Positions 1 through 64,000 of a stretch of DNA of 64,000 nt are shown piece by piece. The stretch comes from Aminithiophilus ramosus (lineage in GTDB: Bacteria; Synergistota; Synergistia; Synergistales; Aminithiophilaceae). Every line of letters begins with the position of its first letter. Position 1 is the stretch's first letter. The notes beneath the pieces were generated by a model that was given only the letters and a program-made list of their open reading frames with translations, did no database searches and was not told where the DNA came from. The stretch covers positions 2,481,453-2,545,452 of the forward strand of contig NZ_CP072943.1 of assembly GCF_018069705.1 (NCBI RefSeq), read 5' to 3'. Both the position numbers and the translations under genes were made by a program.

Positions 1-1641
1 CGGGCGGATGCCGGAAAAGGCGATCTCGACGTCGCGGTAGGGCTCGCGGCCGTGGAGGCGGATGAGCATTTCGGCCAGTTCGACGATGCGCACGGGCTCG
101 CCCATGTCGAGGACGAAGAGCTCGCCGCCCCGCCCCAGGGCCGAGGCCTGGAGGACGAGGGAGACGGCCTCGGGGATGAGCATGAAATAGCGCCTCATCT
201 CGGGGTCGGTGACGGTGACGGGCCCGCCCCGCTCGATCTGGCGCTCGAACTTGGGGATGACGCTGCCCCGGCTGCCCAGGACGTTGCCGAAGCGGACGGC
301 CATGTAGGCCGTCTCGGGGAAGGATTCCTGCGTCTCCTCCAGCACCATCTCGGCCAGACGTTTCGTGGCACCCATGACGCTCGTGGGGTTGACGGCCTTG
401 TCGGTGGAGATCATGACCATGCGCGTGACGCGGAACTCTCCGGCCAGGCGCGCCACGGTGGCCGTGCCGAAGACGTTGACGCGGAGGGCCTCGGCGGCGT
501 TGCACTCCATGAGGGGGACATGCTTGTGGGCGGCGGCGTGGAAGACGACCTCGGGCCCCCAGGCGGCGAAGATCCGCCCCATGGAGGCCGAATCGGCCAC
601 GTCGGCGATGAGGGGGACGACGGGGACGGCCACGCCGCCGTCGCGCAGCTCTTCCAGCAGGGTGTAGATGGAGTGCTCGCCGTGACCCAGAAGGAGAAGC
701 TTCTTGGGGCCGTAGGCGAGGATCTGGCGGCAGATCTCGCTGCCGATGGAGCCGCCGGCGCCCGTGACGAGGACCGTCCGTCCCTCGACGACGGAGCGGA
801 TGCGGCCGTTGTCGAGGTGGATGGGCTCGCGGCGGAGGAGGTCCTCCAGGTTCACCTTGCGCAGGGCCGAGACGGAGACGCGGCCGCCGGCCAGGTCCTG
901 CATGGCCGGGATGACGCGGACCTGGAAGTGGCGCGACCGGAGCAGGTCCAGAATCTCCCTGATGCGCGTGCCCGGCAGGGAGGGCATGGCGATGACCACG
1001 TCGTCGACGCCGAGGCGTTCGGCCTCGCGGGGAAGGTCGGCGATGGGGCCCAGCACGGGGAGGGTGGCGATGATCTTGCCCTGTTTGCGCCCGTCGTCGT
1101 CGAAGAAGGCCACGGGGCGCAGGGCGCTGCCGGAGCGGAGCAGGTCCCGCGCCAGGAGGCTCCCCGCCTCGCCGGCGCCGATGATGAAGGTCTGGCGGAC
1201 CCGTTCGCCGCAGCGGCTGTTCTCGAGGCGGATGAGACGCCAGAGGAGGCGCGACCCGGCGATGAAGGAAAGCCCCAGGAAAATGGCGACGGCGAAGCTG
1301 CTCCGGGGGACGGGAATGCCCGCCAGGGCGACGACGACGATGGCCGCGACGGAGCCGGCGAAGTAGAAGCGGGCCAGGCGGTAGCACTCCTCGATGCTGG
1401 CCTGGAGCCAGTAGACGCGGTACTGGCCCGAGAGGACGAGGGCCCCCATGACGAGGGGGACGAAGAGGAAGATCAGGGCCTGGAAGGCGCCCAGGCTCTC
1501 GTGAGGAAGGCGGAAGGTGAAGCGCAGGGCCAGGGCCAGATAGGAGGCCAGAAGAAGGGCCACCCCGTCGACGAGGGCGACGGAGCCGCTGCGGGCGCCC
1601 AAGGCGCGCCAGAGATGCATCAGCCTCTGGTGAAAACGCAT
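1..1641 (-). CDS. Membrane nucleotide-sugar 4,6-dehydratase/epimerase, CapD/FlaA1-like (3' end outside window)
   Basis: The reverse strand is open from an ATG at 1641 to the window edge (547 codons), so the C-terminus is missing. The N-terminal part holds several hydrophobic helices (for example VALVDGVALLLASYLALALR). A CoA-binding-like Rossmann region follows (FIIGAGEAGSLLARDL), and from about residue 290 an NAD-dependent SDR domain begins with VTGAGGSIGSE, followed by AAAHKHVPLME, STDKAVNPTSVMGATKR and VRFGNVLGSRGSVIP. This layout belongs to the WbpM/PglF/CapD family of inner-membrane dehydratases, which convert UDP-N-acetylhexosamine to 4-keto-6-deoxy intermediates for O-antigen or capsule. 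It lies 40 bp downstream of the Wzz gene on the same strand and probably shares its transcript. In-frame GTG codons just upstream make the exact start uncertain. The sugar substrate cannot be read from the sequence. Confidence 0.88.
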   Translation of the reverse strand, partial: MRFHQRLMHLWRALGARSGSVALVDGVALLLASYLALALRFTFRLPHESLGAFQALIFLFVPLVMGALVLSGQYRVYWLQASIEECYRLARFYFAGSVAAIVVVALAGIPVPRSSFAVAIFLGLSFIAGSRLLWRLIRLENSRCGERVRQTFIIGAGEAGSLLARDLLRSGSALRPVAFFDDDGRKQGKIIATLPVLGPIADLPREAERLGVDDVVIAMPSLPGTRIREILDLLRSRHFQVRVIPAMQDLAGGRVSVSALRKVNLEDLLRREPIHLDNGRIRSVVEGRTVLVTGAGGSIGSEICRQILAYGPKKLLLLGHGEHSIYTLLEELRDGGVAVPVVPLIADVADSASMGRIFAAWGPEVVFHAAAHKHVPLMECNAAEALRVNVFGTATVARLAGEFRVTRMVMISTDKAVNPTSVMGATKRLAEMVLEETQESFPETAYMAVRFGNVLGSRGSVIPKFERQIERGGPVTVTDPEMRRYFMLIPEAVSLVLQASALGRGGELFVLDMGEPVRIVELAEMLIRLHGREPYRDVEIAFSGIRP

Positions 1642-1681
1642 CCTCACATGAAACACCTGCTTTTCTTCGCCCCCGTCGCCC

Positions 1682-2896
1682 TCAGGCGAGACGGCGTTTT
1701 TTGCGGAAGGAAAGGGCTTCTTTCAGGGCGGCGATCTTGGCCGCGCGCTCCGGGTCGGCCTTGGCCGACCGCACGAATTCGAGGACGAAGGCGCCGAAGA
1801 GGGAGACGAAGCCGCCCAGGACCGTGGCCAGGACGACCATGAGGGTCCGCTTGGGCTTGACGCGCCTGTCGGGGACGACGGCCTCGTCGACGACCTGGAT
1901 GACGGTGGGCTCGTTGGCCTCGGCCATGCGGGCCTGCTCGTACTGTTTGAGGAGGAGGCCGTAGAGGGTCTCGTTGAACCTGAGGTCCCGCAGCAGGCGG
2001 GCATACTCGAGCCCCGCGTCGGGCAGATCCTTGAGGGGGACGACGCCCATCTCCGACCCGGCCTGGGCCTCGAGACGGGCCAGCTGCTCCCGCAGCCCGG
2101 CCAGTTCGGCCCGGAGGCGCTGGACCTGGGGGTTCTGGGCCGTGCCGAAGGTGCGGGCCGAGCCCAGGGCCACCTCCTTGGCGGCCACCTCGGCCCGGAG
2201 CTTGGCGATGGCGTCCATGAGGGCCGTCACCTGGGCCCCGGCGTCGAGGATGCCCGAGGCCTTCTGGTACTCCCTTAGGGCGTCTTCGGTGCGGATGAGG
2301 TCGAGCTGGGCCTTCTTGAGCTGCTCCTCCAGGAAGAGGCGCTGCTGCGAGGCCTGGGTGATGGAAAGGCCCTGAAGGACCAGGCGCAGCTCGTCGACGA
2401 AGGCGTTGGTCATCTCCGCCGCCAGGGCCGGGTCCGTATCCTGGTAGGAGAGGGAGATGATGCCCGTCTTGGCGTCGGCCTGGGCCGAAAGGTTGTCGGA
2501 GACGGCCTTCCGGGCCTGGTCGGCGAACTCGGCCTCGTAGCGGGCCATGAGGTCGAAGCGGGCGATGATGCGGTCGGCGACGGTGCGGCTTTTGACGATG
2601 CCGACGATGAGGTCGCCCTGGCTGCTCCCCCCAAGGGCACCGGCGGCAAAGTCGGGAACGCCCATCTGGGCCAGAAGGGCCGAAGCCCCGCTGCCGCTGC
2701 CTGTCGGAGGCACGAGGCGCGTCGTCCCCTGGTAGACGGGCGTGGAGAGGAGGGCCACGACGATGGCGACGACGGCGAAAAGCGTCGTCGTGAGGAAGAT
2801 GAATTTTTTGTGGCGGGCCAGGACGAGAAGGAGGTCCAAAAGGTCGATTTCGTCCTCTTCCGCCGCTCTGGGGCAGGTCTGCTCGGTCTCGGTCAT
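1682..2896 (-). CDS. Wzz-type polysaccharide chain-length determinant
   Basis: 404 residues from the ATG at 2896, which has AAGGAG seven bases upstream; a longer reading from 2938 adds 14 residues but lacks a good ribosome site. The protein has a short cytoplasmic acidic N-terminus (DEIDLLDLLLVLARHKK), a first membrane helix at about residues 33-55, a long periplasmic part rich in heptad-like Glu/Lys/Arg (about 160-300, predicted coiled coil), and a second membrane helix near 360-383 followed by a basic tail. This is the topology of Wzz/PCP-1 co-polymerases, which set the modal length of O-antigen or exopolysaccharide. No C-terminal tyrosine kinase domain is present. Its neighbours are the Wza-like exporter upstream and the CapD-like enzyme downstream. 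Confidence 0.88.
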   Translation of the reverse strand: MTETEQTCPRAAEEDEIDLLDLLLVLARHKKFIFLTTTLFAVVAIVVALLSTPVYQGTTRLVPPTGSGSGASALLAQMGVPDFAAGALGGSSQGDLIVGIVKSRTVADRIIARFDLMARYEAEFADQARKAVSDNLSAQADAKTGIISLSYQDTDPALAAEMTNAFVDELRLVLQGLSITQASQQRLFLEEQLKKAQLDLIRTEDALREYQKASGILDAGAQVTALMDAIAKLRAEVAAKEVALGSARTFGTAQNPQVQRLRAELAGLREQLARLEAQAGSEMGVVPLKDLPDAGLEYARLLRDLRFNETLYGLLLKQYEQARMAEANEPTVIQVVDEAVVPDRRVKPKRTLMVVLATVLGGFVSLFGAFVLEFVRSAKADPERAAKIAALKEALSFRKKRRLA

Positions 2897-2938
2897 CGGT
2901 CGGCTCCTTCGGGCGAGGCGATAGGGACTGAAAGGCAA

Positions 2939-3059
2939 GGATAAACATTTCAGTCCAATTTTAGCATAAGGGGCGAGATGGGTGATTAAATTAGTATCAT
3001 TCTAATGTATCCTGACTCTTTTTGCGGAAAGTTGAGGGGTTGCGCCGCCCGCGCAGCCG
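2939..3059 (-). promoter_or_regulatory. AT-rich leader/promoter region before wzz
   Basis: This interval between the terminator of the exporter gene and the Wzz gene is clearly AT-richer than its surroundings. On the minus strand it contains TTGGAC and TTAGAA -35-like and TAATTT/TATCCT -10-like hexamers, but none makes a convincing pair at 16-18 bp. It most likely carries the wzz promoter; the precise boxes are not assignable. Confidence 0.3.
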
Positions 3060-3105
3060 AAAGGCCGCGCCTCCTCGAAAGGTCTTTCGAAGAGGCGCGG
3101 CCTTT
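3060..3105 (-). terminator. Terminator after the Wza-like exporter
   Basis: A long stem (AAAGGCCGCGCCTC paired with its near-complement GAGGCGCGGCCTTT, with an inner TCGAAAG/CTTTCGA extension) starts 5 bp after the stop codon of the exporter gene. The ends are A/T-rich on both strands, so it could act in both directions. Confidence 0.75.
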
Positions 3106-3109
3106 CGAC

Positions 3110-5305
3110 TTAGTCGAGGACGACCTTGGCGGCGACGGCCACCTTGTAGACGATGTCGATGATGTCACGGAAGTCACGGAGGTTGTTTTTGACATCGATC
3201 TTCTCGGGGACGACGATGGCATCGCCCTCTTCGACGACGCGGGGCTTCTTGCCGTCGAGGCCCCGGACGGCCGATCCGTCGGCCTTGACGATATAGACGC
3301 GGCGGCGGTCGGCGTTGACGGAGAAGTCGCCGGCCTGGCGGATGTAGGCCGTGTAGGGCTGGCCGGGGCGGTAGACGAAGGCCGTGGGGCTATAGACGGC
3401 GCCGACGACGTTGATCGTCTGAGGGCGACGGGGGACAAAAAGCGTGTCTCCCTCGAGAAGTTCCATGTCGTAAGGCGACCCCTTGAGCAAGGCGTAGTTC
3501 TCCGGAATGGCGACGACGACGCGGCCGTCGGCGCGGGACTCCTTGAGCTTGGCCAGGAAACGGCTCTTCTGTTCGGCTTCGACCTGAACGAGCTGGGCGT
3601 CGCTGCCCGTCATGGCACTGCCTGCTGCTGCGGCGGCTCCTGAATAGAGCCCCTGCTCGAGGCGGCGGATCATCTCGTCGATCTGCTTCTGCTGCCCCGC
3701 CCGGACGGATTCGCGGCTGAAGACGGCACCGCCGGGGAAGGCCTCGCCGGTGAAGCCTCCGGCCCGTTCGATGAGGTCCGAGAGGCGTTCGCCCTTCTTG
3801 ATGGTGTAGGTGCCGGGGCTGCGGACCTGGCCGCCGACGGAGACGGTGGTGTAGAGGTCCCACTCGGGGACGTTGCGGATCTGGATGTAGTCGTTGGGCT
3901 TGAGGGACACGTCGTGGTTCCGCTCGCCCCTCAGGGCGGCGGCGAAGTCGACGGCGATGCGCTCCGTCACGGGCCCCTCCTGGGTGACGTGGACGCGGGT
4001 GATCTCGCCCTGGGTGGAGGCCGTGTAGAGAAGGCCGCCGGAGCGGTTGAGGACGTCGGACAGGCGGGTGTACCCCTCCTCGATGGCGTAGCTGCCGGGG
4101 TTGGCCACGGCGCCGGAGAGGACGACCGTCGATTTCTGGACGAGGACGGCGTAGACCTTGACGAGGTCGCCGTCCTGGAGGGCGATGTTCTTGCGGGGGT
4201 CGACGTCGAGATTTTCCAGGTCGGTCTCGAAGGTGGTGCGGTACTGGTTGTTCTCGGTGCGGTCCACCTGGAGGCGTCCCCTGAAGTGACGGCTCGTGAG
4301 GCCGCCGGCGACGGCGAGGAGGTCCTTCAGGCGGGCCTGACCCTTGATTTCGTAGTAGGCCGGCACCTTGACGTCGCCCGTGATGCCGACGAGGGCGCCC
4401 ACGGGGGGGATGAAGATGACGTCGCCCGGCATGAGGCGGACGTCCTTCGTCTTGTCGCCCTTGAGGAGGAGGTCGTAGACGTCGAAGGTGACGACGGTCT
4501 TGCCGCCCCGCTTGAGCTCGATGGCGCGCATCGTTCCCGACGGGCTGGGACCGCCCGAGGCGAGCAGGGCGTTGACGAGCGTCGACAGGGACGAGACGGT
4601 GTAGGCGCCGGGGCGGCGGGCGTTGCCCGTCACGTAGACGGTGAGGCTCCGGAGTTCGCCCATGGAGACGTTGATGTCGAAGTTGGTGAAGTACTGGCCG
4701 TAGGCCCCTTCGATGACATCCCGGGCCTGGGAGAAGGAGAGGCCGCCGACGCCGACGACGCCGGCCTGGGGCAGGGAGAGGTTGCCGTTGCGGTCGACGG
4801 TGACGGACCAGTTCCCCTCGACCATCCCCCAGACGTGGATGCGGACCACGTCGCCGGGGCCGATGACGTAGTCGGGACCGACGGGGACGTTGGAGACGGG
4901 AGCGAAGGTGCTGGGAGCGCCCCGGAAGAAGCCGTAGCCGAAACGGGAGAGCCTGGCGGTGATGCGGGCCCCCATGGCGCCCGTGATGTGGTCCAGCTCC
5001 TCTCCGTCGTAGTCGCCGTCGGGATCGACGGGAGCGAGGGTGTCGATCTCCTCGACGCCCTCGGGCGCCTCGGCTTCGCCTTCGTTTTCGGGAGCGGTTC
5101 CGTCTGGAACGGCGACGCCTTCGGGCGCCCCGCTCTGGAGGGTCCCCTCGGCCGACGGCGCCGCGCCTTCGGCCGAGACGGCCGGCCCTCCGCCGACGAC
5201 GGGAGCGGCCCCCGTGGCCGCCCGGGCGACGGCGGGCGGCACGAAGGCCAGGGCCAAGATAAACGCACAGATAAAGACTTTTTTCGATGATTTGCCGGAT
5301 TTCAT
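3110..5305 (-). CDS. Wza-like polysaccharide export protein with multiple SLBB domains
   Basis: 731 residues, with a Shine-Dalgarno AAGGGGAG six bases before the ATG. A signal peptide (residues 1-29, ending AVARA) is followed by a low-complexity Pro/Glu/Gly segment to about residue 95. The Poly_export domain starts near residue 143 (DYVIGPGDVVRIHVWG), and then several SLBB beta-grasp repeats follow (TVYVTGNARRPGAYTV, VGITGDVKVPAYYEIKG, VVLSGAVANPGSYAIEEG, VSVGGQVRSPGTYTIKKG, INVVGAVYSPTAFVYRPG). The protein is much longer than E. coli Wza (379 aa) and lacks a lipobox cysteine. It should form the outer-membrane/periplasmic exit channel for exopolysaccharide and work with the adjacent Wzz protein. 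It is transcribed away from the divergent gene at 5829. Confidence 0.9.
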   Translation of the reverse strand: MKSGKSSKKVFICAFILALAFVPPAVARAATGAAPVVGGGPAVSAEGAAPSAEGTLQSGAPEGVAVPDGTAPENEGEAEAPEGVEEIDTLAPVDPDGDYDGEELDHITGAMGARITARLSRFGYGFFRGAPSTFAPVSNVPVGPDYVIGPGDVVRIHVWGMVEGNWSVTVDRNGNLSLPQAGVVGVGGLSFSQARDVIEGAYGQYFTNFDINVSMGELRSLTVYVTGNARRPGAYTVSSLSTLVNALLASGGPSPSGTMRAIELKRGGKTVVTFDVYDLLLKGDKTKDVRLMPGDVIFIPPVGALVGITGDVKVPAYYEIKGQARLKDLLAVAGGLTSRHFRGRLQVDRTENNQYRTTFETDLENLDVDPRKNIALQDGDLVKVYAVLVQKSTVVLSGAVANPGSYAIEEGYTRLSDVLNRSGGLLYTASTQGEITRVHVTQEGPVTERIAVDFAAALRGERNHDVSLKPNDYIQIRNVPEWDLYTTVSVGGQVRSPGTYTIKKGERLSDLIERAGGFTGEAFPGGAVFSRESVRAGQQKQIDEMIRRLEQGLYSGAAAAAGSAMTGSDAQLVQVEAEQKSRFLAKLKESRADGRVVVAIPENYALLKGSPYDMELLEGDTLFVPRRPQTINVVGAVYSPTAFVYRPGQPYTAYIRQAGDFSVNADRRRVYIVKADGSAVRGLDGKKPRVVEEGDAIVVPEKIDVKNNLRDFRDIIDIVYKVAVAAKVVLD

Positions 5306-5639
5306 AGACGACTCCCCTTGTCGGACAGACTTTCAGCTCAATCATTCATACCCCTTACGGACGCCCCGCGTCAAGCCTGAAGAGCTTTTTGTTAACCCCC
5401 GGCCAGGCCGGGAGGAGGCGCCGGAAAGACGGAGGCGCCTGCCTCGGCCCCGCACCGGCGAGGCGATTCGAAGGGCTCCTGAATCCGTGGATCCGACGGA
5501 ATTTCTCTTGCAGAGCCTGCGGATTCGGGGAGGGGCGCGTCTTGTTTTTTCGCGACATCCGTCTATCATCGACGGTATATTGGAGAGGACGAAAACCGGA
5601 GGGGGCCAGGTCGAAGTCGGTATTTCCTGCAACTGCTTG
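5306..5639. other. Non-coding divergent intergenic region
   Basis: This is the left part of the 520-bp gap between the Wza-like gene and the divergent Synerg-CTERM gene. It contains a GC-rich inverted repeat (CCCGGCC AG GGCCGGG type) near 5398-5414. Short open frames here have no ribosome site or recognisable product. The promoter of the exporter should lie here but no clear box pair was found. Confidence 0.4.
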
Positions 5640-5668
5640 TTGTTTGGAGGCGCTTCATCTGCTAGTAT
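5640..5668 (+). promoter_or_regulatory. Predicted sigma-70 promoter for the Synerg-CTERM protein
   Basis: TTGTTT and TAGTAT are separated by 17 bp, about 160 bp upstream of the TTG start at 5829. The resulting leader of about 150 nt contains a CCGGCATCGCCGG hairpin, but no riboswitch class was recognised in it. Confidence 0.4.
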
Positions 5669-5828
5669 GTTGATTGTGGTCCCTTTTAAAGTGGCCTTTC
5701 GCTTCCCCCTCCTCTTTGAAAGGGAAGGCGCTTACCGGTTGACGGTGAACTGGGTGGCAGTAACGCGCAGGTGTGCCGGCATCGCCGGACGGATGGCAGG
5801 TCTCATAATCTTTGTGGAGGTGGTTGTT

Positions 5829-6635
5829 TTGAAGAAGTTCGGTCTGGTCTTCTGCTTTATCCTCGTCGCGTCCCTTTTCGCGGCGGGCGCCGTTTTCGCC
5901 GATACGGTCGATCCTCATGATCCCCACGCCCCCGTCAAGCCCGATCCCGTGAACCCGAACCTCGTCACCGTCGAGGCTCAGAACACTGCCGCCGCCGTCA
6001 CGACCCAGCTGGCCACGGTCAGTACCACCGCCCAGGCCAAAGTCAACGAGGCCCTCACCTCCATGGCCGCCGTCGGCTCCGACGGCAAGTACTATCCCAA
6101 CGCCGCCGCCAAGCAGGCCGCCTTCGAGGCCGCCGTCGACTTCCTCCCCGACGGGGCCACTTCGGCCGATCTCCTCGCCCTGCCCGTCTTCGTCGCCGCC
6201 CTTCCCGACGGCTCGCCCGCGGGAAGCACGGCCGACATCATGTTCCCCGTCGCCAACCTGGGGACCGAGTACGCCGGCAAGAAACCTTCCGAAATCCGGA
6301 TCATCAAGATCATCTCCTCCGATGACGTCGTGGTCTTCCAGCCCGTGACGAATCTGGCCCTCCTCGACGACGGCCGCTTCGCCGTCGTCACCGGAACGGC
6401 CGCTGCCGATGTCGTGACCGGCGCTCTCGTCGCCGGCACCGAGTACTCCGTCCGTCTGGCCATCAAGGACGGCGGCCGGTTCGACCTCGACGGCGAGGCC
6501 AACAGCGTCATCTTCGACCCCGCCATGATGTCCCCCGCCACGTACCATGACGACAGCTCTTCGGGCTGCTCGCTGGGCTTCGCCCCTGCGGCCCTGCTTC
6601 TTGCCGCTCCCCTGTTCTTCCTGAAGCGCAAGTAG
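5829..6635 (+). CDS. Secreted protein with C-terminal Synerg-CTERM sorting signal
   Basis: 268 residues. The chosen TTG start at 5829 has GGAGGT seven bases upstream and yields an immediate signal peptide (KKFGLVFCFILVASLFAAGAVFA). The mature part is Ala/Val/Asp-rich with no recognised enzymatic domain; the middle (about residues 140-235) looks like beta-sandwich segments. The C-terminus is SSSGCSLGFAPA, a hydrophobic helix (ALLLAAPLFF) and KRK. This three-part tail matches the Synerg-CTERM pattern, thought to direct processing and surface anchoring in Synergistetes, and the permuted subtilase at 10605 shares it. The protein is therefore probably exported and attached at the cell surface. Its function is unknown. 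Confidence 0.8.
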   Translation: MKKFGLVFCFILVASLFAAGAVFADTVDPHDPHAPVKPDPVNPNLVTVEAQNTAAAVTTQLATVSTTAQAKVNEALTSMAAVGSDGKYYPNAAAKQAAFEAAVDFLPDGATSADLLALPVFVAALPDGSPAGSTADIMFPVANLGTEYAGKKPSEIRIIKIISSDDVVVFQPVTNLALLDDGRFAVVTGTAAADVVTGALVAGTEYSVRLAIKDGGRFDLDGEANSVIFDPAMMSPATYHDDSSSGCSLGFAPAALLLAAPLFFLKRK

Positions 6636-6655
6636 GAATCTCCCGCCTCATCGGA

Positions 6656-6686
6656 GAGGGACCGGCCAATCCGGTCCCTCTTTTTT
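6656..6686 (+). terminator. Intrinsic terminator after the Synerg-CTERM gene
   Basis: A perfect 10-bp stem GAGGGACCGG / CCGGTCCCTC with a 5-nt loop is followed directly by six T residues. This is a textbook Rho-independent terminator 20 bp after the stop codon. Confidence 0.93.
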
Positions 6687-6694
6687 GTTATGAT
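6686..6694 (+). promoter_or_regulatory. Possible extended -10 promoter for the YjbH-like gene
   Basis: TGTTATGAT, an extended -10 element, begins in the last base of the preceding terminator T-run. It would start transcription about 30 nt before the GTG at 6730. No -35 match is visible. Confidence 0.3.
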
Positions 6695-6729
6695 GGAGCC
6701 ATCCTTCCCTCCGGGGGTGACCTGTTTCG

Positions 6730-8889
6730 GTGCGACGTCTCACGGCTTTTTTTCCGATCCTCCTTCTTCTCGCTTTCGGCGCTCTTCCTCCCGCCGAGGG
6801 CCTGACCCCTTCCGCCTCGAACGCGGGCTTCACGGGGCTCTGGGAGTATCCCTCGGCCCTCATGCCCGGCGACGGCGCCGGATGGATCGGCCTCTCGCGC
6901 TACCACCCCTATCAGCCCTACTACCTGAATCTGGGCTACCTGCCCTGGCTGGAGTTCAACGTCCGGCTCACCCGCTTCCTGACGAGCGACACGAGCAAGA
7001 ACGACCCCTCCTACGCCTGGGACGACTACATCGACAAGGCCATCGATCTCAAGGTGCTTCTGGCCCGGCAGAGGGGATTTTTGCCCAATCTGGCCGTCGG
7101 CGCGACGGACATTTCGGGCACGCGGATCCTCGACGCCGAGTATGTCGTGGCCACCTACGCCTTCGAGCGGGCGGCCTTCACCTTCGGCTACGGGACGGAG
7201 CGCTACGACGGCTTTTTCGGCGGCTTCGAGTGGGAGTTCGGCGACTGGCTGACCTTCAAGGCCGAGTACAGCCCCCTGGATTACAGCAGGGACGCCGCCT
7301 ACTCCTCGACGGGCATCGCGGCCGACCTGGGCAAGGAGAAGTGGAACGCCGGCTTCGTCTTCCGCCTTCCCTACAACCTCGACGCCTCGGTGAGCTACCA
7401 GAGGGGCGAGGAGTGGTGCTGGGGGCTGAGCTACCGTTTCGATCTTTCCCGTCCCCTCTTCGGAGGCAGGAAGCCCGAGCGTTTCGAGCCCGAGGCCTAC
7501 GAGGTCGTCGGCTGGGACGAGGCCGATTTCGCCCTCATCGCCGGGAAGATCATCGGCGACATCCAGAACAACCTGGGCATCCGCGACATCCACGTCTTTT
7601 TCGGCGACAGGCGCGTCCTCGTGGCCTACGAGAACATCGGCCACGCCTCTCAGGCCGAGGCCATGGCCCGGGCGCTGCTGCTGACGGCCTTCCACCTGCC
7701 CTGGGACGTGGAGGAGCTCGTCGTCGTCCCCCGCGTGAGGGGCCAGTCGCTGGTGCGGCTTTCCATCTCCGGAGAGCAGTGCGGCCTTTTGCGCCTTCAG
7801 CGGATGAACCGCTACGACGGTTCGGGCGCCGCCGTGGCCTGGACCGACGGAGACCCTTACGGCCGCGAGGCCGACGAGAGCTGGCCCCTCCACTACGGCC
7901 CCGACGGAAGCCAGAAGAAGGGACGCACGACGGCGAAGCTGATGGTCACGGCCGACGTCCGCATCGACAGGCCGACGACGAAACCCTTTTTCATGTCCCG
8001 TCAGAACCTGGATCTCGTCGTCGATCACCGCACCTCCGACGGCTGGGCGGCCCATCTCGACATCCGCCATCCCCTCAACAACGACATCGATATCTGGTGG
8101 GAGCCCTATCTCAACGACAACACGCGCATCTACAAGGGCGTGGTGAGCTACACCCGAAGCTTCGGCGACGGACTCTTCGCCCAGGCCGAGGCGGGCTGGC
8201 TCGACGAGCTCTGGGCCGGGGCCAACCTGTGGGGGCGGAAGTATCTGGGACAGGGCGATTTCTGGGTCGGGGCGAGGGCCAGCTACACCCATCCCCGCGA
8301 TTCCGACAAGTTCGCCTCCCTCTCCGATTCGAACTCTTTCGGCGGCAATACCCTTCACGGCTATTACCTGCGCTACTGGAACCCCGACGAGTGGCGCCTT
8401 TCCTGGTGGGCCCAGGCCGGCTATCACGAGAACCTCTACGACCTGGATCTGACGGCCGAGTACGGCCGCTTCATCAACGAGGACCAGGGCTACCGCCTTT
8501 CGGCCATGCGCTGGTGGAACGGCATCGGGCTGGGCTTCTACTATGTCGTCACCGACATCAAGATCCCCGGGGAGAGTTACACCCGCGTGGGGGCGACGCT
8601 GGACATCCCCGTGGGGGCCTTCTGGGGGACCGACAGCGCCCAGAGATGGAACGAGGATATCCGCATCAACTCGGCCTGGGTCTACGACGGAGGGCGCCAG
8701 CCCGGCGCCTGGCAGACGCCGGAGCAGCTCTGGGGCCAGCTTCAGCCCGAGAGGCTTCGGGGCAATCTCTACGAGGAGCTGGAGCGCCTCTGCGACGGAG
8801 CCCGCGGCGACGGCGATTCGCAGCCGGAACGGCCCGTCTACGGCCTCTACGACTACCTCAAGCGCGACATCTACCCCGAAATGTGGTAG
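6730..8889 (+). CDS. YjbH-like outer-membrane exopolysaccharide protein
   Basis: 719 residues starting at a GTG. The signal peptide is at about residues 1-24 ([21 protein letters not shown]). The mature start ([40 protein letters not shown]) and the many alternating aromatic beta-strands ([21 protein letters not shown] and the C-terminal [11 protein letters not shown]-like segments) match the YjbH/DUF940 family. These are large outer-membrane proteins encoded with capsule or exopolysaccharide secretion genes. The length of about 700 aa is normal for the family. A Wza-like exporter gene lies 1.4 kb away. It probably assists secretion or modification of the polysaccharide, though the biochemical role of YjbH proteins is poorly defined. 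The next gene follows after 40 bp on the same strand. Confidence 0.78.
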
Positions 8890-8929
8890 AGCCCGGCGGT
8901 TTCGCAACCTGAAAAGAGGAGGTTCGCCC

Positions 8930-9979
8930 ATGCTGAAAGAGCTGCGGGTCAGAAACCTGACGGTTTTCTCCGAGGCCGAGTTGCACTTCAGCCCCGGTCT
9001 CAACGTTATCGTCGGAGAGAACGGAACGGGCAAGACTCACCTCCTCAAGGCGGCCTACTCCCTTCTGGCCGTCTCCGCCGAAGGAGGCCGCAAGTATAAG
9101 GAGACGCCTCCGACCAAGACGACGCTACAGACGGCCCTCGCCGAGAAGCTGACCGGCGTCTTCCGACCGGAAGCCCTGGGGAGGCTGGCACGGCGGCGAC
9201 GGGGAAGAACGCGTTGCGACCTGGCGCTTCAGTTCGAAGATGGCGCTTGCGATATCGCCTGCAGCTTCACGACGAACAGCAAGACGGAAGTTTCTGTCGA
9301 CAAAGCGCCGCTGCGGTGGGAACAATCGGAACCGATCTATTTCCCCACGCGGGAACTGCTTTCCATCTATCCCGATTTTGTCTCCGTTTACGAGAGGCAC
9401 TATCTCGAATTTGAGGAAACATGGCGCGATACATGCCTGCTGTTAGGGGCACCTTTGCGCAAGGGACCCAAAGAAAAATCGATATCGGATATTTTGGCTC
9501 CCATCGAAAAAAGCATGGGCGGAAGCATCGTCCTGGAATCAAACGGACGTTTCTATCTGAAAAAGCCAGAAGGCAATATGGAAATACACCTTGTCGCGGA
9601 AGGACATCGCAAATTGGCGATGATTGCCAGACTAATAGCTTCCGGGATTCTTCTTCAGAAAAATTATCTTTTTTGGGACGAACCAGAATCAAATCTCAAC
9701 CCAAAACTCACAAAGGCCATAGCTAGAACAATACTCAATTTATGTCAGTTAAATATACAAATATTCATCGCCACTCACGATCTTTTTCTACTGAGAGAGC
9801 TTGATTTGCTTTTCAAGGAAGCAAATAGATCAAATTCCTGTTATTTCGGTTTGCATGACGATGGGGAGAAGGTTTTGGTGCTTCAAGGTGAATCTATCGA
9901 CGATATCGGCGATATTGCATCTCTTGACGAGACCTTGGATCAATCCAACCGTTACCTTGATTTCAGTTCGGGAGATTGA
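8930..9979 (+). CDS. ABC/SMC-type AAA ATPase (AAA_21/OLD-like), putative defence ATPase
   Basis: 349 residues; the ATG at 8930 has AAGAGGAGG upstream. Walker A is GENGTGKT (residues 29-36), an ABC-signature-like [17 protein letters not shown] lies at about 223-239, Walker [11 protein letters not shown] at 245-254 is followed by a D-loop SNLNP, and an H-loop IATHD lies at 280-284. There is no TOPRIM domain, so it is not a complete OLD nuclease. It is coupled to a PD-(D/E)XK-like gene that starts 3 bp after its stop. The first half is GC-rich like the chromosome, but from about 9480 GC drops sharply, which suggests acquired DNA. ATPase-nuclease pairs of this kind are common in phage-defence systems such as Septu and Gabija, but this pair matches none that I can name. 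The defence role is inference. Confidence 0.8.
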
Positions 9980-9981
9980 CC

Positions 9982-10503
9982 GTGGCCATCTTCTGTTCTG
10001 TCGATAGTTTGTGTTTCGAGTTTCCCGATAACTGGATCGTAGCCAAATTCGATGAATGGGTATTTTACAGAAGGCATTTCAGCAAGATGGGGGATCATAT
10101 CGCAGCCGTGGATATCGTCGCCATGGACCCAGAACGGACGCTCTACCTGATCGAGGCCAAGGATTATCGCCGTCACAAAAGGGAAGACCCAAAACCCATT
10201 CAGGACATACTGGTATCCAAAATGACAGGAACCTTGTCGGCCTTGCTCCCGGCCAGTCTGAATGCGACCAATTCAGAGGAGCGAGACAAGGCCAAGGAAT
10301 TCGTTTTACCCAAGAAAATACGGGTTGTTTTCCATCTGGAACAACCGGAGAAGAGAAGCCGGCTTTTCCCTTGGAGCTATGACAAGGCCAATTTGGTCGA
10401 CATATTGAAAAAACGGGTGAAACCCATCGACGCTCATCCTTGGGTCCGGGACGGAGCGGACATGGCCTCCCGTCACGACCTCTGGAGCGTCCGGGACGCC
10501 TAG
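9982..10503 (+). CDS. Small PD-(D/E)XK-like nuclease-domain protein paired with the ATPase
   Basis: 173 residues from the GTG at 9982 (GGGAG seven bases upstream); a TTG at 9976 overlapping the upstream stop is the alternative. The core shows AAVDIVAMDPERTLYLIEAKDY, with Asp44, Glu58 and Lys60 spaced as in the D-x(n)-E-x-K active site of restriction-like endonucleases. Charged helices follow (KAKEFVLPKKIRVVFHLEQ). Composition is much lower in GC than the genome average. Translational coupling to the ATPase gene implies a two-component complex in which the ATPase senses or remodels DNA and this protein cuts it. I do not recognise a named family, and catalytic activity is inferred from the motif only. 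Confidence 0.65.
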   Translation: MAIFCSVDSLCFEFPDNWIVAKFDEWVFYRRHFSKMGDHIAAVDIVAMDPERTLYLIEAKDYRRHKREDPKPIQDILVSKMTGTLSALLPASLNATNSEERDKAKEFVLPKKIRVVFHLEQPEKRSRLFPWSYDKANLVDILKKRVKPIDAHPWVRDGADMASRHDLWSVRDA

Positions 10504-10604
10504 GCAAACCAGCCTCTGCAGGAGCACGGATTCCCGAAGGGTGCCCGAGCCGGATCGGCGGGGCCATCCTTTCGGAGAGGGAAACAATCGAAGGAGTGGT
10601 GGAG

Positions 10605-11927
10605 ATGGTGAGGGCGTTCAGGTTCCGGTTCCGCTTCGATCGGCTTGTGATCGGTCTTTTCGTGCTTCTGGGCCTTTCCGGCGCGGCTTTCGCCGGGAGC
10701 TATCTGGTTTACCCGGGGGAGGGTCTCACGACGGCCTCTCTTTCCGAGGCGGCCGCCGAGGGCGGCGCCCTGGAGGGCAGGGTGACTCGCGAGATGCCCC
10801 TTTCGGGCGCCCTCGTGGCGGAGCTTTCAGAGGAGGAGGCCGCCGGTCTTTCCCCCCGCTTTTCCCTCGTCCCGGCCGATCTGCCCCTCTACCCGGCCGC
10901 CGATCCCCTCGTCGACGCGGACGGCCACGGCACGGCCGTGACGGGCATCGTCGTCGGCGACAGGACCGGAGTCTGTCCCTACGTGGAGGTCGTTCCCGTC
11001 AAGGTGGCCGATGACGACGGCGGCACCAGCACCCTCTGGATTCAGGACGCCCTGGAGCATGTCATTTCCCTGGCGAAGGGCGACCTGAAGGGGAAGAAGA
11101 TCATCGTCAATTTCAGCTACAGCACGACGGGGAACCTGACGGCTCCCGACAGTCAGTACGCGACCTTTTTCGCCAACCTCTACAAGTCGCTGGCTTCCTA
11201 CAACATCTTCTTCGTCTCCGCCGCCGGCAACAGCGGGCTGAATCTCAGCGCGGGCTATTACGCCTACCCCGCCTCCGTCTCGGCCTCCAACGAGGTGACG
11301 GCTTCGGCCTACAGGCAGAGCGGGAGCTCCGTCGCCCTCGACAAGACGATGAATTACGGCTACGATGTCGTCGAGACGGCCGCTCCGGGGACGGCCGTGG
11401 TGACGACGAACACGCTGGGCGGATATACCTACATGGACGGGACCTCTTTCGCGGCTCCCTACGTGACGGGCATCGCCGCCTATCTCTGGGCCAACCAGCC
11501 GGGCCTGACGCCGACGGGCGTCAAGGAGGCCCTTCTCGCCATGTCGACGGGACGTCCCGCCATGGACGTCATCGCCGGAGGCCCCCTTTCTCCCGAGCTG
11601 CTCATGGATCCTCTGCCTTCGGGAGCCACGTCGATTCCCGCGGCCTACACGCCGCACGCCAGCGCCTGGCAGCTGGACAACGTGGCCGTCCTGCGCGACT
11701 ACCCCGACGCCTTCGACTTCAGCGACGTCGTCGTCGTCGTCTGGGATACGGGCGTGGCCGCCGATCATCCCGATCTGACGGCACATCTGAGGACGGCCCT
11801 CGCTCACGATGCGACGGCGGCCTCGGCCTCCTCTTCCGACGGAGGGGGCGGCGGCTGCTCCCTGGGCTTCGCCCCGGCCTCGCTGCTGTTGGTGATTCCG
11901 GCCCTTCTGGCGGCAGGGCGGCGGTAG
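10605..11927 (+). CDS. Secreted S8 subtilase with circularly permuted catalytic motifs and Synerg-CTERM tail
   Basis: 440 residues; the ATG at 10605 has AAGGAG eight bases upstream. The signal peptide is at 1-30 (ending GAAFA). The motifs appear as His (DGHGTAVTGI, His108), oxyanion Asn (SAAGNSG, Asn209), Ser (MDGTSFAAPYVTGIAAY, Ser281), and only then Asp (VVVVWDTGVAADHPDL, Asp381). Ordinary subtilases run Asp-His-Ser. The segment before Asp381 (SAWQLDNVAVLRDYPDAF) also resembles the N-terminal start of a subtilase domain, so the whole first lobe has moved to the C-terminus. A Ser/Gly linker then leads to GCSLGFAPA, a hydrophobic helix and GRR, the Synerg-CTERM signal. The protein is likely surface-anchored and, if it folds, proteolytic. 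A truncated second domain is the alternative explanation. Confidence 0.85.
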   Translation: MVRAFRFRFRFDRLVIGLFVLLGLSGAAFAGSYLVYPGEGLTTASLSEAAAEGGALEGRVTREMPLSGALVAELSEEEAAGLSPRFSLVPADLPLYPAADPLVDADGHGTAVTGIVVGDRTGVCPYVEVVPVKVADDDGGTSTLWIQDALEHVISLAKGDLKGKKIIVNFSYSTTGNLTAPDSQYATFFANLYKSLASYNIFFVSAAGNSGLNLSAGYYAYPASVSASNEVTASAYRQSGSSVALDKTMNYGYDVVETAAPGTAVVTTNTLGGYTYMDGTSFAAPYVTGIAAYLWANQPGLTPTGVKEALLAMSTGRPAMDVIAGGPLSPELLMDPLPSGATSIPAAYTPHASAWQLDNVAVLRDYPDAFDFSDVVVVVWDTGVAADHPDLTAHLRTALAHDATAASASSSDGGGGGCSLGFAPASLLLVIPALLAAGRR

Positions 11928-11940
11928 GTAAAGCACCGGG

Positions 11941-11964
11941 AAGGGCCCTTCGGGGCCCTTTTTC
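11941..11964 (+). terminator. Intrinsic terminator after the subtilase
   Basis: AAGGGCCC, a TTCG tetraloop, GGGCCCTT and a T-run lie 13 bp after the stop codon. Confidence 0.92.
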
Positions 11965-12170
11965 GTTTCACCGACGGGCTCGGCAGGGAGGAAGCAGACG
12001 GGGACGTCCGAAGACTCCGGCCGTTCCCGCCTCGGTGGACTTCGCCGTTTTTTCGGCGGCGACGTTCCGTGCCGACCGTAATCCCGGCAAGCTCAAAGCC
12101 GGGGCCGCGAGGCGGGAGGGACGACAGGCCTTTTGCGGGAACAAGCGTAGGGAACCTTTTCGCGAGCGGA

Positions 12171-14024
12171 TCAGGCCTTTGCCGGCCCTCGCCAGAGAAG
12201 ATAGAGGACGATCGTGCCGGCGATCCCGACGGCCTTGACGGAGAGGAAGGGGAAGAAGCAGAGAAGGCCGACGGCGACGAAGGCGCACCGCTGCCAGAGG
12301 ACCAGAGGGCGATGGATGAAGGCCAGCATGGCGTAGCCTAAGGCGAAGACGGCGGCGATTCCGCCCGCCGTGGCGGCCAGGTTCTGGACGAGGGTGCCGT
12401 GCCAGAGGACGCCGATGTCGTAGCAGAAGGCGAAGGGGACGATGAAGGCCAGGACCCCCAGGCGCATGGCGGCGAAGCCCGTCTTGTTGGGGCTGGCGTC
12501 GGCGACGGAGCTCGCCGCATAGGCGGCGAGGGCCACGGGAGGGGTGATGTTGGAGACGATGGCGTAGTAGAAGACGAAGAAGTGGGCCGAGAGGACGGGA
12601 AAGCCCAGTTTGGCCAGGGTGGGCACGCCCAGGGCGGCGGCGAGGATGTAGGCGCTCGTCGTGGGAAGGCCCATGCCCAGGACGAGGGAGACGAGCATGA
12701 TGAGGAGGAGAGCCAGGAAGGGAATGTCCTGGGCCAGGGAGAAGACGAGGCCGACGAATTTGAAGCCGAATCCCGTCAGAGCCACGGAGCCGACGACGAT
12801 GCCCGCCGTGGCGCAGGCGATGCAGACGACGGGGACGTTTCTGGCGCCGATGTAGATGGCGTCCAGAATGGCCTTGGGGCCCATGCGGTGCTCGGGCGAG
12901 AAAAGGGAGACGACCCAGGCCAGGAGGATGCCCAGGACGGCGGCCAGCATGGGCGTGTACCCCGCCAGCAGGAGGTAGACGAGGCCGACGACGGGAATCA
13001 TCATGTAGATCCGGCGGAGGACGTCTCTTTTTTTGGGCAGATCCTCGGGCGAGAGGCCTTTGAGACCGTTTTTGAGGGCCCCCAGGTGGACCATGAGGAG
13101 GACGGCGCCGTAGTAGAGGAAGGCCGGCAGGAGGGCGGCGATCATGATCTCCTTGTACTGGACGCCCAGGAGGGAGGCCATGATGAAGGCCCCGGCGCCC
13201 ATGATGGGAGGCATGATCTGGCCGCCCGAGCTGGCGACGGCCTCGACGGCTCCGGCGAAATAGGCCGGGTAGCCGATGCGTTTCATGAGGGGGATGGTGA
13301 ACGTTCCCGTCCCGTAGACGTTGGCCACGGCCGATCCCGAGATGGAGCCGAAGAGGGCCGAGCTGACGACGGCGATTTTGGCCGGTCCGCCGGCGGCCGT
13401 GCCGGTGAAGGCCTGGGCGAATTCCATGAAGTAGCTGCCGATGCCGCTTTTTTCGAGGAAGCCGCCGAAGATGAGGAAGACCATGACGAAGGTGGCCGAG
13501 ACGCCCAGGGGGATGGAGAAGATGCCCTCGTCGGTGAGGTAGAGCTGCTCCACCACTTCGGGCAGGGTGAAGGAAAGGCCCTGCATGATGCCGGGCATCC
13601 AGTGGCCGACGTACATGTAGGCGGCGAAGAATCCGGCGATGACGGCCAGAGGCCAGCCGACGACGCGCCGCGTCGCCTCGAGAAGGGCGAAGAGGAGGAT
13701 CAGGCCCAGCACGAGCTGGACCGTCGTGACGGGGTCGACCTGGACGACGCGGTAGGCGATCTCCTCGTAGTTGAAGATGCTGTAGACGCCGGGGACGACG
13801 GAAATCGCGGCCAGGACCCAGTCGTACCAGGGAACGCTCTCTTTGGGCGCTTTGGACGAGACGGGATAGAGCAGGTAGGCGAGAGGGAAAACCCAGGTGA
13901 GGTGGATCGTGCGCTGCAGATAGGCTTCGTAGGTGCCGAAGAGGGCCGTGTAGAGGTGGAAGAGTCCCAGGGCCAGAACGTAGAGGTAGATCCCCGTCTG
14001 AACGGGACCTGTGAGTTTTCGCAA
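12171..14024 (-). CDS. TRAP transporter fused permease (DctMQ-type) of the TAXI family
   Basis: 617 residues from a TTG at 14024, which is preceded by GGGGAGGT. An N-terminal group of four helices (the DctQ-like part, to about residue 130) is fused to a large DctM-like permease with helices carrying SSALFGSISGSAVANVYGTG, GGQIMPPIMGAGAF and VLGMGLPTTSAYILAAAL. These motifs are typical of TRAP 4TM/12TM fusion proteins that pair with TAXI binding proteins. The binding-protein gene lies 98 bp upstream on the same strand. Together they form a secondary, ion-driven importer in the inner membrane. Members of this family have been linked to glutamate and C4-dicarboxylates, but substrate cannot be assigned here. 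The strong hairpin between the two genes may lower expression of this membrane part. Confidence 0.9.
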   Translation of the reverse strand: MRKLTGPVQTGIYLYVLALGLFHLYTALFGTYEAYLQRTIHLTWVFPLAYLLYPVSSKAPKESVPWYDWVLAAISVVPGVYSIFNYEEIAYRVVQVDPVTTVQLVLGLILLFALLEATRRVVGWPLAVIAGFFAAYMYVGHWMPGIMQGLSFTLPEVVEQLYLTDEGIFSIPLGVSATFVMVFLIFGGFLEKSGIGSYFMEFAQAFTGTAAGGPAKIAVVSSALFGSISGSAVANVYGTGTFTIPLMKRIGYPAYFAGAVEAVASSGGQIMPPIMGAGAFIMASLLGVQYKEIMIAALLPAFLYYGAVLLMVHLGALKNGLKGLSPEDLPKKRDVLRRIYMMIPVVGLVYLLLAGYTPMLAAVLGILLAWVVSLFSPEHRMGPKAILDAIYIGARNVPVVCIACATAGIVVGSVALTGFGFKFVGLVFSLAQDIPFLALLLIMLVSLVLGMGLPTTSAYILAAALGVPTLAKLGFPVLSAHFFVFYYAIVSNITPPVALAAYAASSVADASPNKTGFAAMRLGVLAFIVPFAFCYDIGVLWHGTLVQNLAATAGGIAAVFALGYAMLAFIHRPLVLWQRCAFVAVGLLCFFPFLSVKAVGIAGTIVLYLLWRGPAKA

Positions 14025-14073
14025 AGAATTGACCTCCCCTGTCTTCTGAAAAGCGCGGTCTCCCCGTCGGGCG

Positions 14074-14103
14074 GAGGGGGGTGCCCCTGCGGGGCACCCC
14101 CCT
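14074..14103 (-). promoter_or_regulatory. Strong intercistronic hairpin in the TAXI-TRAP operon
   Basis: GAGGGGGGTGCCCC, a TGC loop and the complementary GGGGCACCCCCCTC form a near-perfect stem of about 13 bp between the binding-protein stop and the permease start, with no T-run. Such hairpins often stabilise the upstream mRNA, giving excess binding protein, or attenuate the downstream gene. Confidence 0.7.
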
Positions 14104-14122
14104 CGTCGTATGAGGCGCCGTT

Positions 14123-15118
14123 CTATTGGCCGGCGAGTTCCTTCCAGAACCTGACGGCTCCGGGATGGGCGGGAGCGCGGGTGGGGATGGCCTCTTCGGC
14201 GTTCAGCTCCTCGATGTCCTTGACGGCGGAAACGAGAGTCGGCTTGGCCTCCCAGAGGGCCTTGGCGAGGTCGTAGACCAGGTCGTCGGGAAGATCCTTG
14301 CGGATGACGACGCAGGTGTAGTCGCCGACGGTGGGAACGGACTCGGTGACGCTGGAGTAGAAGCCGGGTTCGATGTTGAAGGTGACCGTGCCCAGCGCGT
14401 CGGCCAGGGCGTCGCGGGCGGCCTGATCGACGGGAAGGATGACGATGTCCGTCTGGCTCTCGATGTTCATGACGATGGAGGCGACGCGGCCCACGGTGAA
14501 GGCGAAGCAGTCGATGTGGTTGTCGGCCAGCAGGTTGGCGCCGTCGGAGTAGGAGGAGAACTCGAGGGTGCCGCCCCAGTCCTTGATGTCCTTCCAGGTC
14601 ACGCCGTAGCCCTTTTCGAAGATGGCCCGGACCGTGAATTCCGAGGCCGTGCCCGGCTTGAGGTTGGCCAGGCGGATGGGAAGCTTCTTGGCGACGATGT
14701 CGCCCACGGTGGCGATGCCGTTCTTCGCGGCGTAGTCCTTGCGCATGATGAAGTAGGTGTACTGGCGGTAGAGGTTGGCGAAGACGACGGCGTTTTCGGC
14801 CTTCTCCTTGAAGGGATCCTCGCCTTTTGCGGCCGCCCCGACGAGGGCCGTCACGGAGAAGCCCAGGTCGCCCTTGGCCCTGTCGGCGTTGACGACGTTG
14901 GAGACGCCGCCGCCGGTGCTGCTCGTCGTCTGGAGAACGGTCTTGCTCCAGGCGTCGGCCATGGCGCCGCCGAGGGCGAACCAGTTGCCGCCCGGAGGTC
15001 CGGCCATGAAGCGGAGCTGATCGGGCCAGCCTTCTTTGGCCGCCATGACGGGGCTGAGGGAAAGAAGCGTCAGAACTGCGGCCAGCGTGAGGATCAGGGA
15101 CTTTTTCAAAACGACCAT
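14123..15118 (-). CDS. TAXI family TRAP transporter solute-binding protein
   Basis: 331 residues from the ATG at 15118, which has AGAGGAG close upstream; the longer frame to 15256 has no credible start signal. The signal peptide is VLKKSLILTLAAVLTLLSLSPVMA. The mature protein begins with the TAXI-type segment LRFMAGPPGGNWFALGGAMADAW and continues with TTSSTGGGVSNVVNADRAKGDLGFS and YRQYTYFIMRKD, as in periplasmic receptors of TAXI-TRAP systems. It delivers ligand to the fused permease encoded downstream. Two tandem sigma-70-like promoters lie upstream. The ligand is not predictable from sequence. Confidence 0.92.
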   Translation of the reverse strand: MVVLKKSLILTLAAVLTLLSLSPVMAAKEGWPDQLRFMAGPPGGNWFALGGAMADAWSKTVLQTTSSTGGGVSNVVNADRAKGDLGFSVTALVGAAAKGEDPFKEKAENAVVFANLYRQYTYFIMRKDYAAKNGIATVGDIVAKKLPIRLANLKPGTASEFTVRAIFEKGYGVTWKDIKDWGGTLEFSSYSDGANLLADNHIDCFAFTVGRVASIVMNIESQTDIVILPVDQAARDALADALGTVTFNIEPGFYSSVTESVPTVGDYTCVVIRKDLPDDLVYDLAKALWEAKPTLVSAVKDIEELNAEEAIPTRAPAHPGAVRFWKELAGQ

Positions 15119-15191
15119 CACTCCTCTTGTAGTCTCGCTTTTCAGGCACCGGGCCCGGAAAGTCCCGAATTTAGACAGCCTTTTGCATAAA

Positions 15192-15220
15192 CATATATCC
15201 TTCAGAATAGAAGACGTCAA
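15192..15220 (-). promoter_or_regulatory. Proximal promoter of the TAXI-TRAP operon
   Basis: On the minus strand TTGACG and TATATG are separated by 17 bp, about 74 bp upstream of the binding-protein start. Confidence 0.6.
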
Positions 15221-15274
15221 GAAAGAGGACTTTCCGATGTCAGCGATGCGAATCACTGGCTATTTCTTGAATAA

Positions 15275-15304
15275 ATTATACTTTGTTCAATAGGCACGCG
15301 TCAA
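15275..15304 (-). promoter_or_regulatory. Distal promoter of the TAXI-TRAP operon
   Basis: On the minus strand TTGACG and a perfect TATAAT are separated by 18 bp. It shares the same TTGACG -35 hexamer as the proximal promoter 84 bp downstream. Confidence 0.65.
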
Positions 15305-15872
15305 GAAGCACAAATGGTCCCTCATCCTGGGAGTCTGTCGAATTTCTCCGGGGAAAGGTTGATTTGGCCTGACCCATGAGACAAAGCGCCTGCCTTCGAA
15401 AACAAATTTTTCTCCTATAGGCAACATAAAAGGGCATCGATTGACGCTCGTCAGGCCCAACCCGACAGACGCCTAGGTTCGGCGGGACAAACGCCGTCGG
15501 CCCCGCCGAGCCAGACCTCTCGCGGCACTCCGCCGACGCCGTTTCGGGAGCGAGCCGGACGGCGGCGCGTCCTCGGAATTCGGGCCCCTTCCCGCTTTTC
15601 CGGCACCGGTAGAGGTTTTTTTTCGAGGCCCGTCCCATCCGAAGGTCAGGACCGGCGCAGCCGACCGCCGCGTCGGGAATCCTTCGAAAAACCCCATCGG
15701 AGCGGGTTCAGGGGACGGCTTGCAAAGGCCACGACCGTGTTGCGGCCGATCTGCGGCGTTTCGGCACCCCTTCCACCCGCCGATTCGACGCCGTGCCGTC
15801 GGTGGCGCCCGGCTTCGTCGTCGACTACAATCGTTGCCGAAGCGGGGTGCCCGCCCGAAGGGAGTCGTCGCG
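15305..15872. other. Intergenic region without recognised gene
   Basis: About 570 bp between the TAXI promoters and the chromate-type transporter. Open frames here show no ribosome site or recognisable product. A TACAAT hexamer at 15826-15831 could be the -10 box of the downstream gene but lacks a good -35 partner. Nothing else was identified. Confidence 0.4.
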
Positions 15873-17387
15873 ATGATCGGAACGGTTTTCTGGGCTTTTC
15901 TGCGAACGGGATTGCTGGGGTTCGGCGGCGGCGCGGCCATCGCCCCCGCCATGCACCGCGAGGCCGTGGAGCGCCACGGCTGGGTGAGCGACGAGGCTTT
16001 CGGCGACATTCTGGCCCTGTCCAATACGCTTCCCGGCCCGTCGGCGCCGCAGATGGCGGCCGTCATCGGCTACCAGGCGGCGGGACTGGCCGGGGCGCTG
16101 GCGGCCGTAGCGGCCCTTGTGATTCCCATGGCGGCGGCGGCGGTGATCGTCATCAGCTGGATTTTCGCCGCCGTCGGCGAGAGCGCCTCGCGGCTGCTCC
16201 TGCTCAAAAAGGCGACGGTGGGCATTTTCCCCCTCGTCGCCGCCATGGTGACCCGTCTGGTGAGTTCTTTTTTCAGGAAGGGAGGAAGGGAGCTGGGGAC
16301 GACGCGGATGATCGCCCTGTCGGCCCTGGCCTTTCTGCTCATCGACGACGGCCGTTACGGCCCCGTGACGATGCCTTTTTCCATCAACAACGCCTACGTG
16401 ATTCTCGTCATGATCTATCTGTCCATGACGAACGCCGCCCCCTGGAGGCCGGTGGCGAAGCGGCTGGCCTTTCTTCCGGCGATTCTCTTCCTCGTGATGC
16501 ACGCCGATCCGGCCTCCGAATGGGGACTGTCGGCGCCGTGGCCTTTCAAGGCGGGGGTGGCCCTCCTTCTGCTGGGGCTGGCGGTGGCGGCCCTGGCGGC
16601 CACGCCCTCCTGCGAAGGCCGTGCCGGGACGGGGCTTTCCCTGAAGGCGACGGCCCGGGATCTGGGCCGTCTCTGGGCCGTCGTCCTCCCCGCGGGAGCC
16701 GCGATCGTTCTTCTTTCGCCGCTCCTTCGCCAGGGCCCCTTTCTGGGGCTCATGGGAGGCATGGTCTTCACGGGGCTGATGACCTTCGGCGGCGGACCCG
16801 TTTTCATCCCCCTGGCCATCGATCTTCTGGCCGGTCCCCGCTCCCAGGTCTTTCTCTACAGCCAGGAACGGCTCATGCAGTATTTCGCCATCATCAATTC
16901 CCTCCCCTCCCCCATCGTGACCAAGACGGCGGCCATCTCGGGCTTCGACATGGTCTGCGATCTGGCGGGAAGGGGCATCGCCGACAACGGCGTCCTCGCC
17001 GTGGCGGGGAATCTTTCGCAGGGCACCGTGACCTTCTGGGCCGTCCTGGGAGGAGCGATGATGGTCGTGGCCATGGTCCTTCCGGGAATCACCAATTCGC
17101 TTCTGGCCTACGCTTCCTTCGATCGCCTGAAGAGATCTCCGGCCATGCAGGCCCTGTCGCTTTACATCCTTCCCGTGCTGATCGCCATTTTCCTCTCCGT
17201 GCTGATCAATTTTCTCCGCACCAGCGCCGCCACCATCGGCGCCTTCCCCGGCCGATCCGCCCTCTGGGGACTGGGGCAGACGTCGTTCCTCTTCGGCCTC
17301 TTCTGGTGGCTCCAGGGGTACAAGAAGAAAATCCCCGACGTGGCCGTCATCGCCGCAGCCATGATCTGGGGGCTGACGGTCCTTTAG
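15873..17387 (+). CDS. Chromate-type (CHR) transporter, two fused halves
   Basis: 504 residues; the ATG at 15873 has GAAGGGAG eight bases upstream. Each half opens with a CHR signature: FLRTGLLGFGGGAAIAPAMHREAV with LSNTLPGPSAPQMAAVIGYQAAG in the N-terminal half, and TGLMTFGGGPVFIPLAIDLL with INSLPSPIVTKTAAISGF in the C-terminal half. This is the long, duplicated form of the CHR family, with roughly 10-12 membrane helices. Characterised members export chromate; many relatives in anaerobes have unknown anion substrates, so chromate specificity is uncertain. The first repeat cluster begins about 15 bp after its stop codon. Confidence 0.85.
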   Translation: MIGTVFWAFLRTGLLGFGGGAAIAPAMHREAVERHGWVSDEAFGDILALSNTLPGPSAPQMAAVIGYQAAGLAGALAAVAALVIPMAAAAVIVISWIFAAVGESASRLLLLKKATVGIFPLVAAMVTRLVSSFFRKGGRELGTTRMIALSALAFLLIDDGRYGPVTMPFSINNAYVILVMIYLSMTNAAPWRPVAKRLAFLPAILFLVMHADPASEWGLSAPWPFKAGVALLLLGLAVAALAATPSCEGRAGTGLSLKATARDLGRLWAVVLPAGAAIVLLSPLLRQGPFLGLMGGMVFTGLMTFGGGPVFIPLAIDLLAGPRSQVFLYSQERLMQYFAIINSLPSPIVTKTAAISGFDMVCDLAGRGIADNGVLAVAGNLSQGTVTFWAVLGGAMMVVAMVLPGITNSLLAYASFDRLKRSPAMQALSLYILPVLIAIFLSVLINFLRTSAATIGAFPGRSALWGLGQTSFLFGLFWWLQGYKKKIPDVAVIAAAMIWGLTVL

Positions 17388-17403
17388 GGAGACCTGCCTG
17401 TCA

Positions 17404-18996
17404 CCGTCACCGTCGCGGTCGTTGTCTCTCCTGGGAGCGTGGGCATCCTGCCCGCGCCCGCCCCGAAGGGGCGGTGGGGTTTCCCACGCTTCGCCGTCGC
17501 CATCAAGGTTACGTCGTTCGAGCCGGGAGACCCTGCGGGACGGTGGCCCCGTCCCGCGCGCCGCCAAGATGGCCGCGCTCCCAGCAGGGGCAAAACCTCT
17601 CCGCCGGGAGGTTTTCTCGGGCATTCTATTGTCTCTGTTCGATTCGGAAGGAACGGAAGACTCCACGTCGCGGCTCTTGCTTCTCCTGGGAGCATCATCG
17701 TCTCGGCGCGCTTCGGAAAGAACGGAAAGTCCCGCGTCGCGGCCGTTGCCTCTCCTGGGAGCGTGGGCATCCTGCCCGCGCCCGCCCCGAAGGGGCGGCG
17801 GGGTTCCCACGCTTCGCCGTCGTTACTCAGGTGACGTCGTTCAAGCCGGGAGACCCTGCGGGACGGTGGCCCCGTCCCGCGCGCCGCCAGGATGGCCGCG
17901 CTCCCAGCAGGGGGCAAAACCTCAAGCTCCACGTCGCGGCCCTTGCTTCTCCTGGGAGCGTGGGCATCCTGCCCGCGCCCGCCCCGAAGGGGCGGCGGGT
18001 TCCCCACGCTTCGCCGTCGCCATCAAGGTTACGTCGTTCGAGCCGGGAGACCCTGCGGGACGAGAAATCCGTCCCGCGCGCCGCCAAGATGGCCGCGCTC
18101 CCAGCAGAGGCAAAACCTCAAGCTCCACGTCGCGGCTCTTGCCTCTCCTGGGAGCGTGGGCATCCTGCCCGCGCCCGCCCCGAAGGGACGGCGGGTTCCC
18201 CACGCTTCGCCGTCGCCATCAAGGTGACGTCGTTCAAGTCGGGAGACCCTGCGGGACGAGAAATCCGTCCCGCGCGCCGCCAAGATGGCCGCGCTCCCAG
18301 CAGGGGCAAAACCTCTCCGCGACCGAGTTCGTCTGCTTCCGGGCCAACCCTTCCGTCGCCGAGAGCTCGTTCCCAGCAGGGGCAAAATCCTTTCGCCACA
18401 AGGTTTTCCCGAGCACTCTATCGTCTCGGCCCGATTCGGAAAGAACGGGAAGACTCCACGTCGTGGCTGTTGCCTCTCCTGGGAGCATTATCGTCTCGGC
18501 CGCTTCGGAAGGAACGGAAGACTCCACGTCGCGGCCGTTGCCTTTCCTGGGAGCGTGGGCATCCTGCCCGCGCCCGCCCCGAAGGGGCGGTGGGTTTCCC
18601 ACGCTTCGCCGTCGTTACTCAGGTGACGTCGTTCAAGCCGGGAGACCCTGCGGGACGGTGGCCCCGTCCCGCGCGCCGCCAAGATGGCCGCGCTCCCAGC
18701 AGGGGCAAAACCTCTCCGCGACCGAGTTCGTCTGCTTCCGGGCCAACCCTTCCGTCGCCGAGAGCTCGTTCCCAGCAGGGGCAAAATCCTTTCGCCACAA
18801 GGTTTTCCCGAGCACTCTATCGTCTCGGCACGATTCGGAAAGAACGGGAAGACTCCACGTCGTGGCTGTTGCCTCTCCTGGGAGCATTATCGTCTCGGCC
18901 GCTTCGGAAAGAACGGAAAGCTCCGCGTCGCGGCCGTTGCCTCTCCTGGGAGCGTGGGCATCCTGCCCGCGCCCGCCCCGAAGGGGCGGTGGGGTC
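17404..18996 (+). repeat. REP/BIME-like repeat cluster 1
   Basis: This is a mosaic of six copies of the hairpin GGAGCGTGGGCATCCTGCCC plus the inverted partner hairpin ending CTCCCAG. They are joined by linkers containing the palindromes CCGCCCCGAAGGGGCGG and GCGGGACG...CGTCCCGC. In each typical unit the two hairpins face inward and carry GGAG at their outer feet. Longer spacer modules also recur inside the cluster: the block at about 18230-18560 reappears almost unchanged at 18600-18960. Long open frames through the cluster exist in several frames, but they only reflect GC-rich repeats and should not be annotated as proteins. Confidence 0.9.
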
Positions 18997-19131
18997 CTTA
19001 CGATGTCGCGCGTGAGGCGGAGACGGCCGAGGAACGGAGCGATCCGATCCCGACTTTCGAAATGTGCTAGACTTCAGACAAAGGGGCAGAGACCTCGGCT
19101 CCTCTGCCGACGTGAGGGAGGTGGCCCGTCT

Positions 19132-20265
19132 GTGAGAGAGGAAAAAGGCACCGCACCGAAGACCCCCTTCTCCTCGCCAGGGGCGGAAGGCACGGCTCAA
19201 AAGGATGCCGCCCGTCGAGGCGGCGGAAGGGACTCCCCGTCGCCGGAAGGGATTGCCGCCGGAGTCGCAGGACAGACTCCGCATGCCTCGGAGGACATCG
19301 CCGAAAGGACCGCATTCCGCCAGGACGACTCGCTCTGGAAAGACCTCCTCTCGCGATTCTTCGTCCCCATGCTCCGGTCCGTCCTTCCCGACCTGGCCTC
19401 CGACCTCGATCCGACTCGCCCCGTCACCTTCCTCGACAAAGAACTTCGCCGTCTCGCCCGGTTCACCCGAAAGGCCGAAGGGGGAGACCCCGACTCGAAC
19501 CGCTACGTCGACCTTCTGGCCGACGTCCCACTCGCGGAAGGAGAGAGCGCCTGGATTCTCCTCCACGCCGAAGTCCAGGGAAGGGGAGGCAACGAAAACT
19601 TCCCCCTCAGGATGCACCGCTACCGAGGCCTTCTTGAGGGGCGCTACCGAAGGCCCGTCGTCGGCTTGGCCTTCCTCATCGAGCCGCTCCCGCCGATCCA
19701 GTCGCAGGGCTGCTATCTTTGGGAACGATACGGCACCCGAGTCCTCTACGAATTCCCCGTCGTGAAGATCTTCGAAGGAGACGAAGAGAAACTGAAAGCC
19801 AGCGACAACCCCTTCGACCTGGCCCACCTGGCGGGCCTGCGCGCCTGGAAAAGCCGTGGGAACGAGGCGCGCAAGCTGGACTACCTGAAGGAAATGCTGC
19901 TTCTTCTCGACGATCGGGGCTGGAGCCACGACGAAAAGGCCCAGCTGCTTGTCTTCATGGAAGGCGTCATCCACATCACCGACGACGAGAGTTCCCGGGA
20001 ATACGAGGAATGGGAAGAGGAACTGGAACGGGACAAGGAGGCGAGACGCATGTATGTCAGCATCAGCGAGAGAAAAGGGATAAAGAAGGGCATGGAGAAG
20101 GGCATGGAAAAGGGCATGGAGAAAGGCATGGAAAAGGGAAGTGAACGCGCTCGGGTTCAGATGGCTGGCCGCATGCTGGCCCGGGGCATGGATGTGGCGA
20201 CCGTCGCCGATCTGACGGAGCTGCCCGAGAGTCGGGTGCGCGCTCTGGCCGAGGGGCGCGAATGA
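19132..20265 (+). CDS. Rpn-family PD-(D/E)XK nuclease/putative transposase
   Basis: 377 residues from the GTG at 19132, which has GGGAGGTGG upstream. After a Ser/Gly/Ala-rich N-terminus, the nuclease-like domain runs from about residue 62. It includes FLDKELRRLARF, YVDLLADVPL (Asp127) and LLHAEVQG (Glu147-x-Gln149), which match the D...ExQ active site of Rpn/transposase_31 proteins. A helical middle part leads to four tandem GMEK repeats (residues 319-336) and a C-terminal helix pair (MLARGMDVATVADLTELPESRV). E. coli Rpn proteins promote recombination and cleave DNA. The gene lies between two repeat clusters, as if inserted into one. Whether it acts on the repeats is unknown. Confidence 0.8.
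   Translation: MREEKGTAPKTPFSSPGAEGTAQKDAARRGGGRDSPSPEGIAAGVAGQTPHASEDIAERTAFRQDDSLWKDLLSRFFVPMLRSVLPDLASDLDPTRPVTFLDKELRRLARFTRKAEGGDPDSNRYVDLLADVPLAEGESAWILLHAEVQGRGGNENFPLRMHRYRGLLEGRYRRPVVGLAFLIEPLPPIQSQGCYLWERYGTRVLYEFPVVKIFEGDEEKLKASDNPFDLAHLAGLRAWKSRGNEARKLDYLKEMLLLLDDRGWSHDEKAQLLVFMEGVIHITDDESSREYEEWEEELERDKEARRMYVSISERKGIKKGMEKGMEKGMEKGMEKGSERARVQMAGRMLARGMDVATVADLTELPESRVRALAEGRE
20089..20137 (+). repeat. In-gene tandem 12-bp repeat encoding GMEK
   Basis: Four imperfect tandem copies of a 12-bp unit (AAGGGCATGGAG type) encode GMEKGMEKGMEKGMEKG near the C-terminus of the Rpn-like protein. Slippage here would change length by whole four-residue units and keep the frame. Confidence 0.85.
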
Positions 20266-20329
20266 GAGTCTTGTCCCTGCCCTGATTCGCGAGAGAGCGA
20301 AACACGAGGTCACTCCTCCTGGTAGTGCC

Positions 20330-20800
20330 ATTGTCGCGGCTCTTGCCTTTCCTGGGAGCATCATCGTCTCGGCCGCTTCGGAAGGAACGGAAAGCTCCAC
20401 GTCGCGGCCGTTGCTTCTCCTGGGAGCGTGGGCATCCTGCCCGCGCCCGCCCCGAAGGGGCGGCGGGTTCCCCACGCTTCGCCGTCGTTACTCAGGTGAC
20501 GTCGTTCAAGCCGGGAGACCCTGCGGGACGGTGGCCCCGTCCCGCGCGCCGCCAAGATGGCCGCGCTCCCAGCAAGGGGCAAAACCTCTCCGCGACCAAG
20601 TTCGTCTGCTTCCGGGCCAACCCTTCCGTCAGCGAGAGCGCGCTCCCAGCAGGGGCAAGACCTCTCCGCCGCGAGGGTTTCTTGGGTATTTTATAGTCTC
20701 TGTTCGCTTCGGAAGGAACGGAAAGCCCTGCGTCGTGGCCGTTGCCTTTCCTGGGAGCGTGGGCATCCTGCCCGCGCCCGCCCCGAAGGGGCGGCGGGGT
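20330..20800 (+). repeat. REP/BIME-like repeat cluster 2
   Basis: Two copies of the GGAGCGTGGGCATCC hairpin with their linkers and the inverted partner hairpin. It lies between the Rpn-like gene and the RAYT gene. The block at about 20566-20800 is nearly repeated at 22280-22520 on the other side of the RAYT gene. Confidence 0.88.
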
Positions 20801-20871
20801 TTCTGTGAGAGCCGCGTTTAAGCGGACAATCCACTACAAGCGGGAAGGGAGTCGAAAAGGAGGGAGGATGT

Positions 20872-21528
20872 GTGACAGACGACGGTGTGGAACTCCGATA
20901 CGAGGGCGAAAAGGGAACGCAATTTGATGAAGCTCCTTCTCTGCACTGCCGCGGTCGGCTTCCCCACTGGGAAGCGGGAGAGATGCCGCAGCACATCACG
21001 TTCCGCCTCGCCGATAGTCTGCCTCTTGCTCTTCGGGAGGAGTGGAGAGAGGAGGTCGCTCTGCTTAAAGGGGGCAAGCGTGACATAGAGAGACGAAGGA
21101 AGATCGAGGCAGCCCTCGACAGCGGGATCGGTGCCTGCTGGCTACGTCGACCGGAGATCGCTCGTGTCGTCGAAGAGGCCCTCCTCCATTTCGATGAAGA
21201 AAGGTATCATCTCCACGGGTGGGTTGTTATGCCGAATCATGTCCACGTCGTCGTAACACCTCGGCCAGATCGGTCTCTCTCCTCCGTCATCCATTCCTGG
21301 AAATCTTTTTCTGCCAACAGCATCAACCGGCTGCTCCATCAAAAGGGAAGGCTCTGGGCTGAGGAATATTTCGACAGAGCGATCCGCAATGAGAAACATT
21401 TCCGACGGACCCTCGCCTATGTCGCCGGGAATCCCGTCAAGGCCGGGCTCTGCCGTAACGAAGAGGACTGGCCTTTCAGCCATGCGGGAAAAGGGGAACA
21501 ATGGAGATGGGGACGGCCTGTCGAGTAA
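20872..21528 (+). CDS. REP-associated tyrosine transposase (RAYT, Y1/HUH family)
   Basis: 218 residues from the GTG at 20872, preceded by AGGAGGGAGG. The core shows the HUH motif PNHVHVVV (His123-x-His125), the upstream strand HLHGWVVM, the candidate nucleophile in EEYFDRAIRN (Tyr166), and the RAYT hallmark YVAGNPVKAGL. Size and motif order fit IS200-like RAYT proteins, which bind and nick REP hairpins next to a GTAG/GGAG tetranucleotide. All catalytic motifs look intact. The gene is flanked on both sides by repeat clusters whose hairpins carry GGAG feet, so it is the obvious candidate for their mobilisation. No direct-repeat insertion site for the gene was identified. Confidence 0.9.
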   Translation: MTDDGVELRYEGEKGTQFDEAPSLHCRGRLPHWEAGEMPQHITFRLADSLPLALREEWREEVALLKGGKRDIERRRKIEAALDSGIGACWLRRPEIARVVEEALLHFDEERYHLHGWVVMPNHVHVVVTPRPDRSLSSVIHSWKSFSANSINRLLHQKGRLWAEEYFDRAIRNEKHFRRTLAYVAGNPVKAGLCRNEEDWPFSHAGKGEQWRWGRPVE

Positions 21529-21579
21529 GCGGTGTCGAGAAAACCGACAAACCACCTCCTCCGAAATCTGTCATTTTTC

Positions 21580-21640
21580 TCGGAAACCCCAGTCGTCTCA
21601 CTGCTGCGACGGGATTTCCCGTAAACCCCAGTCGTCCTAG
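21580..21640 (+). repeat. Short direct repeat downstream of the RAYT gene
   Basis: AAACCCCAGTCGTC occurs twice, 40 bp apart, around the small palindrome ACGGGATTTCCCGT. A GGGGTTTC before the RAYT gene (about 20796-20803) is the inverted complement of GAAACCCC here. It might be part of the RAYT mobile unit, but the match is only 8 bp. Confidence 0.45.
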
Positions 21641-21651
21641 ACAGTGATGAT

Positions 21652-22672
21652 TTTCCCTGGGAGCGTGGGCATCCTGCCCGCGCCCGCCCCGAAGGGGCGG
21701 CGGGTTCCCCACGCTTCGCCGTCGTTACTCAGGTGACGTCGTTCAAGCCGGGAGACCCTGCGGGACGGTGGCCCCGTCCCGCGCGCCGCCAAGATGGCCG
21801 CGCTCCCAGCAGGGGCAAAACCTCTCCGCGACCGAGTTCGTCTGCTTCCGGGCCAACCCTTCCGTCGCCGAGAGCTCGTTCCCAGCAGGGGCAAAATCCT
21901 TTCGCCACAAGGTTTTCCCGAGCACTCTATCGTCTCGGCCCGATTCGGTAAGGAACGGAAGACTCCGCGTCGCGGCCGTTGCCTTTCCTGGGAGCGTGGG
22001 CATCCTGCCCGCGCCCGCCCCGAAGGGGCGGTGGGTTCCCTGCACGTCTCCCTCGCCGCCGAGGTTACGTCGTTCAAGTCGGGAAACCCTGCGGGACGAG
22101 AAATCCGTCCCGCGCGCCGCCAGGATGGCCGCGCTCCCAGCAGGGGCAAAACCTCTCCCGTAGCCAAGCTTGTGAACTCCGCACAGGGGCAAGACCCCTC
22201 ATCGCCGAGGGGACGTCGTTCAAGTCGGGAGACCCTGCGGGACGAAAGATCCGTCCCGCGCGCCGCCAAGATGGCCGCGCTCCCAGCAAGGGGCAAAACC
22301 TCTCCGCGACCAAGTTCGTCTGCTTCCGGGCCAACCCTTCCGTCAGCGAGAGCGCGCTCCCAGCAGGGGCAAGACCTCTCCGCCGCGAGGGTTTCTTGGG
22401 TATTTTATAGTCTCTGTTCGCTTCGGAAGGAACGGAAAGCCCTGCGTCGTGGCTGTTGCTTCTCCTGGGAGCGTGGGCATCCTGCCCGCGCCCGCCCCGA
22501 AGGGGCGGTGGGTTCCCTACACGTCTTCCTCGCCGCCGAGGGGACGTCGTTCGAGCCGGGAGACCCTGCGGGACGGTGGCCCCGTCCCGCGCGCCGCCAG
22601 GATGGCCGCGCTCCCAGCAGGGGCAAAACCTTTTCACCGGCAAGCCTGTGCGCTCCCAGCAGGGAGGCTGCC
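21652..22672 (+). repeat. REP/BIME-like repeat cluster 3
   Basis: Three copies of the GGAGCGTGGGCATCC hairpin with inverted partners and spacer modules shared with clusters 1 and 2. The last inverted hairpin ends within about 4-15 bp of the stop codon of the convergent ion-transporter gene at 22676. Confidence 0.88.
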
Positions 22673-22675
22673 TGA

Positions 22676-23947
22676 TCAGAGGCCGAAGCGGAGGAAGAGG
22701 TAGAGGCTGGCGATGGAGAGGGAAAGGACGGTTGTCTTCATGCCGATTTTCATGAAACCCCCGAAGCTGATGACATGGCCCGCCCGACGGGAGATGTCGG
22801 CGACGACGACGTTGGCCGCCGATCCGAGGAAGCTGCCGTTCCCTCCCAGGCAGGCGCCCAGGGCCAGAGCCCAGAAGAGCGGTTCGGCCGAGGTGGAGAG
22901 GGCCTGAGCCATTTCGTCGACGACATAGACGAAGGTGGCCGTGAAGGCGACGTTGTTGATGAAGGCGCAGGACAGCCCCGAGAACCAGAGGATGGCCAGG
23001 GCCGCAAGGAAGGGATGTCCCGCGACGGCGGCGGCCAGTCCCTTGGCAATGATGGAGATGATGCCCGCCTCTTTGAGGGCTCCGACGACGATGAAGAGGG
23101 CCAGGAAGAAGATGAGGGTGGGCCATTCGACGTCGTTGTGGATGATGTGGTCTCCGTCGCCGGGCGTGACAAGAAGAAGGAGCGACGCGCCGAGGAGGGC
23201 GACGACGGCCGCCTCGAGGTGGAGGACATGGTGCAGAATGAAACCGGTCAGGACGGCCCCCATGGCCAGACCGGCCTTGAGAAGCAGTTTGCCGTCCTTG
23301 ATGGTCTTTTTTTCGTCGATGCCCCGGATGCGGGCGAACTGATCAGGCGTTATGACCAACTCGTCTCTGAAGTGAAAGGCCAGGAAGAGAACGGCCGCAA
23401 AGAGGACGACAATGGCCACCGGAGCCAGATAGACGAGGAAATCGACGAAGGAGAATCCGGCGTAGGAACCGATTATAATGTTGGGCGGATCGCCGATGAG
23501 GGTCGCCGTGCCGCCGATGTTGGAGGCCAGGGCCTCGGCCATGAGCAGGGGGACGGGGTCGGTGTCCATGATGTCGGCGACGGAGACGACGATGGGACTG
23601 ATGAGAAGGACCGTCGTCACGTTGTCGAGAAAGGCCGACAGAAAGGCCGTCACCCCGGCTATGGCGAAAAGCGTTACAATACCGTTGCCTCGGGTCAGCT
23701 TCATCGTTTTTACGGCGACGTACTGAAAGACGCCCGTCCGAGAAAGGACGCCGACGATGATCATCATTCCCATGAGCAGGCCGAGCGTATTGAAATCAAC
23801 ATAGCCGATGGCCGTCTCGAAGGAGATGAAACCCATCCCCATCAGAAGGGCCGCTCCGGCCAGAGCGGCGACGCAGCGGGCGACGCGTCCCGAAGCGATC
23901 AGGCCTAGTGTGGCCATAAAGAGTCCGAGCACGATAGCGGCTTTCAT
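22676..23947 (-). CDS. ArsB/NhaD (SLC13/IT superfamily) ion transporter
   Basis: 423 residues; the ATG at 23947 has GGGGAGGC nine bases upstream. About 10-12 hydrophobic helices are present. Diagnostic motifs include FLSAFLDNVTTVLL and LASNIGGTATLIGDPPNIIIG in the first half and CAFINNVAFTATFVYVVD and ACLGGNGSFLGSAANVV in the second. These pseudo-symmetric DNVTT/GGTATLIGDPPN-type motifs are characteristic of the ArsB/NhaD group. Substrate (sodium/proton exchange, arsenite, or an organic anion) cannot be decided. No ars genes are adjacent. The cobT-like gene is divergent, and the shared 134-bp region contains an inverted repeat. Confidence 0.88.
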   Translation of the reverse strand: MKAAIVLGLFMATLGLIASGRVARCVAALAGAALLMGMGFISFETAIGYVDFNTLGLLMGMMIIVGVLSRTGVFQYVAVKTMKLTRGNGIVTLFAIAGVTAFLSAFLDNVTTVLLISPIVVSVADIMDTDPVPLLMAEALASNIGGTATLIGDPPNIIIGSYAGFSFVDFLVYLAPVAIVVLFAAVLFLAFHFRDELVITPDQFARIRGIDEKKTIKDGKLLLKAGLAMGAVLTGFILHHVLHLEAAVVALLGASLLLLVTPGDGDHIIHNDVEWPTLIFFLALFIVVGALKEAGIISIIAKGLAAAVAGHPFLAALAILWFSGLSCAFINNVAFTATFVYVVDEMAQALSTSAEPLFWALALGACLGGNGSFLGSAANVVVADISRRAGHVISFGGFMKIGMKTTVLSLSIASLYLFLRFGL

Positions 23948-24026
23948 AGCAATTCTGCCTCCCCGTTATTGAAAGACACAACGGCCAGTCTACACCTCGT
24001 CAAGAGGGGGAGCAAGAGACCTAAAG

Positions 24027-24048
24027 AGTAAGAATAGTTCTTCTTATT
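24027..24048. promoter_or_regulatory. Inverted repeat (operator-like) in divergent intergenic region
   Basis: AGTAAGAA and TTCTTATT form an imperfect dyad around a 6-bp centre, 34 bp before the cobT-like start. It could be a regulator site for this gene or for the divergent transporter. No cobalamin riboswitch features were seen here. Confidence 0.35.
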
Positions 24049-24081
24049 CAATCATACCACGACAATTTCGAGGAGGTACGC

Positions 24082-25071
24082 ATGTTTATTCTGACCATTT
24101 CCGCCACCGAGCTGAGCCGCGTTCCCGGTCTTTCCGCGGCCGGCGCCAACGTCGACGTCCTGCCTTACACGGCTCCGGCCGACGCCGATCTTCTCTGCTG
24201 GGGAAGGCCGAGGGTCATCGACGCCGTTCCCGTCGATCCCATGGGGCACCCGACGCCGGCCATCATCACCCGGGCCGCTCAGCTGGAGGCCTCTTTTCCT
24301 GCCGTCACGCTCCGGGCCGGGAGCTTCCTCCCTCCGGCGGCGCCCCACGTCGAGATGGGAACCGATCCCGGCGAGGATCCTCGCCTCACCTGCGCCGTTC
24401 CGAAGGGACGGGAGATTTTCGAGCGGGCTCGCGATTTCGCCGGCCAGATCGCCCGAGGGCTTCCCCGCGTCGTTTTGGCCGAATCGATCCCCGGCGGCAC
24501 GACGACGGCCTATCTTCTTCTGAGAGCGCTGGGTTACAACGGCATGGTCTCCTCGGCCGGCCCCGACAACCCCGTCCCCGTGAAGGAGCAGGTCTGGCGC
24601 GACGTGCAGGCCCGACTGGAACGGGAGGGCCGTCCCGCGGAGGCCCTCGATCTGGCCTGCCAGGTCGGCGATCCCATGCAGCTCACCGTGGCGGGCCTCG
24701 TCGCCGGCCTTCCCGTCGAGACGGAAATCACCCTGGCGGGCGGCACCCAGATGTTGGCCGTGGCGGCCCTTATCCGTCACATTCCCGTTCCCCGAGCCGT
24801 CCGCGTCGCGACGACGATCTACGTCGCCCGCGACAGGAGCGCCCACTTCAGTGAGCTGGCCAGCCAGATCGGCGTCCATACCTGGACGGCGCCTCTGGAT
24901 TTCTCCGCCTCACCCTGGCCGGGCCTGGCCGACTACGAGAAGGGGTACGTCAAGGAGGGCGTCGGCGCCGGAGGGGCCGTCTGGTACGCCATGCAGCTCG
25001 GCGTCTCCGTCGAGACCATCGTCCGGCGGACGGAGACCCTTTACGCCGAGATGACGGGAGCCTCCTCCTAA
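24082..25071 (+). CDS. CobT-like nicotinate mononucleotide-dependent phosphoribosyltransferase
   Basis: 329 residues; the ATG at 24082 follows GAGGAGGT. Family features include LSAAGANVDVLPYTAPADADLL, the loop VVLAESIPGGTTTAYLLLRALGY (about residues 132-154), and VAGLPVETEITLAGGTQMLAVAAL. This matches the archaeal/cyanobacterial-type CobT group (TIGR00303), distinct from classical CobT but presumed to activate the lower-ligand base of cobalamin by phosphoribosyl transfer from NaMN. BtuC- and BtuD-like ABC genes follow after 7 and 2 bp, so the operon links corrinoid uptake with lower-ligand remodelling. Confidence 0.8.
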   Translation: MFILTISATELSRVPGLSAAGANVDVLPYTAPADADLLCWGRPRVIDAVPVDPMGHPTPAIITRAAQLEASFPAVTLRAGSFLPPAAPHVEMGTDPGEDPRLTCAVPKGREIFERARDFAGQIARGLPRVVLAESIPGGTTTAYLLLRALGYNGMVSSAGPDNPVPVKEQVWRDVQARLEREGRPAEALDLACQVGDPMQLTVAGLVAGLPVETEITLAGGTQMLAVAALIRHIPVPRAVRVATTIYVARDRSAHFSELASQIGVHTWTAPLDFSASPWPGLADYEKGYVKEGVGAGGAVWYAMQLGVSVETIVRRTETLYAEMTGASS

Positions 25072-25078
25072 GGTCACC

Positions 25079-26056
25079 GTGCGGCGCCGTCGACGTCTTT
25101 TCCTCTCCGTTCTGGCCGCCCTGACGGCCATCCTCGTCGGCACGGCGACTCTGTCGGTTCTCGTCGGCGATCTGCCTCTGGCTCCCGGCCAGGTGGCCGC
25201 TGTTTTGTGCGCCCATTTCGGCGGAGAGCCCGTGGCGGATGCCGTGGCCGACGCCGTCGTCTGGCAGGTCCGCATTCCCCGCGCCCTGGCGGCGGCCGGG
25301 GCGGGGGCCGCTCTTGCCTGCTGCGGCACCGTCTTTCAGGGCCTTCTGCTGAATCCTCTGGCCGAGCCCTATACGATGGGCGTGGCCGCGGGGGCGGCCC
25401 TGGGCGGGGCTCTCGCGATCCTGATGGGGCTGCCCATCGTGGCGCTGGCCTTCGCCGGCAGCCTTCTCTCGCTGGCCCTCGTCTGGCTTCTGGGACGACG
25501 GACCGATTTCATCGAGCCGACGCGGCTCATCCTCGCCGGCGTCATCGTCAGCAGCATCCTCAGCGCCGGCATCACGCTGATTCAGGTTCTGGCCGGCCAG
25601 CAGGTGGCGGCCATCGTCCTCTGGCTTCTGGGCAGCTTCACCCGGTCCAACTGGGCCCTTGCGGGCCGGACGCTCGCGGCCTCGCTGGCCGCTCTCCTTC
25701 TGGGGCTGGCCTGCCACCGGGAACTGGACATCATCGCCTCGGGCGGCAAAGCGGCCTCCTTCGGCGTCAACGAAGAGCGGCTGCGCCTCTTTCTTTTGGC
25801 CGGGACGTCGCTGGTGACGGCCGCCGTCGTCTCCTCCTGCGGCATCATCGGCTTCGTGGGACTCGTCGTCCCCCATCTGATCCGGCTCCTTCTGGGGCCG
25901 GCCCACGGGCCGCTGCTGCTTCTCTCCTGGCTGGGCGGCGCGTCGCTCATGCTCGGCGCCGATCTGACGGCCCGATTTCTGGGCGAGCTGCCCATCGGCG
26001 TCGTCACGGCCCTTCTGGGCGGGCCCGTTTTCTGTTATCTCCTCTGGAGGCGCTGA
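25079..26056 (+). CDS. BtuC/FecCD-type ABC transporter permease
   Basis: 325 residues from a GTG 7 bp after the cobT-like stop. Around ten hydrophobic helices are present. Conserved segments include AAAGAGAALACCGTVFQGLLLNPLAEPYTMGVAAGAALG near the N-terminus and LVTAAVVSSCGIIGFVGLVVPHLIRLLLGPAHG with GADLTARFL near the C-terminus. These are the FecCD hallmarks, with the GxIGFVGLxxPH motif. Members import vitamin B12, haem or siderophore-iron; the cobT-like neighbour favours cobalamin. No periplasmic binding protein gene is adjacent, so BtuF must be elsewhere. Confidence 0.88.
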   Translation: MRRRRRLFLSVLAALTAILVGTATLSVLVGDLPLAPGQVAAVLCAHFGGEPVADAVADAVVWQVRIPRALAAAGAGAALACCGTVFQGLLLNPLAEPYTMGVAAGAALGGALAILMGLPIVALAFAGSLLSLALVWLLGRRTDFIEPTRLILAGVIVSSILSAGITLIQVLAGQQVAAIVLWLLGSFTRSNWALAGRTLAASLAALLLGLACHRELDIIASGGKAASFGVNEERLRLFLLAGTSLVTAAVVSSCGIIGFVGLVVPHLIRLLLGPAHGPLLLLSWLGGASLMLGADLTARFLGELPIGVVTALLGGPVFCYLLWRR

Positions 26057-26058
26057 CG

Positions 26059-26844
26059 ATGACGATGGAGGCCCGCGATCTTTCCGTCGGCTACGACGGC
26101 CGGACGGTCCTGGAGGGGATCGATCTGACGCTCAGGCCCGGCTCGCTTCTGGCTCTTCTCGGCCCCAACGGAAGCGGCAAGAGCACCCTCCTCGCGTCCC
26201 TCTGCGGTCTGCTGTCGCCTCAGGCGGGTACGGTTCTGCTCGACGGAAGGCCCCTGTCCTCGCTGCGGAGGCTCGCCTTGGCCCGCCAGGTGGCCCTCGT
26301 CCCTCAGGCGACGGCCTTCACCCTCCCCTTTCGCGTCGACGAGGTGGTCCTCATGGGGCGCTACCCCCACTTGGGACGCTTCGGGCAATTGGGCCCCGGC
26401 GACCGAGAGGCGGCAAGGCACGCCATGGCCACCGTCGGCCTCGAAGGCTTCGAGGACCGTCTCGTCAACACCCTCTCGGGAGGAGAGGTGCAGCGCGTCA
26501 CTCTGGCCCGGGCCCTTGCCCAGGAGACGGGGATCCTTCTTCTCGACGAGCCGACGAGCGCCCTCGATCCGGGGCACGTCGTCGATGTGACGGCCCTTCT
26601 GGCCCGCCTCCGCGACGAGGGCCGGGCCATCGCCGTGGCCCTTCACGACGTCAATCTGGCCCTGCGCCTGGCCGATGTCATCGCCTTTCTCCGCGACGGC
26701 GCCCTCGTCCGCCTCTGCGGTCCCGGCGACGTCGACGGGGAGCTGCTCCGACAGGTCTACGGCGTCTCCTGGCGCGTCGGCACCTGGGAGGGGATTCCCA
26801 TCGCCCTGCCCCGGGAGAGCTCTTCCGACGCCGTGCCGCGCTGA
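26059..26844 (+). CDS. BtuD/FecE-type ABC transporter ATPase
   Basis: 261 residues; the ATG at 26059 has GGAGG eight bases upstream and lies 2 bp after the permease stop. Walker A is GPNGSGKS (residues 35-42), the Q-loop is LVPQATAF, the signature is LSGGEVQRVTLARAL, Walker B is ILLLDEPTSALDP, and the switch His is in AVALHDVNLAL. Length and the motif VLMGRYPHLGRFG are typical of FecE/BtuD ATPases. It powers the BtuC-like permease; corrinoid is the probable cargo. Confidence 0.9.
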   Translation: MTMEARDLSVGYDGRTVLEGIDLTLRPGSLLALLGPNGSGKSTLLASLCGLLSPQAGTVLLDGRPLSSLRRLALARQVALVPQATAFTLPFRVDEVVLMGRYPHLGRFGQLGPGDREAARHAMATVGLEGFEDRLVNTLSGGEVQRVTLARALAQETGILLLDEPTSALDPGHVVDVTALLARLRDEGRAIAVALHDVNLALRLADVIAFLRDGALVRLCGPGDVDGELLRQVYGVSWRVGTWEGIPIALPRESSSDAVPR

Positions 26845-26869
26845 GAGAGAACGGGTCCAGCGGAGTCCC

Positions 26870-27889
<1,020 letters not shown>

Positions 27890-27980
27890 CGCGATCTTCC
27901 TTTCCGTAAGGACTAGCCTGTTCCGCACCGCCGGGGCAAATCTCGCCGGACGGAGGGTCTTCTCTGCGCCGTTGCCGTTG

Positions 27981-30672
27981 ACGTGATGATTTTCCCGGGA
28001 GCGCTGTCGTCTCGGCCGTTTCGAAAGGGACGGAGATCTCCCGTCGCGGCTCTGGCCTTTCCTGGGAGCGTGGGCATCCTGCCCGCGCCCGCCCCGGAGG
28101 GGCAGTGGGTTTCCCACGCTTCGCCGCCGTTACTCAGGTGACGTCGTTCGAGCCGGGAGACCCTGCGGGACGATAGCCCCGTCCCGCGCGCCGCCAAGAT
28201 GGCCGCGCTCCCAGCAAGGGCAAAACCCTTTCGCCGCCGCGGTGTTTTCCTGGGAGCGCTGCCGTCCCTGTCGTTTCGAAAGGGACGAAGGATCTCCCGT
28301 CGCGGGTCTGGTTTTTCCTGGGAGCGTGGGCATCCTGCCCGCGCCCGCCCCGGAGGGGCGGTGGGTTTCCCACGCTTCGTCGTCGTTACTCAGGTGACGT
28401 CGTTCAGGACGGAGACCCTGCGGGACGATAGCCCCGTCCCGCGCGCCGCCAGGGATGGCCGCGCTCCCAGCAGGGGCAAAACCCTTTCGCCGCCGCGGTG
28501 TTTTCCTGGGAGCGCTGCCGTCCCTGTCGTTTCGAAAGGGACGAAGGATCTCCCGTCGCGGGTCTGGTTTTTCCTGGGAGCGTGGGCATCCTGCCCGCGC
28601 CCGCCCCGAAGGGGCGGTGGGTTTCCCACGCTTCGCCGTCGTTACTCAGGTGACGTCGTTCAGGACGGAGACCCTGCGGGACGATAGCCCCGTCCCGCGC
28701 GCCGCCAGGATGGCCGCGCTCCCAGCAAGGGCAAGATCCTTTCGCCGAGGTGACGTCGTTCGAGCCGGGAGACCCTGCGGGACGATAGCCCCGTCCCGCG
28801 CGCCGCCAGGGATGGCCGCGCTCCCAGCAGGGGCAAGATCCTCCGCCGCCGCGGTGTTTTCCTGGGAGCGCTGCCGTCCCTGTCGTTTCGAAAGGGACGA
28901 AGGATCTCCCGTCGCGGGTCTGGTTTTTCCTGGGAGCGTGGGCATCCTGCCCGCGCCCGCCCCGAAGGGGCGGTGGGTTTCCCACGCTTCGCCGTCGTTA
29001 CTCAGGTGACGTCGTTCAGGACGGAGACCCTGCGGGACGATAGCCCCGTCCCGCGCGCCGCCAAGGATGGCCGCGCTCCCAGCAAGGGCAAAACCCTCCG
29101 CCGCGATCGAGTTCGAGCGCTCCCAGCAAGGGCGAAACCCTCCGCCGCCGCGGTGTTTTCCTGGGAGCGTGGGCATCCTGCCCGCGCCCGCCCCGGAGGG
29201 GCAGTGGGTTTCCCACGCTTCGCCGCCGTTACTCAGGTGACGTCGTTCGAGTCGGGAGAGACCCTGCGGGACGAGAAATCCGTCCCGCGCGCCGCCAGGA
29301 TGGCCGCGCTCCCAGCAAGGGCAAAACCCTTCGCCGCAGCGGTGTTTTCCTGGGAGCGTGGGCATCCTGCCCGCGCCCGCCCCGGAGGGGCAGTGGGTTT
29401 CCCACGCTTCGCCGCCGTTACTCAGGTGACGTCGTTCGAGCCGGGAGACCCTGCGGGACGAGAAATCCGTCCCGCGCGCCGCCAGGGATGGCCGCGCTCC
29501 CAGCAAGGGCAAGATCCTTTCGCCGAGGTGACGTCGTTCGAGCCGGGAGACCCTGCGGGACGATAGCCCCGTCCCGCGCGCCGCCAGGGATGGCCGCGCT
29601 CCCAGCAGGGGCAAGATCCTTTCGCCGAGGTGACGTCGTTCGAGCCGGGAGACCCTGCGGGACGATAGCCCCGTCCCGCGCGCCGCCAGGGATGGCCGCG
29701 CTCCCAGCAAGGGCAAAACCCTTTCGCCGCAGAGTTCTCGTCTACTTCCGTGTCAAACCTTCCGTCGCCGACTGCGCGCTCCCGGCAAGAACAAAAACCG
29801 CGTCCGCAGCGGTGTTTTCCTGGGAGTGCTGCCGTCCCTGTCGTTTCGAAAGGGACGGAGATCTCCCGTCGCGGCTCTGGCCTTTCCTGGGAGCGTGGGC
29901 ATCCTGCCCGCGCCCGCCCCGAAGGGGCGGCGGGTTGCCCACGCTTCGTCGTCGTTACTCAGGTGACGTCGTTCGAGTCGGGAGAGACCCTGCGGGACGA
30001 GAAATCCGTCCCGCGCGCCGCCAGGGATGGCCGCGCTCCCAGCAAGGGCAAAACCCTTTCGCCGCCGCGGTGTTTTCCTGGGAGCGTGGGCATCCTGCCC
30101 GCGCCCGCCCCGAAGGGGCGGCGGGTTGCCCACGCTTCGTCGTCGTTACTCAGGTGACGTCGTTCAGGACGGAGACCCTGCGGGACGATAGCCCCGTCCC
30201 GCGCGCCGCCAGGATGGCCGCGCTCCCAGCAGGGGCAAGATCCTCCGCCGCCGCGGTGTTTTCCTGGGAGCGCTGCCGTCCCTGTCGTTTCGAAAGGGAC
30301 GAAGGATCTCCCGTCGCGGGTCTGGTTTTTCCTGGGAGCGTGGGCATCCTGCCCGCGCCCGCCCCGAAGGGGCGGCGGGTTGCCCACGCTTCGTCGTCGT
30401 TACTCAGGTGACGTCGTTCAGGACGGAGACCCTGCGGGACGATAGCCCCGTCCCGCGCGCCGCCAGGGATGGCCGCGCTCCCAGTAAGGGCAAAACCTTC
30501 GCCGCGATCGAGTTCGAGCGCTCCCAGCAAAGGCAACACCCCACGCCTCGGCGAAATGCGCTCCCAGCAGGGGCAAAACCCTCTCACAGCAAGCTCGCGG
30601 GCTCCCAGTGAGGAGAAGGCACTCCTCCGCTGCGACAGGCCGGACTTCGGCGAGGGCAAGGCCTTTCGCCGA
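27981..30672 (+). repeat. REP/BIME-like repeat cluster 4
   Basis: Nine copies of the GGAGCGTGGGCATCC hairpin with inverted partner hairpins. Linkers here carry CACGCTTCGCCGTCGTTACT-type sequence. A second spacer module (TGTTTTCCTGGGAGCGCTGC type, with CCGTCCCTGTCGTTTCGAAA) recurs several times. It fills the space between the epimerase start and the FeoB stop, ending about 17 bp from the latter. Its left boundary GTGATGATTTTCCC resembles that of cluster 3. Confidence 0.9.
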
Positions 30673-30688
30673 CAAGTATAGCGTTGGT

Positions 30689-32488
30689 TCAAATCAGTGA
30701 GAAGACGAGATTGAGCGCCCCTCCGGCGACAAGGGCCGTGGCGATCATGATGGCCACGGAGGCCGCCGCTTTGCGGCCGCCCAGTTCCTTTCCGAGGACG
30801 ATGACGGTGGCGATGCAGGGGAAGGTCATGGCCAGGGTGACGACGGCGACGACCATCTGGCGCGGCGTCAGGCCAAGGGGGAGGAGGAGGCCCACGGCGA
30901 CGTCCTTGCGGAGGAAGCCGAGGAGGATGGGCCCGGCCGCCTCGGGAGGGAGTCCGAGAACCCCGCGGAAGAAGGGGGCCAGGAGTCGGGCCAGGGCGGA
31001 GAGGATGCCGGCCATGTAGAGGAGATCGACGAGGAGCACGCCGCCCAGGACGAGAGGGATGGCCTCGACGAGAAAGTCTTTGACGCGGTACCAGAGTTTG
31101 GTTCCCAGCCCCCTGACGGAGGGGATCCGATAGGGGGGGATCTCGACGACCAGCTCGGGGCTGTAGCCGGGAAGGGTTTTGTGGAGGATCCGGCCCAGGA
31201 CGACCCAGGAGAGGAAAAGGGTGGCGTAGACGACGGCGACGTAGCGCATGCCCCATGAGCCCAGGGAGCCGACGATCATGGCCTGGAGGCTGGCGCAGGG
31301 GACGGCGACGGAGATGAGCGTGGCGGCGATGAAACGCTCCCGCGACGATTCGAGGACTCGCGTGGCGAGGATGCCCGGCACGTTGCAGCCGATGCCGAGC
31401 AGCGTGGGGACGATGGCGTAGCCGTGGAGGCCCAGGCGGTGCAGGAGGGCGTCGAAGACCACGGCCAGCCGGGGCAGGTAGCCCAGATCTTCGAGGAAGC
31501 TGAGGGTGGTGTAGAAGGCGACGATGTAGGGCAGGACCATGACGAGAGGGACATAGAGTCCCGTCGAGAGGAGGCCGAAGCTCTGTTCGGGGTCGATGAC
31601 GCCGTCTATGAGGTTGCCGATGAGGAGGTGGTGCAGCAGCCCCTCGCCGCCGAGAAGGTCGGAAAGGTGCCGGAGCGGAGGCATCCAGAGCCCTTCGTAG
31701 AGAGGGTCGAGGAGGATGTCTATGAGTCCCTCCCCCACCTGTCTGATGAACCAGAAGCTGAGAGCGAGAACGGAGAGGCCGATGACGCCGCCCCAGTGGC
31801 GGTCGACGCTGAGGTCTTCCATTCTGTCCCGGAAGGTGTGGTGGCGGTGTTCGACGCGCTGGACGGCTCCGATGATTTTCCCGATGCGAAGCCAGCGTTC
31901 GTCGGTCCCGGAGGGTTCGAAGGACGAGGGACGGGCCTCGCCGAGGCGATCGACGATCTCTTTGATGCCCTGTCCCGAGACGGCCACGGTGGGGACGACG
32001 GGGACGCCCAGTTCTCTCTCCAGGGCCTGCACGTCGACGATGATGCCCTTGTGGCGGGCCTCGTCGACCATGTTGAGGGCGATGATCGAGGGGATGCCCC
32101 GCTCCAGGGTCTGGAGGGTCAGGAAGAGGTTGCGCTCCAGAGCCGTGGCGTCGACGACGATCAGGGCCAGGGCGGCCCCTTCGTCGACGATGCGGCGGGC
32201 CACCTCTTCGGCCTCGTTGGTGGGGTCCAGCGTGTAGGCGCCGGGGACGTCGATGAGGCGGAAGCAGCGGCCCGGACGCCGCAGCCGCCCTTCGGTGAAA
32301 CCTACCGTCGTCCCGGGGTAGTTGGACGAGAGGGCGTGAACGCCGGTGAGGCGGGAGAAAAAGACGCTTTTACCCACGTTGGGGTTGCCGATGAGGAGGA
32401 TGCGGTCGCCGCAGACCTCCAGACCGGCGGAGGAAAGGCGGGAATCGGCGCGGCAGGGGCGGCGCCTCCCGTCGTGACGGGCGCTCAT
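30689..32488 (-). CDS. feoB: Ferrous iron transporter FeoB
   Basis: 599 residues; the ATG at 32488 overlaps the feoA stop (ATGA). The N-terminal G domain has G1 GNPNVGKS (34-41), a G2 Thr in YPGTTVGF (Thr60), G3 DVPG (80-83) and G4 NMVD (139-142). The membrane part carries the Gate motifs (LPYIVAFYTTLSFLEDLGYLPR, LLGIGCNVPGILATRVL with its conserved Cys, and PFFRGVLGLPPEAAGPILLGFLRKDVAVGLLLP). It is shorter than the roughly 750-aa E. coli protein but all core motifs are present. It imports Fe(II) across the inner membrane with FeoA. A TTGACA-type promoter drives the operon. Confidence 0.95.
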   Translation of the reverse strand: MSARHDGRRRPCRADSRLSSAGLEVCGDRILLIGNPNVGKSVFFSRLTGVHALSSNYPGTTVGFTEGRLRRPGRCFRLIDVPGAYTLDPTNEAEEVARRIVDEGAALALIVVDATALERNLFLTLQTLERGIPSIIALNMVDEARHKGIIVDVQALERELGVPVVPTVAVSGQGIKEIVDRLGEARPSSFEPSGTDERWLRIGKIIGAVQRVEHRHHTFRDRMEDLSVDRHWGGVIGLSVLALSFWFIRQVGEGLIDILLDPLYEGLWMPPLRHLSDLLGGEGLLHHLLIGNLIDGVIDPEQSFGLLSTGLYVPLVMVLPYIVAFYTTLSFLEDLGYLPRLAVVFDALLHRLGLHGYAIVPTLLGIGCNVPGILATRVLESSRERFIAATLISVAVPCASLQAMIVGSLGSWGMRYVAVVYATLFLSWVVLGRILHKTLPGYSPELVVEIPPYRIPSVRGLGTKLWYRVKDFLVEAIPLVLGGVLLVDLLYMAGILSALARLLAPFFRGVLGLPPEAAGPILLGFLRKDVAVGLLLPLGLTPRQMVVAVVTLAMTFPCIATVIVLGKELGGRKAAASVAIMIATALVAGGALNLVFSLI

Positions 32489-32736
32489 GGCTCGTCTCGG
32501 CCCTCCTCCGTCGCGTCGGGAATCACTTCGACGCGGCAGGCCACACCGTGACCGATGGCAAGCTGGCGACCGTCGAGAAGGACCGTGACGGGGCCGCAGA
32601 AGGGCATTCCCGATATCTTGCGCACCCGCTTGCCCTCGCGAAGGCCGAGAGCCTCCAGGCGTCGGCGGCATTCGCCCGAGGGCATGACGACGACGGTGGC
32701 ATCGAGACCGCTCTCGAGCGTCTCAAGAGTCGACAT
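32485..32736 (-). CDS. feoA: Ferrous iron transport accessory protein FeoA
   Basis: 83 residues from the ATG at 32736, preceded by AAGGAGGT. The single SH3-like domain is typical: VVVMPSGECRRRLEALGLREGKRVRKISGMPFCGPVTVLLDGRQLAIGHGVACRVEV (motif positions about 13-70). It overlaps feoB by four bases, so the two are translationally coupled. FeoA is a small cytoplasmic partner needed for FeoB transport. Confidence 0.93.
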   Translation of the reverse strand: MSTLETLESGLDATVVVMPSGECRRRLEALGLREGKRVRKISGMPFCGPVTVLLDGRQLAIGHGVACRVEVIPDATEEGRDEP

Positions 32737-32779
32737 AGCCGCGACCTCCTTGAATCGAATTAAAAGTAAGGGCAGCCAA

Positions 32780-32808
32780 ACCATAGCCGCCTCGAGACGA
32801 ACTGTCAA
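32780..32808 (-). promoter_or_regulatory. Promoter of feoAB
   Basis: On the minus strand a perfect TTGACA and TATGGT are separated by 17 bp, about 45 bp upstream of the feoA start. No obvious Fur box was recognised. Confidence 0.65.
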
Positions 32809-32832
32809 GGCGGAGAAGCCCTGCCGCGAAAC

Positions 32833-32877
32833 GCACAGGAGGCGCTCCGGCCCTTGCGGGCGAGGCGCCTCCTGTGC
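32833..32877 (-). terminator. Hairpin terminator after the CheX-like gene
   Basis: GCACAGGAGGCGCCTCG and its complement GGAGCGCCTCCTGTGC form a stem of more than 13 bp, 10 bp after the stop codon. The following T-run is poor (GTTTC), so efficiency is uncertain. Confidence 0.55.
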
Positions 32878-32886
32878 AAAGCGCGG

Positions 32887-33765
32887 TCAGTCGTAGACGC
32901 GAAGCCAGAGGAGCCCCGTCGGCAGACGCAGAGGGACGGAGGCCTTGGCCGGTCCGGCCTCCAGAAGGGCATCCTGATGGATCACTTCCTGAGGGGACAT
33001 GTCCAGTTCGATGCCCGAGTCGGAGCAGTTGACGGTGAAAAGGCCGTTGACGAGGTTGAGGAATTCGCCGACGGCGGCCTGGCAGAGCTCGTCGAAATCG
33101 GGAATCTCTATGCGGGAGTAGCGGCGGGCGAGGTCGAGGAAGACCTCTTTTTCGGCGTTGAGGGTGACGGTCAGTGCCCGGTCTCCCACCAGGCTCTGGC
33201 GGAAGGCGAAGCCTCCCGTGGGAAGGTCCTCCGCGAGGGGATCGATGGCCACGCCGGGATCGACGAAGCGGATGACGTTGCGGACGAAGAGGGTGACGTA
33301 ATTTTCGATGAAACGCTGGCCCGACCCAGGCTTGCCCGCCAGAAGGGAGGCGACGGCGCCGTCGACGTCGTTGCTGTCGAAGGCCTCGTAGCTTTCGGCC
33401 GAGAGCCCCGAAGATCTGCGGTAGGCCTCGAGGGCCCGGAGGAATCCCCCGTGGGAGAAGACGCCCTCGTCGATGAGGATCTGCCCGAGGAGAACGTGTT
33501 TCCTCTGCTGGCGGGAGAGAAGGGCCTCGAGGGTTTCGACGGTGAGATACCCCTTTTCGATGGCGATCTCGCCGAAACGGCGGTCGGTCTGGCGCTGGGC
33601 CTCGTGAACGACCTGGACCTGCTCCGGCGTCATGTAGCCTGCGGCCAGGGCGAGAACGCCCAGGAGGGGGCGAACGTCGTCGAGGCGGTCGAAGGCCTGG
33701 GAGAGCTGAGAGGGGGTGACGAGACGCTCCCGCAGGAGGAAGAGGCCGAAAAGACGGCAGAGCAT
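32887..33765 (-). CDS. MshEN/GspE N-terminal-like repeats fused to a CheX-like domain
   Basis: 292 residues from an ATG at 33765 that overlaps the response-regulator stop (TGATG) and has GGGGAG eight bases upstream. The N-terminal half contains helical repeats of the GspE-N/MshEN sort (LFLLRERLVTPSQLSQAF, LALAAGYMTPEQVQVV, FGEIAIEKGYLTVETLEALLSRQ, LLGQILIDEGVFSHGGFLRAL). Some members of that family bind cyclic di-GMP. The C-terminal half (about 150-292) resembles CheX/CheC phosphatases, including the E-x-x-N-like EFLNLVNG. It is co-transcribed with a single-domain response regulator and probably dephosphorylates or modulates it. Absence of other che genes suggests a role outside classical chemotaxis, which is inference. 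Confidence 0.65.
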   Translation of the reverse strand: MLCRLFGLFLLRERLVTPSQLSQAFDRLDDVRPLLGVLALAAGYMTPEQVQVVHEAQRQTDRRFGEIAIEKGYLTVETLEALLSRQQRKHVLLGQILIDEGVFSHGGFLRALEAYRRSSGLSAESYEAFDSNDVDGAVASLLAGKPGSGQRFIENYVTLFVRNVIRFVDPGVAIDPLAEDLPTGGFAFRQSLVGDRALTVTLNAEKEVFLDLARRYSRIEIPDFDELCQAAVGEFLNLVNGLFTVNCSDSGIELDMSPQEVIHQDALLEAGPAKASVPLRLPTGLLWLRVYD

Positions 33766-34151
33766 CAGTCCCACTCCCCTTCCAGGTTGCGCCGCAGGAT
33801 CTCGAGGACATCGTCCCGCTCGAAGGGTTTCTGGATGAAATCGCAGGCTCCGGCGTCGATGGCGGCCTTGAGATTTTTGCGGGTGCCTGTCGACGAGGCG
33901 ATGACGACGCGGGCGGCGGGGTCGAAACGGCGAATCTCGGAGAGGGCCTCGAGCCCGTTTTTGCGGGGCATGACGATATCCATGAAGACAAGGTCCGGGC
34001 GGTGTTCCCTGTAGAGGTCGATGGCCTGAAGGCCGTCCTGGGCCTCGAGAATCTCCAGATCTTCCCTTTCCTGCACCAGATCACGCATGAGGCGCCGGAT
34101 CAGGACGGAATCGTCACAGATCAGGACCCTTTTTTTCTTCGTTTCACTCAC
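33765..34151 (-). CDS. CheY-like response regulator (REC domain only)
   Basis: 128 residues from the GTG at 34151 (GGGAGGTG upstream). The receiver domain is complete: the acidic pair in LICDDSVLIRRL, phospho-Asp in DLVFMDIVMPRKNG, Ser/Thr switch VVIASSTGT and the Lys of DFIQKPFE. No output domain follows. The overlap with the CheX-like gene implies that the two proteins work together, with this one as the diffusible phospho-signal. Confidence 0.92.
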   Translation of the reverse strand: MSETKKKRVLICDDSVLIRRLMRDLVQEREDLEILEAQDGLQAIDLYREHRPDLVFMDIVMPRKNGLEALSEIRRFDPAARVVIASSTGTRKNLKAAIDAGACDFIQKPFERDDVLEILRRNLEGEWD

Positions 34152-34250
34152 GGAAGCGCACACCTCCCCGTCAGGCAATCCCGAGAAACGGGTTTCCTTC
34201 TCGCCCTTTTTTATAACTATAACACGCTTGGGCGGGAAGAGAGCAAGGAG

Positions 34251-34298
34251 AAGAGGCCTTTTCCCCCACCATCGGGTTCCAAGGCCTCTTTCTTTTTT
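34251..34298 (-). terminator. Terminator region after wtpA-like gene
   Basis: AAGAGGCCTT and its exact complement AAGGCCTCTT enclose a 20-nt loop. A T-run lies on the plus-strand 3' side and A-rich sequence precedes the stem on the minus strand. It is downstream of the tungstate-binding-protein gene and is probably its terminator. Confidence 0.6.
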
Positions 34299-34337
34299 CG
34301 TCTTCGCCGGAAAGATCCGGCGCCCGGAAAGGGGGAT

Positions 34338-35282
34338 CTACTTCAGCAGAGCCTTGAGGCTTTCGGGAACGTCACCGCCGGCGTAGGATTTGGGGCCCAC
34401 GATGGCCTGTCCCATTTTCTCGAAGACGGCCAACCCGCCGTCAGGGGCGAGGACGAAGGCGGCGAAAGATTCGGCCTCGTTCCGCTCGGGGGCGCCTTTG
34501 GGAAGGGTGAGACCGTAGACGACAGGCTCGCCCTTGGTGAGGATCTTGGTCCCCGGCTCGGCGCCGGAGCGCTCGACGACGGCCGTGGCGTAAAAGTCAG
34601 CCTGGTCGGGCTCTTTCAGGTTGATCGCATCGGGCAGTTCGACGAATTTGAAGCCGTGCTGGATGGCGACGGACCGGTATTCGAAGGCGTAGTCCATGGC
34701 GCCGCTTTCGACCATGGCCACGAGGTCGATGGCCTTGGGACGGACGGCCCGCAGGGGGTGGGCCAGGGCCCTGTCGTAGAGGCCGGCGGCCCCGTAGTGC
34801 TTTTCGGCCAGCTGAAGGACCATGAGGGAGCGGTAGCCGCAGGGATCGGCCTCGGGATCGGAATGGCCCCAGCGGACATCGTCTTTCATGAGGATGTCGT
34901 ACCAGTTGGCGCCGTCGATCTGATCGGCGTATTTCGACTGGGGACTGTACATGAGAACCAGTTCGTTGGAGGCGAAGAGGATGTTGAAGTCGGCTGCGGC
35001 GGGACGGAGCAGGCGCTCGATGACCATGTAGTCGGCCGAGAGGAAGAGATCGCACTGGCCGCCCAGATCGATGATCTTGCGGGCCAGGGCGGCGCTGCCG
35101 CCCGATTCGCGCTGGATGTCCACGTCGGGGTGGGCCTTTTCGTAGAGGGCCTCGATCTCGGCCATGGGCGCGGCGAGGCTTCCTGCATGGAAGACGGTGA
35201 CTTTCGTCGCCGCCAGGACGGGGAAGGCGGCGGAAAGGACAAAGAGCGCCGCCAAAGCGATGAGAAATCGGGTGCGTTTCAT
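34338..35282 (-). CDS. WtpA-like tungstate/molybdate-binding protein
   Basis: 314 residues from the ATG at 35282 (GGAGGTG nine bases upstream). The signal peptide is KRTRFLIALAALFVLSAAFPVLA. The mature protein begins TKVTVFHAGSLAAPMAEIEALYEKAHPDVDIQRESGGSAALARKI and continues with LFLSADYMVIERLL, WGHSDPEADPCGYRSLMVLQLAEKHYG and SGAMDYAFEYRSVAIQHGF. These are WtpA/ModA-type class features, with the DP(D/E)xDPCGYR segment typical of WtpA. It hands oxyanion to the permease and ATPase encoded upstream. Gene order here is permease-ATPase-binding protein, the reverse of the usual order. Confidence 0.9.
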   Translation of the reverse strand: MKRTRFLIALAALFVLSAAFPVLAATKVTVFHAGSLAAPMAEIEALYEKAHPDVDIQRESGGSAALARKIIDLGGQCDLFLSADYMVIERLLRPAAADFNILFASNELVLMYSPQSKYADQIDGANWYDILMKDDVRWGHSDPEADPCGYRSLMVLQLAEKHYGAAGLYDRALAHPLRAVRPKAIDLVAMVESGAMDYAFEYRSVAIQHGFKFVELPDAINLKEPDQADFYATAVVERSGAEPGTKILTKGEPVVYGLTLPKGAPERNEAESFAAFVLAPDGGLAVFEKMGQAIVGPKSYAGGDVPESLKALLK

Positions 35283-35349
35283 CAACAAACACCTCCGTGA
35301 GATGGTTTTGCCCTGTCGGATTGCCGGAAAAAGCGCCAGACGTCTTCTT

Positions 35350-36393
35350 TCAGGGGCAGCCCACCTCTCCGTCGGGGAAACGGCAGATCGAGGCGGGCCT
35401 GAAGCGGGCCCAGACACATTCGTCCCGGCGCAGGGCCAGGTCGAGAAGACGGGAAGGGGCCATCTGAGCCACGAGCCGGAGCGTTCCGAAGCGAAGGACG
35501 ATGTCGAAGACGGCGCCGCGGGGGACGAGGGCCTCGACGCGGCAGGGGAAAGAGGCCTCGCCCGAGGGCTCGCGGCAGAGCTCGACGTCTTCGGGCCTGA
35601 TGCCGAAGAGGGCCCTTCCGTCTGGGACGTCGGGAGAAAGGATCAGGCGCTTCCCGTCGTCAAGACGCCCCTCTCCGGCCGAGACGACGGCGCGGAAGAG
35701 ATTTTTCATGCCCACGAAGGAGGCGACGCGACCGTTGACGGGGCGGCGGAAGACTTCCTCGACGGGGCCCACCTGCTGGAGGACGCCTTCGTCGAGGACG
35801 GCGACGCGCTGGCCCAGAGAGAGGACTTCGCCGAAGTCGTGAGTGACCATGAGGAGGGTCAGCCCCTGGCCGTGGAGCTCGCGGAGGTGGCTCTGGATCT
35901 CCTCTCGGAAGAGAGGGTCCAACGCAGCCAGAGGCTCGTCGAGAAGGAGAAGGTCGGGCCTGACGGCCAGGGCTCGGGCCAGAGCCGTCCTCTGCCGTTC
36001 CCCTCCGGAGAGGGTGAGGGGGCGACGGTCCAGCAGATGGCCCAGCCGGAGGAGGTCGACGAGACCGTCGATGTGGGCCCTGTCGCCTCCTCCGCAGAAG
36101 CGGAGGCCGTAGGCGATGTTCTGGGCCACGGTGAGGTGAGGGAAGAGGGCATAGTCCTGATAGACGAGGGCGACGCGACGGCGCTCCGGCGGGAGAACCG
36201 TCACGTCTCTCCCGTCGAGGGCGATCGTGCCGCCGCTGATGGGCTGAAGACCGGCGATGGCCTCCAGCAGCAGGGTTTTCCCCGCGCCGCTGGGTCCGAC
36301 GAGCATGAAGAACTCGCCCTCCTCGACTTCCAGATCGAGAGGGGCCAGTCGGAAGCCCGGAAGATCGATGGAGAGACCGGCGAGCCTAATCAC
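35350..36393 (-). CDS. WtpC/ModC-like ABC ATPase with TOBE domain
   Basis: 347 residues from the GTG at 36393, which overlaps the permease stop by 8 bp. Walker A is GPSGAGKT (33-40), the Q-loop LVYQDYALFPHLTV, the signature LSGGERQRTALARAL, Walker B LLLLDEPLAALDP and the switch TLLMVTHDF. The C-terminal third (FGIRPEDVEL, RVEALVPRGAVFDIVLRFG) is a TOBE/MOP-like domain found in molybdate and tungstate ATPases. It energises uptake together with the WtpB-like permease and the WtpA-like receptor. Confidence 0.9.
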   Translation of the reverse strand: MIRLAGLSIDLPGFRLAPLDLEVEEGEFFMLVGPSGAGKTLLLEAIAGLQPISGGTIALDGRDVTVLPPERRRVALVYQDYALFPHLTVAQNIAYGLRFCGGGDRAHIDGLVDLLRLGHLLDRRPLTLSGGERQRTALARALAVRPDLLLLDEPLAALDPLFREEIQSHLRELHGQGLTLLMVTHDFGEVLSLGQRVAVLDEGVLQQVGPVEEVFRRPVNGRVASFVGMKNLFRAVVSAGEGRLDDGKRLILSPDVPDGRALFGIRPEDVELCREPSGEASFPCRVEALVPRGAVFDIVLRFGTLRLVAQMAPSRLLDLALRRDECVWARFRPASICRFPDGEVGCP

Positions 36394-37183
36394 GGCCGCC
36401 CACCTCCCGGGATCGGCCGGAAGCGACGAGGCGAAGGAGGACGAAGAGGACGAGGCAGACGGAGACGAGCTGGACGGCGACGGGAGACGAGTAGCGGAGG
36501 CCGAAGGTGGCGAAGCGGTCGTAGATGAGGGTGGGCGCCACCATGGGGTGGTAGGCCATGATGACGACGGCGCCGAATTCGCTGATGGCCCGGGCCCAGC
36601 TCATGATGAGCCCTGAGAGGATGCCCCTCTTGGCCAGGGGAAGGGTGACGCGGAAGAAGGTGTAGCCCCAGGAGGCCCCCAGAGTGCGGCTGACCCGCTC
36701 CAGGCGGGGAGAGACGGAGGCGAAGGCGTCGCGGGCGGCGTCGACGTAGAAAGGGACGCTGACGAAGATGCAGGCCAGGACGATGGCCAGGTTGCTGTTC
36801 ACGGGGGAGAAGCCCATGGCCACGAGGAGCGAGCCCAGGGGCGCCTTGGGGGAGAAGGTCATGAGGACGGCGATGCCCGCCACGGTGTGAGGAACCATGA
36901 TGGGAAGGTCGATGAGGGCCTCCAGAAGGGACCGGCCTCGGAAATCGTGGCGGGCCAGGAGGTAGGCCAGAGGAGTCCCGAAGAGGGCGATGACGGCCGT
37001 GGCGGCCAAAGCCGTCCAGAGGCTGCGCCAGATTGCGGCCAGGACCTGAGCGTCGCGGGCCGTCTCGACGACGACGGCCCAGTCGGCCCGAAGGTAGAGA
37101 CCGGCCAGAGGCCAAGCGACGTAGAAGACGAGAAAGGAGCTCATGAGAAGCAGAAAGAAGCGGTTACGCCAGGACGAAGGCAC
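36386..37183 (-). CDS. WtpB/ModB-like ABC permease for tungstate/molybdate
   Basis: 265 residues from the GTG at 37183, chosen because GAGAGGGGTG lies just upstream; the longer frame would run through the riboswitch hairpin. Five to six helices are present, with the EAA-type permease loop WGYTFFRVTLPLAKRGILSGLIMSWARAISEFGAVVIMAY. The N-terminal helix FLVFYVAWPLAGLY and the segment ALIDLPIMVPHTVAGIAVL match WtpB/ModB. It is the first gene of the operon and sits directly under a Moco-type riboswitch whose hairpin can mask its ribosome site. Confidence 0.9.
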   Translation of the reverse strand: MPSSWRNRFFLLLMSSFLVFYVAWPLAGLYLRADWAVVVETARDAQVLAAIWRSLWTALAATAVIALFGTPLAYLLARHDFRGRSLLEALIDLPIMVPHTVAGIAVLMTFSPKAPLGSLLVAMGFSPVNSNLAIVLACIFVSVPFYVDAARDAFASVSPRLERVSRTLGASWGYTFFRVTLPLAKRGILSGLIMSWARAISEFGAVVIMAYHPMVAPTLIYDRFATFGLRYSSPVAVQLVSVCLVLFVLLRLVASGRSREVGGRD

Positions 37184-37197
37184 GAGGACACCCCTCT

Positions 37198-37350
37198 CAC
37201 AGGAAGAGAGGCCGGCTCCCAGAAGGGAGACGGCCTCTCGGCAAGACGTCCCTTCCTCCTTTCCGAACGCGGGAGGTGCCCTCGTTTCCGAAGACACCCC
37301 GGCCTGAAGACCATGGCCGAAGCTTTAGGTCACCAGGCTCGGAGGTTATT
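37198..37350 (-). ncRNA. Moco/tungsten-cofactor-type riboswitch upstream of the wtp operon
   Basis: On the minus strand the leader opens with CTCCGAGCC, has the hairpin ACCTAAAG region, and ends with the conserved CCTCCCGCGTTCGGAAAGG, matching the 3' core of Moco RNA in the E. coli moaA leader. The same blocks recur at 42911-43024 and 45288-45392. Downstream, GAGAGGCCG and CGGCCTCTC form a stem. The 3' arm CCTCTC can alternatively pair with GAGAGG of the wtpB ribosome site 7 nt further on. This suggests translational control. Moco versus tungsten cofactor as ligand is open. Confidence 0.82.
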
Positions 37351-37371
37351 GATCGTTTTCGCTGCGAGTAG

Positions 37372-37400
37372 AGGGTACCACAGGTGAGAATTCCTATCAA
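37372..37400 (-). promoter_or_regulatory. Promoter of the wtp riboswitch leader
   Basis: On the minus strand TTGATA and TACCCT are separated by 17 bp; the start would lie about 10-15 bp before the aptamer. The -35 box touches the edge of repeat cluster 5. Confidence 0.5.
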
Positions 37401-37403
37401 CAG

Positions 37404-38976
37404 GGTTTTTCGCCCCTCGCGGAAACGGGCCGCAGAGAGGTTTGGTCCCTGTCGGGAGCGTCCGAACTCGACCGCGAAAGGGTCTTGCCTCTGCCGGGAG
37501 CGCGCAGTCGGCGACGGAAGGTTGGACACGGGGGTAGACGAGAACTCTGCGGCGAAAGGGGCTTGCCCTTGCTGGGAGCGCTCGAACTCAATCGCGGCGG
37601 AGGTTTTGCCCTTGCTGGGAGCGCGGCCATCTTGGCGGCGCGCGGGACGGATCTTTCGTCCCGCAGGGTTTCCCGGCTTGGACGACGTCACCTCGGCGAC
37701 GACGGCGACGTGCGTGAAGACCCACCGCCCCTTCGGGGCGGGCGCGGGCAGGATGCCCACGCTCCCAGGAAAAACCAGACCCGCGACGGGAGATCCTTCG
37801 TCCCTTTCGAAGCTCCCAGGAAAACACCGCGGCGGCGGAGGTTTTGCCCTTGCTGGGAGCGCGGCCATCTTGGCGACGCGCGGGACGGATTTCTCGTCCC
37901 GCAGGGTCTCCCGACTCGGACGACGTCCCCTCGGCGGAGGGGTTTTGCCCCTGCTGGGAGCGCGGCCATCCTGGCGGCGCGCGGGACGGGGTTACCGTCC
38001 CGCAGGGTCTCCGTCCTGAACGACGTCACCTGAGTAACGACGGCGAAGCGTGGGAACCCCACCGCCCCTTCGGGGCGGGCGCGGGCAGGATGCCCACGCT
38101 CCCAGGAAAGGCCAGAGCCGCGACGGGAGATCCTTCGTCCCTTTCGAAGCTCCCAGGAAAACACCGCGGCGGCGGAGGGTTTTTCCCTTGCTGGGAGCGC
38201 TCGAACTCGATCGCGGCGGAGGTTTTGCCCTTGCTGGGAGCGCGGCCATCTTGGCGGCGCGCGGGACGGATTTCTCGTCCCGCAGGGTCTCCCGACTCGA
38301 ACGACGTCACCTCGGCGACGACGGCGACGTGCGTGAAGACCCACCGCCCCTTCGGGGCGGGCGCGGGCAGGATGCCCACGCTCCCAGGAAAGGCCAGAGT
38401 CGCGACGGGAGATCCTTCGTCCCTTTCGAAGCTCCCAGGAAAACACCGCTGCGGCGGAGGTTTCGCCCTTGCTGGGAGCGCTCGAACTCAATCGCGGCGG
38501 AGGTTTTGCCCTTGCTGGGAGCGCGGCCATCCCTGGCGGCGCGCGGGACGGATTTCTCGTCCCGCAGGGTCTCCCGACTCGAACAACGTCACCTCGGCGA
38601 CGACGGCGACGTGCGTGAAGACCCACCGCCCCTTCGGGGCGGGCGCGGGCAGGATGCCCACGCTCCCAGGAAAGGCCAGAGCCGCGACGGGAGATCCTTC
38701 GTCCCTTTCGAAACGGCAGGGACGACAGCGCTCCCAGGGGAAGCCGGCTACGGACGCGGTTTTTTGTTCTTGCTGGGAGCGCGCAGCCGGCGACGGAAGG
38801 TTGGACACGGGAGTAGACGAAAACTCTGCGGCGAAAGGATCTTGCCCTTGCTGGGAGCGCGGCCATCTTGGCGGCGCGCGGGACGGATTTCTCGTCCCGC
38901 GGGGTCTCCGTCCTGAACGACATCACCTGAGTAACGACGGCGACGTGCGTGAAGACCCACCGCCCCTTCGGGGAGG
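37404..38976 (-). repeat. REP/BIME-like repeat cluster 5 (reverse orientation)
   Basis: Four copies of the hairpin in reverse orientation relative to the other clusters, with inverted partners and a linker of the CGTGCGTGAAGACCCACC type. It ends about 10 bp from the stop codon of the tungstate ATPase gene. Spacer modules with TCGAACTCGATCGCGGCGG recur here and in cluster 6. Confidence 0.9.
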
Positions 38977-38986
38977 AACCTCGCCT

Positions 38987-40057
38987 TCAGACCCAGCGGA
39001 AGGAGCTGGCCTTGACGAGGACGGAGACGTCCCTGCCCGGGTGAAGGCCCATCTCTCTGACGGCCTCGCCCGTCAGGCGGGCCGTCAGGGCCAGGCCGCC
39101 GGCCTGGACTTTGACGAGGACCCGGCCCGTGCCGTTTTCGTAGACCATCTGAGCCACGGAGCAGCGCAGGGCGTTACGGGCCGACAGGCCCTCCGGTACG
39201 GAGATGGCCAAAAGGAGCGATCCGGGATCGACGGCGGCGACGGCCTCGTCGAGAGGCCCCGAGGAAGGGGGTGCGAGGGCGCGGAGCCTCTGGCCGTCGG
39301 CGAGATCCTTGACGACGAGGCCGTCGAGCTCTTTCCGCCAGGGGCCGAAGACGAGATTCTCCGGTCCGATGGCGATGATTCTGCCCCCGAAAAAGTGGAC
39401 CACTTCATCGGCCACGTCGTTGATCCAGAGCTGGTCGTGGCTCACGAGCAGGAGCGTCGTCCCCCACTCGTCGCGGGCACGAAGGGCCGCCTCCTGGATG
39501 CGCAGGGCGCTCTGGACGTCGACGCTGGACGTGGGCTCGTCGAGCAGCAGGACGCGGGGACGGAGGGCGAGGCGGGCGGCCAGGGCGACGCGCTGGGCCT
39601 CGCCTCCCGAAAGCTGGTACCAGAGGCGGGAGGCGAAGCGGGCGCCGTCGAGTCCGACGGAGCGGAGAGCCTGGAAGGCGCGGTCTTTCATCTCCGACGA
39701 CGAGAGGTCCCCTCTGATCCTCAGGCCGTAGGCGACGTTATCGAAGACGCTTCGCTTGAGCAGATAGGGTTCCTGGAGCAGGAGGGTCACTTCGTTCCTG
39801 GCCTCGATCCGTTCCCTGTCGCAGGTCATGCCCTTCTCCCACAGGATCCGACCTCCGTAGCGGAGCAAGCCGTCGTCGGGGGCTTCGAGAAAGGCGAGGA
39901 GGCGAAGGAGGGTGCTTTTTCCGCTGCCGTTGGGACCGACGAAACCGACGACCCGTCCCGCAGCGAGGTCGAGGTGATCGATGTCGAGGACCGTCCGTTT
40001 TCCGTAGACGCGCCGGATGCCCCTGAGCTCGTAAAGAGGCGGAGCCGATGCCGTCAT
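38987..40057 (-). CDS. tupC: TupC-like tungstate ABC ATPase with TOBE domain
   Basis: 356 residues; the ATG at 40057 overlaps the permease stop by four bases and has AGGAGG upstream. Walker A is GPNGSGKS (41-48), Q-loop LLLQEPYLLKRSVFDNV, signature LSGGEAQRVALAARLAL, Walker B VLLLDEPTSSVD and switch LLLVSHD. The C-terminal segment from about residue 285 (LSARNALRCSVAQMVYENG and TARLTGEAVREMGLHPG) is a TOBE/MOP-type oxyanion-sensing fold. It energises the TupB-like permease. Genes for two TupA-like receptors lie upstream in the same operon. Confidence 0.88.
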   Translation of the reverse strand: MTASAPPLYELRGIRRVYGKRTVLDIDHLDLAAGRVVGFVGPNGSGKSTLLRLLAFLEAPDDGLLRYGGRILWEKGMTCDRERIEARNEVTLLLQEPYLLKRSVFDNVAYGLRIRGDLSSSEMKDRAFQALRSVGLDGARFASRLWYQLSGGEAQRVALAARLALRPRVLLLDEPTSSVDVQSALRIQEAALRARDEWGTTLLLVSHDQLWINDVADEVVHFFGGRIIAIGPENLVFGPWRKELDGLVVKDLADGQRLRALAPPSSGPLDEAVAAVDPGSLLLAISVPEGLSARNALRCSVAQMVYENGTGRVLVKVQAGGLALTARLTGEAVREMGLHPGRDVSVLVKASSFRWV

Positions 40058-40749
40058 GACCGTGCCCTCCTGCGCAGCAGGGAGGCCGATCCGTTGACGG
40101 CGAAGGCGAAAAGGAGAAGGACCAGGCCCAGGGCGACGCCCATGGCGAACTCCCCCTTGCCCGTTTCGAGGGTGATGGCCGTCGTGATGGTCCGCGTCCG
40201 CCACTTGATGTTGCCGCCGATCATCATGGAGACGCCCACTTCGGAGATGATCCGTCCGTAGGCGCTGGCCGCCGCCAGGAGGACGCCGTAGCGCGACTCG
40301 ACGAGGCTGGCCAGAGCCAGCTGCCGTCTGTCGGCCCCAAGGGTCAGAAGGGTCAGGGAAAGACGGTGATCGAGGCTTTCTACGGCCGAGGCCGTCAGGG
40401 CCACGACGACGGGGAGAGCGAGGATGACCTGGCCTATGGCCACGCCGGGAAGGGAGAAAAGAAGCTCCATCCCTCCCAGGGGACCCCGGCGGGAGACGAA
40501 GGCGTAGACGAGAAGGCCGACGACGACGGTCGGCAGTCCCAGGAGGGTGTCGACGACGGCGCGACAGAGCTTGCGACCCCGAAAGTCGCCGTAGCCGAGA
40601 AGGAAACCGAGGGGAATGCCCAGGAGAAGGCTGAAGGAGATGGAGAGGGACGAGAGTTTGAGCGTGGTGAATATGGCGCTCCAGGTCTCCTCGTCGCCGG
40701 ACAGGAGCAGGACGAGAGCCTGAGAGAGGCCTTCAGCGAGATAGTCCAA
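40054..40749 (-). CDS. tupB: TupB-like tungstate ABC permease
   Basis: 231 residues from a TTG at 40749 with GGAGGG upstream. About five helices are present. TLKLSSLSISFSLLLGIPLGFLLG near the start, VVDTLLGLPTVVVGLLVYAFVSRRGPLG and the EAA-like loop ESRYGVLLAAASAYGRIISEVGVSMMIGGNI are characteristic of TupB. The following TRTITTAITLETGKGEFAMG is also a TupB feature. It forms the inner-membrane channel of the tungstate importer. A 259-bp gap to the second tupA-like gene shows no gene and no clear terminator. Confidence 0.9.
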   Translation of the reverse strand: MDYLAEGLSQALVLLLSGDEETWSAIFTTLKLSSLSISFSLLLGIPLGFLLGYGDFRGRKLCRAVVDTLLGLPTVVVGLLVYAFVSRRGPLGGMELLFSLPGVAIGQVILALPVVVALTASAVESLDHRLSLTLLTLGADRRQLALASLVESRYGVLLAAASAYGRIISEVGVSMMIGGNIKWRTRTITTAITLETGKGEFAMGVALGLVLLLFAFAVNGSASLLRRRARS

Positions 40750-41008
40750 GCCGTTTCCCTCCAGTACTCTATCCTAAGGAAGTTCGAATGTCGGGACAGG
40801 CCCGGACCTGCAGGGCTCGACGAACGGGCGGCGCAGGTCGCCAGGATCAGGTCTCTTGCGCGTCGCCGTCTGAGAACCGTCTCAACCGCCGACGGAATCG
40901 GGTTCCGAAAAAAGCCTTTCCAGGCCCGGCCCGTTTGCCCGCTCCTTCGGTCCGACGGGCGTCGGACGAGAAAGTTCTCCCGCCCGACGCCCCACCATGC
41001 GATGCTTT

Positions 41009-41872
41009 TCAGGGGTTTTTGGCTTTCCACTGATCGGAGTTGGGAAAGAAGAGGGGCTCGCCGTACTTCTCGACGCCGAAGTCCCTGACGAGAGACTGAG
41101 CCTCGTCACTGCAGAGCCAGTCCGTGAAGGCCAGGGCCCCTTCGACGTTCAGACCCTGAAACGTCTCGGGATTGACGCGGATGACGGCGATGTAATTGTA
41201 GAGGAAGGGATCACCTTCCACCAGGACTTCGAGGGAAATGTCCTTTTTCATCGTCAGAACCGTGGCCCGGTCCATGAGGACGTAGCTTCCCCGGCGGTTG
41301 GCGAACTGCGTCGTGGCCTTGTTGCCGGCCTTGCCGATCTCGTAGAGGACGTACCCGTCCCCTCCGGGAACGATGCCCGCCTTCTCCCAGACTTCCATCT
41401 CTTTGACATGGGTCCCCGAGTTGTCGCCGCGGGTCACGAAGGGGGCCCCCGAGGCGGCGATTTTCCGGAAGGCCGCGGCGGCGTCCTTCATGCCGCGCAC
41501 GCCGGCAGGATCCTCTTTGGGGCCGAGGATGACGAAGTCGTTGTACATGACGTCGCGGCGGTCGATGCCGAAGCCGTCGGCGACGAACTGATCCTCGAGC
41601 CTGCGGGCATGGACCATGACCATGTCGAAGTTGCCCGATTTGGCCTTCTCCAGCGTGGCTCCCGTGCCGGCTCCCTCGAAGACGACTTTCGTTCCCGTCT
41701 TTTTCTCGAAGGCCTCGGCGAAGGCCTTGACGATGCCGGCGTCGATGGGACCGATGGTGCTGGAAAGACGGACCTCGGGGGCCGCCAGGGCCGGCAGGAC
41801 CGCTGCGAGAACGATGAGGACGGAAAGAAGGAGAGGAGCGAAGCGCCCTCTCGACGTTCGGATGCGATTCAT
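41009..41872 (-). CDS. TupA-like tungstate-binding protein, paralogue 2
   Basis: 287 residues from an ATG at 41872 with GGGAGGT upstream. The signal peptide is RFAPLLLSVLIVLAAVLPALA. The mature protein shows RLSSTIGPIDAGIVKAFAEAFEKKTG, DMVMVHARRLEDQFVADGFGIDRRDVMYNDFVILGPKEDPAGV and TRGDNSGTHVKEMEVWEKAG. The TupA TTTS-type ligand loop is replaced by SSTI, so ligand preference may differ from that of the first paralogue 39 bp upstream. Both probably serve the single TupBC pair. Confidence 0.85.
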   Translation of the reverse strand: MNRIRTSRGRFAPLLLSVLIVLAAVLPALAAPEVRLSSTIGPIDAGIVKAFAEAFEKKTGTKVVFEGAGTGATLEKAKSGNFDMVMVHARRLEDQFVADGFGIDRRDVMYNDFVILGPKEDPAGVRGMKDAAAAFRKIAASGAPFVTRGDNSGTHVKEMEVWEKAGIVPGGDGYVLYEIGKAGNKATTQFANRRGSYVLMDRATVLTMKKDISLEVLVEGDPFLYNYIAVIRVNPETFQGLNVEGALAFTDWLCSDEAQSLVRDFGVEKYGEPLFFPNSDQWKAKNP

Positions 41873-41911
41873 GGCGGAAGACCTCCCTTGTTGTTGTCGA
41901 CCGTGAAAAAG

Positions 41912-42760
41912 CTACTCGTCGGCGTTGGGGAAGAAGAGTTGCTTGCCCGAGAGGGTGAACTCGGCGATGAGCTTCTGTCCCTCAGGCGAGGTGATCCAGT
42001 CCGTGAAGGCCTTGGCCTCTTCCGTTCTCGTGGCGTCCCACTTGGCGGGGTTGACGGTGATGACGCTGTACTGGTTGCGGAGCGAGGCGTCGCCTTCGGA
42101 GAGGATCACCAGAGGGGGGTTGCCCTTGTGGTTCTCCTCGTACTTGATGTAGGTTCCCCGGTCCGTGAGGGTGTAGCCGTCGCGCTCTCCGGCGATGGCG
42201 ATGGTCTGGATCATGCCCTGGCCGACCTGGACATACCACTCTTCCTTGTCGGGAGCCTCGATTCCCGCCTCTTTCCAGAGGGCGAGTTCCTTCATGTGCG
42301 TGCCCGATTTATCGGCCCGGCTGGTGAAAACGGCCTTCTTGGAGGCGATGGCCTTGAGGGTTTCGGCGGCCGAGAGGCCCTTGACGGCGGCGGGGTCTTC
42401 CTTGGGACCGATGAAGATGAAGTCGTTGTACATGACCTGGCGACGGTCGACGCCGAAGCCGCCGTCCATGAAGACCTGTTCCGATTCGGGGTCGTGGACG
42501 AAGAGGATATCCACGTCGCCGTTGCGGCCGAACTCGATGGCCTTGCCCGTGCCGACGGCGACCCACTGGAGCTCGATGCCCTTCTCTTTCTGAAAAAGGG
42601 GCGCCAGGTAGTCGAGAAGTCCCGTGTTGTCCGTGCTGGTCGTCGTGGCCATGCGGAGGACGGGGAGCTTGGCCGAGGCGACGGAGGCCAGGCAGAAGGC
42701 GGAGAGGGCGACGAGAAGGAGCCCCCACGGCAGGCGACGGCTGCGAATTTTCGCGAACAT
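41912..42760 (-). CDS. tupA: TupA tungstate-binding protein, paralogue 1
   Basis: 282 residues from the ATG at 42760 (AAGGGAAG upstream). The signal peptide is about 1-30. The TupA oxyanion loop RMATTTSTDNTGLLDYL begins near residue 36, followed by GKAIEFGRNGDVDILFVHDPESEQVF, VMYNDFIFIGPKEDPAAVKG, RADKSGTHMKELALW and YTLTDRGTYIKY. These are strong TupA signatures. It is the first gene after the second riboswitch and its terminator, so its expression should respond to cofactor or metal supply. Confidence 0.92.
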   Translation of the reverse strand: MFAKIRSRRLPWGLLLVALSAFCLASVASAKLPVLRMATTTSTDNTGLLDYLAPLFQKEKGIELQWVAVGTGKAIEFGRNGDVDILFVHDPESEQVFMDGGFGVDRRQVMYNDFIFIGPKEDPAAVKGLSAAETLKAIASKKAVFTSRADKSGTHMKELALWKEAGIEAPDKEEWYVQVGQGMIQTIAIAGERDGYTLTDRGTYIKYEENHKGNPPLVILSEGDASLRNQYSVITVNPAKWDATRTEEAKAFTDWITSPEGQKLIAEFTLSGKQLFFPNADE

Positions 42761-42868
42761 ATGTCTTCCCTTCTTTCTTTTGCTTGTTTGATGCGGTTCG
42801 AACGGCCAAAACGCGCTATCCCCTTCGAGCGGACAGAAAGGCGTTCCCTCCGGCGACGCAAGGGGCGC

Positions 42869-42900
42869 AAAAAAAGATCCATCCGCAACGAGGATGGATC
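42869..42900 (-). terminator. Terminator of the tup riboswitch leader
   Basis: GATCCATCC and GGATGGATC form a perfect 9-bp stem followed on the minus strand by seven T residues. It sits between the aptamer and tupA, so it is probably the expression platform. Confidence 0.88.
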
Positions 42901-42910
42901 CGACGGGCCT

Positions 42911-43024
42911 GGAGCCCTCGATCCCTCCTTTCCGATCACGGGAGGCCCCCCCGTTTCCGGGAGAACCCGTCGGTCCGACGGCCTTGGGAAGTTCCTTTAG
43001 GCGGAATCGGACTCGGAGGCGTTA
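42911..43024 (-). ncRNA. Moco/tungsten-cofactor-type riboswitch upstream of the tup operon
   Basis: The minus strand has CCTCCGAGTCC at the 5' side, CCTAAAGGAAC, the stem CCGTCGG/CCGACGG, a GGAAAC-capped hairpin (CTCCCGGAAACGGGGG) and the 3' core GCCTCCCGTGATCGGAAAGG. These correspond block by block to the other two copies in this window and to Moco RNA. An intrinsic terminator follows at 42869-42900, so control is probably by transcription termination. It lies about 26 bp after the storage-protein gene; a TTGACC at that gene's stop codon may belong to its own promoter. Confidence 0.85.
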
Positions 43025-43049
43025 TGAAGAGGGGCCTCAAGCCCCCCGG

Positions 43050-43880
43050 TCAACCTTTGCGGATGAAAGTGCCGACGTGCTCGCCCCTGAGGGCGCGGGT
43101 GATGTTGCCCTCGACGGTGCCGTCGATGATCTGGATCACGTCGAGGACTTCGCTGTTGGCCAGGATCTCCAGACAGGGACGCTCGATGATGAGATCGTCC
43201 AGGTCGAGGCCCGTCAGCTCGTCGACGGTGATATCGGCGATGAATTCGGCCTCGGGGTTCTTCTTGGGATCGTCGGTGTAGAGGCCCTTCTCGTCCTTGA
43301 CGAAGATGCAGCTCCGGGCACCGATGAGATGGGCCAGAAGGGCCGTGCCCACGTCGGTGCGGTGGAGAGGAATGCGCCCCTGAGCCGGCGGAAAGGAGAA
43401 ATAGTCGTAGGGAGGCATGCCGGGGCAGACGGGAATGCAGCCCTGTTCGAAATAGGACCAGAGCTTGACGATGTCGGCCGAATCGATGAGGATGCCGCCC
43501 CAGGGGGCCAGAAGGGTGGCGATGAGAAGGGCGTTCTGCTCCGAGACGGCGCTGCCGAACTTGGCGACGACGCCCGTGGGCATGCCCATCTCGAGGCCGA
43601 TGGTGTAGATGTGGCGGCTCCGCGTGCCGCCGCCCGTGGTGAGGAGCATCTTGTGCGAATCCTTGTTGGCGACGATCTCCTTGAGAATGGGCGGCAGGGC
43701 CTTGGCTCCCCTGTCGGAGATGGACTGACCGCCGATCTTGAGGACGTTGACGTCGGGGAAGAGACGGACCTGAGGGGCCGTCTCCATCGTCGAGGCCAGC
43801 TTTCGGCTGACGAGGCTTTCGCCCATGAGACGGCTCTTGACGTGAAGGCGCTTTCCGTCCTTTTCGCGGATGAGGGACAT
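43050..43880 (-). CDS. MosA/MosB-like molybdenum/tungsten storage protein (amino acid kinase fold)
   Basis: 276 residues; the ATG at 43880 has AGGAGG upstream. The sequence follows the Mo-storage protein of Azotobacter closely: VLKIGGQSISDRGAKALPPILKEIV (residues 46-70), HKMLLTTGGGTRSRHIYTIGLEMGMPTGVVAKFGSAVSEQNALL, PGMPPYDYFSFPPAQGRIPLHRTDVGTALLAHLIGARSCIFVKDEKGLYTDDPKKN and NITRALRGEHVGTFI. MoSto forms a cage that packs polyoxometalate clusters using ATP and can also take up tungstate. Only one subunit type is encoded here, whereas Azotobacter uses two. Its position between tungstate genes and riboswitches supports metal storage. Confidence 0.85.
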   Translation of the reverse strand: MSLIREKDGKRLHVKSRLMGESLVSRKLASTMETAPQVRLFPDVNVLKIGGQSISDRGAKALPPILKEIVANKDSHKMLLTTGGGTRSRHIYTIGLEMGMPTGVVAKFGSAVSEQNALLIATLLAPWGGILIDSADIVKLWSYFEQGCIPVCPGMPPYDYFSFPPAQGRIPLHRTDVGTALLAHLIGARSCIFVKDEKGLYTDDPKKNPEAEFIADITVDELTGLDLDDLIIERPCLEILANSEVLDVIQIIDGTVEGNITRALRGEHVGTFIRKG

Positions 43881-43957
43881 GGCTTCCTCCTGTCGATCCT
43901 TATAGAAAGGGGCGGGGCCGGAAACTTCGGCCCCGCCCTACCTGTTCTCCGAGGCGA

Positions 43958-44179
43958 TCAGGCCTCGTCGTCGCGGTGGCGGCGGTCGCCTTTGCCTCCC
44001 TCGAGGAGAACCAGTTCGGCACCGATCTCGTCGGCGATCTTTTTGATCTCGTCAAACCGGAGATGCTTGGCGTAGACCTTGAGGTCCGCCCCTGAAACGG
44101 CGACGACGCGATAGCGGGGTCGCTTTTCCTCGCAACCGGCCTTGCGGCGCTCGCGGCAGTAGATCTTGGCTGCCATCAT
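43958..44179 (-). CDS. Small basic/acidic protein of unknown function in the metal operon
   Basis: 73 residues from the ATG at 44179 (AGGGGGGAT just upstream). The N-terminus is Lys/Arg- and Cys-containing (AAKIYCRERRKAGCEEKRPRYRVVAVSGADLKVYAKHLRF) and the C-terminus is mixed-charge with a His (DRRHRDDEA). I do not recognise a family. It precedes the storage-protein gene by 77 bp and an extended -10 promoter lies upstream, so it may be a metallochaperone-like or regulatory partner, but this is only context. Confidence 0.6.
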   Translation of the reverse strand: MMAAKIYCRERRKAGCEEKRPRYRVVAVSGADLKVYAKHLRFDEIKKIADEIGAELVLLEGGKGDRRHRDDEA

Positions 44180-44209
44180 CGATCCCCCCTGATGAGTGAT
44201 TCTTTTCAA

Positions 44210-44218
44210 ATCATAGCA
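44210..44218 (-). promoter_or_regulatory. Possible extended -10 promoter for the storage operon
   Basis: TGCTATGAT on the minus strand, 31 bp upstream of the small gene. The -35 region (TTTCGT) is poor. Confidence 0.35.
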
Positions 44219-44340
44219 GAGAGTCTACGAAGACGAAAGCCCCGACCTCTTTCCCGAATCAGCAGGCTCTTCAAGACAACGTCGGGTCCAGGGATTCGAG
44301 GTCCACCTCGCAGGTGCGGTTCGAGGCAACCGTCTCCGTC

Positions 44341-45117
44341 CTACAGGCGCCTCCTGGCCGGACCGATGGACGTCCCTCCTGTTTTTGCCTGCCGATCGGG
44401 GTCTTTGCGCTCCTTGCTGTCCAGAACCTGCCAGGCTCCCTTCTCCAGCGGAACGAGGGGAAGGACGGGACGACCGGCCCAGAGGCGGGGCCGGATCCAG
44501 CCTCCGGTCAGGACCCGGTCGTCGAGGTCGGGGACGCCGCCGTCGCGATCGAGGGAGACGACATGGACACCCTCCCCTCTCAGCACGGAGACCGTCGTCT
44601 CCGTGCCCAGATCGCGGAGAGAGCCCCAGGCGATGAAACGGCCGCTCCAGCCCCAGGCGGTGAGCCCCACGGCGGCAGCGGCACCGATGAGCCCCTCGTC
44701 GGTGCCGCCGTGGCCGGAGAGATGGCTCTCTCCTGCGACGGAGAAGGCCTCGGCCTTCGTGACGACGCGACGGGTGCAGGCCAAACCGTGTTCGACAAGG
44801 GCCGGAAGAGAGACGTCGCTCTCGGCGGCGACGCAGAGACCGGGATCGCTTCCCTCAATGAAGTGAGCTGCCAGATGGGCCGAGGCCGCCTCGACGAGGG
44901 CGTCTCTCAGAGAGGCACCGGGAGCCTCGACGACGACGCAGGCCGAACTGTTGTGGGAGGTGTAAGGGATGGAAGGGTGGACGAGAAGCTGATGACGAAC
45001 GACGCCAAAACAGCGGCATCCCCCAGGGAGAGCCGCCTCGAACCATCGGGCAATCTTACCGGTGCCCCTTCCCGCATCAAGGGTATCGGTATCGTCAAAG
45101 CCGACGAAAAAACGCAC
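44341..45117 (-). CDS. TiaS-like domain protein under a Moco-type riboswitch
   Basis: 258 residues from a GTG at 45117 with GGGGGGAG upstream. The start RFFVGFDDTDTLDAGRGTG (FDDTD at residues 7-11) is the signature of the N-terminal domain of TiaS/COG1571-like proteins. Further conserved-looking segments are HPSIPYTSHNSSACVVVEA and SGHGGTDEGLIGAAAAVGLTAWGWSGRFI. The zinc-ribbon and OB parts of archaeal TiaS are absent, so agmatidine synthesis is unlikely. Control by a cofactor riboswitch and proximity to the storage and tungstate genes suggest a role in Mo/W cofactor or tungstoenzyme biology, but the reaction is unknown. A 161-bp gap separates it from the next gene. Confidence 0.65.
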   Translation of the reverse strand: MRFFVGFDDTDTLDAGRGTGKIARWFEAALPGGCRCFGVVRHQLLVHPSIPYTSHNSSACVVVEAPGASLRDALVEAASAHLAAHFIEGSDPGLCVAAESDVSLPALVEHGLACTRRVVTKAEAFSVAGESHLSGHGGTDEGLIGAAAAVGLTAWGWSGRFIAWGSLRDLGTETTVSVLRGEGVHVVSLDRDGGVPDLDDRVLTGGWIRPRLWAGRPVLPLVPLEKGAWQVLDSKERKDPDRQAKTGGTSIGPARRRL

Positions 45118-45243
45118 CTACGACTCCCCCCGCCTAAGCTTTATCTGCAACCTTCCTGCGGGACCCACGCCCTCAAAAGGGGGGGGTGGGGGAGGCGGCA
45201 GACCTCCCCCGGTGGTCGTGATGGATACCGGCTCTGGTATCAC

Positions 45244-45277
45244 AAAAAGGCCACCCTCCGCATTGGAAGGTGGCCTC
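45244..45277 (-). terminator. Terminator of the riboswitch leader before the TiaS-like gene
   Basis: AGGCCACC and GGTGGCCT (extended by TTCC/GGAG) form a stem followed by five T residues on the minus strand, between the aptamer and the gene. Confidence 0.88.
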
Positions 45278-45287
45278 AGCCAGCGAA

Positions 45288-45392
45288 TGAACGCATCTCC
45301 TTTCCAAACACGGGAGGCATTCTCGTTTCCAAGAATACCCATAGGCCGGATAACCGTGGGAAGACCTTTAGGTCCTCCGGCTCGGAGTCGTA
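45288..45392 (-). ncRNA. Moco/tungsten-cofactor-type riboswitch before the TiaS-like gene
   Basis: The clearest of the three copies. On the minus strand it carries CTCCGAGCCGGAGG, GACCTAAAGGTC, CCCACGG...CCG...TGGG, the hairpin ATTCTTGGAAACGAGAAT and the diagnostic CCTCCCGTGTTTGGAAAGG. A well-spaced promoter lies just upstream and an intrinsic terminator just downstream, so the whole regulatory leader is about 170 nt. It probably stops transcription when the cofactor is abundant. Confidence 0.88.
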
Positions 45393-45407
45393 TTCGATTG
45401 TGAAGTG

Positions 45408-45436
45408 ATTGTACCATTGCGCTTCCGAAAAGGCAA
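45408..45436 (-). promoter_or_regulatory. Promoter of the riboswitch leader before the TiaS-like gene
   Basis: On the minus strand TTGCCT and TACAAT are separated by 17 bp. The start would fall about 10 bp before the aptamer. Confidence 0.6.
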
Positions 45437-45462
45437 GGGCTTTCGCACATCCTGGAAGAACA

Positions 45463-46432
45463 GCGGGATCTTCCTGGGAGCGTGGGCATCCTTGCCCGCG
45501 CCCGGCCCGAAGGGACGGAGGGGTTCTCGGCACGTCTCCGCCATCGCCGAGGTGACGTCATTCAAGCCGGGAAACCCTGCGGGACGAGAAATCCGTCCCG
45601 CGCGCCGCCAAGATGGCCGCGCTCCCAGCAAGGGCAAAACCTCCGCCGCGATCGAGTTCGAGCGCTCCCAGCAAGGGCAAAACCCTCCGCCGCCGCGGGG
45701 TCTTCCTGGGAGCGTGGGCATCCTGCCCGCGCCCGGCCCGAAGGGACGGAGGGGTTCTCGGCACGTCTCCGCCATCGCCGAGGTGACGTCGTCCAAGCCG
45801 GGAAACCCTGCGGGACGAGAAATCCGTCCCGCGCGCCGCCAAGATGGCCGCGCTCCCAGAAAAGGCAAGACCCCGCCGCCGCGATCGAGTTCGAGCGCTC
45901 CCAGCAAGGGCAAAACCCTCCGCCGCCGCGGTGTTTTCCTGGGAGCGTGGGCATCCTGCCCGCGCCCGCCCCGAAGGAACGGAGGGGTTCTCGGCACGTC
46001 TCCGCCATCGCCGAGGTGACGTCGTCCAAGCCGGGAAACCCTGCGGGACGAGAAATCCGTCCCGCGCGCCGCCAAGATGGCCGCGCTCCCAGCAAGGGCA
46101 AAACCGCCGCCGCGATCGAGTTCGAGCGCTCCCAGCAAGGGCAAAACCCTCCTCCGCAGCGGGTTTTTCCTGGGAGCGTGGGCATCCTTGCCCGCGCCCG
46201 GCCCGAAGGGACGGAGGGGTTCTCGGCACGTCTCCGCCATCGCCGAGGTGACGTCGTCCAAGCCGGGAAACCCTGCGGGACGAGAAATCCGTCCCGCGCG
46301 CCGCCAAGATGGCCGCGCTCCCAGCAAGGGCAAAACCTCCGCCGCGATCGAGTTCGAGCGCTTTCAGCAAAGGCAAGACCCGCCGCGACCGAGCTTGGCT
46401 GTTTCAGCAGGGGCAAAACCTCTGTTTCCGCG
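45463..46432 (+). repeat. REP/BIME-like repeat cluster 6
   Basis: Four copies of the hairpin. Several copies have a cluster-specific change (GGCATCCTTGCCCGCG and GGCCCGAAGGGACGG), and linkers are of the CTCGGCACGTCTCCGCCATC type, not seen in the other clusters. Inverted partner hairpins are identical to those elsewhere. Confidence 0.9.
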
Positions 46433-46434
46433 GC

Positions 46435-46466
46435 GGGCCCTGCCGCCCCATGAGGGGCGGCAAGGC
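46435..46466 (-). terminator. GC-rich hairpin after pruA
   Basis: CCTTGCCGCCCC and GGGGCGGCAGGG pair around a TCAT loop, about 22 bp after the P5C dehydrogenase stop. No T-run follows, so it may be a 3'-end-stabilising hairpin and not a true terminator. Confidence 0.45.
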
Positions 46467-46488
46467 CGCGCGGGAAGGCCCTTCTCTT

Positions 46489-48123
46489 TTATATGTCTCC
46501 GTCCATGAAGGGATAGCGGTAGTGGGTCGGAGGCAGGAGGTTTTCTTTGATCGTCCTCGGGGAGAGCCAGCGCATCAGATTCAGGGCACTGCCGGCCTTG
46601 TCGTTCGTTCCCGATCCGCGGGAACCGCCGAAGGGCTGTTGACCGACGACGGCCCCCGTCGGCTTGTCGTTGATGTAGAAGTTGCCCGCGGCATAGCGCA
46701 GCTTGCGGCAGGCGAGCTGGGCGGCGTAGCGATCGTGGGCGAAGACGGCTCCGGTGAGGGCGTAGGGCGAGGTTCCGTCGCAGAGCTCGAGGGTCTTCTC
46801 GTAGTCGCCGTCTTCGTAGACGTAGACGGTCAGAACGGGGCCGAAGAGCTCCTCCTCCATGGTGACGAAGTGGGGATCGTCGGTCCTGATGACGGTAGGG
46901 CGGACGAAGTAGCCTCGGCTCTTGTCGTACTGTCCTCCTGCGATGATCTCCGCCTCAGGAGCCAGCCGCGCCCGATCGATGTGGGAGGAGAGGGTGTCGA
47001 AAGAGGCTTCGTCGATGACGGCGTTGACGAAGTTGTCGAAATCGGCCACATCTCCCATGGAGAGCTCCTCCGTCCAGGCGACGAGCCGTTCCTTGACCTG
47101 GGGCCAGAGGGAACGGGGGATGTAGGCCCGAGAGGCGGCGGAACATTTCTGCCCCTGGTACTCGAAGGCGCCGCGCACCAGGGCCGTGGCCACTTCGTCG
47201 GCGTCGGCCGAGGCGTGGACCATGACGAAGTCCTTGCCGCCCGTCTCGCCGACGAGACGGGGGTAGCTGCGGTACCGCTCCAGGTTTTCGCCGACGGAAC
47301 GCCAGAGGCCGTTGAAGGTGGAGTTCGATCCGGTGAAGTGAAGTCCGGCAAAGTCGCGGTGGGCCAGAGCCGCCCCTCCGATGGCCGATCCCGGACCGGG
47401 GAGGAAGTTGATGACGCCGTCGGGAAGGCCGGCCTCCTTGTAGATCTTCATCAGGTAGTAGTTGGAGAGGAGGGCCGTCGAGGCCGGCTTCCAGACGGTG
47501 ACGTTGCCCATGACGGCGGGAGCCGTGTTGAGGTTGAGGGCGATGGCCGTGAAGTTGAAGGGCGTCACGGCAAGGACGAAGCCTTCGAGGGGGCGGTACT
47601 CCATGCGGTTGATGCAGTCGCCTCCGGGGAGGGGCTGGCCGGAATAGATGCAGGAGGCGAAGTAGGCGTTGAAGCGCAGGTAGTCGATCACTTCGGCGGC
47701 GGCGTCGATCTCGGCCTGGTAGACGCTTTTGCCCTGGCCCAGCATGGTGGCGGCGTTGATGAGATAACGATATTTTTTGCTGAGCAGCTCGGCGGCGCGG
47801 AGCATGATGGACGTCCGCTCGATCCAGGAGAGATCCATCCAGGCGGCCTTGGCCTTCAGGGAGGCCTCGATGGCCGCCCGCGTCTCGTCGGGGCCGGCCT
47901 TGTGGTAGGTGGCGAGGACGTGACGGTGATCGTGGGGCATGACGACGGTGCCCGTCCGCCCCGTCCGCACCTCCTTGCCGCCGATGATGAGGGGGATTTC
48001 GATGGGATTCTCGCTCTGACGGCGCAGTTCGGCCTGGAGGGCCGTTCTTTCGGCACAACCGGGGCCATAGGAGAAGAGGTTTTCGTTCACGGGAACATCG
48101 AAACGGAATACAGCTTGGTTCAT
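46489..48123 (-). CDS. pruA: L-glutamate gamma-semialdehyde (1-pyrroline-5-carboxylate) dehydrogenase
   Basis: 544 residues from the second of two adjacent ATGs (48123), which has the better spacing to GGAGGT. The aldehyde dehydrogenase fold is complete: the NAD-binding segment VTPFNFTAIALNLNTAPAVMGN, the general base Glu in PRLVGETGGKDF (about residue 285), the nucleophile Cys in FEYQGQKCSAASR (about residue 320), and EELFGPVLTVYVY. N-terminal PVNENLFSYGPGCAER and overall length match the eukaryote-like, stand-alone P5CDH group. It oxidises P5C to glutamate in proline or arginine degradation. No proline dehydrogenase gene is nearby. A bent AT-rich upstream region probably carries its control sites. 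Confidence 0.92.
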   Translation of the reverse strand: MNQAVFRFDVPVNENLFSYGPGCAERTALQAELRRQSENPIEIPLIIGGKEVRTGRTGTVVMPHDHRHVLATYHKAGPDETRAAIEASLKAKAAWMDLSWIERTSIMLRAAELLSKKYRYLINAATMLGQGKSVYQAEIDAAAEVIDYLRFNAYFASCIYSGQPLPGGDCINRMEYRPLEGFVLAVTPFNFTAIALNLNTAPAVMGNVTVWKPASTALLSNYYLMKIYKEAGLPDGVINFLPGPGSAIGGAALAHRDFAGLHFTGSNSTFNGLWRSVGENLERYRSYPRLVGETGGKDFVMVHASADADEVATALVRGAFEYQGQKCSAASRAYIPRSLWPQVKERLVAWTEELSMGDVADFDNFVNAVIDEASFDTLSSHIDRARLAPEAEIIAGGQYDKSRGYFVRPTVIRTDDPHFVTMEEELFGPVLTVYVYEDGDYEKTLELCDGTSPYALTGAVFAHDRYAAQLACRKLRYAAGNFYINDKPTGAVVGQQPFGGSRGSGTNDKAGSALNLMRWLSPRTIKENLLPPTHYRYPFMDGDI

Positions 48124-48360
48124 CATGGCACCTCCATCGGAAGATTTCGTACTGCAATCAGCCTGGATGAAGGATATTCCATTCTCTTTGAAAATAGAAG
48201 TTTATGATCACAAATGATTCATTCTGGTTCTTTATGTTGGTTTTTGTCTATTTTTGTCGGGTTTTGATTTTTTTAGATTTATTTTGGTCTCTTTTGTGAT
48301 CGTTCATTACATATCCAAAACAAAGTCAACGTTGGGATAATGCGCTGCCGCGGCCAATTC
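48124..48360 (-). promoter_or_regulatory. AT-rich, curved control region upstream of pruA
   Basis: This is the most AT-rich stretch in the window. T-tracts centred near 48243, 48253, 48263, 48283 and 48293 recur about every 10 bp, as in intrinsically bent DNA. GATCACAAA (48206-48214) and its inverse TTTGTGATC (48293-48301) flank the bend, 78 bp apart, like paired operators. No clear sigma-70 or sigma-54 promoter was identified. Confidence 0.55.
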
Positions 48361-48422
48361 CCTGCCGAAAGATAAAGAGGCCGGAGGCGCAACCGCCTTC
48401 GGCCTCTTTATCTTTCGGCAGG
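48361..48422. terminator. Very long palindromic terminator between grx and the pruA control region
   Basis: Arms of about 29 bp (CCTGCCGAAAGATAAAGAGG... and its complement) match with only one mismatch around a CAAC loop. The inner AAAGAGGCC/GGCCTCTTT core is a normal intrinsic terminator in both directions; the extended arms are unusually long. Confidence 0.8.
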
Positions 48423-48430
48423 GTCCGATC

Positions 48431-48673
48431 TCAGATGAGGCCGTCTTCGGCGAGGGCGCTGTCGATGGCCTTGACGTCGAAACCGACGATGTAGCGCTCT
48501 CCGATCTGGACGACGGGGACGCCCATCTGACGGGTCTTTTTGACCATATCCATGGCGGCGGCCCTGTCGGCACCGACGTCGACGACGTCGAAGGCGACGC
48601 CTTTGCCCTTGAGGTAATCCTTGGCCTTGTCGCACCAGGGACAGGTTTGAGTGCTGTAGACTTTGACGGCCAT
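48431..48673 (-). CDS. Glutaredoxin-like (NrdH-type) thiol-disulfide protein
   Basis: 80 residues from the ATG at 48673, with AAGGAG eight bases upstream. The thioredoxin fold has KVYSTQTCPWCDKAKDYL (active-site Cys11 and Cys14) and the cis-Pro segment MGVPVVQIGERYIVGFD. The size and the GFD-type C-terminal motif fit short glutaredoxin/NrdH proteins. It reduces disulfides in the cytoplasm; the electron donor (thioredoxin reductase or glutathione) cannot be told. Confidence 0.9.
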   Translation of the reverse strand: MAVKVYSTQTCPWCDKAKDYLKGKGVAFDVVDVGADRAAAMDMVKKTRQMGVPVVQIGERYIVGFDVKAIDSALAEDGLI

Positions 48674-48757
48674 GACCATCACTCCTTCATCGGGTCTCCG
48701 CTCCGACGGGGCGGACTCTCTCAACGGAGCGATTATATCATATACCCATGGGGGGTT

Positions 48758-50842
48758 TCAAGGCCGTTTCCTCAGCCAGAGGGAAAGATCGCCCTCGGTC
48801 CAGATGCGGCGGTGCAGTTGGGCCAGGCCGGCGGGATCATCGATGAGGCGTTTCTTTTCGGCTCCGCTCAGGGCCCGAGGTCCCGAGCGGAGCGCCTTCT
48901 CCAGAAGAGGAAGGTTTTTCCGGCGGCTCCGCTCGCGCACGGCTTCTCCCCGTCTGACGAGACTTCGGCGAAGGGCGTTGGCGACGGGATCGACGACGGT
49001 CCGGACGAAGCCGGAAAGGCCTTCGAGGGGGTCCCTCCCCTCCCGACCGCGCCAGGCTTTCTCGAAGGCGGCAAGTTCCTCCAGTTCGCGGGGAGGGTCG
49101 ATCTCCTCGGGGATGAGGAGGAGGCGGTGACGGCGGAGCCAGCCGCCAATGGCGGGACGGCTCGTGTAGACCGAAAGAGGCGCCCCCAGGACGAGCCCGG
49201 CCAGGATGGGCGAGAGCCACCAGAAGAAGGCCCTGTTGAAGGCGAAGAGAAGGAGCCCCCAGAGGAGGGCGACAACGGTGCCGATGCCGTGGGCGGCCAG
49301 GGCGTCGCCCCAGGGGATGCCCCGGTCTCCCCTGTCCTGGGCGTCCCAGCCGATGTTGCGCCCCAGGAGGGTGACGAAGACGAAGCGACTGTGAAAGAGC
49401 ATCCGCACCGGGGCCAGGAGCGTTCCGGCCAGGGATTCGACGAGGACGGAGGCCAACATGGGACCCGTTCCGCCGAAGGAGGCCGTCCGCTTCTTGACGA
49501 GGGCCAGGAGAACGCTGAGGACTTTGGGCAGGAAGAGGATGACAGCCGTCGAGGCCAGGAGGGCCACGGCCCAGCGGGCGTACCAGACGGGCCATTGGGG
49601 AAAGAGGCTCGGCACGTTGCCGAAGTAGGTCGGCTCGAGAAAGACTTCGGCCAGGGCTTCGACGCTGCCGAGGACGATGAAAAGGAGCCAGAGCAGGGCC
49701 GAGACGTAGGACATGGCGCCGTTGACGAAGAGGATGCGGTAGGCCGGAAAGAGCCCCTTGGCGAAGAGGAGGCGCAGGTGTTGGAGGTTGCCCTGGCACC
49801 AGCGGCGGTCCCGCTTCATCTCGTCGAGGACCGTCGGCGGCGTCTCCTCCCAGCTGCCGTCGAGGTCGTAGGCGAGCCAGACGCCCCAGCCGGCGCGGCG
49901 CATGAGGGCCGATTCGACGAAGTCGTGGCTCAGGATGTCGCCGCCCAGAGGGGGCCTGCCCGACAGTTCGGGGAGGGCGCAGTGTTTCATGAAGGGCTCG
50001 GTGCGGATGATGACGTTGTGGCCCCAGTACTGGGCGTCGCCGAGCTGCCAGAAGTGGAGGCCCGCCGCGAAGAGGGGGCCGTAGAGGTGGGCCGAGAACT
50101 GCTGCATCCGCGCCAGAGGCGAGTGATGGTTGACGGGCATGGGGACGGTCTGGATCATGCCGGCGTCGGGGCTGCGCTCCATCATCTGGACGAGGCGGAC
50201 GAGGGTCGATCCGGCCATGACGCTGTCGGCGTCGAAGACGACCATGTAGCGGTAGGCCCTCCCCCATCGGCGGCAGAAGTCGGCCACGTTGCCGCTTTTG
50301 CGCTTGCGGTTGTTGCGCCTGTTGCGGTAGAAGAGGCTTCCCTCGGCGCCGAGTTCGGCGCGGAGGGAGGCCCAGTGCCGCTCTTCGTCGAGGCGGCGAT
50401 CGACGTCGCGGGTGTCGCTGAGGAGGAAGAGGTGGAAACGCTCCCGCTGGCCCGTCCGGCCCAGCGACTCCCAGACGGAACGGACTCCGGCGAGGACGCG
50501 GCCCATCTCCTCGTTGTAGATGGGGATGAGGATGGCCGTCGCCGCCGTCTCGGGGAGGGGACTGCGCACGTCGCGGCAGAGCCGGGAGAGGGCGTAGGGG
50601 TTCCGCCCGACGAGGAGGACGAAAAAGCCGATGACGGCCGTCCAGAAACCGATGGAGATCCAGGCGAAGAGGGCGGCGAAAACGGCCACCATGGCCTTCT
50701 CCAGGAAGGTCCCTCCCTCGTGGGGAAGGACGCTGGCCATGTAGGTCGTGGCCAGGACGGTGGGGGCGACGATAAGCAGCGCCAGGACGATGCGGCGGAG
50801 GAAGGCCGACCGCATCCACCGCCGCGATTCGGAGCCGATCAC
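48758..50842 (-). CDS. opgH: Glucans biosynthesis glucosyltransferase OpgH/MdoH
   Basis: 694 residues from the GTG at 50842, which overlaps the stop of the small upstream gene (GTGA). N-terminal membrane helices are followed by a GT2 domain: ATAILIPIYNEEMGRVLAG, the DAD of VVFDADSVMAG, FVESALMRRAGW, and the product-chain motif RDRRWCQGN. C-terminal helices follow. The order is that of OpgH, which polymerises beta-1,2-linked glucose for osmoregulated periplasmic glucans. It is shorter than the E. coli protein (847 aa) because of shorter termini. It is the last gene of the opg operon. Confidence 0.9.
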   Translation of the reverse strand: MIGSESRRWMRSAFLRRIVLALLIVAPTVLATTYMASVLPHEGGTFLEKAMVAVFAALFAWISIGFWTAVIGFFVLLVGRNPYALSRLCRDVRSPLPETAATAILIPIYNEEMGRVLAGVRSVWESLGRTGQRERFHLFLLSDTRDVDRRLDEERHWASLRAELGAEGSLFYRNRRNNRKRKSGNVADFCRRWGRAYRYMVVFDADSVMAGSTLVRLVQMMERSPDAGMIQTVPMPVNHHSPLARMQQFSAHLYGPLFAAGLHFWQLGDAQYWGHNVIIRTEPFMKHCALPELSGRPPLGGDILSHDFVESALMRRAGWGVWLAYDLDGSWEETPPTVLDEMKRDRRWCQGNLQHLRLLFAKGLFPAYRILFVNGAMSYVSALLWLLFIVLGSVEALAEVFLEPTYFGNVPSLFPQWPVWYARWAVALLASTAVILFLPKVLSVLLALVKKRTASFGGTGPMLASVLVESLAGTLLAPVRMLFHSRFVFVTLLGRNIGWDAQDRGDRGIPWGDALAAHGIGTVVALLWGLLLFAFNRAFFWWLSPILAGLVLGAPLSVYTSRPAIGGWLRRHRLLLIPEEIDPPRELEELAAFEKAWRGREGRDPLEGLSGFVRTVVDPVANALRRSLVRRGEAVRERSRRKNLPLLEKALRSGPRALSGAEKKRLIDDPAGLAQLHRRIWTEGDLSLWLRKRP

Positions 50843-51141
50843 GACCGGCCTCGGGCGATGTGGGCCAGTCGACGCCTGCGACCGGCGAGGAAGGCCCTCA
50901 GCGGCGACGTCTCGAGCTCCTCGGGGACGACGGCTCCCCGGACGAGGGGGGGGACGGGAGAGGCCACGTCGGGAAAGGGGACGAGATCGACGAGAGAGGT
51001 CATCGTCGTCGCCACCGCATCGTCGCTTCGGGAACCCCCTTCGAGGGCTTCCAGGGCGAGGCGGACCCCCGCGACGGCGTCGAGGGGGAGAAGTCGGATG
51101 TAGAGAAGGGCCCGGTCCCGGGCCTCGCCGAGGGAGGACAT
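50839..51141 (-). CDS. Small protein encoded between opgG and opgH
   Basis: 100 residues (starting SSLGEARDRALLYIRLLPLDAVAGVRLALEALEGG as separate segments of one chain). The ATG at 51141 is 4 bp after the opgG stop, and its own stop overlaps the opgH start by four bases. It has no signal peptide or membrane helix; the C-terminus is basic (FLAGRRRRLAHIARGRS). The tight coupling on both sides argues for a real gene, although I recognise no family. It might correspond to a detached cytoplasmic N-terminal part of the longer OpgH proteins. Confidence 0.6.
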   Translation of the reverse strand: MSSLGEARDRALLYIRLLPLDAVAGVRLALEALEGGSRSDDAVATTMTSLVDLVPFPDVASPVPPLVRGAVVPEELETSPLRAFLAGRRRRLAHIARGRS

Positions 51142-51145
51142 GGCC

Positions 51146-52708
51146 CTAGAAGTTGAGACTGTAGGACCAGGTCTCGGTGAGGACGTCGGGGAGGTTCTCG
51201 CCCTTCTTGAGGAAGGCCCGGAGTTCGACGGGAGGACGGCCCGTGGCGAAGACGCCCTTGAGCTTGCCCTGCTCCTCGGGAACGACCTGAAAGACGAGGC
51301 GCCATCCGCCGGTGACGACGTTTTTCTGAATCTGCTTTTCCAGGAGACGGGCCCCGTCGCCGACGGTGACGACGCTGGCCAGGCCCGCGTCGACGCCGAG
51401 GTCGGCCAGCTCGCCGCCCTCGAAGTCGATGACGATCTTCTTCGCCCCCTGAAGGCGGCCCTCGGCCAAACGGGTGGCCACGGCCCGGCCGCCCGGCGGT
51501 TCGTCGGAGCGGGGCCGGGTCCAGCGCAGGACGTAGTCCAGGGCCAGCGGCTCGCCGACGGGCGGAACGTCGCGGGGGACCCAGAAGGCGACGATGTTGT
51601 CATGCATCTCCAGCTCCGTCGGGATCTCGATGAGTTCGACATGGCCGTGGCCCCAGTCGCCCCGAGGCTCGACCCAGAGGCTGGGACGCCGTTCGTAGTG
51701 GGCCTCGAGATCCTGGTAGTGGTCGAAGGCGACGTCGCGCTGTAGGAGGCCGAAACCGCGGGGGTTGACGGCCTGAAGGGCCGAGATGTCCAGCCGCCCC
51801 GGGTTCTTCAGCGGTCTCCAGAGCCACTCGCCCGTGGAGAAGCGGATCTGAAGGCCGTCGGAATCGTGGACTTCGGGGCGGAAGTCGCCGTGGCGCCCGT
51901 TGCCCTCCTCGCCGTAGAAGAACATGCTCGTCAGGGGGGCGACGCCCAGCTTGGCCCCCTGGCGGCGCTGGAAGAGGACGGTCGAGACGTCCATGCGCGT
52001 CTCCTCGCCGGGGACGATGAGGAAGCGGTAGGCACCCGTGGCCGAGGGGCTGTCGAGAAGGGCAAAGACCTTGATGAAGGCCTCTTCCGGCGCGGGCTTG
52101 ATGATCCAGAATTCGCGGAACCAGGGGAACTCCTCGCCCGAGGGCAGAGCCGTGTCGACGGCCAGACCCCGCGCCGAGAGGCCGTAGGCGTGTCCCTTGG
52201 CGACGGCCCTGAAATAGCTGGCCCCCAGGAAGACGGCCACTTCGTCGTGGTAATCGTCGCGGTTGATGGGATAATGAATGCGGAAGCCGGCGAAGCCCAG
52301 GTCGGAGGGAATTCTGTCCTTAAAGGTGTTGGAGCCGTAGTCGAAGGCCTCAGGATCGAAGGGCAGAGGCGCCGCATGGCCGTCGTCGACGACGTGAACC
52401 GTCACGCCCCTGTCGTAGAAGAGACCGGGGTGGAAGAACTGAAGCTGAAAGGGAAGGCCTTCCTCCTTCCAGAGGGCCTTCTCGGGGCGAAAACGGATGT
52501 CGCGCCACTGATCGTAATTGATGTCCAGCAGGAATTCCGGTATGCTCCGGCTTCGATCCTCGAAGGGACCGGCGGCGAGGCTGCGGGCCCTCTCGATGAC
52601 GACGTCGAAGGTAAAGGGCTCGTCGGCCCGGGCCGATGGCGGCCAGACCGCCCACAACAGGGAGAGAGCGAGAAAGAGAACGCTCTTTGCGAACTTCTCG
52701 GGAACCAT
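51146..52708 (-). CDS. opgG: Periplasmic glucan biosynthesis protein OpgG/MdoG
   Basis: 520 residues from the ATG at 52708, which opens directly into a signal peptide (KFAKSVLFLALSLLWAVWPPSARA); GAGGAGG lies 12 bases before it. Upstream in-frame starts have no ribosome site. OpgG features include FTFDVVIERARSLAA, YDQWRDIRFRPEKALW, LPFQLQFFHPGLFYDRGV, YFRAVAKGHAYGLSARGLAVDTA and FFYGEEGNGRHGDFRPEVHDSDGLQI. It acts in the periplasm on the glucan backbone made by OpgH. It is the first gene of opgG-small gene-opgH under a TATAAT promoter. Confidence 0.92.
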   Translation of the reverse strand: MVPEKFAKSVLFLALSLLWAVWPPSARADEPFTFDVVIERARSLAAGPFEDRSRSIPEFLLDINYDQWRDIRFRPEKALWKEEGLPFQLQFFHPGLFYDRGVTVHVVDDGHAAPLPFDPEAFDYGSNTFKDRIPSDLGFAGFRIHYPINRDDYHDEVAVFLGASYFRAVAKGHAYGLSARGLAVDTALPSGEEFPWFREFWIIKPAPEEAFIKVFALLDSPSATGAYRFLIVPGEETRMDVSTVLFQRRQGAKLGVAPLTSMFFYGEEGNGRHGDFRPEVHDSDGLQIRFSTGEWLWRPLKNPGRLDISALQAVNPRGFGLLQRDVAFDHYQDLEAHYERRPSLWVEPRGDWGHGHVELIEIPTELEMHDNIVAFWVPRDVPPVGEPLALDYVLRWTRPRSDEPPGGRAVATRLAEGRLQGAKKIVIDFEGGELADLGVDAGLASVVTVGDGARLLEKQIQKNVVTGGWRLVFQVVPEEQGKLKGVFATGRPPVELRAFLKKGENLPDVLTETWSYSLNF

Positions 52709-52756
52709 TTCTTCGGACAACCTCCTCAGAAAGTAGGAACAGAACTTCATCAAGGT

Positions 52757-52786
52757 ATTATAGGGGCCTTCTCCCTCTTTCGTGAA
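52757..52786 (-). promoter_or_regulatory. Promoter of the opg operon
   Basis: On the minus strand TTCACG and a perfect TATAAT are separated by 18 bp, about 50 bp upstream of the opgG start. Confidence 0.55.
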
Positions 52787-53117
52787 GGGGCGGCACAAAA
52801 TCCGAAGCCACAGGCCCGACCGGGAGAGCTACGCAGGACCCCTCGATTGAAGGCGTTCCCCGACGCCTCGCCGGCGGGGATTCGGGCACGCGGCTCGGGT
52901 CTACGGCCGTTCCGCGGCGAATCTGGCGGAGTTTCGCCCCTTCCTCGCCCCGAGGAGGGGCTCCTGTCGTCAACGGGGCGGTCCCCCCGTGGAAGCCGAA
53001 GAAGCGACGGGACGCTTTTCCCCAGGCAGGACAGCAACGACCGTCGTCCCCGAAGCGAGAGGATGACGGCAAAGACCCGCACCACCTCATCGCGATTCAA
53101 GGAGGCCTCCCTTCAGC
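52787..53117. other. Intergenic region between opg promoter and divergent gene
   Basis: About 330 bp without a recognised gene. It ends in AAGGAGGCCTCC, a small palindrome that includes the ribosome site of the next gene. A plus-strand promoter must be present, but no convincing boxes were seen. Confidence 0.35.
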
Positions 53118-55013
53118 ATGAAGCGCCGCACGCTCCCTCTTCTCCTCTGTTCCCTCGTTCTTCTTTTCCCCCAGATGGCCCTCTGCGAGGCGCCTCCGGC
53201 CCCGGCTCCCGCGTCGGCTCCGGCGTCGGCTCCGGCCGAAAAAAAAGCCTACGACCCCCTCTACACCCTGCTGGCCCTGAACGCCTGCGTCGTCTCCGTG
53301 ACGGAAACCATCCATTACGGCGACCGTCTCGTCCTGGACCAGGAATACACCAATATCGTCAACAACATCCGCTTCGCCGACATCGAGGCCGACGAGGAGC
53401 TGATCACCCTTTTCCAGGCCCTGCTCTCGGCCCTTCACGACGGCCTTCTCCGGGAGGTCGAGAAGGAGGCTTTCCTCCGGACCTACCAGCGCAACATCAA
53501 GAAGGCCATCGTCGAGTCCCTTTCGGAGGCCTCCTCCACGGCCAGCGGGACCTACGGCGCCATCCTCGAAGGGGCCATAGCCGTGGGCACGACCTATTTC
53601 GACCACAAAAACCGGATGGAGGATTACCGCGCCGAACTGGGAGAAAACCTCTGGAGCCTCGACAAGGAGCGGCGGAACCTCCTCAACGACCTGCAGAAGC
53701 AGCTCCTGGCCGCCTCGTGGAAGCTGCAGCGGCGCTACAGGCTCGACGACGCTCTCCGCCTGAGCCAGCAGGACCTGGCCACCTTCAACGACGCCCTTTC
53801 CGATCGGGACGGGGAGCGTCGGCTGAGGCGGCTGGAACGGATGAAATCCCGTTTCGTCGCCTACCCCCCCTTCTGGTACATCCTGGGAAAGACGGCCCAG
53901 GATTTGGGGCGCGACGACGAGGCCCGGGCCGCCTACGAAACCTTCGAGAAAAACCGGCGGCCCCTCTTCCGTTACGATCCTTTCTACGCCGCCGTGGCGA
54001 TGAACCGCGCCGAGCTGCGTCGGGCCGACGAAAGAGAGGAGCTGGCCCGGGATCTGGAGATCCTCCTCGCCAACAGCCGCACCGAAGACGGAGCCAACAG
54101 GCTCTACGCGGGCCTGCGCTACCTCGACCTCCAGGATATCGAGCGGGCCAGGGCCTGTTTTCAGCAAAACGTCGACGAGGATTACGAAAAAGAGCTGAAC
54201 CTCTGGATTCTCGACTCCCTCGACGGCGGCGCGTCCCCTCAGGCCCTGGCCCAGGAGCTGCAGCGGGAGGCCGAGGCGCTGACGGAGCAGCTCCTGACCG
54301 AGAACGGACTGAGGAACCAGGATCTCCTCCTCCTCTACGACCGGGGGAAAGACGCGACGGTCCTCCGCCGGATCGAGAAGGATCTGGCCTCGATCCGCCT
54401 CGAGCTGGTGCGCCGCCGGGCCCAGCGGGACACGCTGGCCCTCAGTCTGCCCGAGGGATGGGTGGCGGGAACGGGCGCCTTTCAGCACGACAATCACTTC
54501 GCCCTCCGCGAGGGGACCTTCGAGGTCGTTCTTTCCTTCGGATCCGGACAGGAGGTGGCCCGCTTCCGCCCGGACGACGTCAGGCTTCTCGTCTCCGGGT
54601 CGGATCGTCTCTCGCCCAAAGGGGGCGAGCCCGTCATCGGCTACGACCCCGATCTTCACCTTTTCGCGGCCTACGCGGGGGGACACTTCCACTCGTCGCT
54701 GGAGGCGACGTTGGAGATCGTCGACGGCGACGACGCCCTAACCCTCGGTTTCACCGGGCACAAAGCGGACCCCGCTCTTTTCTCCGAGGGGAAGGGGCTG
54801 GACTACGCCGTTCCCGTCGTCGGCCAGATCCGCCTGTTGAAAGACCTTTTCAGGGACTCGTCCCGCGTCGTCACCGAGGCCGTCCTCTTCGAGCCCTCCT
54901 CCGTCCGGTACCGGGGCAAGGTCTGGGCCGTCGAAAAGGGACAGCTGTCGGAGGCGAAAGAGGAGACGGCGGAGGTCACAGCCCCAGCCAGGCGAGCCAG
55001 AGCGGGACAGTGA
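53118..55013 (+). CDS. Exported helical-repeat protein of unknown function
   Basis: 631 residues with a signal peptide (RRTLPLLLCSLVLLFPQMALC) and then a short Ala/Pro spacer (PAPAPASAPASAPA). The middle part is strongly alpha-helical with TPR-like hydrophobic spacing (FWYILGKTAQDLGRDDEARAAYETFEKNRR, NRLYAGLRYLDLQDIERARACFQQN). The C-terminal 150 residues are beta-rich (VSGSDRLSPKGGEPVIGYDPD) and may be a separate domain. No enzyme motif was found. Its divergent neighbour is the opg operon, so an envelope role is possible. Its 3' end overlaps the convergent carrier gene by 38 bp. Confidence 0.7.
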   Translation: MKRRTLPLLLCSLVLLFPQMALCEAPPAPAPASAPASAPAEKKAYDPLYTLLALNACVVSVTETIHYGDRLVLDQEYTNIVNNIRFADIEADEELITLFQALLSALHDGLLREVEKEAFLRTYQRNIKKAIVESLSEASSTASGTYGAILEGAIAVGTTYFDHKNRMEDYRAELGENLWSLDKERRNLLNDLQKQLLAASWKLQRRYRLDDALRLSQQDLATFNDALSDRDGERRLRRLERMKSRFVAYPPFWYILGKTAQDLGRDDEARAAYETFEKNRRPLFRYDPFYAAVAMNRAELRRADEREELARDLEILLANSRTEDGANRLYAGLRYLDLQDIERARACFQQNVDEDYEKELNLWILDSLDGGASPQALAQELQREAEALTEQLLTENGLRNQDLLLLYDRGKDATVLRRIEKDLASIRLELVRRRAQRDTLALSLPEGWVAGTGAFQHDNHFALREGTFEVVLSFGSGQEVARFRPDDVRLLVSGSDRLSPKGGEPVIGYDPDLHLFAAYAGGHFHSSLEATLEIVDGDDALTLGFTGHKADPALFSEGKGLDYAVPVVGQIRLLKDLFRDSSRVVTEAVLFEPSSVRYRGKVWAVEKGQLSEAKEETAEVTAPARRARAGQ

Positions 55014-55902
55014 CGACGGAGAGGACCGTCGTGGCGGCGACGACTTCGCCGGCGTAGGCGCTGTCCATATCCATGCCCTTGGCCAGGACGAAGTTGTTGA
55101 CGGCGCTGGGCATGGCCGTCGCCAGGATGACGGCGCCGGCCACATAGGGCTCGACGGGAAAAAAACGGAAGAGAAGGGCCATGACGGCGGGGTGGACGAA
55201 GAGGCGGAGGGTCACGTCGCGCCAGGCCGATCTCAGCGTGGCGAGGGGGCTCACGATGCGGATCGAGGCGCCCAGGGCGAGAAGGGCCAGAGCCGTCGCC
55301 AGGTCGCCGAGGATTTCCAGGAAGGCGTCGAGCCACCGGGGCAGGGTACCGAACCCCAGCAAGGAGGCCGAAACTCCGGCCAGGCAGGCCAGGAAGAGGG
55401 GGTTCAGGGCCACGGACCGGGCCGTTTCGACGAGGTGACGCCGAGAAAGACCGCCGGAAAGGGCGATCTGGGCCCAGGCGATGGAGAGCAGGTTGTAGGA
55501 AAAAAGCCCCACGGCGAGGTAGAGAGAGAGGGCTGCCACCCCCTCCGCCCCCAGGGCCAAGGCAACGACGGGAAGGCCCATGTAGACGTTGTTGGAGCGG
55601 ATCGAGACGAGGACGGAAACGGCGACGCGACGGCGCTCCTGACCGGCCAGGCGGGCCAGAAGCCAGGCCAGCGGCGGCATGAGGAAAAAGGAGAGATGAA
55701 TGGCGACGAAGAGGTTGCCGTTGAGAAGGACTTCGCCGCCGACGGCGATCGTCTTCCTGAAAAGGAGGGCGGGCAGGGAGACCCAGTAGAGAAGCCACAT
55801 GAGCTGCGGGGCCGTCTCCTCCTTCAGGTAGCCCCGGCGACGCAGGACCCAACCGAGAAGAACAGTGAGAAGAAGGGGAACGACGGCGGAAAGACCGGCC
55901 AT
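54976..55902 (-). CDS. AEC (auxin efflux carrier) family transporter
   Basis: 308 residues from the ATG at 55902 with GGAGGAGG upstream. Ten hydrophobic helices in two similar halves are expected from the sequence. The N-terminal LTVLLGWVLRRRGYLKEETAPQLMWLLYWVSLPALLF and RSNNVYMGLPVVALALG, and the C-terminal ATAMPSAVNNFVLAKGMDMDSAYAGEVVAATTVLSVVTVPLW, are AEC hallmarks. Bacterial members move malate, malonate or other organic acids; the substrate is open. It overlaps the convergent gene by 38 bp, and a repeat cluster lies about 110 bp upstream. Confidence 0.88.
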   Translation of the reverse strand: MAGLSAVVPLLLTVLLGWVLRRRGYLKEETAPQLMWLLYWVSLPALLFRKTIAVGGEVLLNGNLFVAIHLSFFLMPPLAWLLARLAGQERRRVAVSVLVSIRSNNVYMGLPVVALALGAEGVAALSLYLAVGLFSYNLLSIAWAQIALSGGLSRRHLVETARSVALNPLFLACLAGVSASLLGFGTLPRWLDAFLEILGDLATALALLALGASIRIVSPLATLRSAWRDVTLRLFVHPAVMALLFRFFPVEPYVAGAVILATAMPSAVNNFVLAKGMDMDSAYAGEVVAATTVLSVVTVPLWLAWLGL

Positions 55903-56009
55903 GGCGGAACCTCCTCCGATGGCCCTCGTCGGGGAGGGCTCCGGGATAGAGATGATGATAGCAGACGGGCCGGATAAAGGGGGAGCGCCGACACGTCCGC
56001 TCGTCAGAG

Positions 56010-58932
56010 CTTCCCCCGGAAACGCTGCCAACCGCGCCCGCAGCGAAGGGGCGGTGGTTCCCTGCACGTAACCGTCACCGCCGAGGGGACGTCGTCCGAG
56101 TCGGGAGACCCTGCGGGACGGTGGCCCCGTCCCGCGCGCCGCCAAGGATGGCCGCGCTCCCAGCAAGGGCAAAACCCCTCCGCCGCAGCGATGTTTTCCT
56201 GGAAGCGTTGTCCTCCCTGCCGTTTCGAAAGGGAGAAGGGGCTTTCGTCGCGGCTCTGGCCTTTCCTGGGAGCGTGGGCATCCTGCCCGCGCCCGCCCCG
56301 AAGGGGCGGTGGTTCCCTGCACGTAACCGTCACCGCCGAGGGGACGTCGTTCGAGTCGGGAGACCCTGCGGGACGGAGGACCTCCCGTCGCGGCTCTGGC
56401 TTTTCCTGGGAGCGTGGGCATCCTGCCCGCGCCCGCCCCGAAGGGGCGGTGGGGTTCCCTGCACGTAACCGTCGTCGCCGAGGGGACGTCGTTCGAGTCG
56501 GGAGACCCTGCGGGACGAGAAATCCGTCCCGCGCGCCGCCAGGATGGCCGCGCTCCCAGCAGGGGCAAGATCCCTCCGCCGCAGCGATGTTTTCCTGGAA
56601 GCGTTGTCCTCCCTGCCGTTTCGAAAGAGACGGAGGATCTCCCGTCGCGGCCTGGCCTTTCCTGGGAGCGTGGGCATCCTGCCCGCGCCCGCCCCGAAGG
56701 GGCGGTGGGGTTCCCTGCACGTAACCGTCGTCGCCGAGGGGACGTCGTCCGAGTCGGGAGACCCTGCGGGACGAGAAATCCGTCCCGCGCGCCGCCAGGG
56801 ATGGCCGCGCTCCCAGCAGGGGCAAGATCCTTTCGCCGCAGCGATGTTTTCCTGGAAGCGTTGTCATCCCTGCCGCTTCGAAAGGGAGAAGGGGCTTTCG
56901 TCGCGGCTCTGGCTTTTCCTGGGAGCGTGGGCATCCTGCCCGCGCCCGCCCCGAAGGGGCGGTGGGGTTCCCTGCACGTAACCGTCGTCGCCGAGGGGAC
57001 GTCGTTCGAGTCGGGAGACCCTGCGGGACGGTGGCCCCGTCCCGCGCGCCGCCAAGGATGGCCGCGCTCCCAGCAGGGGCAAGATCCTTTCGCCGCAGCG
57101 ATGTTTTCCTGGAAGCGTTGTCATCCCTGCCGCTTCGAAAGGGAGAAGGGGCTTTCGTCGCGGCTCTGGCTTTTCCTGGGAGCGTGGGCATCCTGCCCGC
57201 GCCCGCCCCGAAGGGGCGGTGGGGTTCCCTGCACGTAACCGTCGTCGCCGAGGGGACGTCGTTCGAGTCGGGAGACCCTGCGGGACGATAACCCCGTCCC
57301 GCGCGCCGCCAGGATGGCCGCGCTCCCAGCAGGGGCAAGACCCTTTCGCCGCAGCGATGTTTTCCTGGAAGCGTTGTCCTCCCTGCCGTTTCGAAAGGGA
57401 CGGAGGATCTCCCGTCGCGGCCTGGCCTTTCCTGGGAGCGTGGGCATCCTGCCCGCGCCCGCCCCGAAGGGGCGGTGGTTCCCTGCACGTAACCGTCACC
57501 GCCGAGGGGACGTCGTTCGAGTCGGGAGACCCTGCGGGACGGTAACCCCGTCCCGCGCGCCGCCAGGATGGCCGCGCTCCCAGCAGGGGCAAGACCCCTC
57601 CGCCGAGGGGACGTCGTCCGAGTCGGGAGACCCTGCGGGACGAGAAATCCGTCCCGCGCGCCGCCAGGATGGCCGCGCTCCCAGCAGGGGCAAGATCCCT
57701 CCGCCGCAGCGATGTTTTCCTGGAAGCGTTGTCCTCCCTGCCGTTTCGAAAGAGACGGAGGATCTCCCGTCGCGGCCTGGCCTTTCCTGGGAGCGTGGGC
57801 ATCCTGCCCGCGCCCGCCCCGAAGGGGCGGTGGGGTTCCCTGCACGTAACCGTCGTCGCCGAGGGGACGTCGTCCGAGTCGGGAGACCCTGCGGGACGAG
57901 AAATCCGTCCCGCGCGCCGCCAGGGATGGCCGCGCTCCCAGCAGGGGCAAGATCCTTTCGCCGCAGCGATGTTTTCCTGGAAGCGTTGTCATCCCTGCCG
58001 CTTCGAAAGGGAGAAGGGGCTTTCGTCGCGGCTCTGGCTTTTCCTGGGAGCGTGGGCATCCTGCCCGCGCCCGCCCCGAAGGGGCGGTGGGGTTCCCTGC
58101 ACGTAACCGTCGTCGCCGAGGGGACGTCGTTCGAGTCGGGAGACCCTGCGGGACGGTGGCCCCGTCCCGCGCGCCGCCAAGGATGGCCGCGCTCCCAGCA
58201 GGGGCAAGATCCTTTCGCCGAGGGGACGTCGTTCGAGTCGGGAGACCCTGCGGGACGATAGCCCCGTCCCGCGCGCCGCCGCACCGGGCCGCGCTCCCAG
58301 CAGGGGCAAAACCCCTCCGCCGCAGCGATGTTTTCCTGGAAGCGTTGTCCTCCCTGCCGTTTCGAAAGGGAGAAGGGGCTTTCGTCGCGGCTCTGGCTTT
58401 TACTGGGAGCGTGGGCATCCTGCCCGCGCCCGCCCCGAAGGGGCGGTGGTTCCCTGCACGTAACCGTCGTCGCCGAGGGGACGTCGTTCGAGTCGGGAGA
58501 CCCTGCGGGACGGTAACCCCGTCCCGCGCGCCGCCAGGATGGCCGCGCTCCCAGCAGGGGCAAGACCCTTTCGCCACAGCGATGTTTTCCTGGAAGCGTT
58601 GTCCTCCCTGCCGCTTCGAAAGGGAGAAGGGGCTTTCGTCGCGGCTCTGGCTTTTCCTGGGAGCGTGGGCATCCTGCCCGCGCCCGCCCCGAAGGGGCGG
58701 TGGGGTTCCCACGCTTCGCCGTCGTTACTCAGGTGACGTCGTTCAGGACGGAGACCCTGCGGGACGATAACCCCGTCCCGCGCGCCGCCAGGATGGCCGC
58801 GCTCCCAGCAGGGGCAAGATCCTTTCGCCGAGGGGACGTCGTTCGAGTCGGGAGACCCTGCGGGACGGTAACCCCGTCCCGCGCGCCGCCAAGGATGGCC
58901 GTGCTCCCGGCGAGGGCAAAACCCCACGCCCC
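56010..58932 (+). repeat. REP/BIME-like repeat cluster 7
   Basis: The largest cluster, with about ten copies of the hairpin, linkers of the CTGCACGTAACCGTCGTCGC type and a spacer module TGTTTTCCTGGAAGCGTTGT. Segment 56491-57096 appears identical to 57616-58221, an offset of 1125 bp. The final copy returns to the CACGCTTCGCCGTCGTTACT linker of cluster 4. It ends about 7 bp from the stop codon of the SNF2 helicase gene. A continuous reverse-strand frame of 902 codons through it is an artefact of composition. Confidence 0.92.
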
Positions 58933-58938
58933 GGCGGG

Positions 58939-61900
58939 TCAGCCTTTGAGCAGGGAGAGCAGTTCCTCTTCCGTCAGGGTGACGGCCCGGTCCGTTCCGT
59001 CGAGGAGGGCCTGGGCCAGCTCCCGCTTGTCGCGGTGAAGGGCGACGATCTTCTCCTCCACCGTCCCTTTGGCGAGGAGGCGAAGGACGGTGACGGGGCG
59101 CTCCTGGCCGATTCGGTGGGCCCGATCCGTGGCCTGGTCCTCGACGGCGGGATTCCACCAGGGGTCGAGATGGATGACGTAGTCGGCGCCGGTGAGGTTG
59201 AGGCCCAGGCCCCCTGCGCGGAGGCTGATGAGGAAGCAGTCTCCCTCTCCTCGCTGGAAGGCCTCGACGATGAGGCCCCGTTCCTTCTGGGGCGTCGAGC
59301 CGTCGAGGTACTGGTAGGAGATGGCCGCCTCGTCGAGGGCCCGGCGGACGAGGGCCAGGTGGTCGACGAACTGGCTGAAGACGAGGGCCCGGTGACCGCC
59401 CTGGCGAATTTCCTCCAGGCTCTGGAGAAGGAGGTCCATCTTGGACGAGCTCTCCAGGGGAACGTCGGCGACGAGGCGGGGGTGACAGGCAGCCCGGCGG
59501 AGCCGCATCAGTTCGGCCAGGATGCGGAAACGGCCCCCTTCGGGCCCTCCTGCGGCGATTTTTTCCAGGGCATCCCTGCGGAGGGCCTCGTAGAAGGCCC
59601 TCTCTTCTTCGGAGAGCTCCACGTCGAGGGTGACCTCCGTGATCGACGGCAGCTCCTCCAGGACCTCCTCCTTGGTCCGCCTCAGGATGAAGGGGCGCAC
59701 CAGACGACGGAGACGGGATCGGGCATCGCGGTCTCCCCGTTCTTCGACGGGGACGACGAAGCGGCGCCGGAAGGCCTCGAGGGAGCCCAGAAGACCGGGG
59801 TTGAGGAAGCGGAAGAGGGACCAGAGCTCGACGAGGCTGTTTTCGACGGGCGTTCCCGAGAGGGCGACGCGGAAGTCGGCTTTGAGGGCCACGGCGGCCT
59901 GGGCACGGCGCGTCTGGGGATTTTTCATGGCCTGGGCCTCGTCGAGGACGACGGTGGACCAGCTCCGGGAGGTGAACAGTTCCCTTTCGATCTGGAGAAG
60001 GGCCCAGGAGCAGAGGACGACGTCGCCCGATGCCGCCTCGCCGACGAGGGCCTTCCGATCGGCCGAGGCGAAGAGGTGCGTTTTCAGGCTCGGCGTGAAC
60101 CGTTCGGCCTCGGCCTGCCAGTTGGAGCAGACCGAGGTGGGGGCCACGACGAGGGCGGCCCCGAGGCCCTGTCGATGGGCGAGAAGGGCCAGGGCCTGGA
60201 TGGTCTTGCCCAGCCCCATGTCGTCGGCGAGGCAGGCCCCTCCGCCCCAGTGGGCCAGGGAGGCCATCCAGCGGAACCCCTCCTCCTGGTAGTCGCGGAG
60301 CTTTCCCCTGAAGGCCCGGGGGAGGGCGGCGGGTTTTTGCGCGGCCTCGCGGAGACGTTCTTTCAGGTCCTTCCAGCCCGAATCACCCTCGACGGAGGCT
60401 TCGAGGGCCGTTTCCGCCAGGAAGGGGGCCGCCAGGAGGGGCAGGGCCTGCTCCTCCCCTTTCTTCCGGGCCATGGCGGCCAGGCTTTCGAGACGCTTTT
60501 TGAGGCGCGACGAGAGAGCCAGGAAGGCGCCGTCGCCGATGGAGATGAAGCGCTTCGTTCCCTCGACGGCGGCAAGGAGGGTCCTCAGGGCGACGACCCG
60601 TCCCTCGTCGAGGACGATCTCTCCCTCGACGGCGAGCCAGTCGTCGCGGCGGCGGACCCGCAGCGAGAGGCGATCGGCGTCGGCCCGGCCTCCGACGGAG
60701 AGGGGCTTCCCCTCGGGCCACTCGGGCCGGAAGGGAACCGGGCTCTCCCTGAGGGAGAGAAGAAGCTCAAGGGTCGATTCCAGGTCGGGAAGATCCTGTT
60801 CCAGGAAAGGGCCTTCGCCCTCGGCCAGCAGGGGGCAGGCCTCGACGAGGGCGTCGAGGGAGGCCTTCTCGGCCTCGAGGTCCCGCCGGGCCCTCACGGG
60901 CCGCCCCCGCAGGGAGCCGACGACGTCGGCCTTCCCCTGTCCCGCCGGGAGGAAGGTCCCCTCGTCGCCGAGGGGGCGACAGCCGACGCGGACGTTGACC
61001 CCCTCTCCCCGGGGCTGGAAGCGCAGCCGCGGCAGGCTTTCGGTCTCGACGAGTTCGGCCTTGGCGGCCAGGAGGGAGAGGGCCGGGTCGACGTCGACGA
61101 GGGGGGCCAGGGCCTGGAGCGTCTCGAAGAGGCGCCCTTCTCCCTCGGCGGGAATGGCCAGCCCTTTCTTGCCCAGGAAGGAGGCCAACGCCCGGACCGA
61201 GTCGTCGACGGAGGCGAAAAGGAGGCGATGGGGCTCCTCTTCCTGCCAGAAAACGTATTTCTTGCCGGCCTCCTCCAGATCGAGGGAGGGGGAGAGGCGG
61301 AGGAGCCATCCGGCGCGTTTCCTGCTCAGGGCAAGGGAGGCGGGGCGCTCCTCGAAAGAGAGGAAGGCATCGGGCTCGTCGGCGAAGGCGACGCGCCCGT
61401 GGACGACCAGGGCGGGGACGGCTCGGGTCTCGTCGCAGGTGACGGCGATCTCCTTGTGCCCCCAGTAGTTCTCCACCTCCTGGCGGAAGGAGGCGAGGAC
61501 GGCCCGGTCCTCCGGGGGATAGAGATCGGCGGTGGACAGAAGGCGTTCGATGGCGGCCCTTTTCCCCTTGGACCAGGAGCCGCTCTTAAGACGTTTCTGC
61601 TCCAGCGCGTCGAGGACGAAAAGGGAGCCGCCTTCGGCGGGGAAGTCCATGAGCCAGACCAGGCGCCGTTCGGTCTCGGCCTTCGCCTCCGAGGGAGATC
61701 GGCGGGCCAGGGCGAGGAGCGTCTCCAGCTTGCCCTCCCAGGTCTGGCGGGGAAGGAGGCGGTCGCAGACGGAGACGAGCCCCCGCTCCTCGAAGAAGGC
61801 CGCCACCTCCCGGGGAGGCTGTCTCTCCTCCATGCGGGCCTGAAGGAGGGCCCTCTCGGAGGCGACCAGGGCGTAGCTGTGCCGATCGCCGACGGGGTTC

Positions 61901-63057
61901 CCTCTCTCGATCTGCCACTCGGCCGTCAGGAAGTCGCGCCCCTCCGACGGAGCGACGAGGGCGAAAAGAAGGCGGGCGATCACCTCGTCGAGAGGGGTCA
62001 GGATGCTGTCGGCCTCGACGAAGGCGTCGAGGATCGTCTTCCAGTTCCTCTCCGGGACCTCGCCCAGGCGCCGTTCGGCGACGTGCTGAAAGGCCCTCGG
62101 GGACAGGAGGAGGGGAAAACGCCCTTTGCCCCGCAGGGCCCAACGGCAGAGCCCCAGAAGTTCCCTGTTTTCGGCCGGACCGTCGGCCTCGACGAGGTAG
62201 AGAAGGTAGAAGAGGAAGAAGAGATCACAGGGGAAGCCCTGGCGCTTCCCCTGCTCCTTGCGCCAACGGAGCAGGACCTCCCTGAAGACGGCCCCGTTTT
62301 TCTCCCCCTTCAGGTAGGCTACGGCGGGCTCGAGGAAGGGGCTGGAGGGGACCTTGCCACACAGGGAGTGGAGGGCCTCCACGTCGCCCGACAGGAGGGC
62401 GGCCATGGCCGTCCAGGTCATGAGACGCTCTTTGAGGGCCGCATTGGCGCCGATCTTCAGCGAAAGCTCGGTCAGGGTCCGGGCCGTCAGGGGCAGGGCC
62501 GTGCCCTCTCCCCTGAAAAACAGAAGCAGCCAGGCCCGAAGGACGATGGAGCGCCCCGCCTCGGTGAGTCCGTCGAGGAGGTCGACTCCGTCGAGGCGCG
62601 AGGCGAGGGGAAGGACCGGAGAGATTCCGGCCAGATCGATCTGTTCCCAGACGAGGCTGTCCTGGCCCGTCAGGAGGGCCCTCTGGACGATTCCCTGCGG
62701 CAGGGGAGCCCAGGAGGATTGCGACGGCAGAGGGAGGGCCGCCGCGAGCCGCGCCTCGACCTCGAGCAGGCGACCGTCGCGGATGAGGTGACACAGGACG
62801 GGCGATTTGACTCCCTCGGCGGCGGCGAAGACGTCGTTTTTCCTCTCCATGCGGGTCTCGACGAAACGGGCCCTCTCGAGCGCTCCGCAGAGAGCCTTCA
62901 CGTCGGCCGCCGAGACGACGCGCCATTCCCGCCCGTATCGGGCGAGACACTTACCGAGAAGAGTGGCGGTGAGAGGGTCGTCGGCGAGGACGAGACTGTC
63001 GACGACAGCCCGCTCGGCGGGCACAAGGGCAAGGTAGCGGGAAAGATCGAAGGGCAA
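58939..63057 (-). CDS. SNF2-family helicase with large unique N-terminal part
   Basis: 1372 residues from a TTG at 63057 preceded by GAGGAGG. The C-terminal 460 residues hold the SNF2 core: motif I LADDMGLGKTIQAL, motif II VVLDEAQAMKN, motif III ALSGTPVENSLVELWSLFRF, motif V ISLRAGGLGLNLTGADYV and motif VI ATDRAHRIGQ. The N-terminal 900 residues are helical, Leu/Glu/Arg-rich and show no domain I recognise. Bacterial SNF2 proteins remodel nucleoprotein or RNA polymerase complexes. It is divergent from another helicase gene with a shared 174-bp promoter region. Repeat cluster 7 abuts its 3' end. Confidence 0.88.
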   Translation of the reverse strand: MPFDLSRYLALVPAERAVVDSLVLADDPLTATLLGKCLARYGREWRVVSAADVKALCGALERARFVETRMERKNDVFAAAEGVKSPVLCHLIRDGRLLEVEARLAAALPLPSQSSWAPLPQGIVQRALLTGQDSLVWEQIDLAGISPVLPLASRLDGVDLLDGLTEAGRSIVLRAWLLLFFRGEGTALPLTARTLTELSLKIGANAALKERLMTWTAMAALLSGDVEALHSLCGKVPSSPFLEPAVAYLKGEKNGAVFREVLLRWRKEQGKRQGFPCDLFFLFYLLYLVEADGPAENRELLGLCRWALRGKGRFPLLLSPRAFQHVAERRLGEVPERNWKTILDAFVEADSILTPLDEVIARLLFALVAPSEGRDFLTAEWQIERGNPVGDRHSYALVASERALLQARMEERQPPREVAAFFEERGLVSVCDRLLPRQTWEGKLETLLALARRSPSEAKAETERRLVWLMDFPAEGGSLFVLDALEQKRLKSGSWSKGKRAAIERLLSTADLYPPEDRAVLASFRQEVENYWGHKEIAVTCDETRAVPALVVHGRVAFADEPDAFLSFEERPASLALSRKRAGWLLRLSPSLDLEEAGKKYVFWQEEEPHRLLFASVDDSVRALASFLGKKGLAIPAEGEGRLFETLQALAPLVDVDPALSLLAAKAELVETESLPRLRFQPRGEGVNVRVGCRPLGDEGTFLPAGQGKADVVGSLRGRPVRARRDLEAEKASLDALVEACPLLAEGEGPFLEQDLPDLESTLELLLSLRESPVPFRPEWPEGKPLSVGGRADADRLSLRVRRRDDWLAVEGEIVLDEGRVVALRTLLAAVEGTKRFISIGDGAFLALSSRLKKRLESLAAMARKKGEEQALPLLAAPFLAETALEASVEGDSGWKDLKERLREAAQKPAALPRAFRGKLRDYQEEGFRWMASLAHWGGGACLADDMGLGKTIQALALLAHRQGLGAALVVAPTSVCSNWQAEAERFTPSLKTHLFASADRKALVGEAASGDVVLCSWALLQIERELFTSRSWSTVVLDEAQAMKNPQTRRAQAAVALKADFRVALSGTPVENSLVELWSLFRFLNPGLLGSLEAFRRRFVVPVEERGDRDARSRLRRLVRPFILRRTKEEVLEELPSITEVTLDVELSEEERAFYEALRRDALEKIAAGGPEGGRFRILAELMRLRRAACHPRLVADVPLESSSKMDLLLQSLEEIRQGGHRALVFSQFVDHLALVRRALDEAAISYQYLDGSTPQKERGLIVEAFQRGEGDCFLISLRAGGLGLNLTGADYVIHLDPWWNPAVEDQATDRAHRIGQERPVTVLRLLAKGTVEEKIVALHRDKRELAQALLDGTDRAVTLTEEELLSLLKG

Positions 63058-63127
63058 GGGATTTTCCTCCTCAAGACAGGGCGGAACCGGAGTGCCGGAT
63101 GAAGGCGACCGGTCTCTTTCGCGCTCC

Positions 63128-63158
63128 ATAATACGACACTTCGCCCGAAAGGGGACAA
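63128..63158 (-). promoter_or_regulatory. Predicted promoter of the SNF2 gene
   Basis: On the minus strand TTGTCC and TATTAT are separated by 19 bp (GTATTA at 18 bp), about 70 bp upstream of the TTG start. Confidence 0.4.
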
Positions 63159-63169
63159 GGTTCCCTCGA

Positions 63170-63198
63170 TTGCCGCCGCCGGAGAAGGGCGCTACCAT
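63170..63198 (+). promoter_or_regulatory. Predicted promoter of the DEAD/DEAH helicase gene
   Basis: TTGCCG and TACCAT are separated by 17 bp, about 33 bp before the ATG at 63232. It lies back-to-back with the SNF2 promoter. Confidence 0.5.
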
Positions 63199-63231
63199 AG
63201 AACCCGGCCAAAGGCCGAAGGAGGCTGGACG

Positions 63232-64000
63232 ATGCTGCTCGAGGGGAAAAAAAGTCTGCCCCAGTTTCTGCACTGGGTGACGACGCTGCCCGGCGAAGTG
63301 ACGGCGCGGCGGCACTTCGCCGCCTCGGAGCCCCGGTTCGGCCCCTGGCCCGAACTGGACGGGCGGCTTCGCGCCTTTTTCGCCGCCCGGGGAATGAAGG
63401 GGCTTTACAGCCATCAGAGCGAGGCCGCCTCTCTCGCCCTGGCCGGAAAGGATGTCGTCGTCGTGACGCCGACGGCCTCGGGGAAGACGCTCTGCTACAC
63501 CCTGCCCGTTCTGGAGTCGATCGCCCGCGACGGGGCCTCCCGGGCCCTCTTTCTTTTCCCCACCAAGGCCCTGAGCCAGGACCAGCTGGCCTCCCTCTAC
63601 GAGACGGTGACGGCCTGCGGCCTCGACGTGAGCACCTTCACCTACGACGGAGACACGCCGCCCGCGGCGCGGAGCAAGGTCCGCACGGCGGGCCAGGTGG
63701 TGATCACCAACCCCGACATGCTCCACACGGCGATCCTCCCCCACCACACCAAGTGGGTCAAGCTTTTCGAGAACCTGCGCTACATCGTCATCGACGAGCT
63801 CCACAGCTACCGCGGCATCTTCGGTTCCCACATGGCCAACGTCCTGCGCCGTCTCATGCGGATCTGCGCCTTCTACGGCTCGAGGCCCACCTTCATCTGC
63901 ACGTCGGCGACGATCGCCAACCCCGCGGAGCTGGCCGAAAGGCTTCTGGGGCGGCCCGTCGCCGTCGTGGCCCGCAGCGGGGCCCCGCAGGGCGAGAGGG
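63232..64000 (+). CDS. DEAD/DEAH-box helicase, MrfA/YprA-like (3' end outside window)
   Basis: The ATG at 63232 has GAAGGAGG seven bases upstream, and 256 codons are visible before the window ends. A Q-like region YSHQSEAASLALAG precedes motif I VVTPTASGKTLCYTLPVL. Motif Ia is LFPTKALSQDQ, Ib region VVITNPDMLH, motif II VIDELHSYRGIFGSHMANVLRRL and motif III FICTSATIANP. The DEXH box DELH with HSYRGIFGSH is typical of MrfA/YprA-type DNA helicases, which carry a C-terminal DUF1998 zinc domain and act in repair of crosslinked DNA. The C-terminal part must be read beyond the window to confirm this. Confidence 0.85.
   Translation, partial: MLLEGKKSLPQFLHWVTTLPGEVTARRHFAASEPRFGPWPELDGRLRAFFAARGMKGLYSHQSEAASLALAGKDVVVVTPTASGKTLCYTLPVLESIARDGASRALFLFPTKALSQDQLASLYETVTACGLDVSTFTYDGDTPPAARSKVRTAGQVVITNPDMLHTAILPHHTKWVKLFENLRYIVIDELHSYRGIFGSHMANVLRRLMRICAFYGSRPTFICTSATIANPAELAERLLGRPVAVVARSGAPQGER

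What the first reader, a model, noticed from the sequence alone, without database searches (positions are those of the whole stretch)
17404..58932. About 38 BIME-like units fill roughly 18% of the window
Each typical unit is two different imperfect hairpins in inverted orientation. One starts GGAG-GCGTGGGCA-TCC-TGCCCGCGC; the other, read on the opposite strand, starts GGAG-GCGCGGCCA-TC-TTGGCGGCGC. GGAG therefore faces outward at both ends, like the GTAG/GGAG feet of REP pairs. The linker contains two further palindromes. This density is far above ordinary BIME occupancy and was not explained by any gene.
Basis: partly seen in the sequence, partly recalled or inferred. Interest (0 to 1): 0.85.

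Follow-up and report, generated by a model that had tools for sequence, protein, structure and literature searches.

The report
GGAG-footed REP repeats around their transposase
A bacterium of the phylum Synergistota carries arrays of short hairpin repeats clustered around the one transposase gene that probably made them; they are a known kind of genome parasite (REP/BIME elements), but with an unusual recognition tag that proves common in this branch of the family.

Summary
The repeats are real. Hairpin A (GGGAG-CGTGGGCA-TCC-TGCCCGCG) and inverted hairpin B (GGGAG-CGCGGCCA-TCT-TGGCGGCG) sit 121-125 nt apart as a ~150-bp unit in seven arrays covering 16.6% of the window. Genome-wide there are 109 A and 62 B (reversed-pattern control 0), in 21 arrays, 0.87% of 3.1 Mb. 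Fifteen of 21 arrays lie within 105 kb of the genome's only Y1_Tnp match, a RAYT at 20872-21528 with arrays on both sides. A same-species strain shares all 21 sites; unit counts differ at 20. So this is a REPtron: RAYT plus BIME/REPIN arrays; clustering near a rayt gene is already published. What departs from the literature searched is the foot, GG[AG]G instead of GT[AG]G. A survey of related RAYTs shows it is no local oddity: in a 110-protein tree 55 of 55 RAYTs with a readable foot on the window's side have G at foot base 2; the other side has 30 GT and 10 GG. GG-footed relatives mostly carry Gln where E. coli TnpAREP has Trp14 and GT-footed ones mostly Tyr, but this link is confounded by ancestry and Tyr does not exclude GG. 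Binding and cleavage were not tested. New variant of a known kind.

The parts
20872..21528 (+). RAYT (REP-associated tyrosine transposase), 218 aa, GTG start; HVH at residues 123-125, Y183..NP; the only Y1_Tnp match in the genome
   Evidence: NCBIfam NF047646 100.3 bits vs cut-off 80; Pfam Y1_Tnp 38.3 vs 23; one match at E<=1 in own genome; PDB 4er8 TnpAREP E 3.2e-11; residue numbers
17430..18995 (+). array 1 (A+ B- polarity, 6 A, 5 B)
20348..20803 (+). array 2, directly upstream of RAYT (2 A, 1 B)
21656..22631 (+). array 3, directly downstream of RAYT (3 A, 4 B)
28061..30580 (+). array 4 (9 A, 4 B)
37600..38976 (-). array 5, opposite polarity (4 A, 5 B)
45473..46339 (+). array 6 (2 A, 4 B)
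56032..58923 (+). array 7, the longest (10 A, 6 B)
17433..17459 (+). hairpin A of the first unit: GGGAG foot, 8-bp stem with one G-T pair, TCC loop; CT immediately outside
   Evidence: the CT is invariant in 60 of 60 aligned units
17557..17582 (-). hairpin B of the first unit: GGGAG foot, 8-bp stem with a G-G mismatch, TCT loop; CT immediately outside
   Evidence: each of the two CT letters is kept in 59 of 60 units
17458..17474 (.). linker palindrome 1, CCGCCCC-GAA-GGGGCGG (some stem letters vary between units)
17535..17557 (.). linker palindrome 2, GCGGGACG..CGTCCCGC, eight stem pairs invariant in 60 units, loop variable

Best explanation
A REPtron: one chromosomal RAYT (HUH/Y1 single-strand transposase) with its own population of REP hairpins, arranged as inverted A-B pairs (a ~150-bp REPIN/BIME unit) that were copied mostly into gaps near the gene and then amplified into tandem arrays. 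Inferred mechanism: when a unit is single-stranded, the RAYT binds hairpins A and B, reads the 5' foot GGAG in place of the usual GT[AG]G, nicks at the invariant CT just outside each foot, and joins or recopies the released unit. Present-day change is mainly gain and loss of units inside existing arrays. Shown here: anatomy, genome-wide count, RAYT identity and flanking, clustering, shared sites with differing unit counts, foot class in relatives. Inferred: binding, nicking, copying, and which process changes array length.
For: RAYT equivalog hit over cut-off, single Y1_Tnp match in the genome, arrays on both sides. 109 A and 62 B genome-wide vs 0 control. Fixed A-B spacing, and one polarity within each of the 21 arrays. 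15 of 21 arrays within 105 kb of the RAYT (expected 1.4; P 1e-13; 12 of 18 without the three nearest, P 1e-10; arrays treated as independent, which duplication may violate). 21 of 21 sites shared with strain L-13, 20 of 21 differ in A or B count. Two congeners with 63-65% identical RAYTs have different but like-built GG[AG]G hairpins around theirs, and pattern A is absent from both. Planctomycetia relative (RAYT 54% identical): 142 copies (<=3 mismatches) of a GGGG-footed hairpin genome-wide, control 0, inverted pairs visible among the listed places. CT conserved outside both feet, the dinucleotide that E. coli TnpAREP cleaves (PMC8266576, passages).
Against: No insertion site found in only one of the two strains, so present-day transposition is not shown; one L-13 A match (2401363, 3 mismatches) lies outside the compared intervals. 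The foot is not GT[AG]G, which E. coli TnpAREP requires strictly (as GTAG), though the group 3 enzymes tolerate some foot changes. Own RAYT has Ala at the conserved Q95 position. The congeners show no CT directly outside their feet (by eye). Stems A and B hardly vary within the species, so there is no covariation to support them there (2 of 43 pairs of the whole-unit fold). The Planctomycetia RAYT has a stop inside its match and may be broken.
Confidence: 0.9

Rival explanations
1. The RAYT made the units once; arrays now grow and shrink only by replication slippage or unequal recombination of tandem repeats, without RAYT. (A rival about present dynamics only; it shares the REPtron identity.)
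For: All 21 sites shared, 20 of 21 differ in unit number; arrays repeat private inter-unit sequence along with the units (e.g. the 399-nt period at 18150-18948).
Against: RAYT is letter-identical in both strains and has no stop in either congener.
Confidence: 0.5
2. The arrays are kept for a host role (terminators, mRNA stabilisers, gyrase or nucleoid sites), the RAYT being domesticated.
For: Strong RNA fold; none of the seven window arrays lies between divergent genes by simple ORF scoring plus Pfam.
Against: Clustering round the RAYT is not expected of a general function; of the arrays outside the window one (2404143-2406037) lies between divergent reading frames by the same scoring.
Confidence: 0.2
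3. MITE of another transposase or another repeat class, with the RAYT beside it by chance.
For: The unit carries several palindromes and a linker of about 100 nt.
Against: Arrays hug the RAYT on both sides; foot + 8-nt arm + short loop is shared with hairpins flanking RAYTs in other phyla.
Confidence: 0.03

Closest known systems
E. coli REPtron (rayT/TnpAREP with GTAG y/z REPs)
   Same: Y1 HUH RAYT (4er8 the best PDB match), gene flanked by REPs in both orientations (L109), W94 and R104 equivalents kept
   Different: foot GGAG not GTAG; Gln40 where E. coli has Trp14; 8-bp stems; long local arrays
Marinomonas REPtrons and other RAYTs with REPs gathered near the gene (Nunvar 2010, PMC2817692, section 8 and passages; Corneloup 2021, PMC8266576, section 26 and passages)
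   Same: REPs concentrated near the rayt gene (at most ~200 kb in Nunvar), read there as recent local production
   Different: other phylum; foot GGAG, where Corneloup gives GTAG for Marinomonas
P. fluorescens SBW25 REPINs (PMC3116915, passages)
   Same: two inverted REPs as replicative unit; tandem REPIN clusters beside RAYTs; tandem arrays of up to 12 REPs
   Different: largest ordered REPIN cluster there is four units (over 700 bp); here up to 16 hairpins in 2.9 kb; the linker carries its own hairpins
Class 3 TnpAY1 with CnGA feet (Quentin 2018, PMC6006769, passages)
   Same: foot other than GT[AG]G, hairpins in high copy
   Different: class 3 has Y----Q; here Y---NP, the class 2 signature

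Membership tests
RAYT (TnpAREP) proteins | Y1 HUH transposase, class 2 signature HuH and Y---NP, over the curated model score | tested here: met
   NF047646 100.3 bits >= 80; H123-V-H125, Y183, N187-P188
REPtron | RAYT gene flanked by REPs present in many copies in the genome | tested here: met
   arrays at 20348-20803 and 21656-22631; 109 A and 62 B genome-wide
BIME / REPIN | two REPs in inverted orientation at fixed distance as the repeated unit | tested here: met
   A+>B- 122-125 nt in 20 of 20 neighbouring pairs in the window; 63 units with spacing 118-125
BIME / REPIN | mobility of the unit | tested here: inconclusive
   no site found in only one of two strains; unit counts vary at 20 of 21
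GTAG REP superfamily (Di Nocera 2013, PMC3733652) | GTAG tetranucleotide at one end | tested here: not met
   GGGAG at the A foot in 60 of 60 aligned units and at the B foot in 59 of 60; therefore not filed there
REPtron | foot-guided cleavage by the RAYT at CT | not testable with these tools
   sequence only: CT outside the A foot in 60 of 60, outside the B foot 59 of 60 at each letter
BIME-1 | IHF site between the REPs | not tested
   -
Domesticated RAYT | single copy per genome, kept in the genus | tested here: met
   one match in each of the 4 genomes of the genus that were searched; synteny not tested

The most novel reading that the evidence does not exclude
RAYTs fall into branches that read different guide feet. 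A large branch (Synergistota and the phyla of the Planctomycetia and Verrucomicrobiia relatives) uses G-G-N-N where described systems use G-T-[AG]-G, and recognition of base 2 shifted with an aromatic-to-glutamine change at the start of strand beta1 (E. coli Trp14). Guide specificity of a domesticated single-strand transposase could then be re-aimed by one residue.
Probability: 0.35. Interest if true: 0.65.

Novelty: new variant of a known kind. Interest (0 to 1): 0.48.

Why it matters
The REP predictor of PMC6006769 is built on 66 families that all have GTAG or GTGG feet (passage), so GG-footed REP populations may be overlooked by such tools. A natural set of RAYTs paired with GG or GT feet makes the question of how RAYTs choose foot and cleavage site testable with simple oligonucleotide assays, and two same-species genomes with 21 shared, length-variable arrays offer a system to tell RAYT-driven from recombination-driven array growth.

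Tried and rejected
Rejected: repeats only in this window; a genome-wide excess (0.87%); foot read as CTGG (the rule 'foot ends 8 nt before the 2-4-nt loop' fits the relatives and gives GGAG); one residue as sole determinant of the foot. On the last: with 39 by-eye labels the foot class needed one change on a 68-row tree (shuffles 9.7), and position 40 split cleanly (Q in 26 of 28 GG rows, gaps in the other 2; Y in 11 of 11 GT rows). The planned test on 60 further loci (RAYT found in 49) kept Q->GG (17 of 17 called, 1 uncalled) but broke Y->GT (13 GT, 6 GG, 5 uncalled); V 2 GG; C 1 GG and 1 uncalled; H 1 GT; N 1 GT; gap 1 GT. The independent-pairs test was not significant.

Led nowhere: AlphaFold model of the RAYT (mean pLDDT 45.9; used only to note a strand at 40-46); Rfam over 17000-59000 (no match to the repeats); one unit against phages and plasmids (no match); the RAYT against plasmids (one 27% match, not pursued); covariation within the species; distant Synergistota RAYTs (no repeated hairpin found by the script in the 7 of 12 with a recognisable motif). 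A rule linking foot to flanking dinucleotide across relatives was looked at by eye only and showed no clear pattern.

Weak points: feet of the first set were read by eye (60 loci of relatives and congeners with a RAYT found: 27 GG, 11 GT, 1 mixed L104, 21 no call; L052 and L081 had no recognisable motif; L063 and L091 are the loci of L003 and L004). A second look at 22 rows was made after the residues had been printed: 10 Q all GG, 1 H GG, 3 Y GT, 1 Y GG, 1 ambiguous, 5 none, 1 mixed. The script agreed with the eye on 35 of 38, disagreed on 1 (L099) and gave no call on 2. For the 110-row tree I left out the 7 distant Synergistota RAYTs, and labels mix by-eye and script calls; a regular expression there misread the residue in 5 rows (L007, L080, L116, L118, L126), so residues are taken. 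For three arrays (1.916, 1.941, 2.404 Mb) the L-13 interval was set by hand from neighbouring alignments. Listings are capped; that my fetched stretches hold all copies rests on equal counts (109 and 118). Papers that may mention GGAG feet and were not seen: Ton-Hoang 2012 (recalled, not looked up), Messing 2012 and Bertels 2017 (looked up by recalled DOI, not held). Word-start searches could miss a foot written inside a longer pattern.
Full report
Observation. Hairpin A (GGGAGCGTGGGCATCCTGCCCGCGCCC) and hairpin B (GGGAGCGCGGCCATCTTGGCGGCGCG) occur in the window as 36 A and 29 B copies. They form seven arrays at 17430-18995, 20348-20803, 21656-22631, 28061-30580, 37600-38976, 45473-46339 and 56032-58923, together 16.6% of the window. 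Within a unit A and B are inverted and 121-125 nt apart; between units the gap varies from 64 to 276 nt; each array has one polarity. Sixty distinct units align with a mean column identity of 86%: both REP hairpins and the stem of the second linker palindrome are nearly invariant, the first linker palindrome varies a little, the middle of the linker varies most. One unit folds as a long stem, A end pairing with B end, carrying the linker hairpins; ssDNA z -5.3, RNA z -7.1, 0 of 200 shuffles as stable in either.

Genome context. The window is 2481453-2545452 of a 3.108-Mb single contig. A has 109 matches at <=3 mismatches (0 for the reversed pattern), B has 62. The 21 arrays I fetched hold the same numbers, 109 and 62, and sum to 27.0 kb, 0.87% of the genome; a DNA search shows further diverged arrays near 2.374, 2.479, 2.822 and 2.847 Mb. 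The genome has one Y1_Tnp match, the ORF at 20872-21528, called RAYT by NCBIfam over the curated score. Fifteen of 21 arrays lie within 105 kb of it (expected 1.4). Clustering near a rayt gene is already reported for marine gammaproteobacteria and Thauera (PMC2817692, section 8) and Marinomonas (PMC8266576, passages).

Strain comparison. The tool's same-species genome G021 is CP074691.1, Synergistota bacterium strain L-13. Its RAYT is letter-identical. All 21 array sites are shared; A or B counts differ at 20 (own 109 A and 62 B; L-13 117 and 60 in these intervals). Sites at 1.941 and 2.404 Mb gave no syntenic flank pair, and the interval at 1.916 Mb was set by hand as well. One L-13 A match at 2401363 (3 mismatches) lies outside the intervals and was not compared. 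So arrays change length while sites persist; no strain-specific array was found.

Relatives. Two genomes of the same genus have RAYTs of 63-65% identity. Around them lie hairpins of the same build but other sequence, such as CGGAG-CGCGGCCA-TCT-TGGCCGCG, GGGG-CGCGGACG-TCT-CGTCCGCG and, inverted, GGGG-GGCGGGCG-TCT-CGCCCGCC, with a linker palindrome. A pattern for them matches 80 and 10 places in these two genomes (control 0), and also 69 and 68 places, mostly B hairpins at 1-2 mismatches, in the own genome and L-13; pattern A has 0 matches in both congeners. The nearest named relatives outside the phylum, a Planctomycetia MAG (54%) and a Verrucomicrobiia MAG (45%), are flanked by GGGG-GGCGGGCA-TCC-TGCCCGCC and GGAG-CGCGGACT.. 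hairpins; the former has 142 matches in its genome, though its RAYT has a stop inside the match. RAYT relatives at E<=1e-8 occur in 112 of 392 genomes drawn from the first MAG's phylum and 170 of 387 from the second's; the phyla of these sets are named here only through the two MAG titles.

Foot survey. Of 60 loci of these relatives and congeners with a recognisable RAYT I read 27 feet as G-G-N-N (GGAG, GGAA, GGAC, GGGG, GGTA, GGTG), 11 as G-T-N-N, 1 mixed, 21 not readable. On a tree of 68 RAYTs (quick search, SH-aLRT only) the class needs one change (shuffled labels 9.7; 0 of 500 as low), SH-aLRT 98 on that branch. The column aligned to own Gln40 holds Q in 26 of 28 GG rows (gaps in 2; own included) and Y in 11 of 11 GT rows. 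E. coli RayT, whose flanking feet are GTAG, has Trp14 there; beta1 is one of the regions that touch GTAG in TnpAREP (PMC8266576 section 26). That Trp14 itself touches base 2 is not known to me from any call.

Planned test. With the foot rule and prediction noted beforehand, 60 further loci were fetched and feet called by script: RAYT found in 49. Q->GG 17 of 17 called (1 uncalled); Y->GT 13, Y->GG 6, 5 uncalled; other residues 6 rows and one gap. On a tree of 110 RAYTs, 95 of them labelled, the foot needs 6 changes (shuffled 25.7, 0 of 500 as low). The side with the window's RAYT (63 rows, weak support 79) has GG in 55 of 55 labelled rows; the other side (47 rows) has 30 GT and 10 GG. The independent-pairs test of residue against foot found 3 pairs on supported branches and is not significant. 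So foot class is strongly clustered by ancestry, GG feet also occur outside the Gln branch, and residue 40 is a lead, not a shown determinant.

How it works. By analogy with TnpAREP (strand-specific cleavage and strand transfer at CT beside the hairpin; PMC8266576, passages), I infer that this RAYT nicks at the conserved CT outside GGGAG. In the guide model discussed there, the last two foot letters, AG, select CT (supported for Marinomonas Mb, not shown for E. coli); GGAG keeps AG, so the same cleavage site is expected although base 2 differs. The same paper finds GTAG indispensable for the E. coli enzyme but foot changes tolerated in part by the group 3 enzymes. Binding, nicking and copying are inferred.

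Novelty. RAYT, REPtron, BIME arrays, REPINs and clustering near rayt are known. The held papers describe REPs by GTAG/GTGG (or CGTC, CnGA, or unspecified atypical) feet (PMC3733652 passages; PMC6006769 passages and sections 13 and 14). GGAG as a word start occurs 0 times in the main texts of PMC3733652, PMC6006769, PMC2817692 and PMC8266576, and the search listing gives 0 for PMC3116915, PMC3686654, PMC3390384, PMC8049555 and PMC8450116. Di Nocera 2013 reports GTAG repeats in Verrucomicrobia and Planctomycetes. Searches behind the statement that I found GG feet nowhere in print; key papers not held are named under Tried and rejected. Verdict: new variant of a known kind.

Noticed in passing
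window 19132-20265 (+) and G000:C1:2438196-2439326 (-): An Rpn-like gene (TIGR01784, 42.0 bits, below its 52.1 cut-off; no Pfam match) in two ~99% identical copies, each between REP arrays on both sides, with the like in strain L-13; a possible passenger moved or gene-converted through the arrays.
   Followed up: partly
window 37240-37356, 42909-43030, 45281-45399 (-): Three molybdenum-cofactor (Moco) riboswitch matches within about 8 kb, in a stretch with ABC-transporter genes.
   Followed up: no
G000:C1:2822296-2822989: Diverged array with a GGAC-footed variant (GGACCGTGGCCATCCTGGCCGCG), four copies 103 nt apart.
   Followed up: no
L088 (genome G657, phylum of the Verrucomicrobiia MAG): RAYT-flanking hairpin CCTGGGAGCGCGGGCGTCC nearly identical to the window's CCTGGGAGCGTGGGCATCC although the RAYTs share only 44%.
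   Followed up: no
L103 and L104: L103: Tyr at position 40 with a GGAG foot; L104: GTAG and GGAA feet side by side at one RAYT; possible intermediates of foot change.
   Followed up: partly
L007 and L008 versus the window: RAYT neighbours look different in the three species of the genus (by eye only), so the RAYT cassette may have moved although it is kept.
   Followed up: no
G000:C1:1907021-1910856 and 2374116-2375656: Clusters of further Rpn-like reading frames related at the C-terminal end.
   Followed up: no
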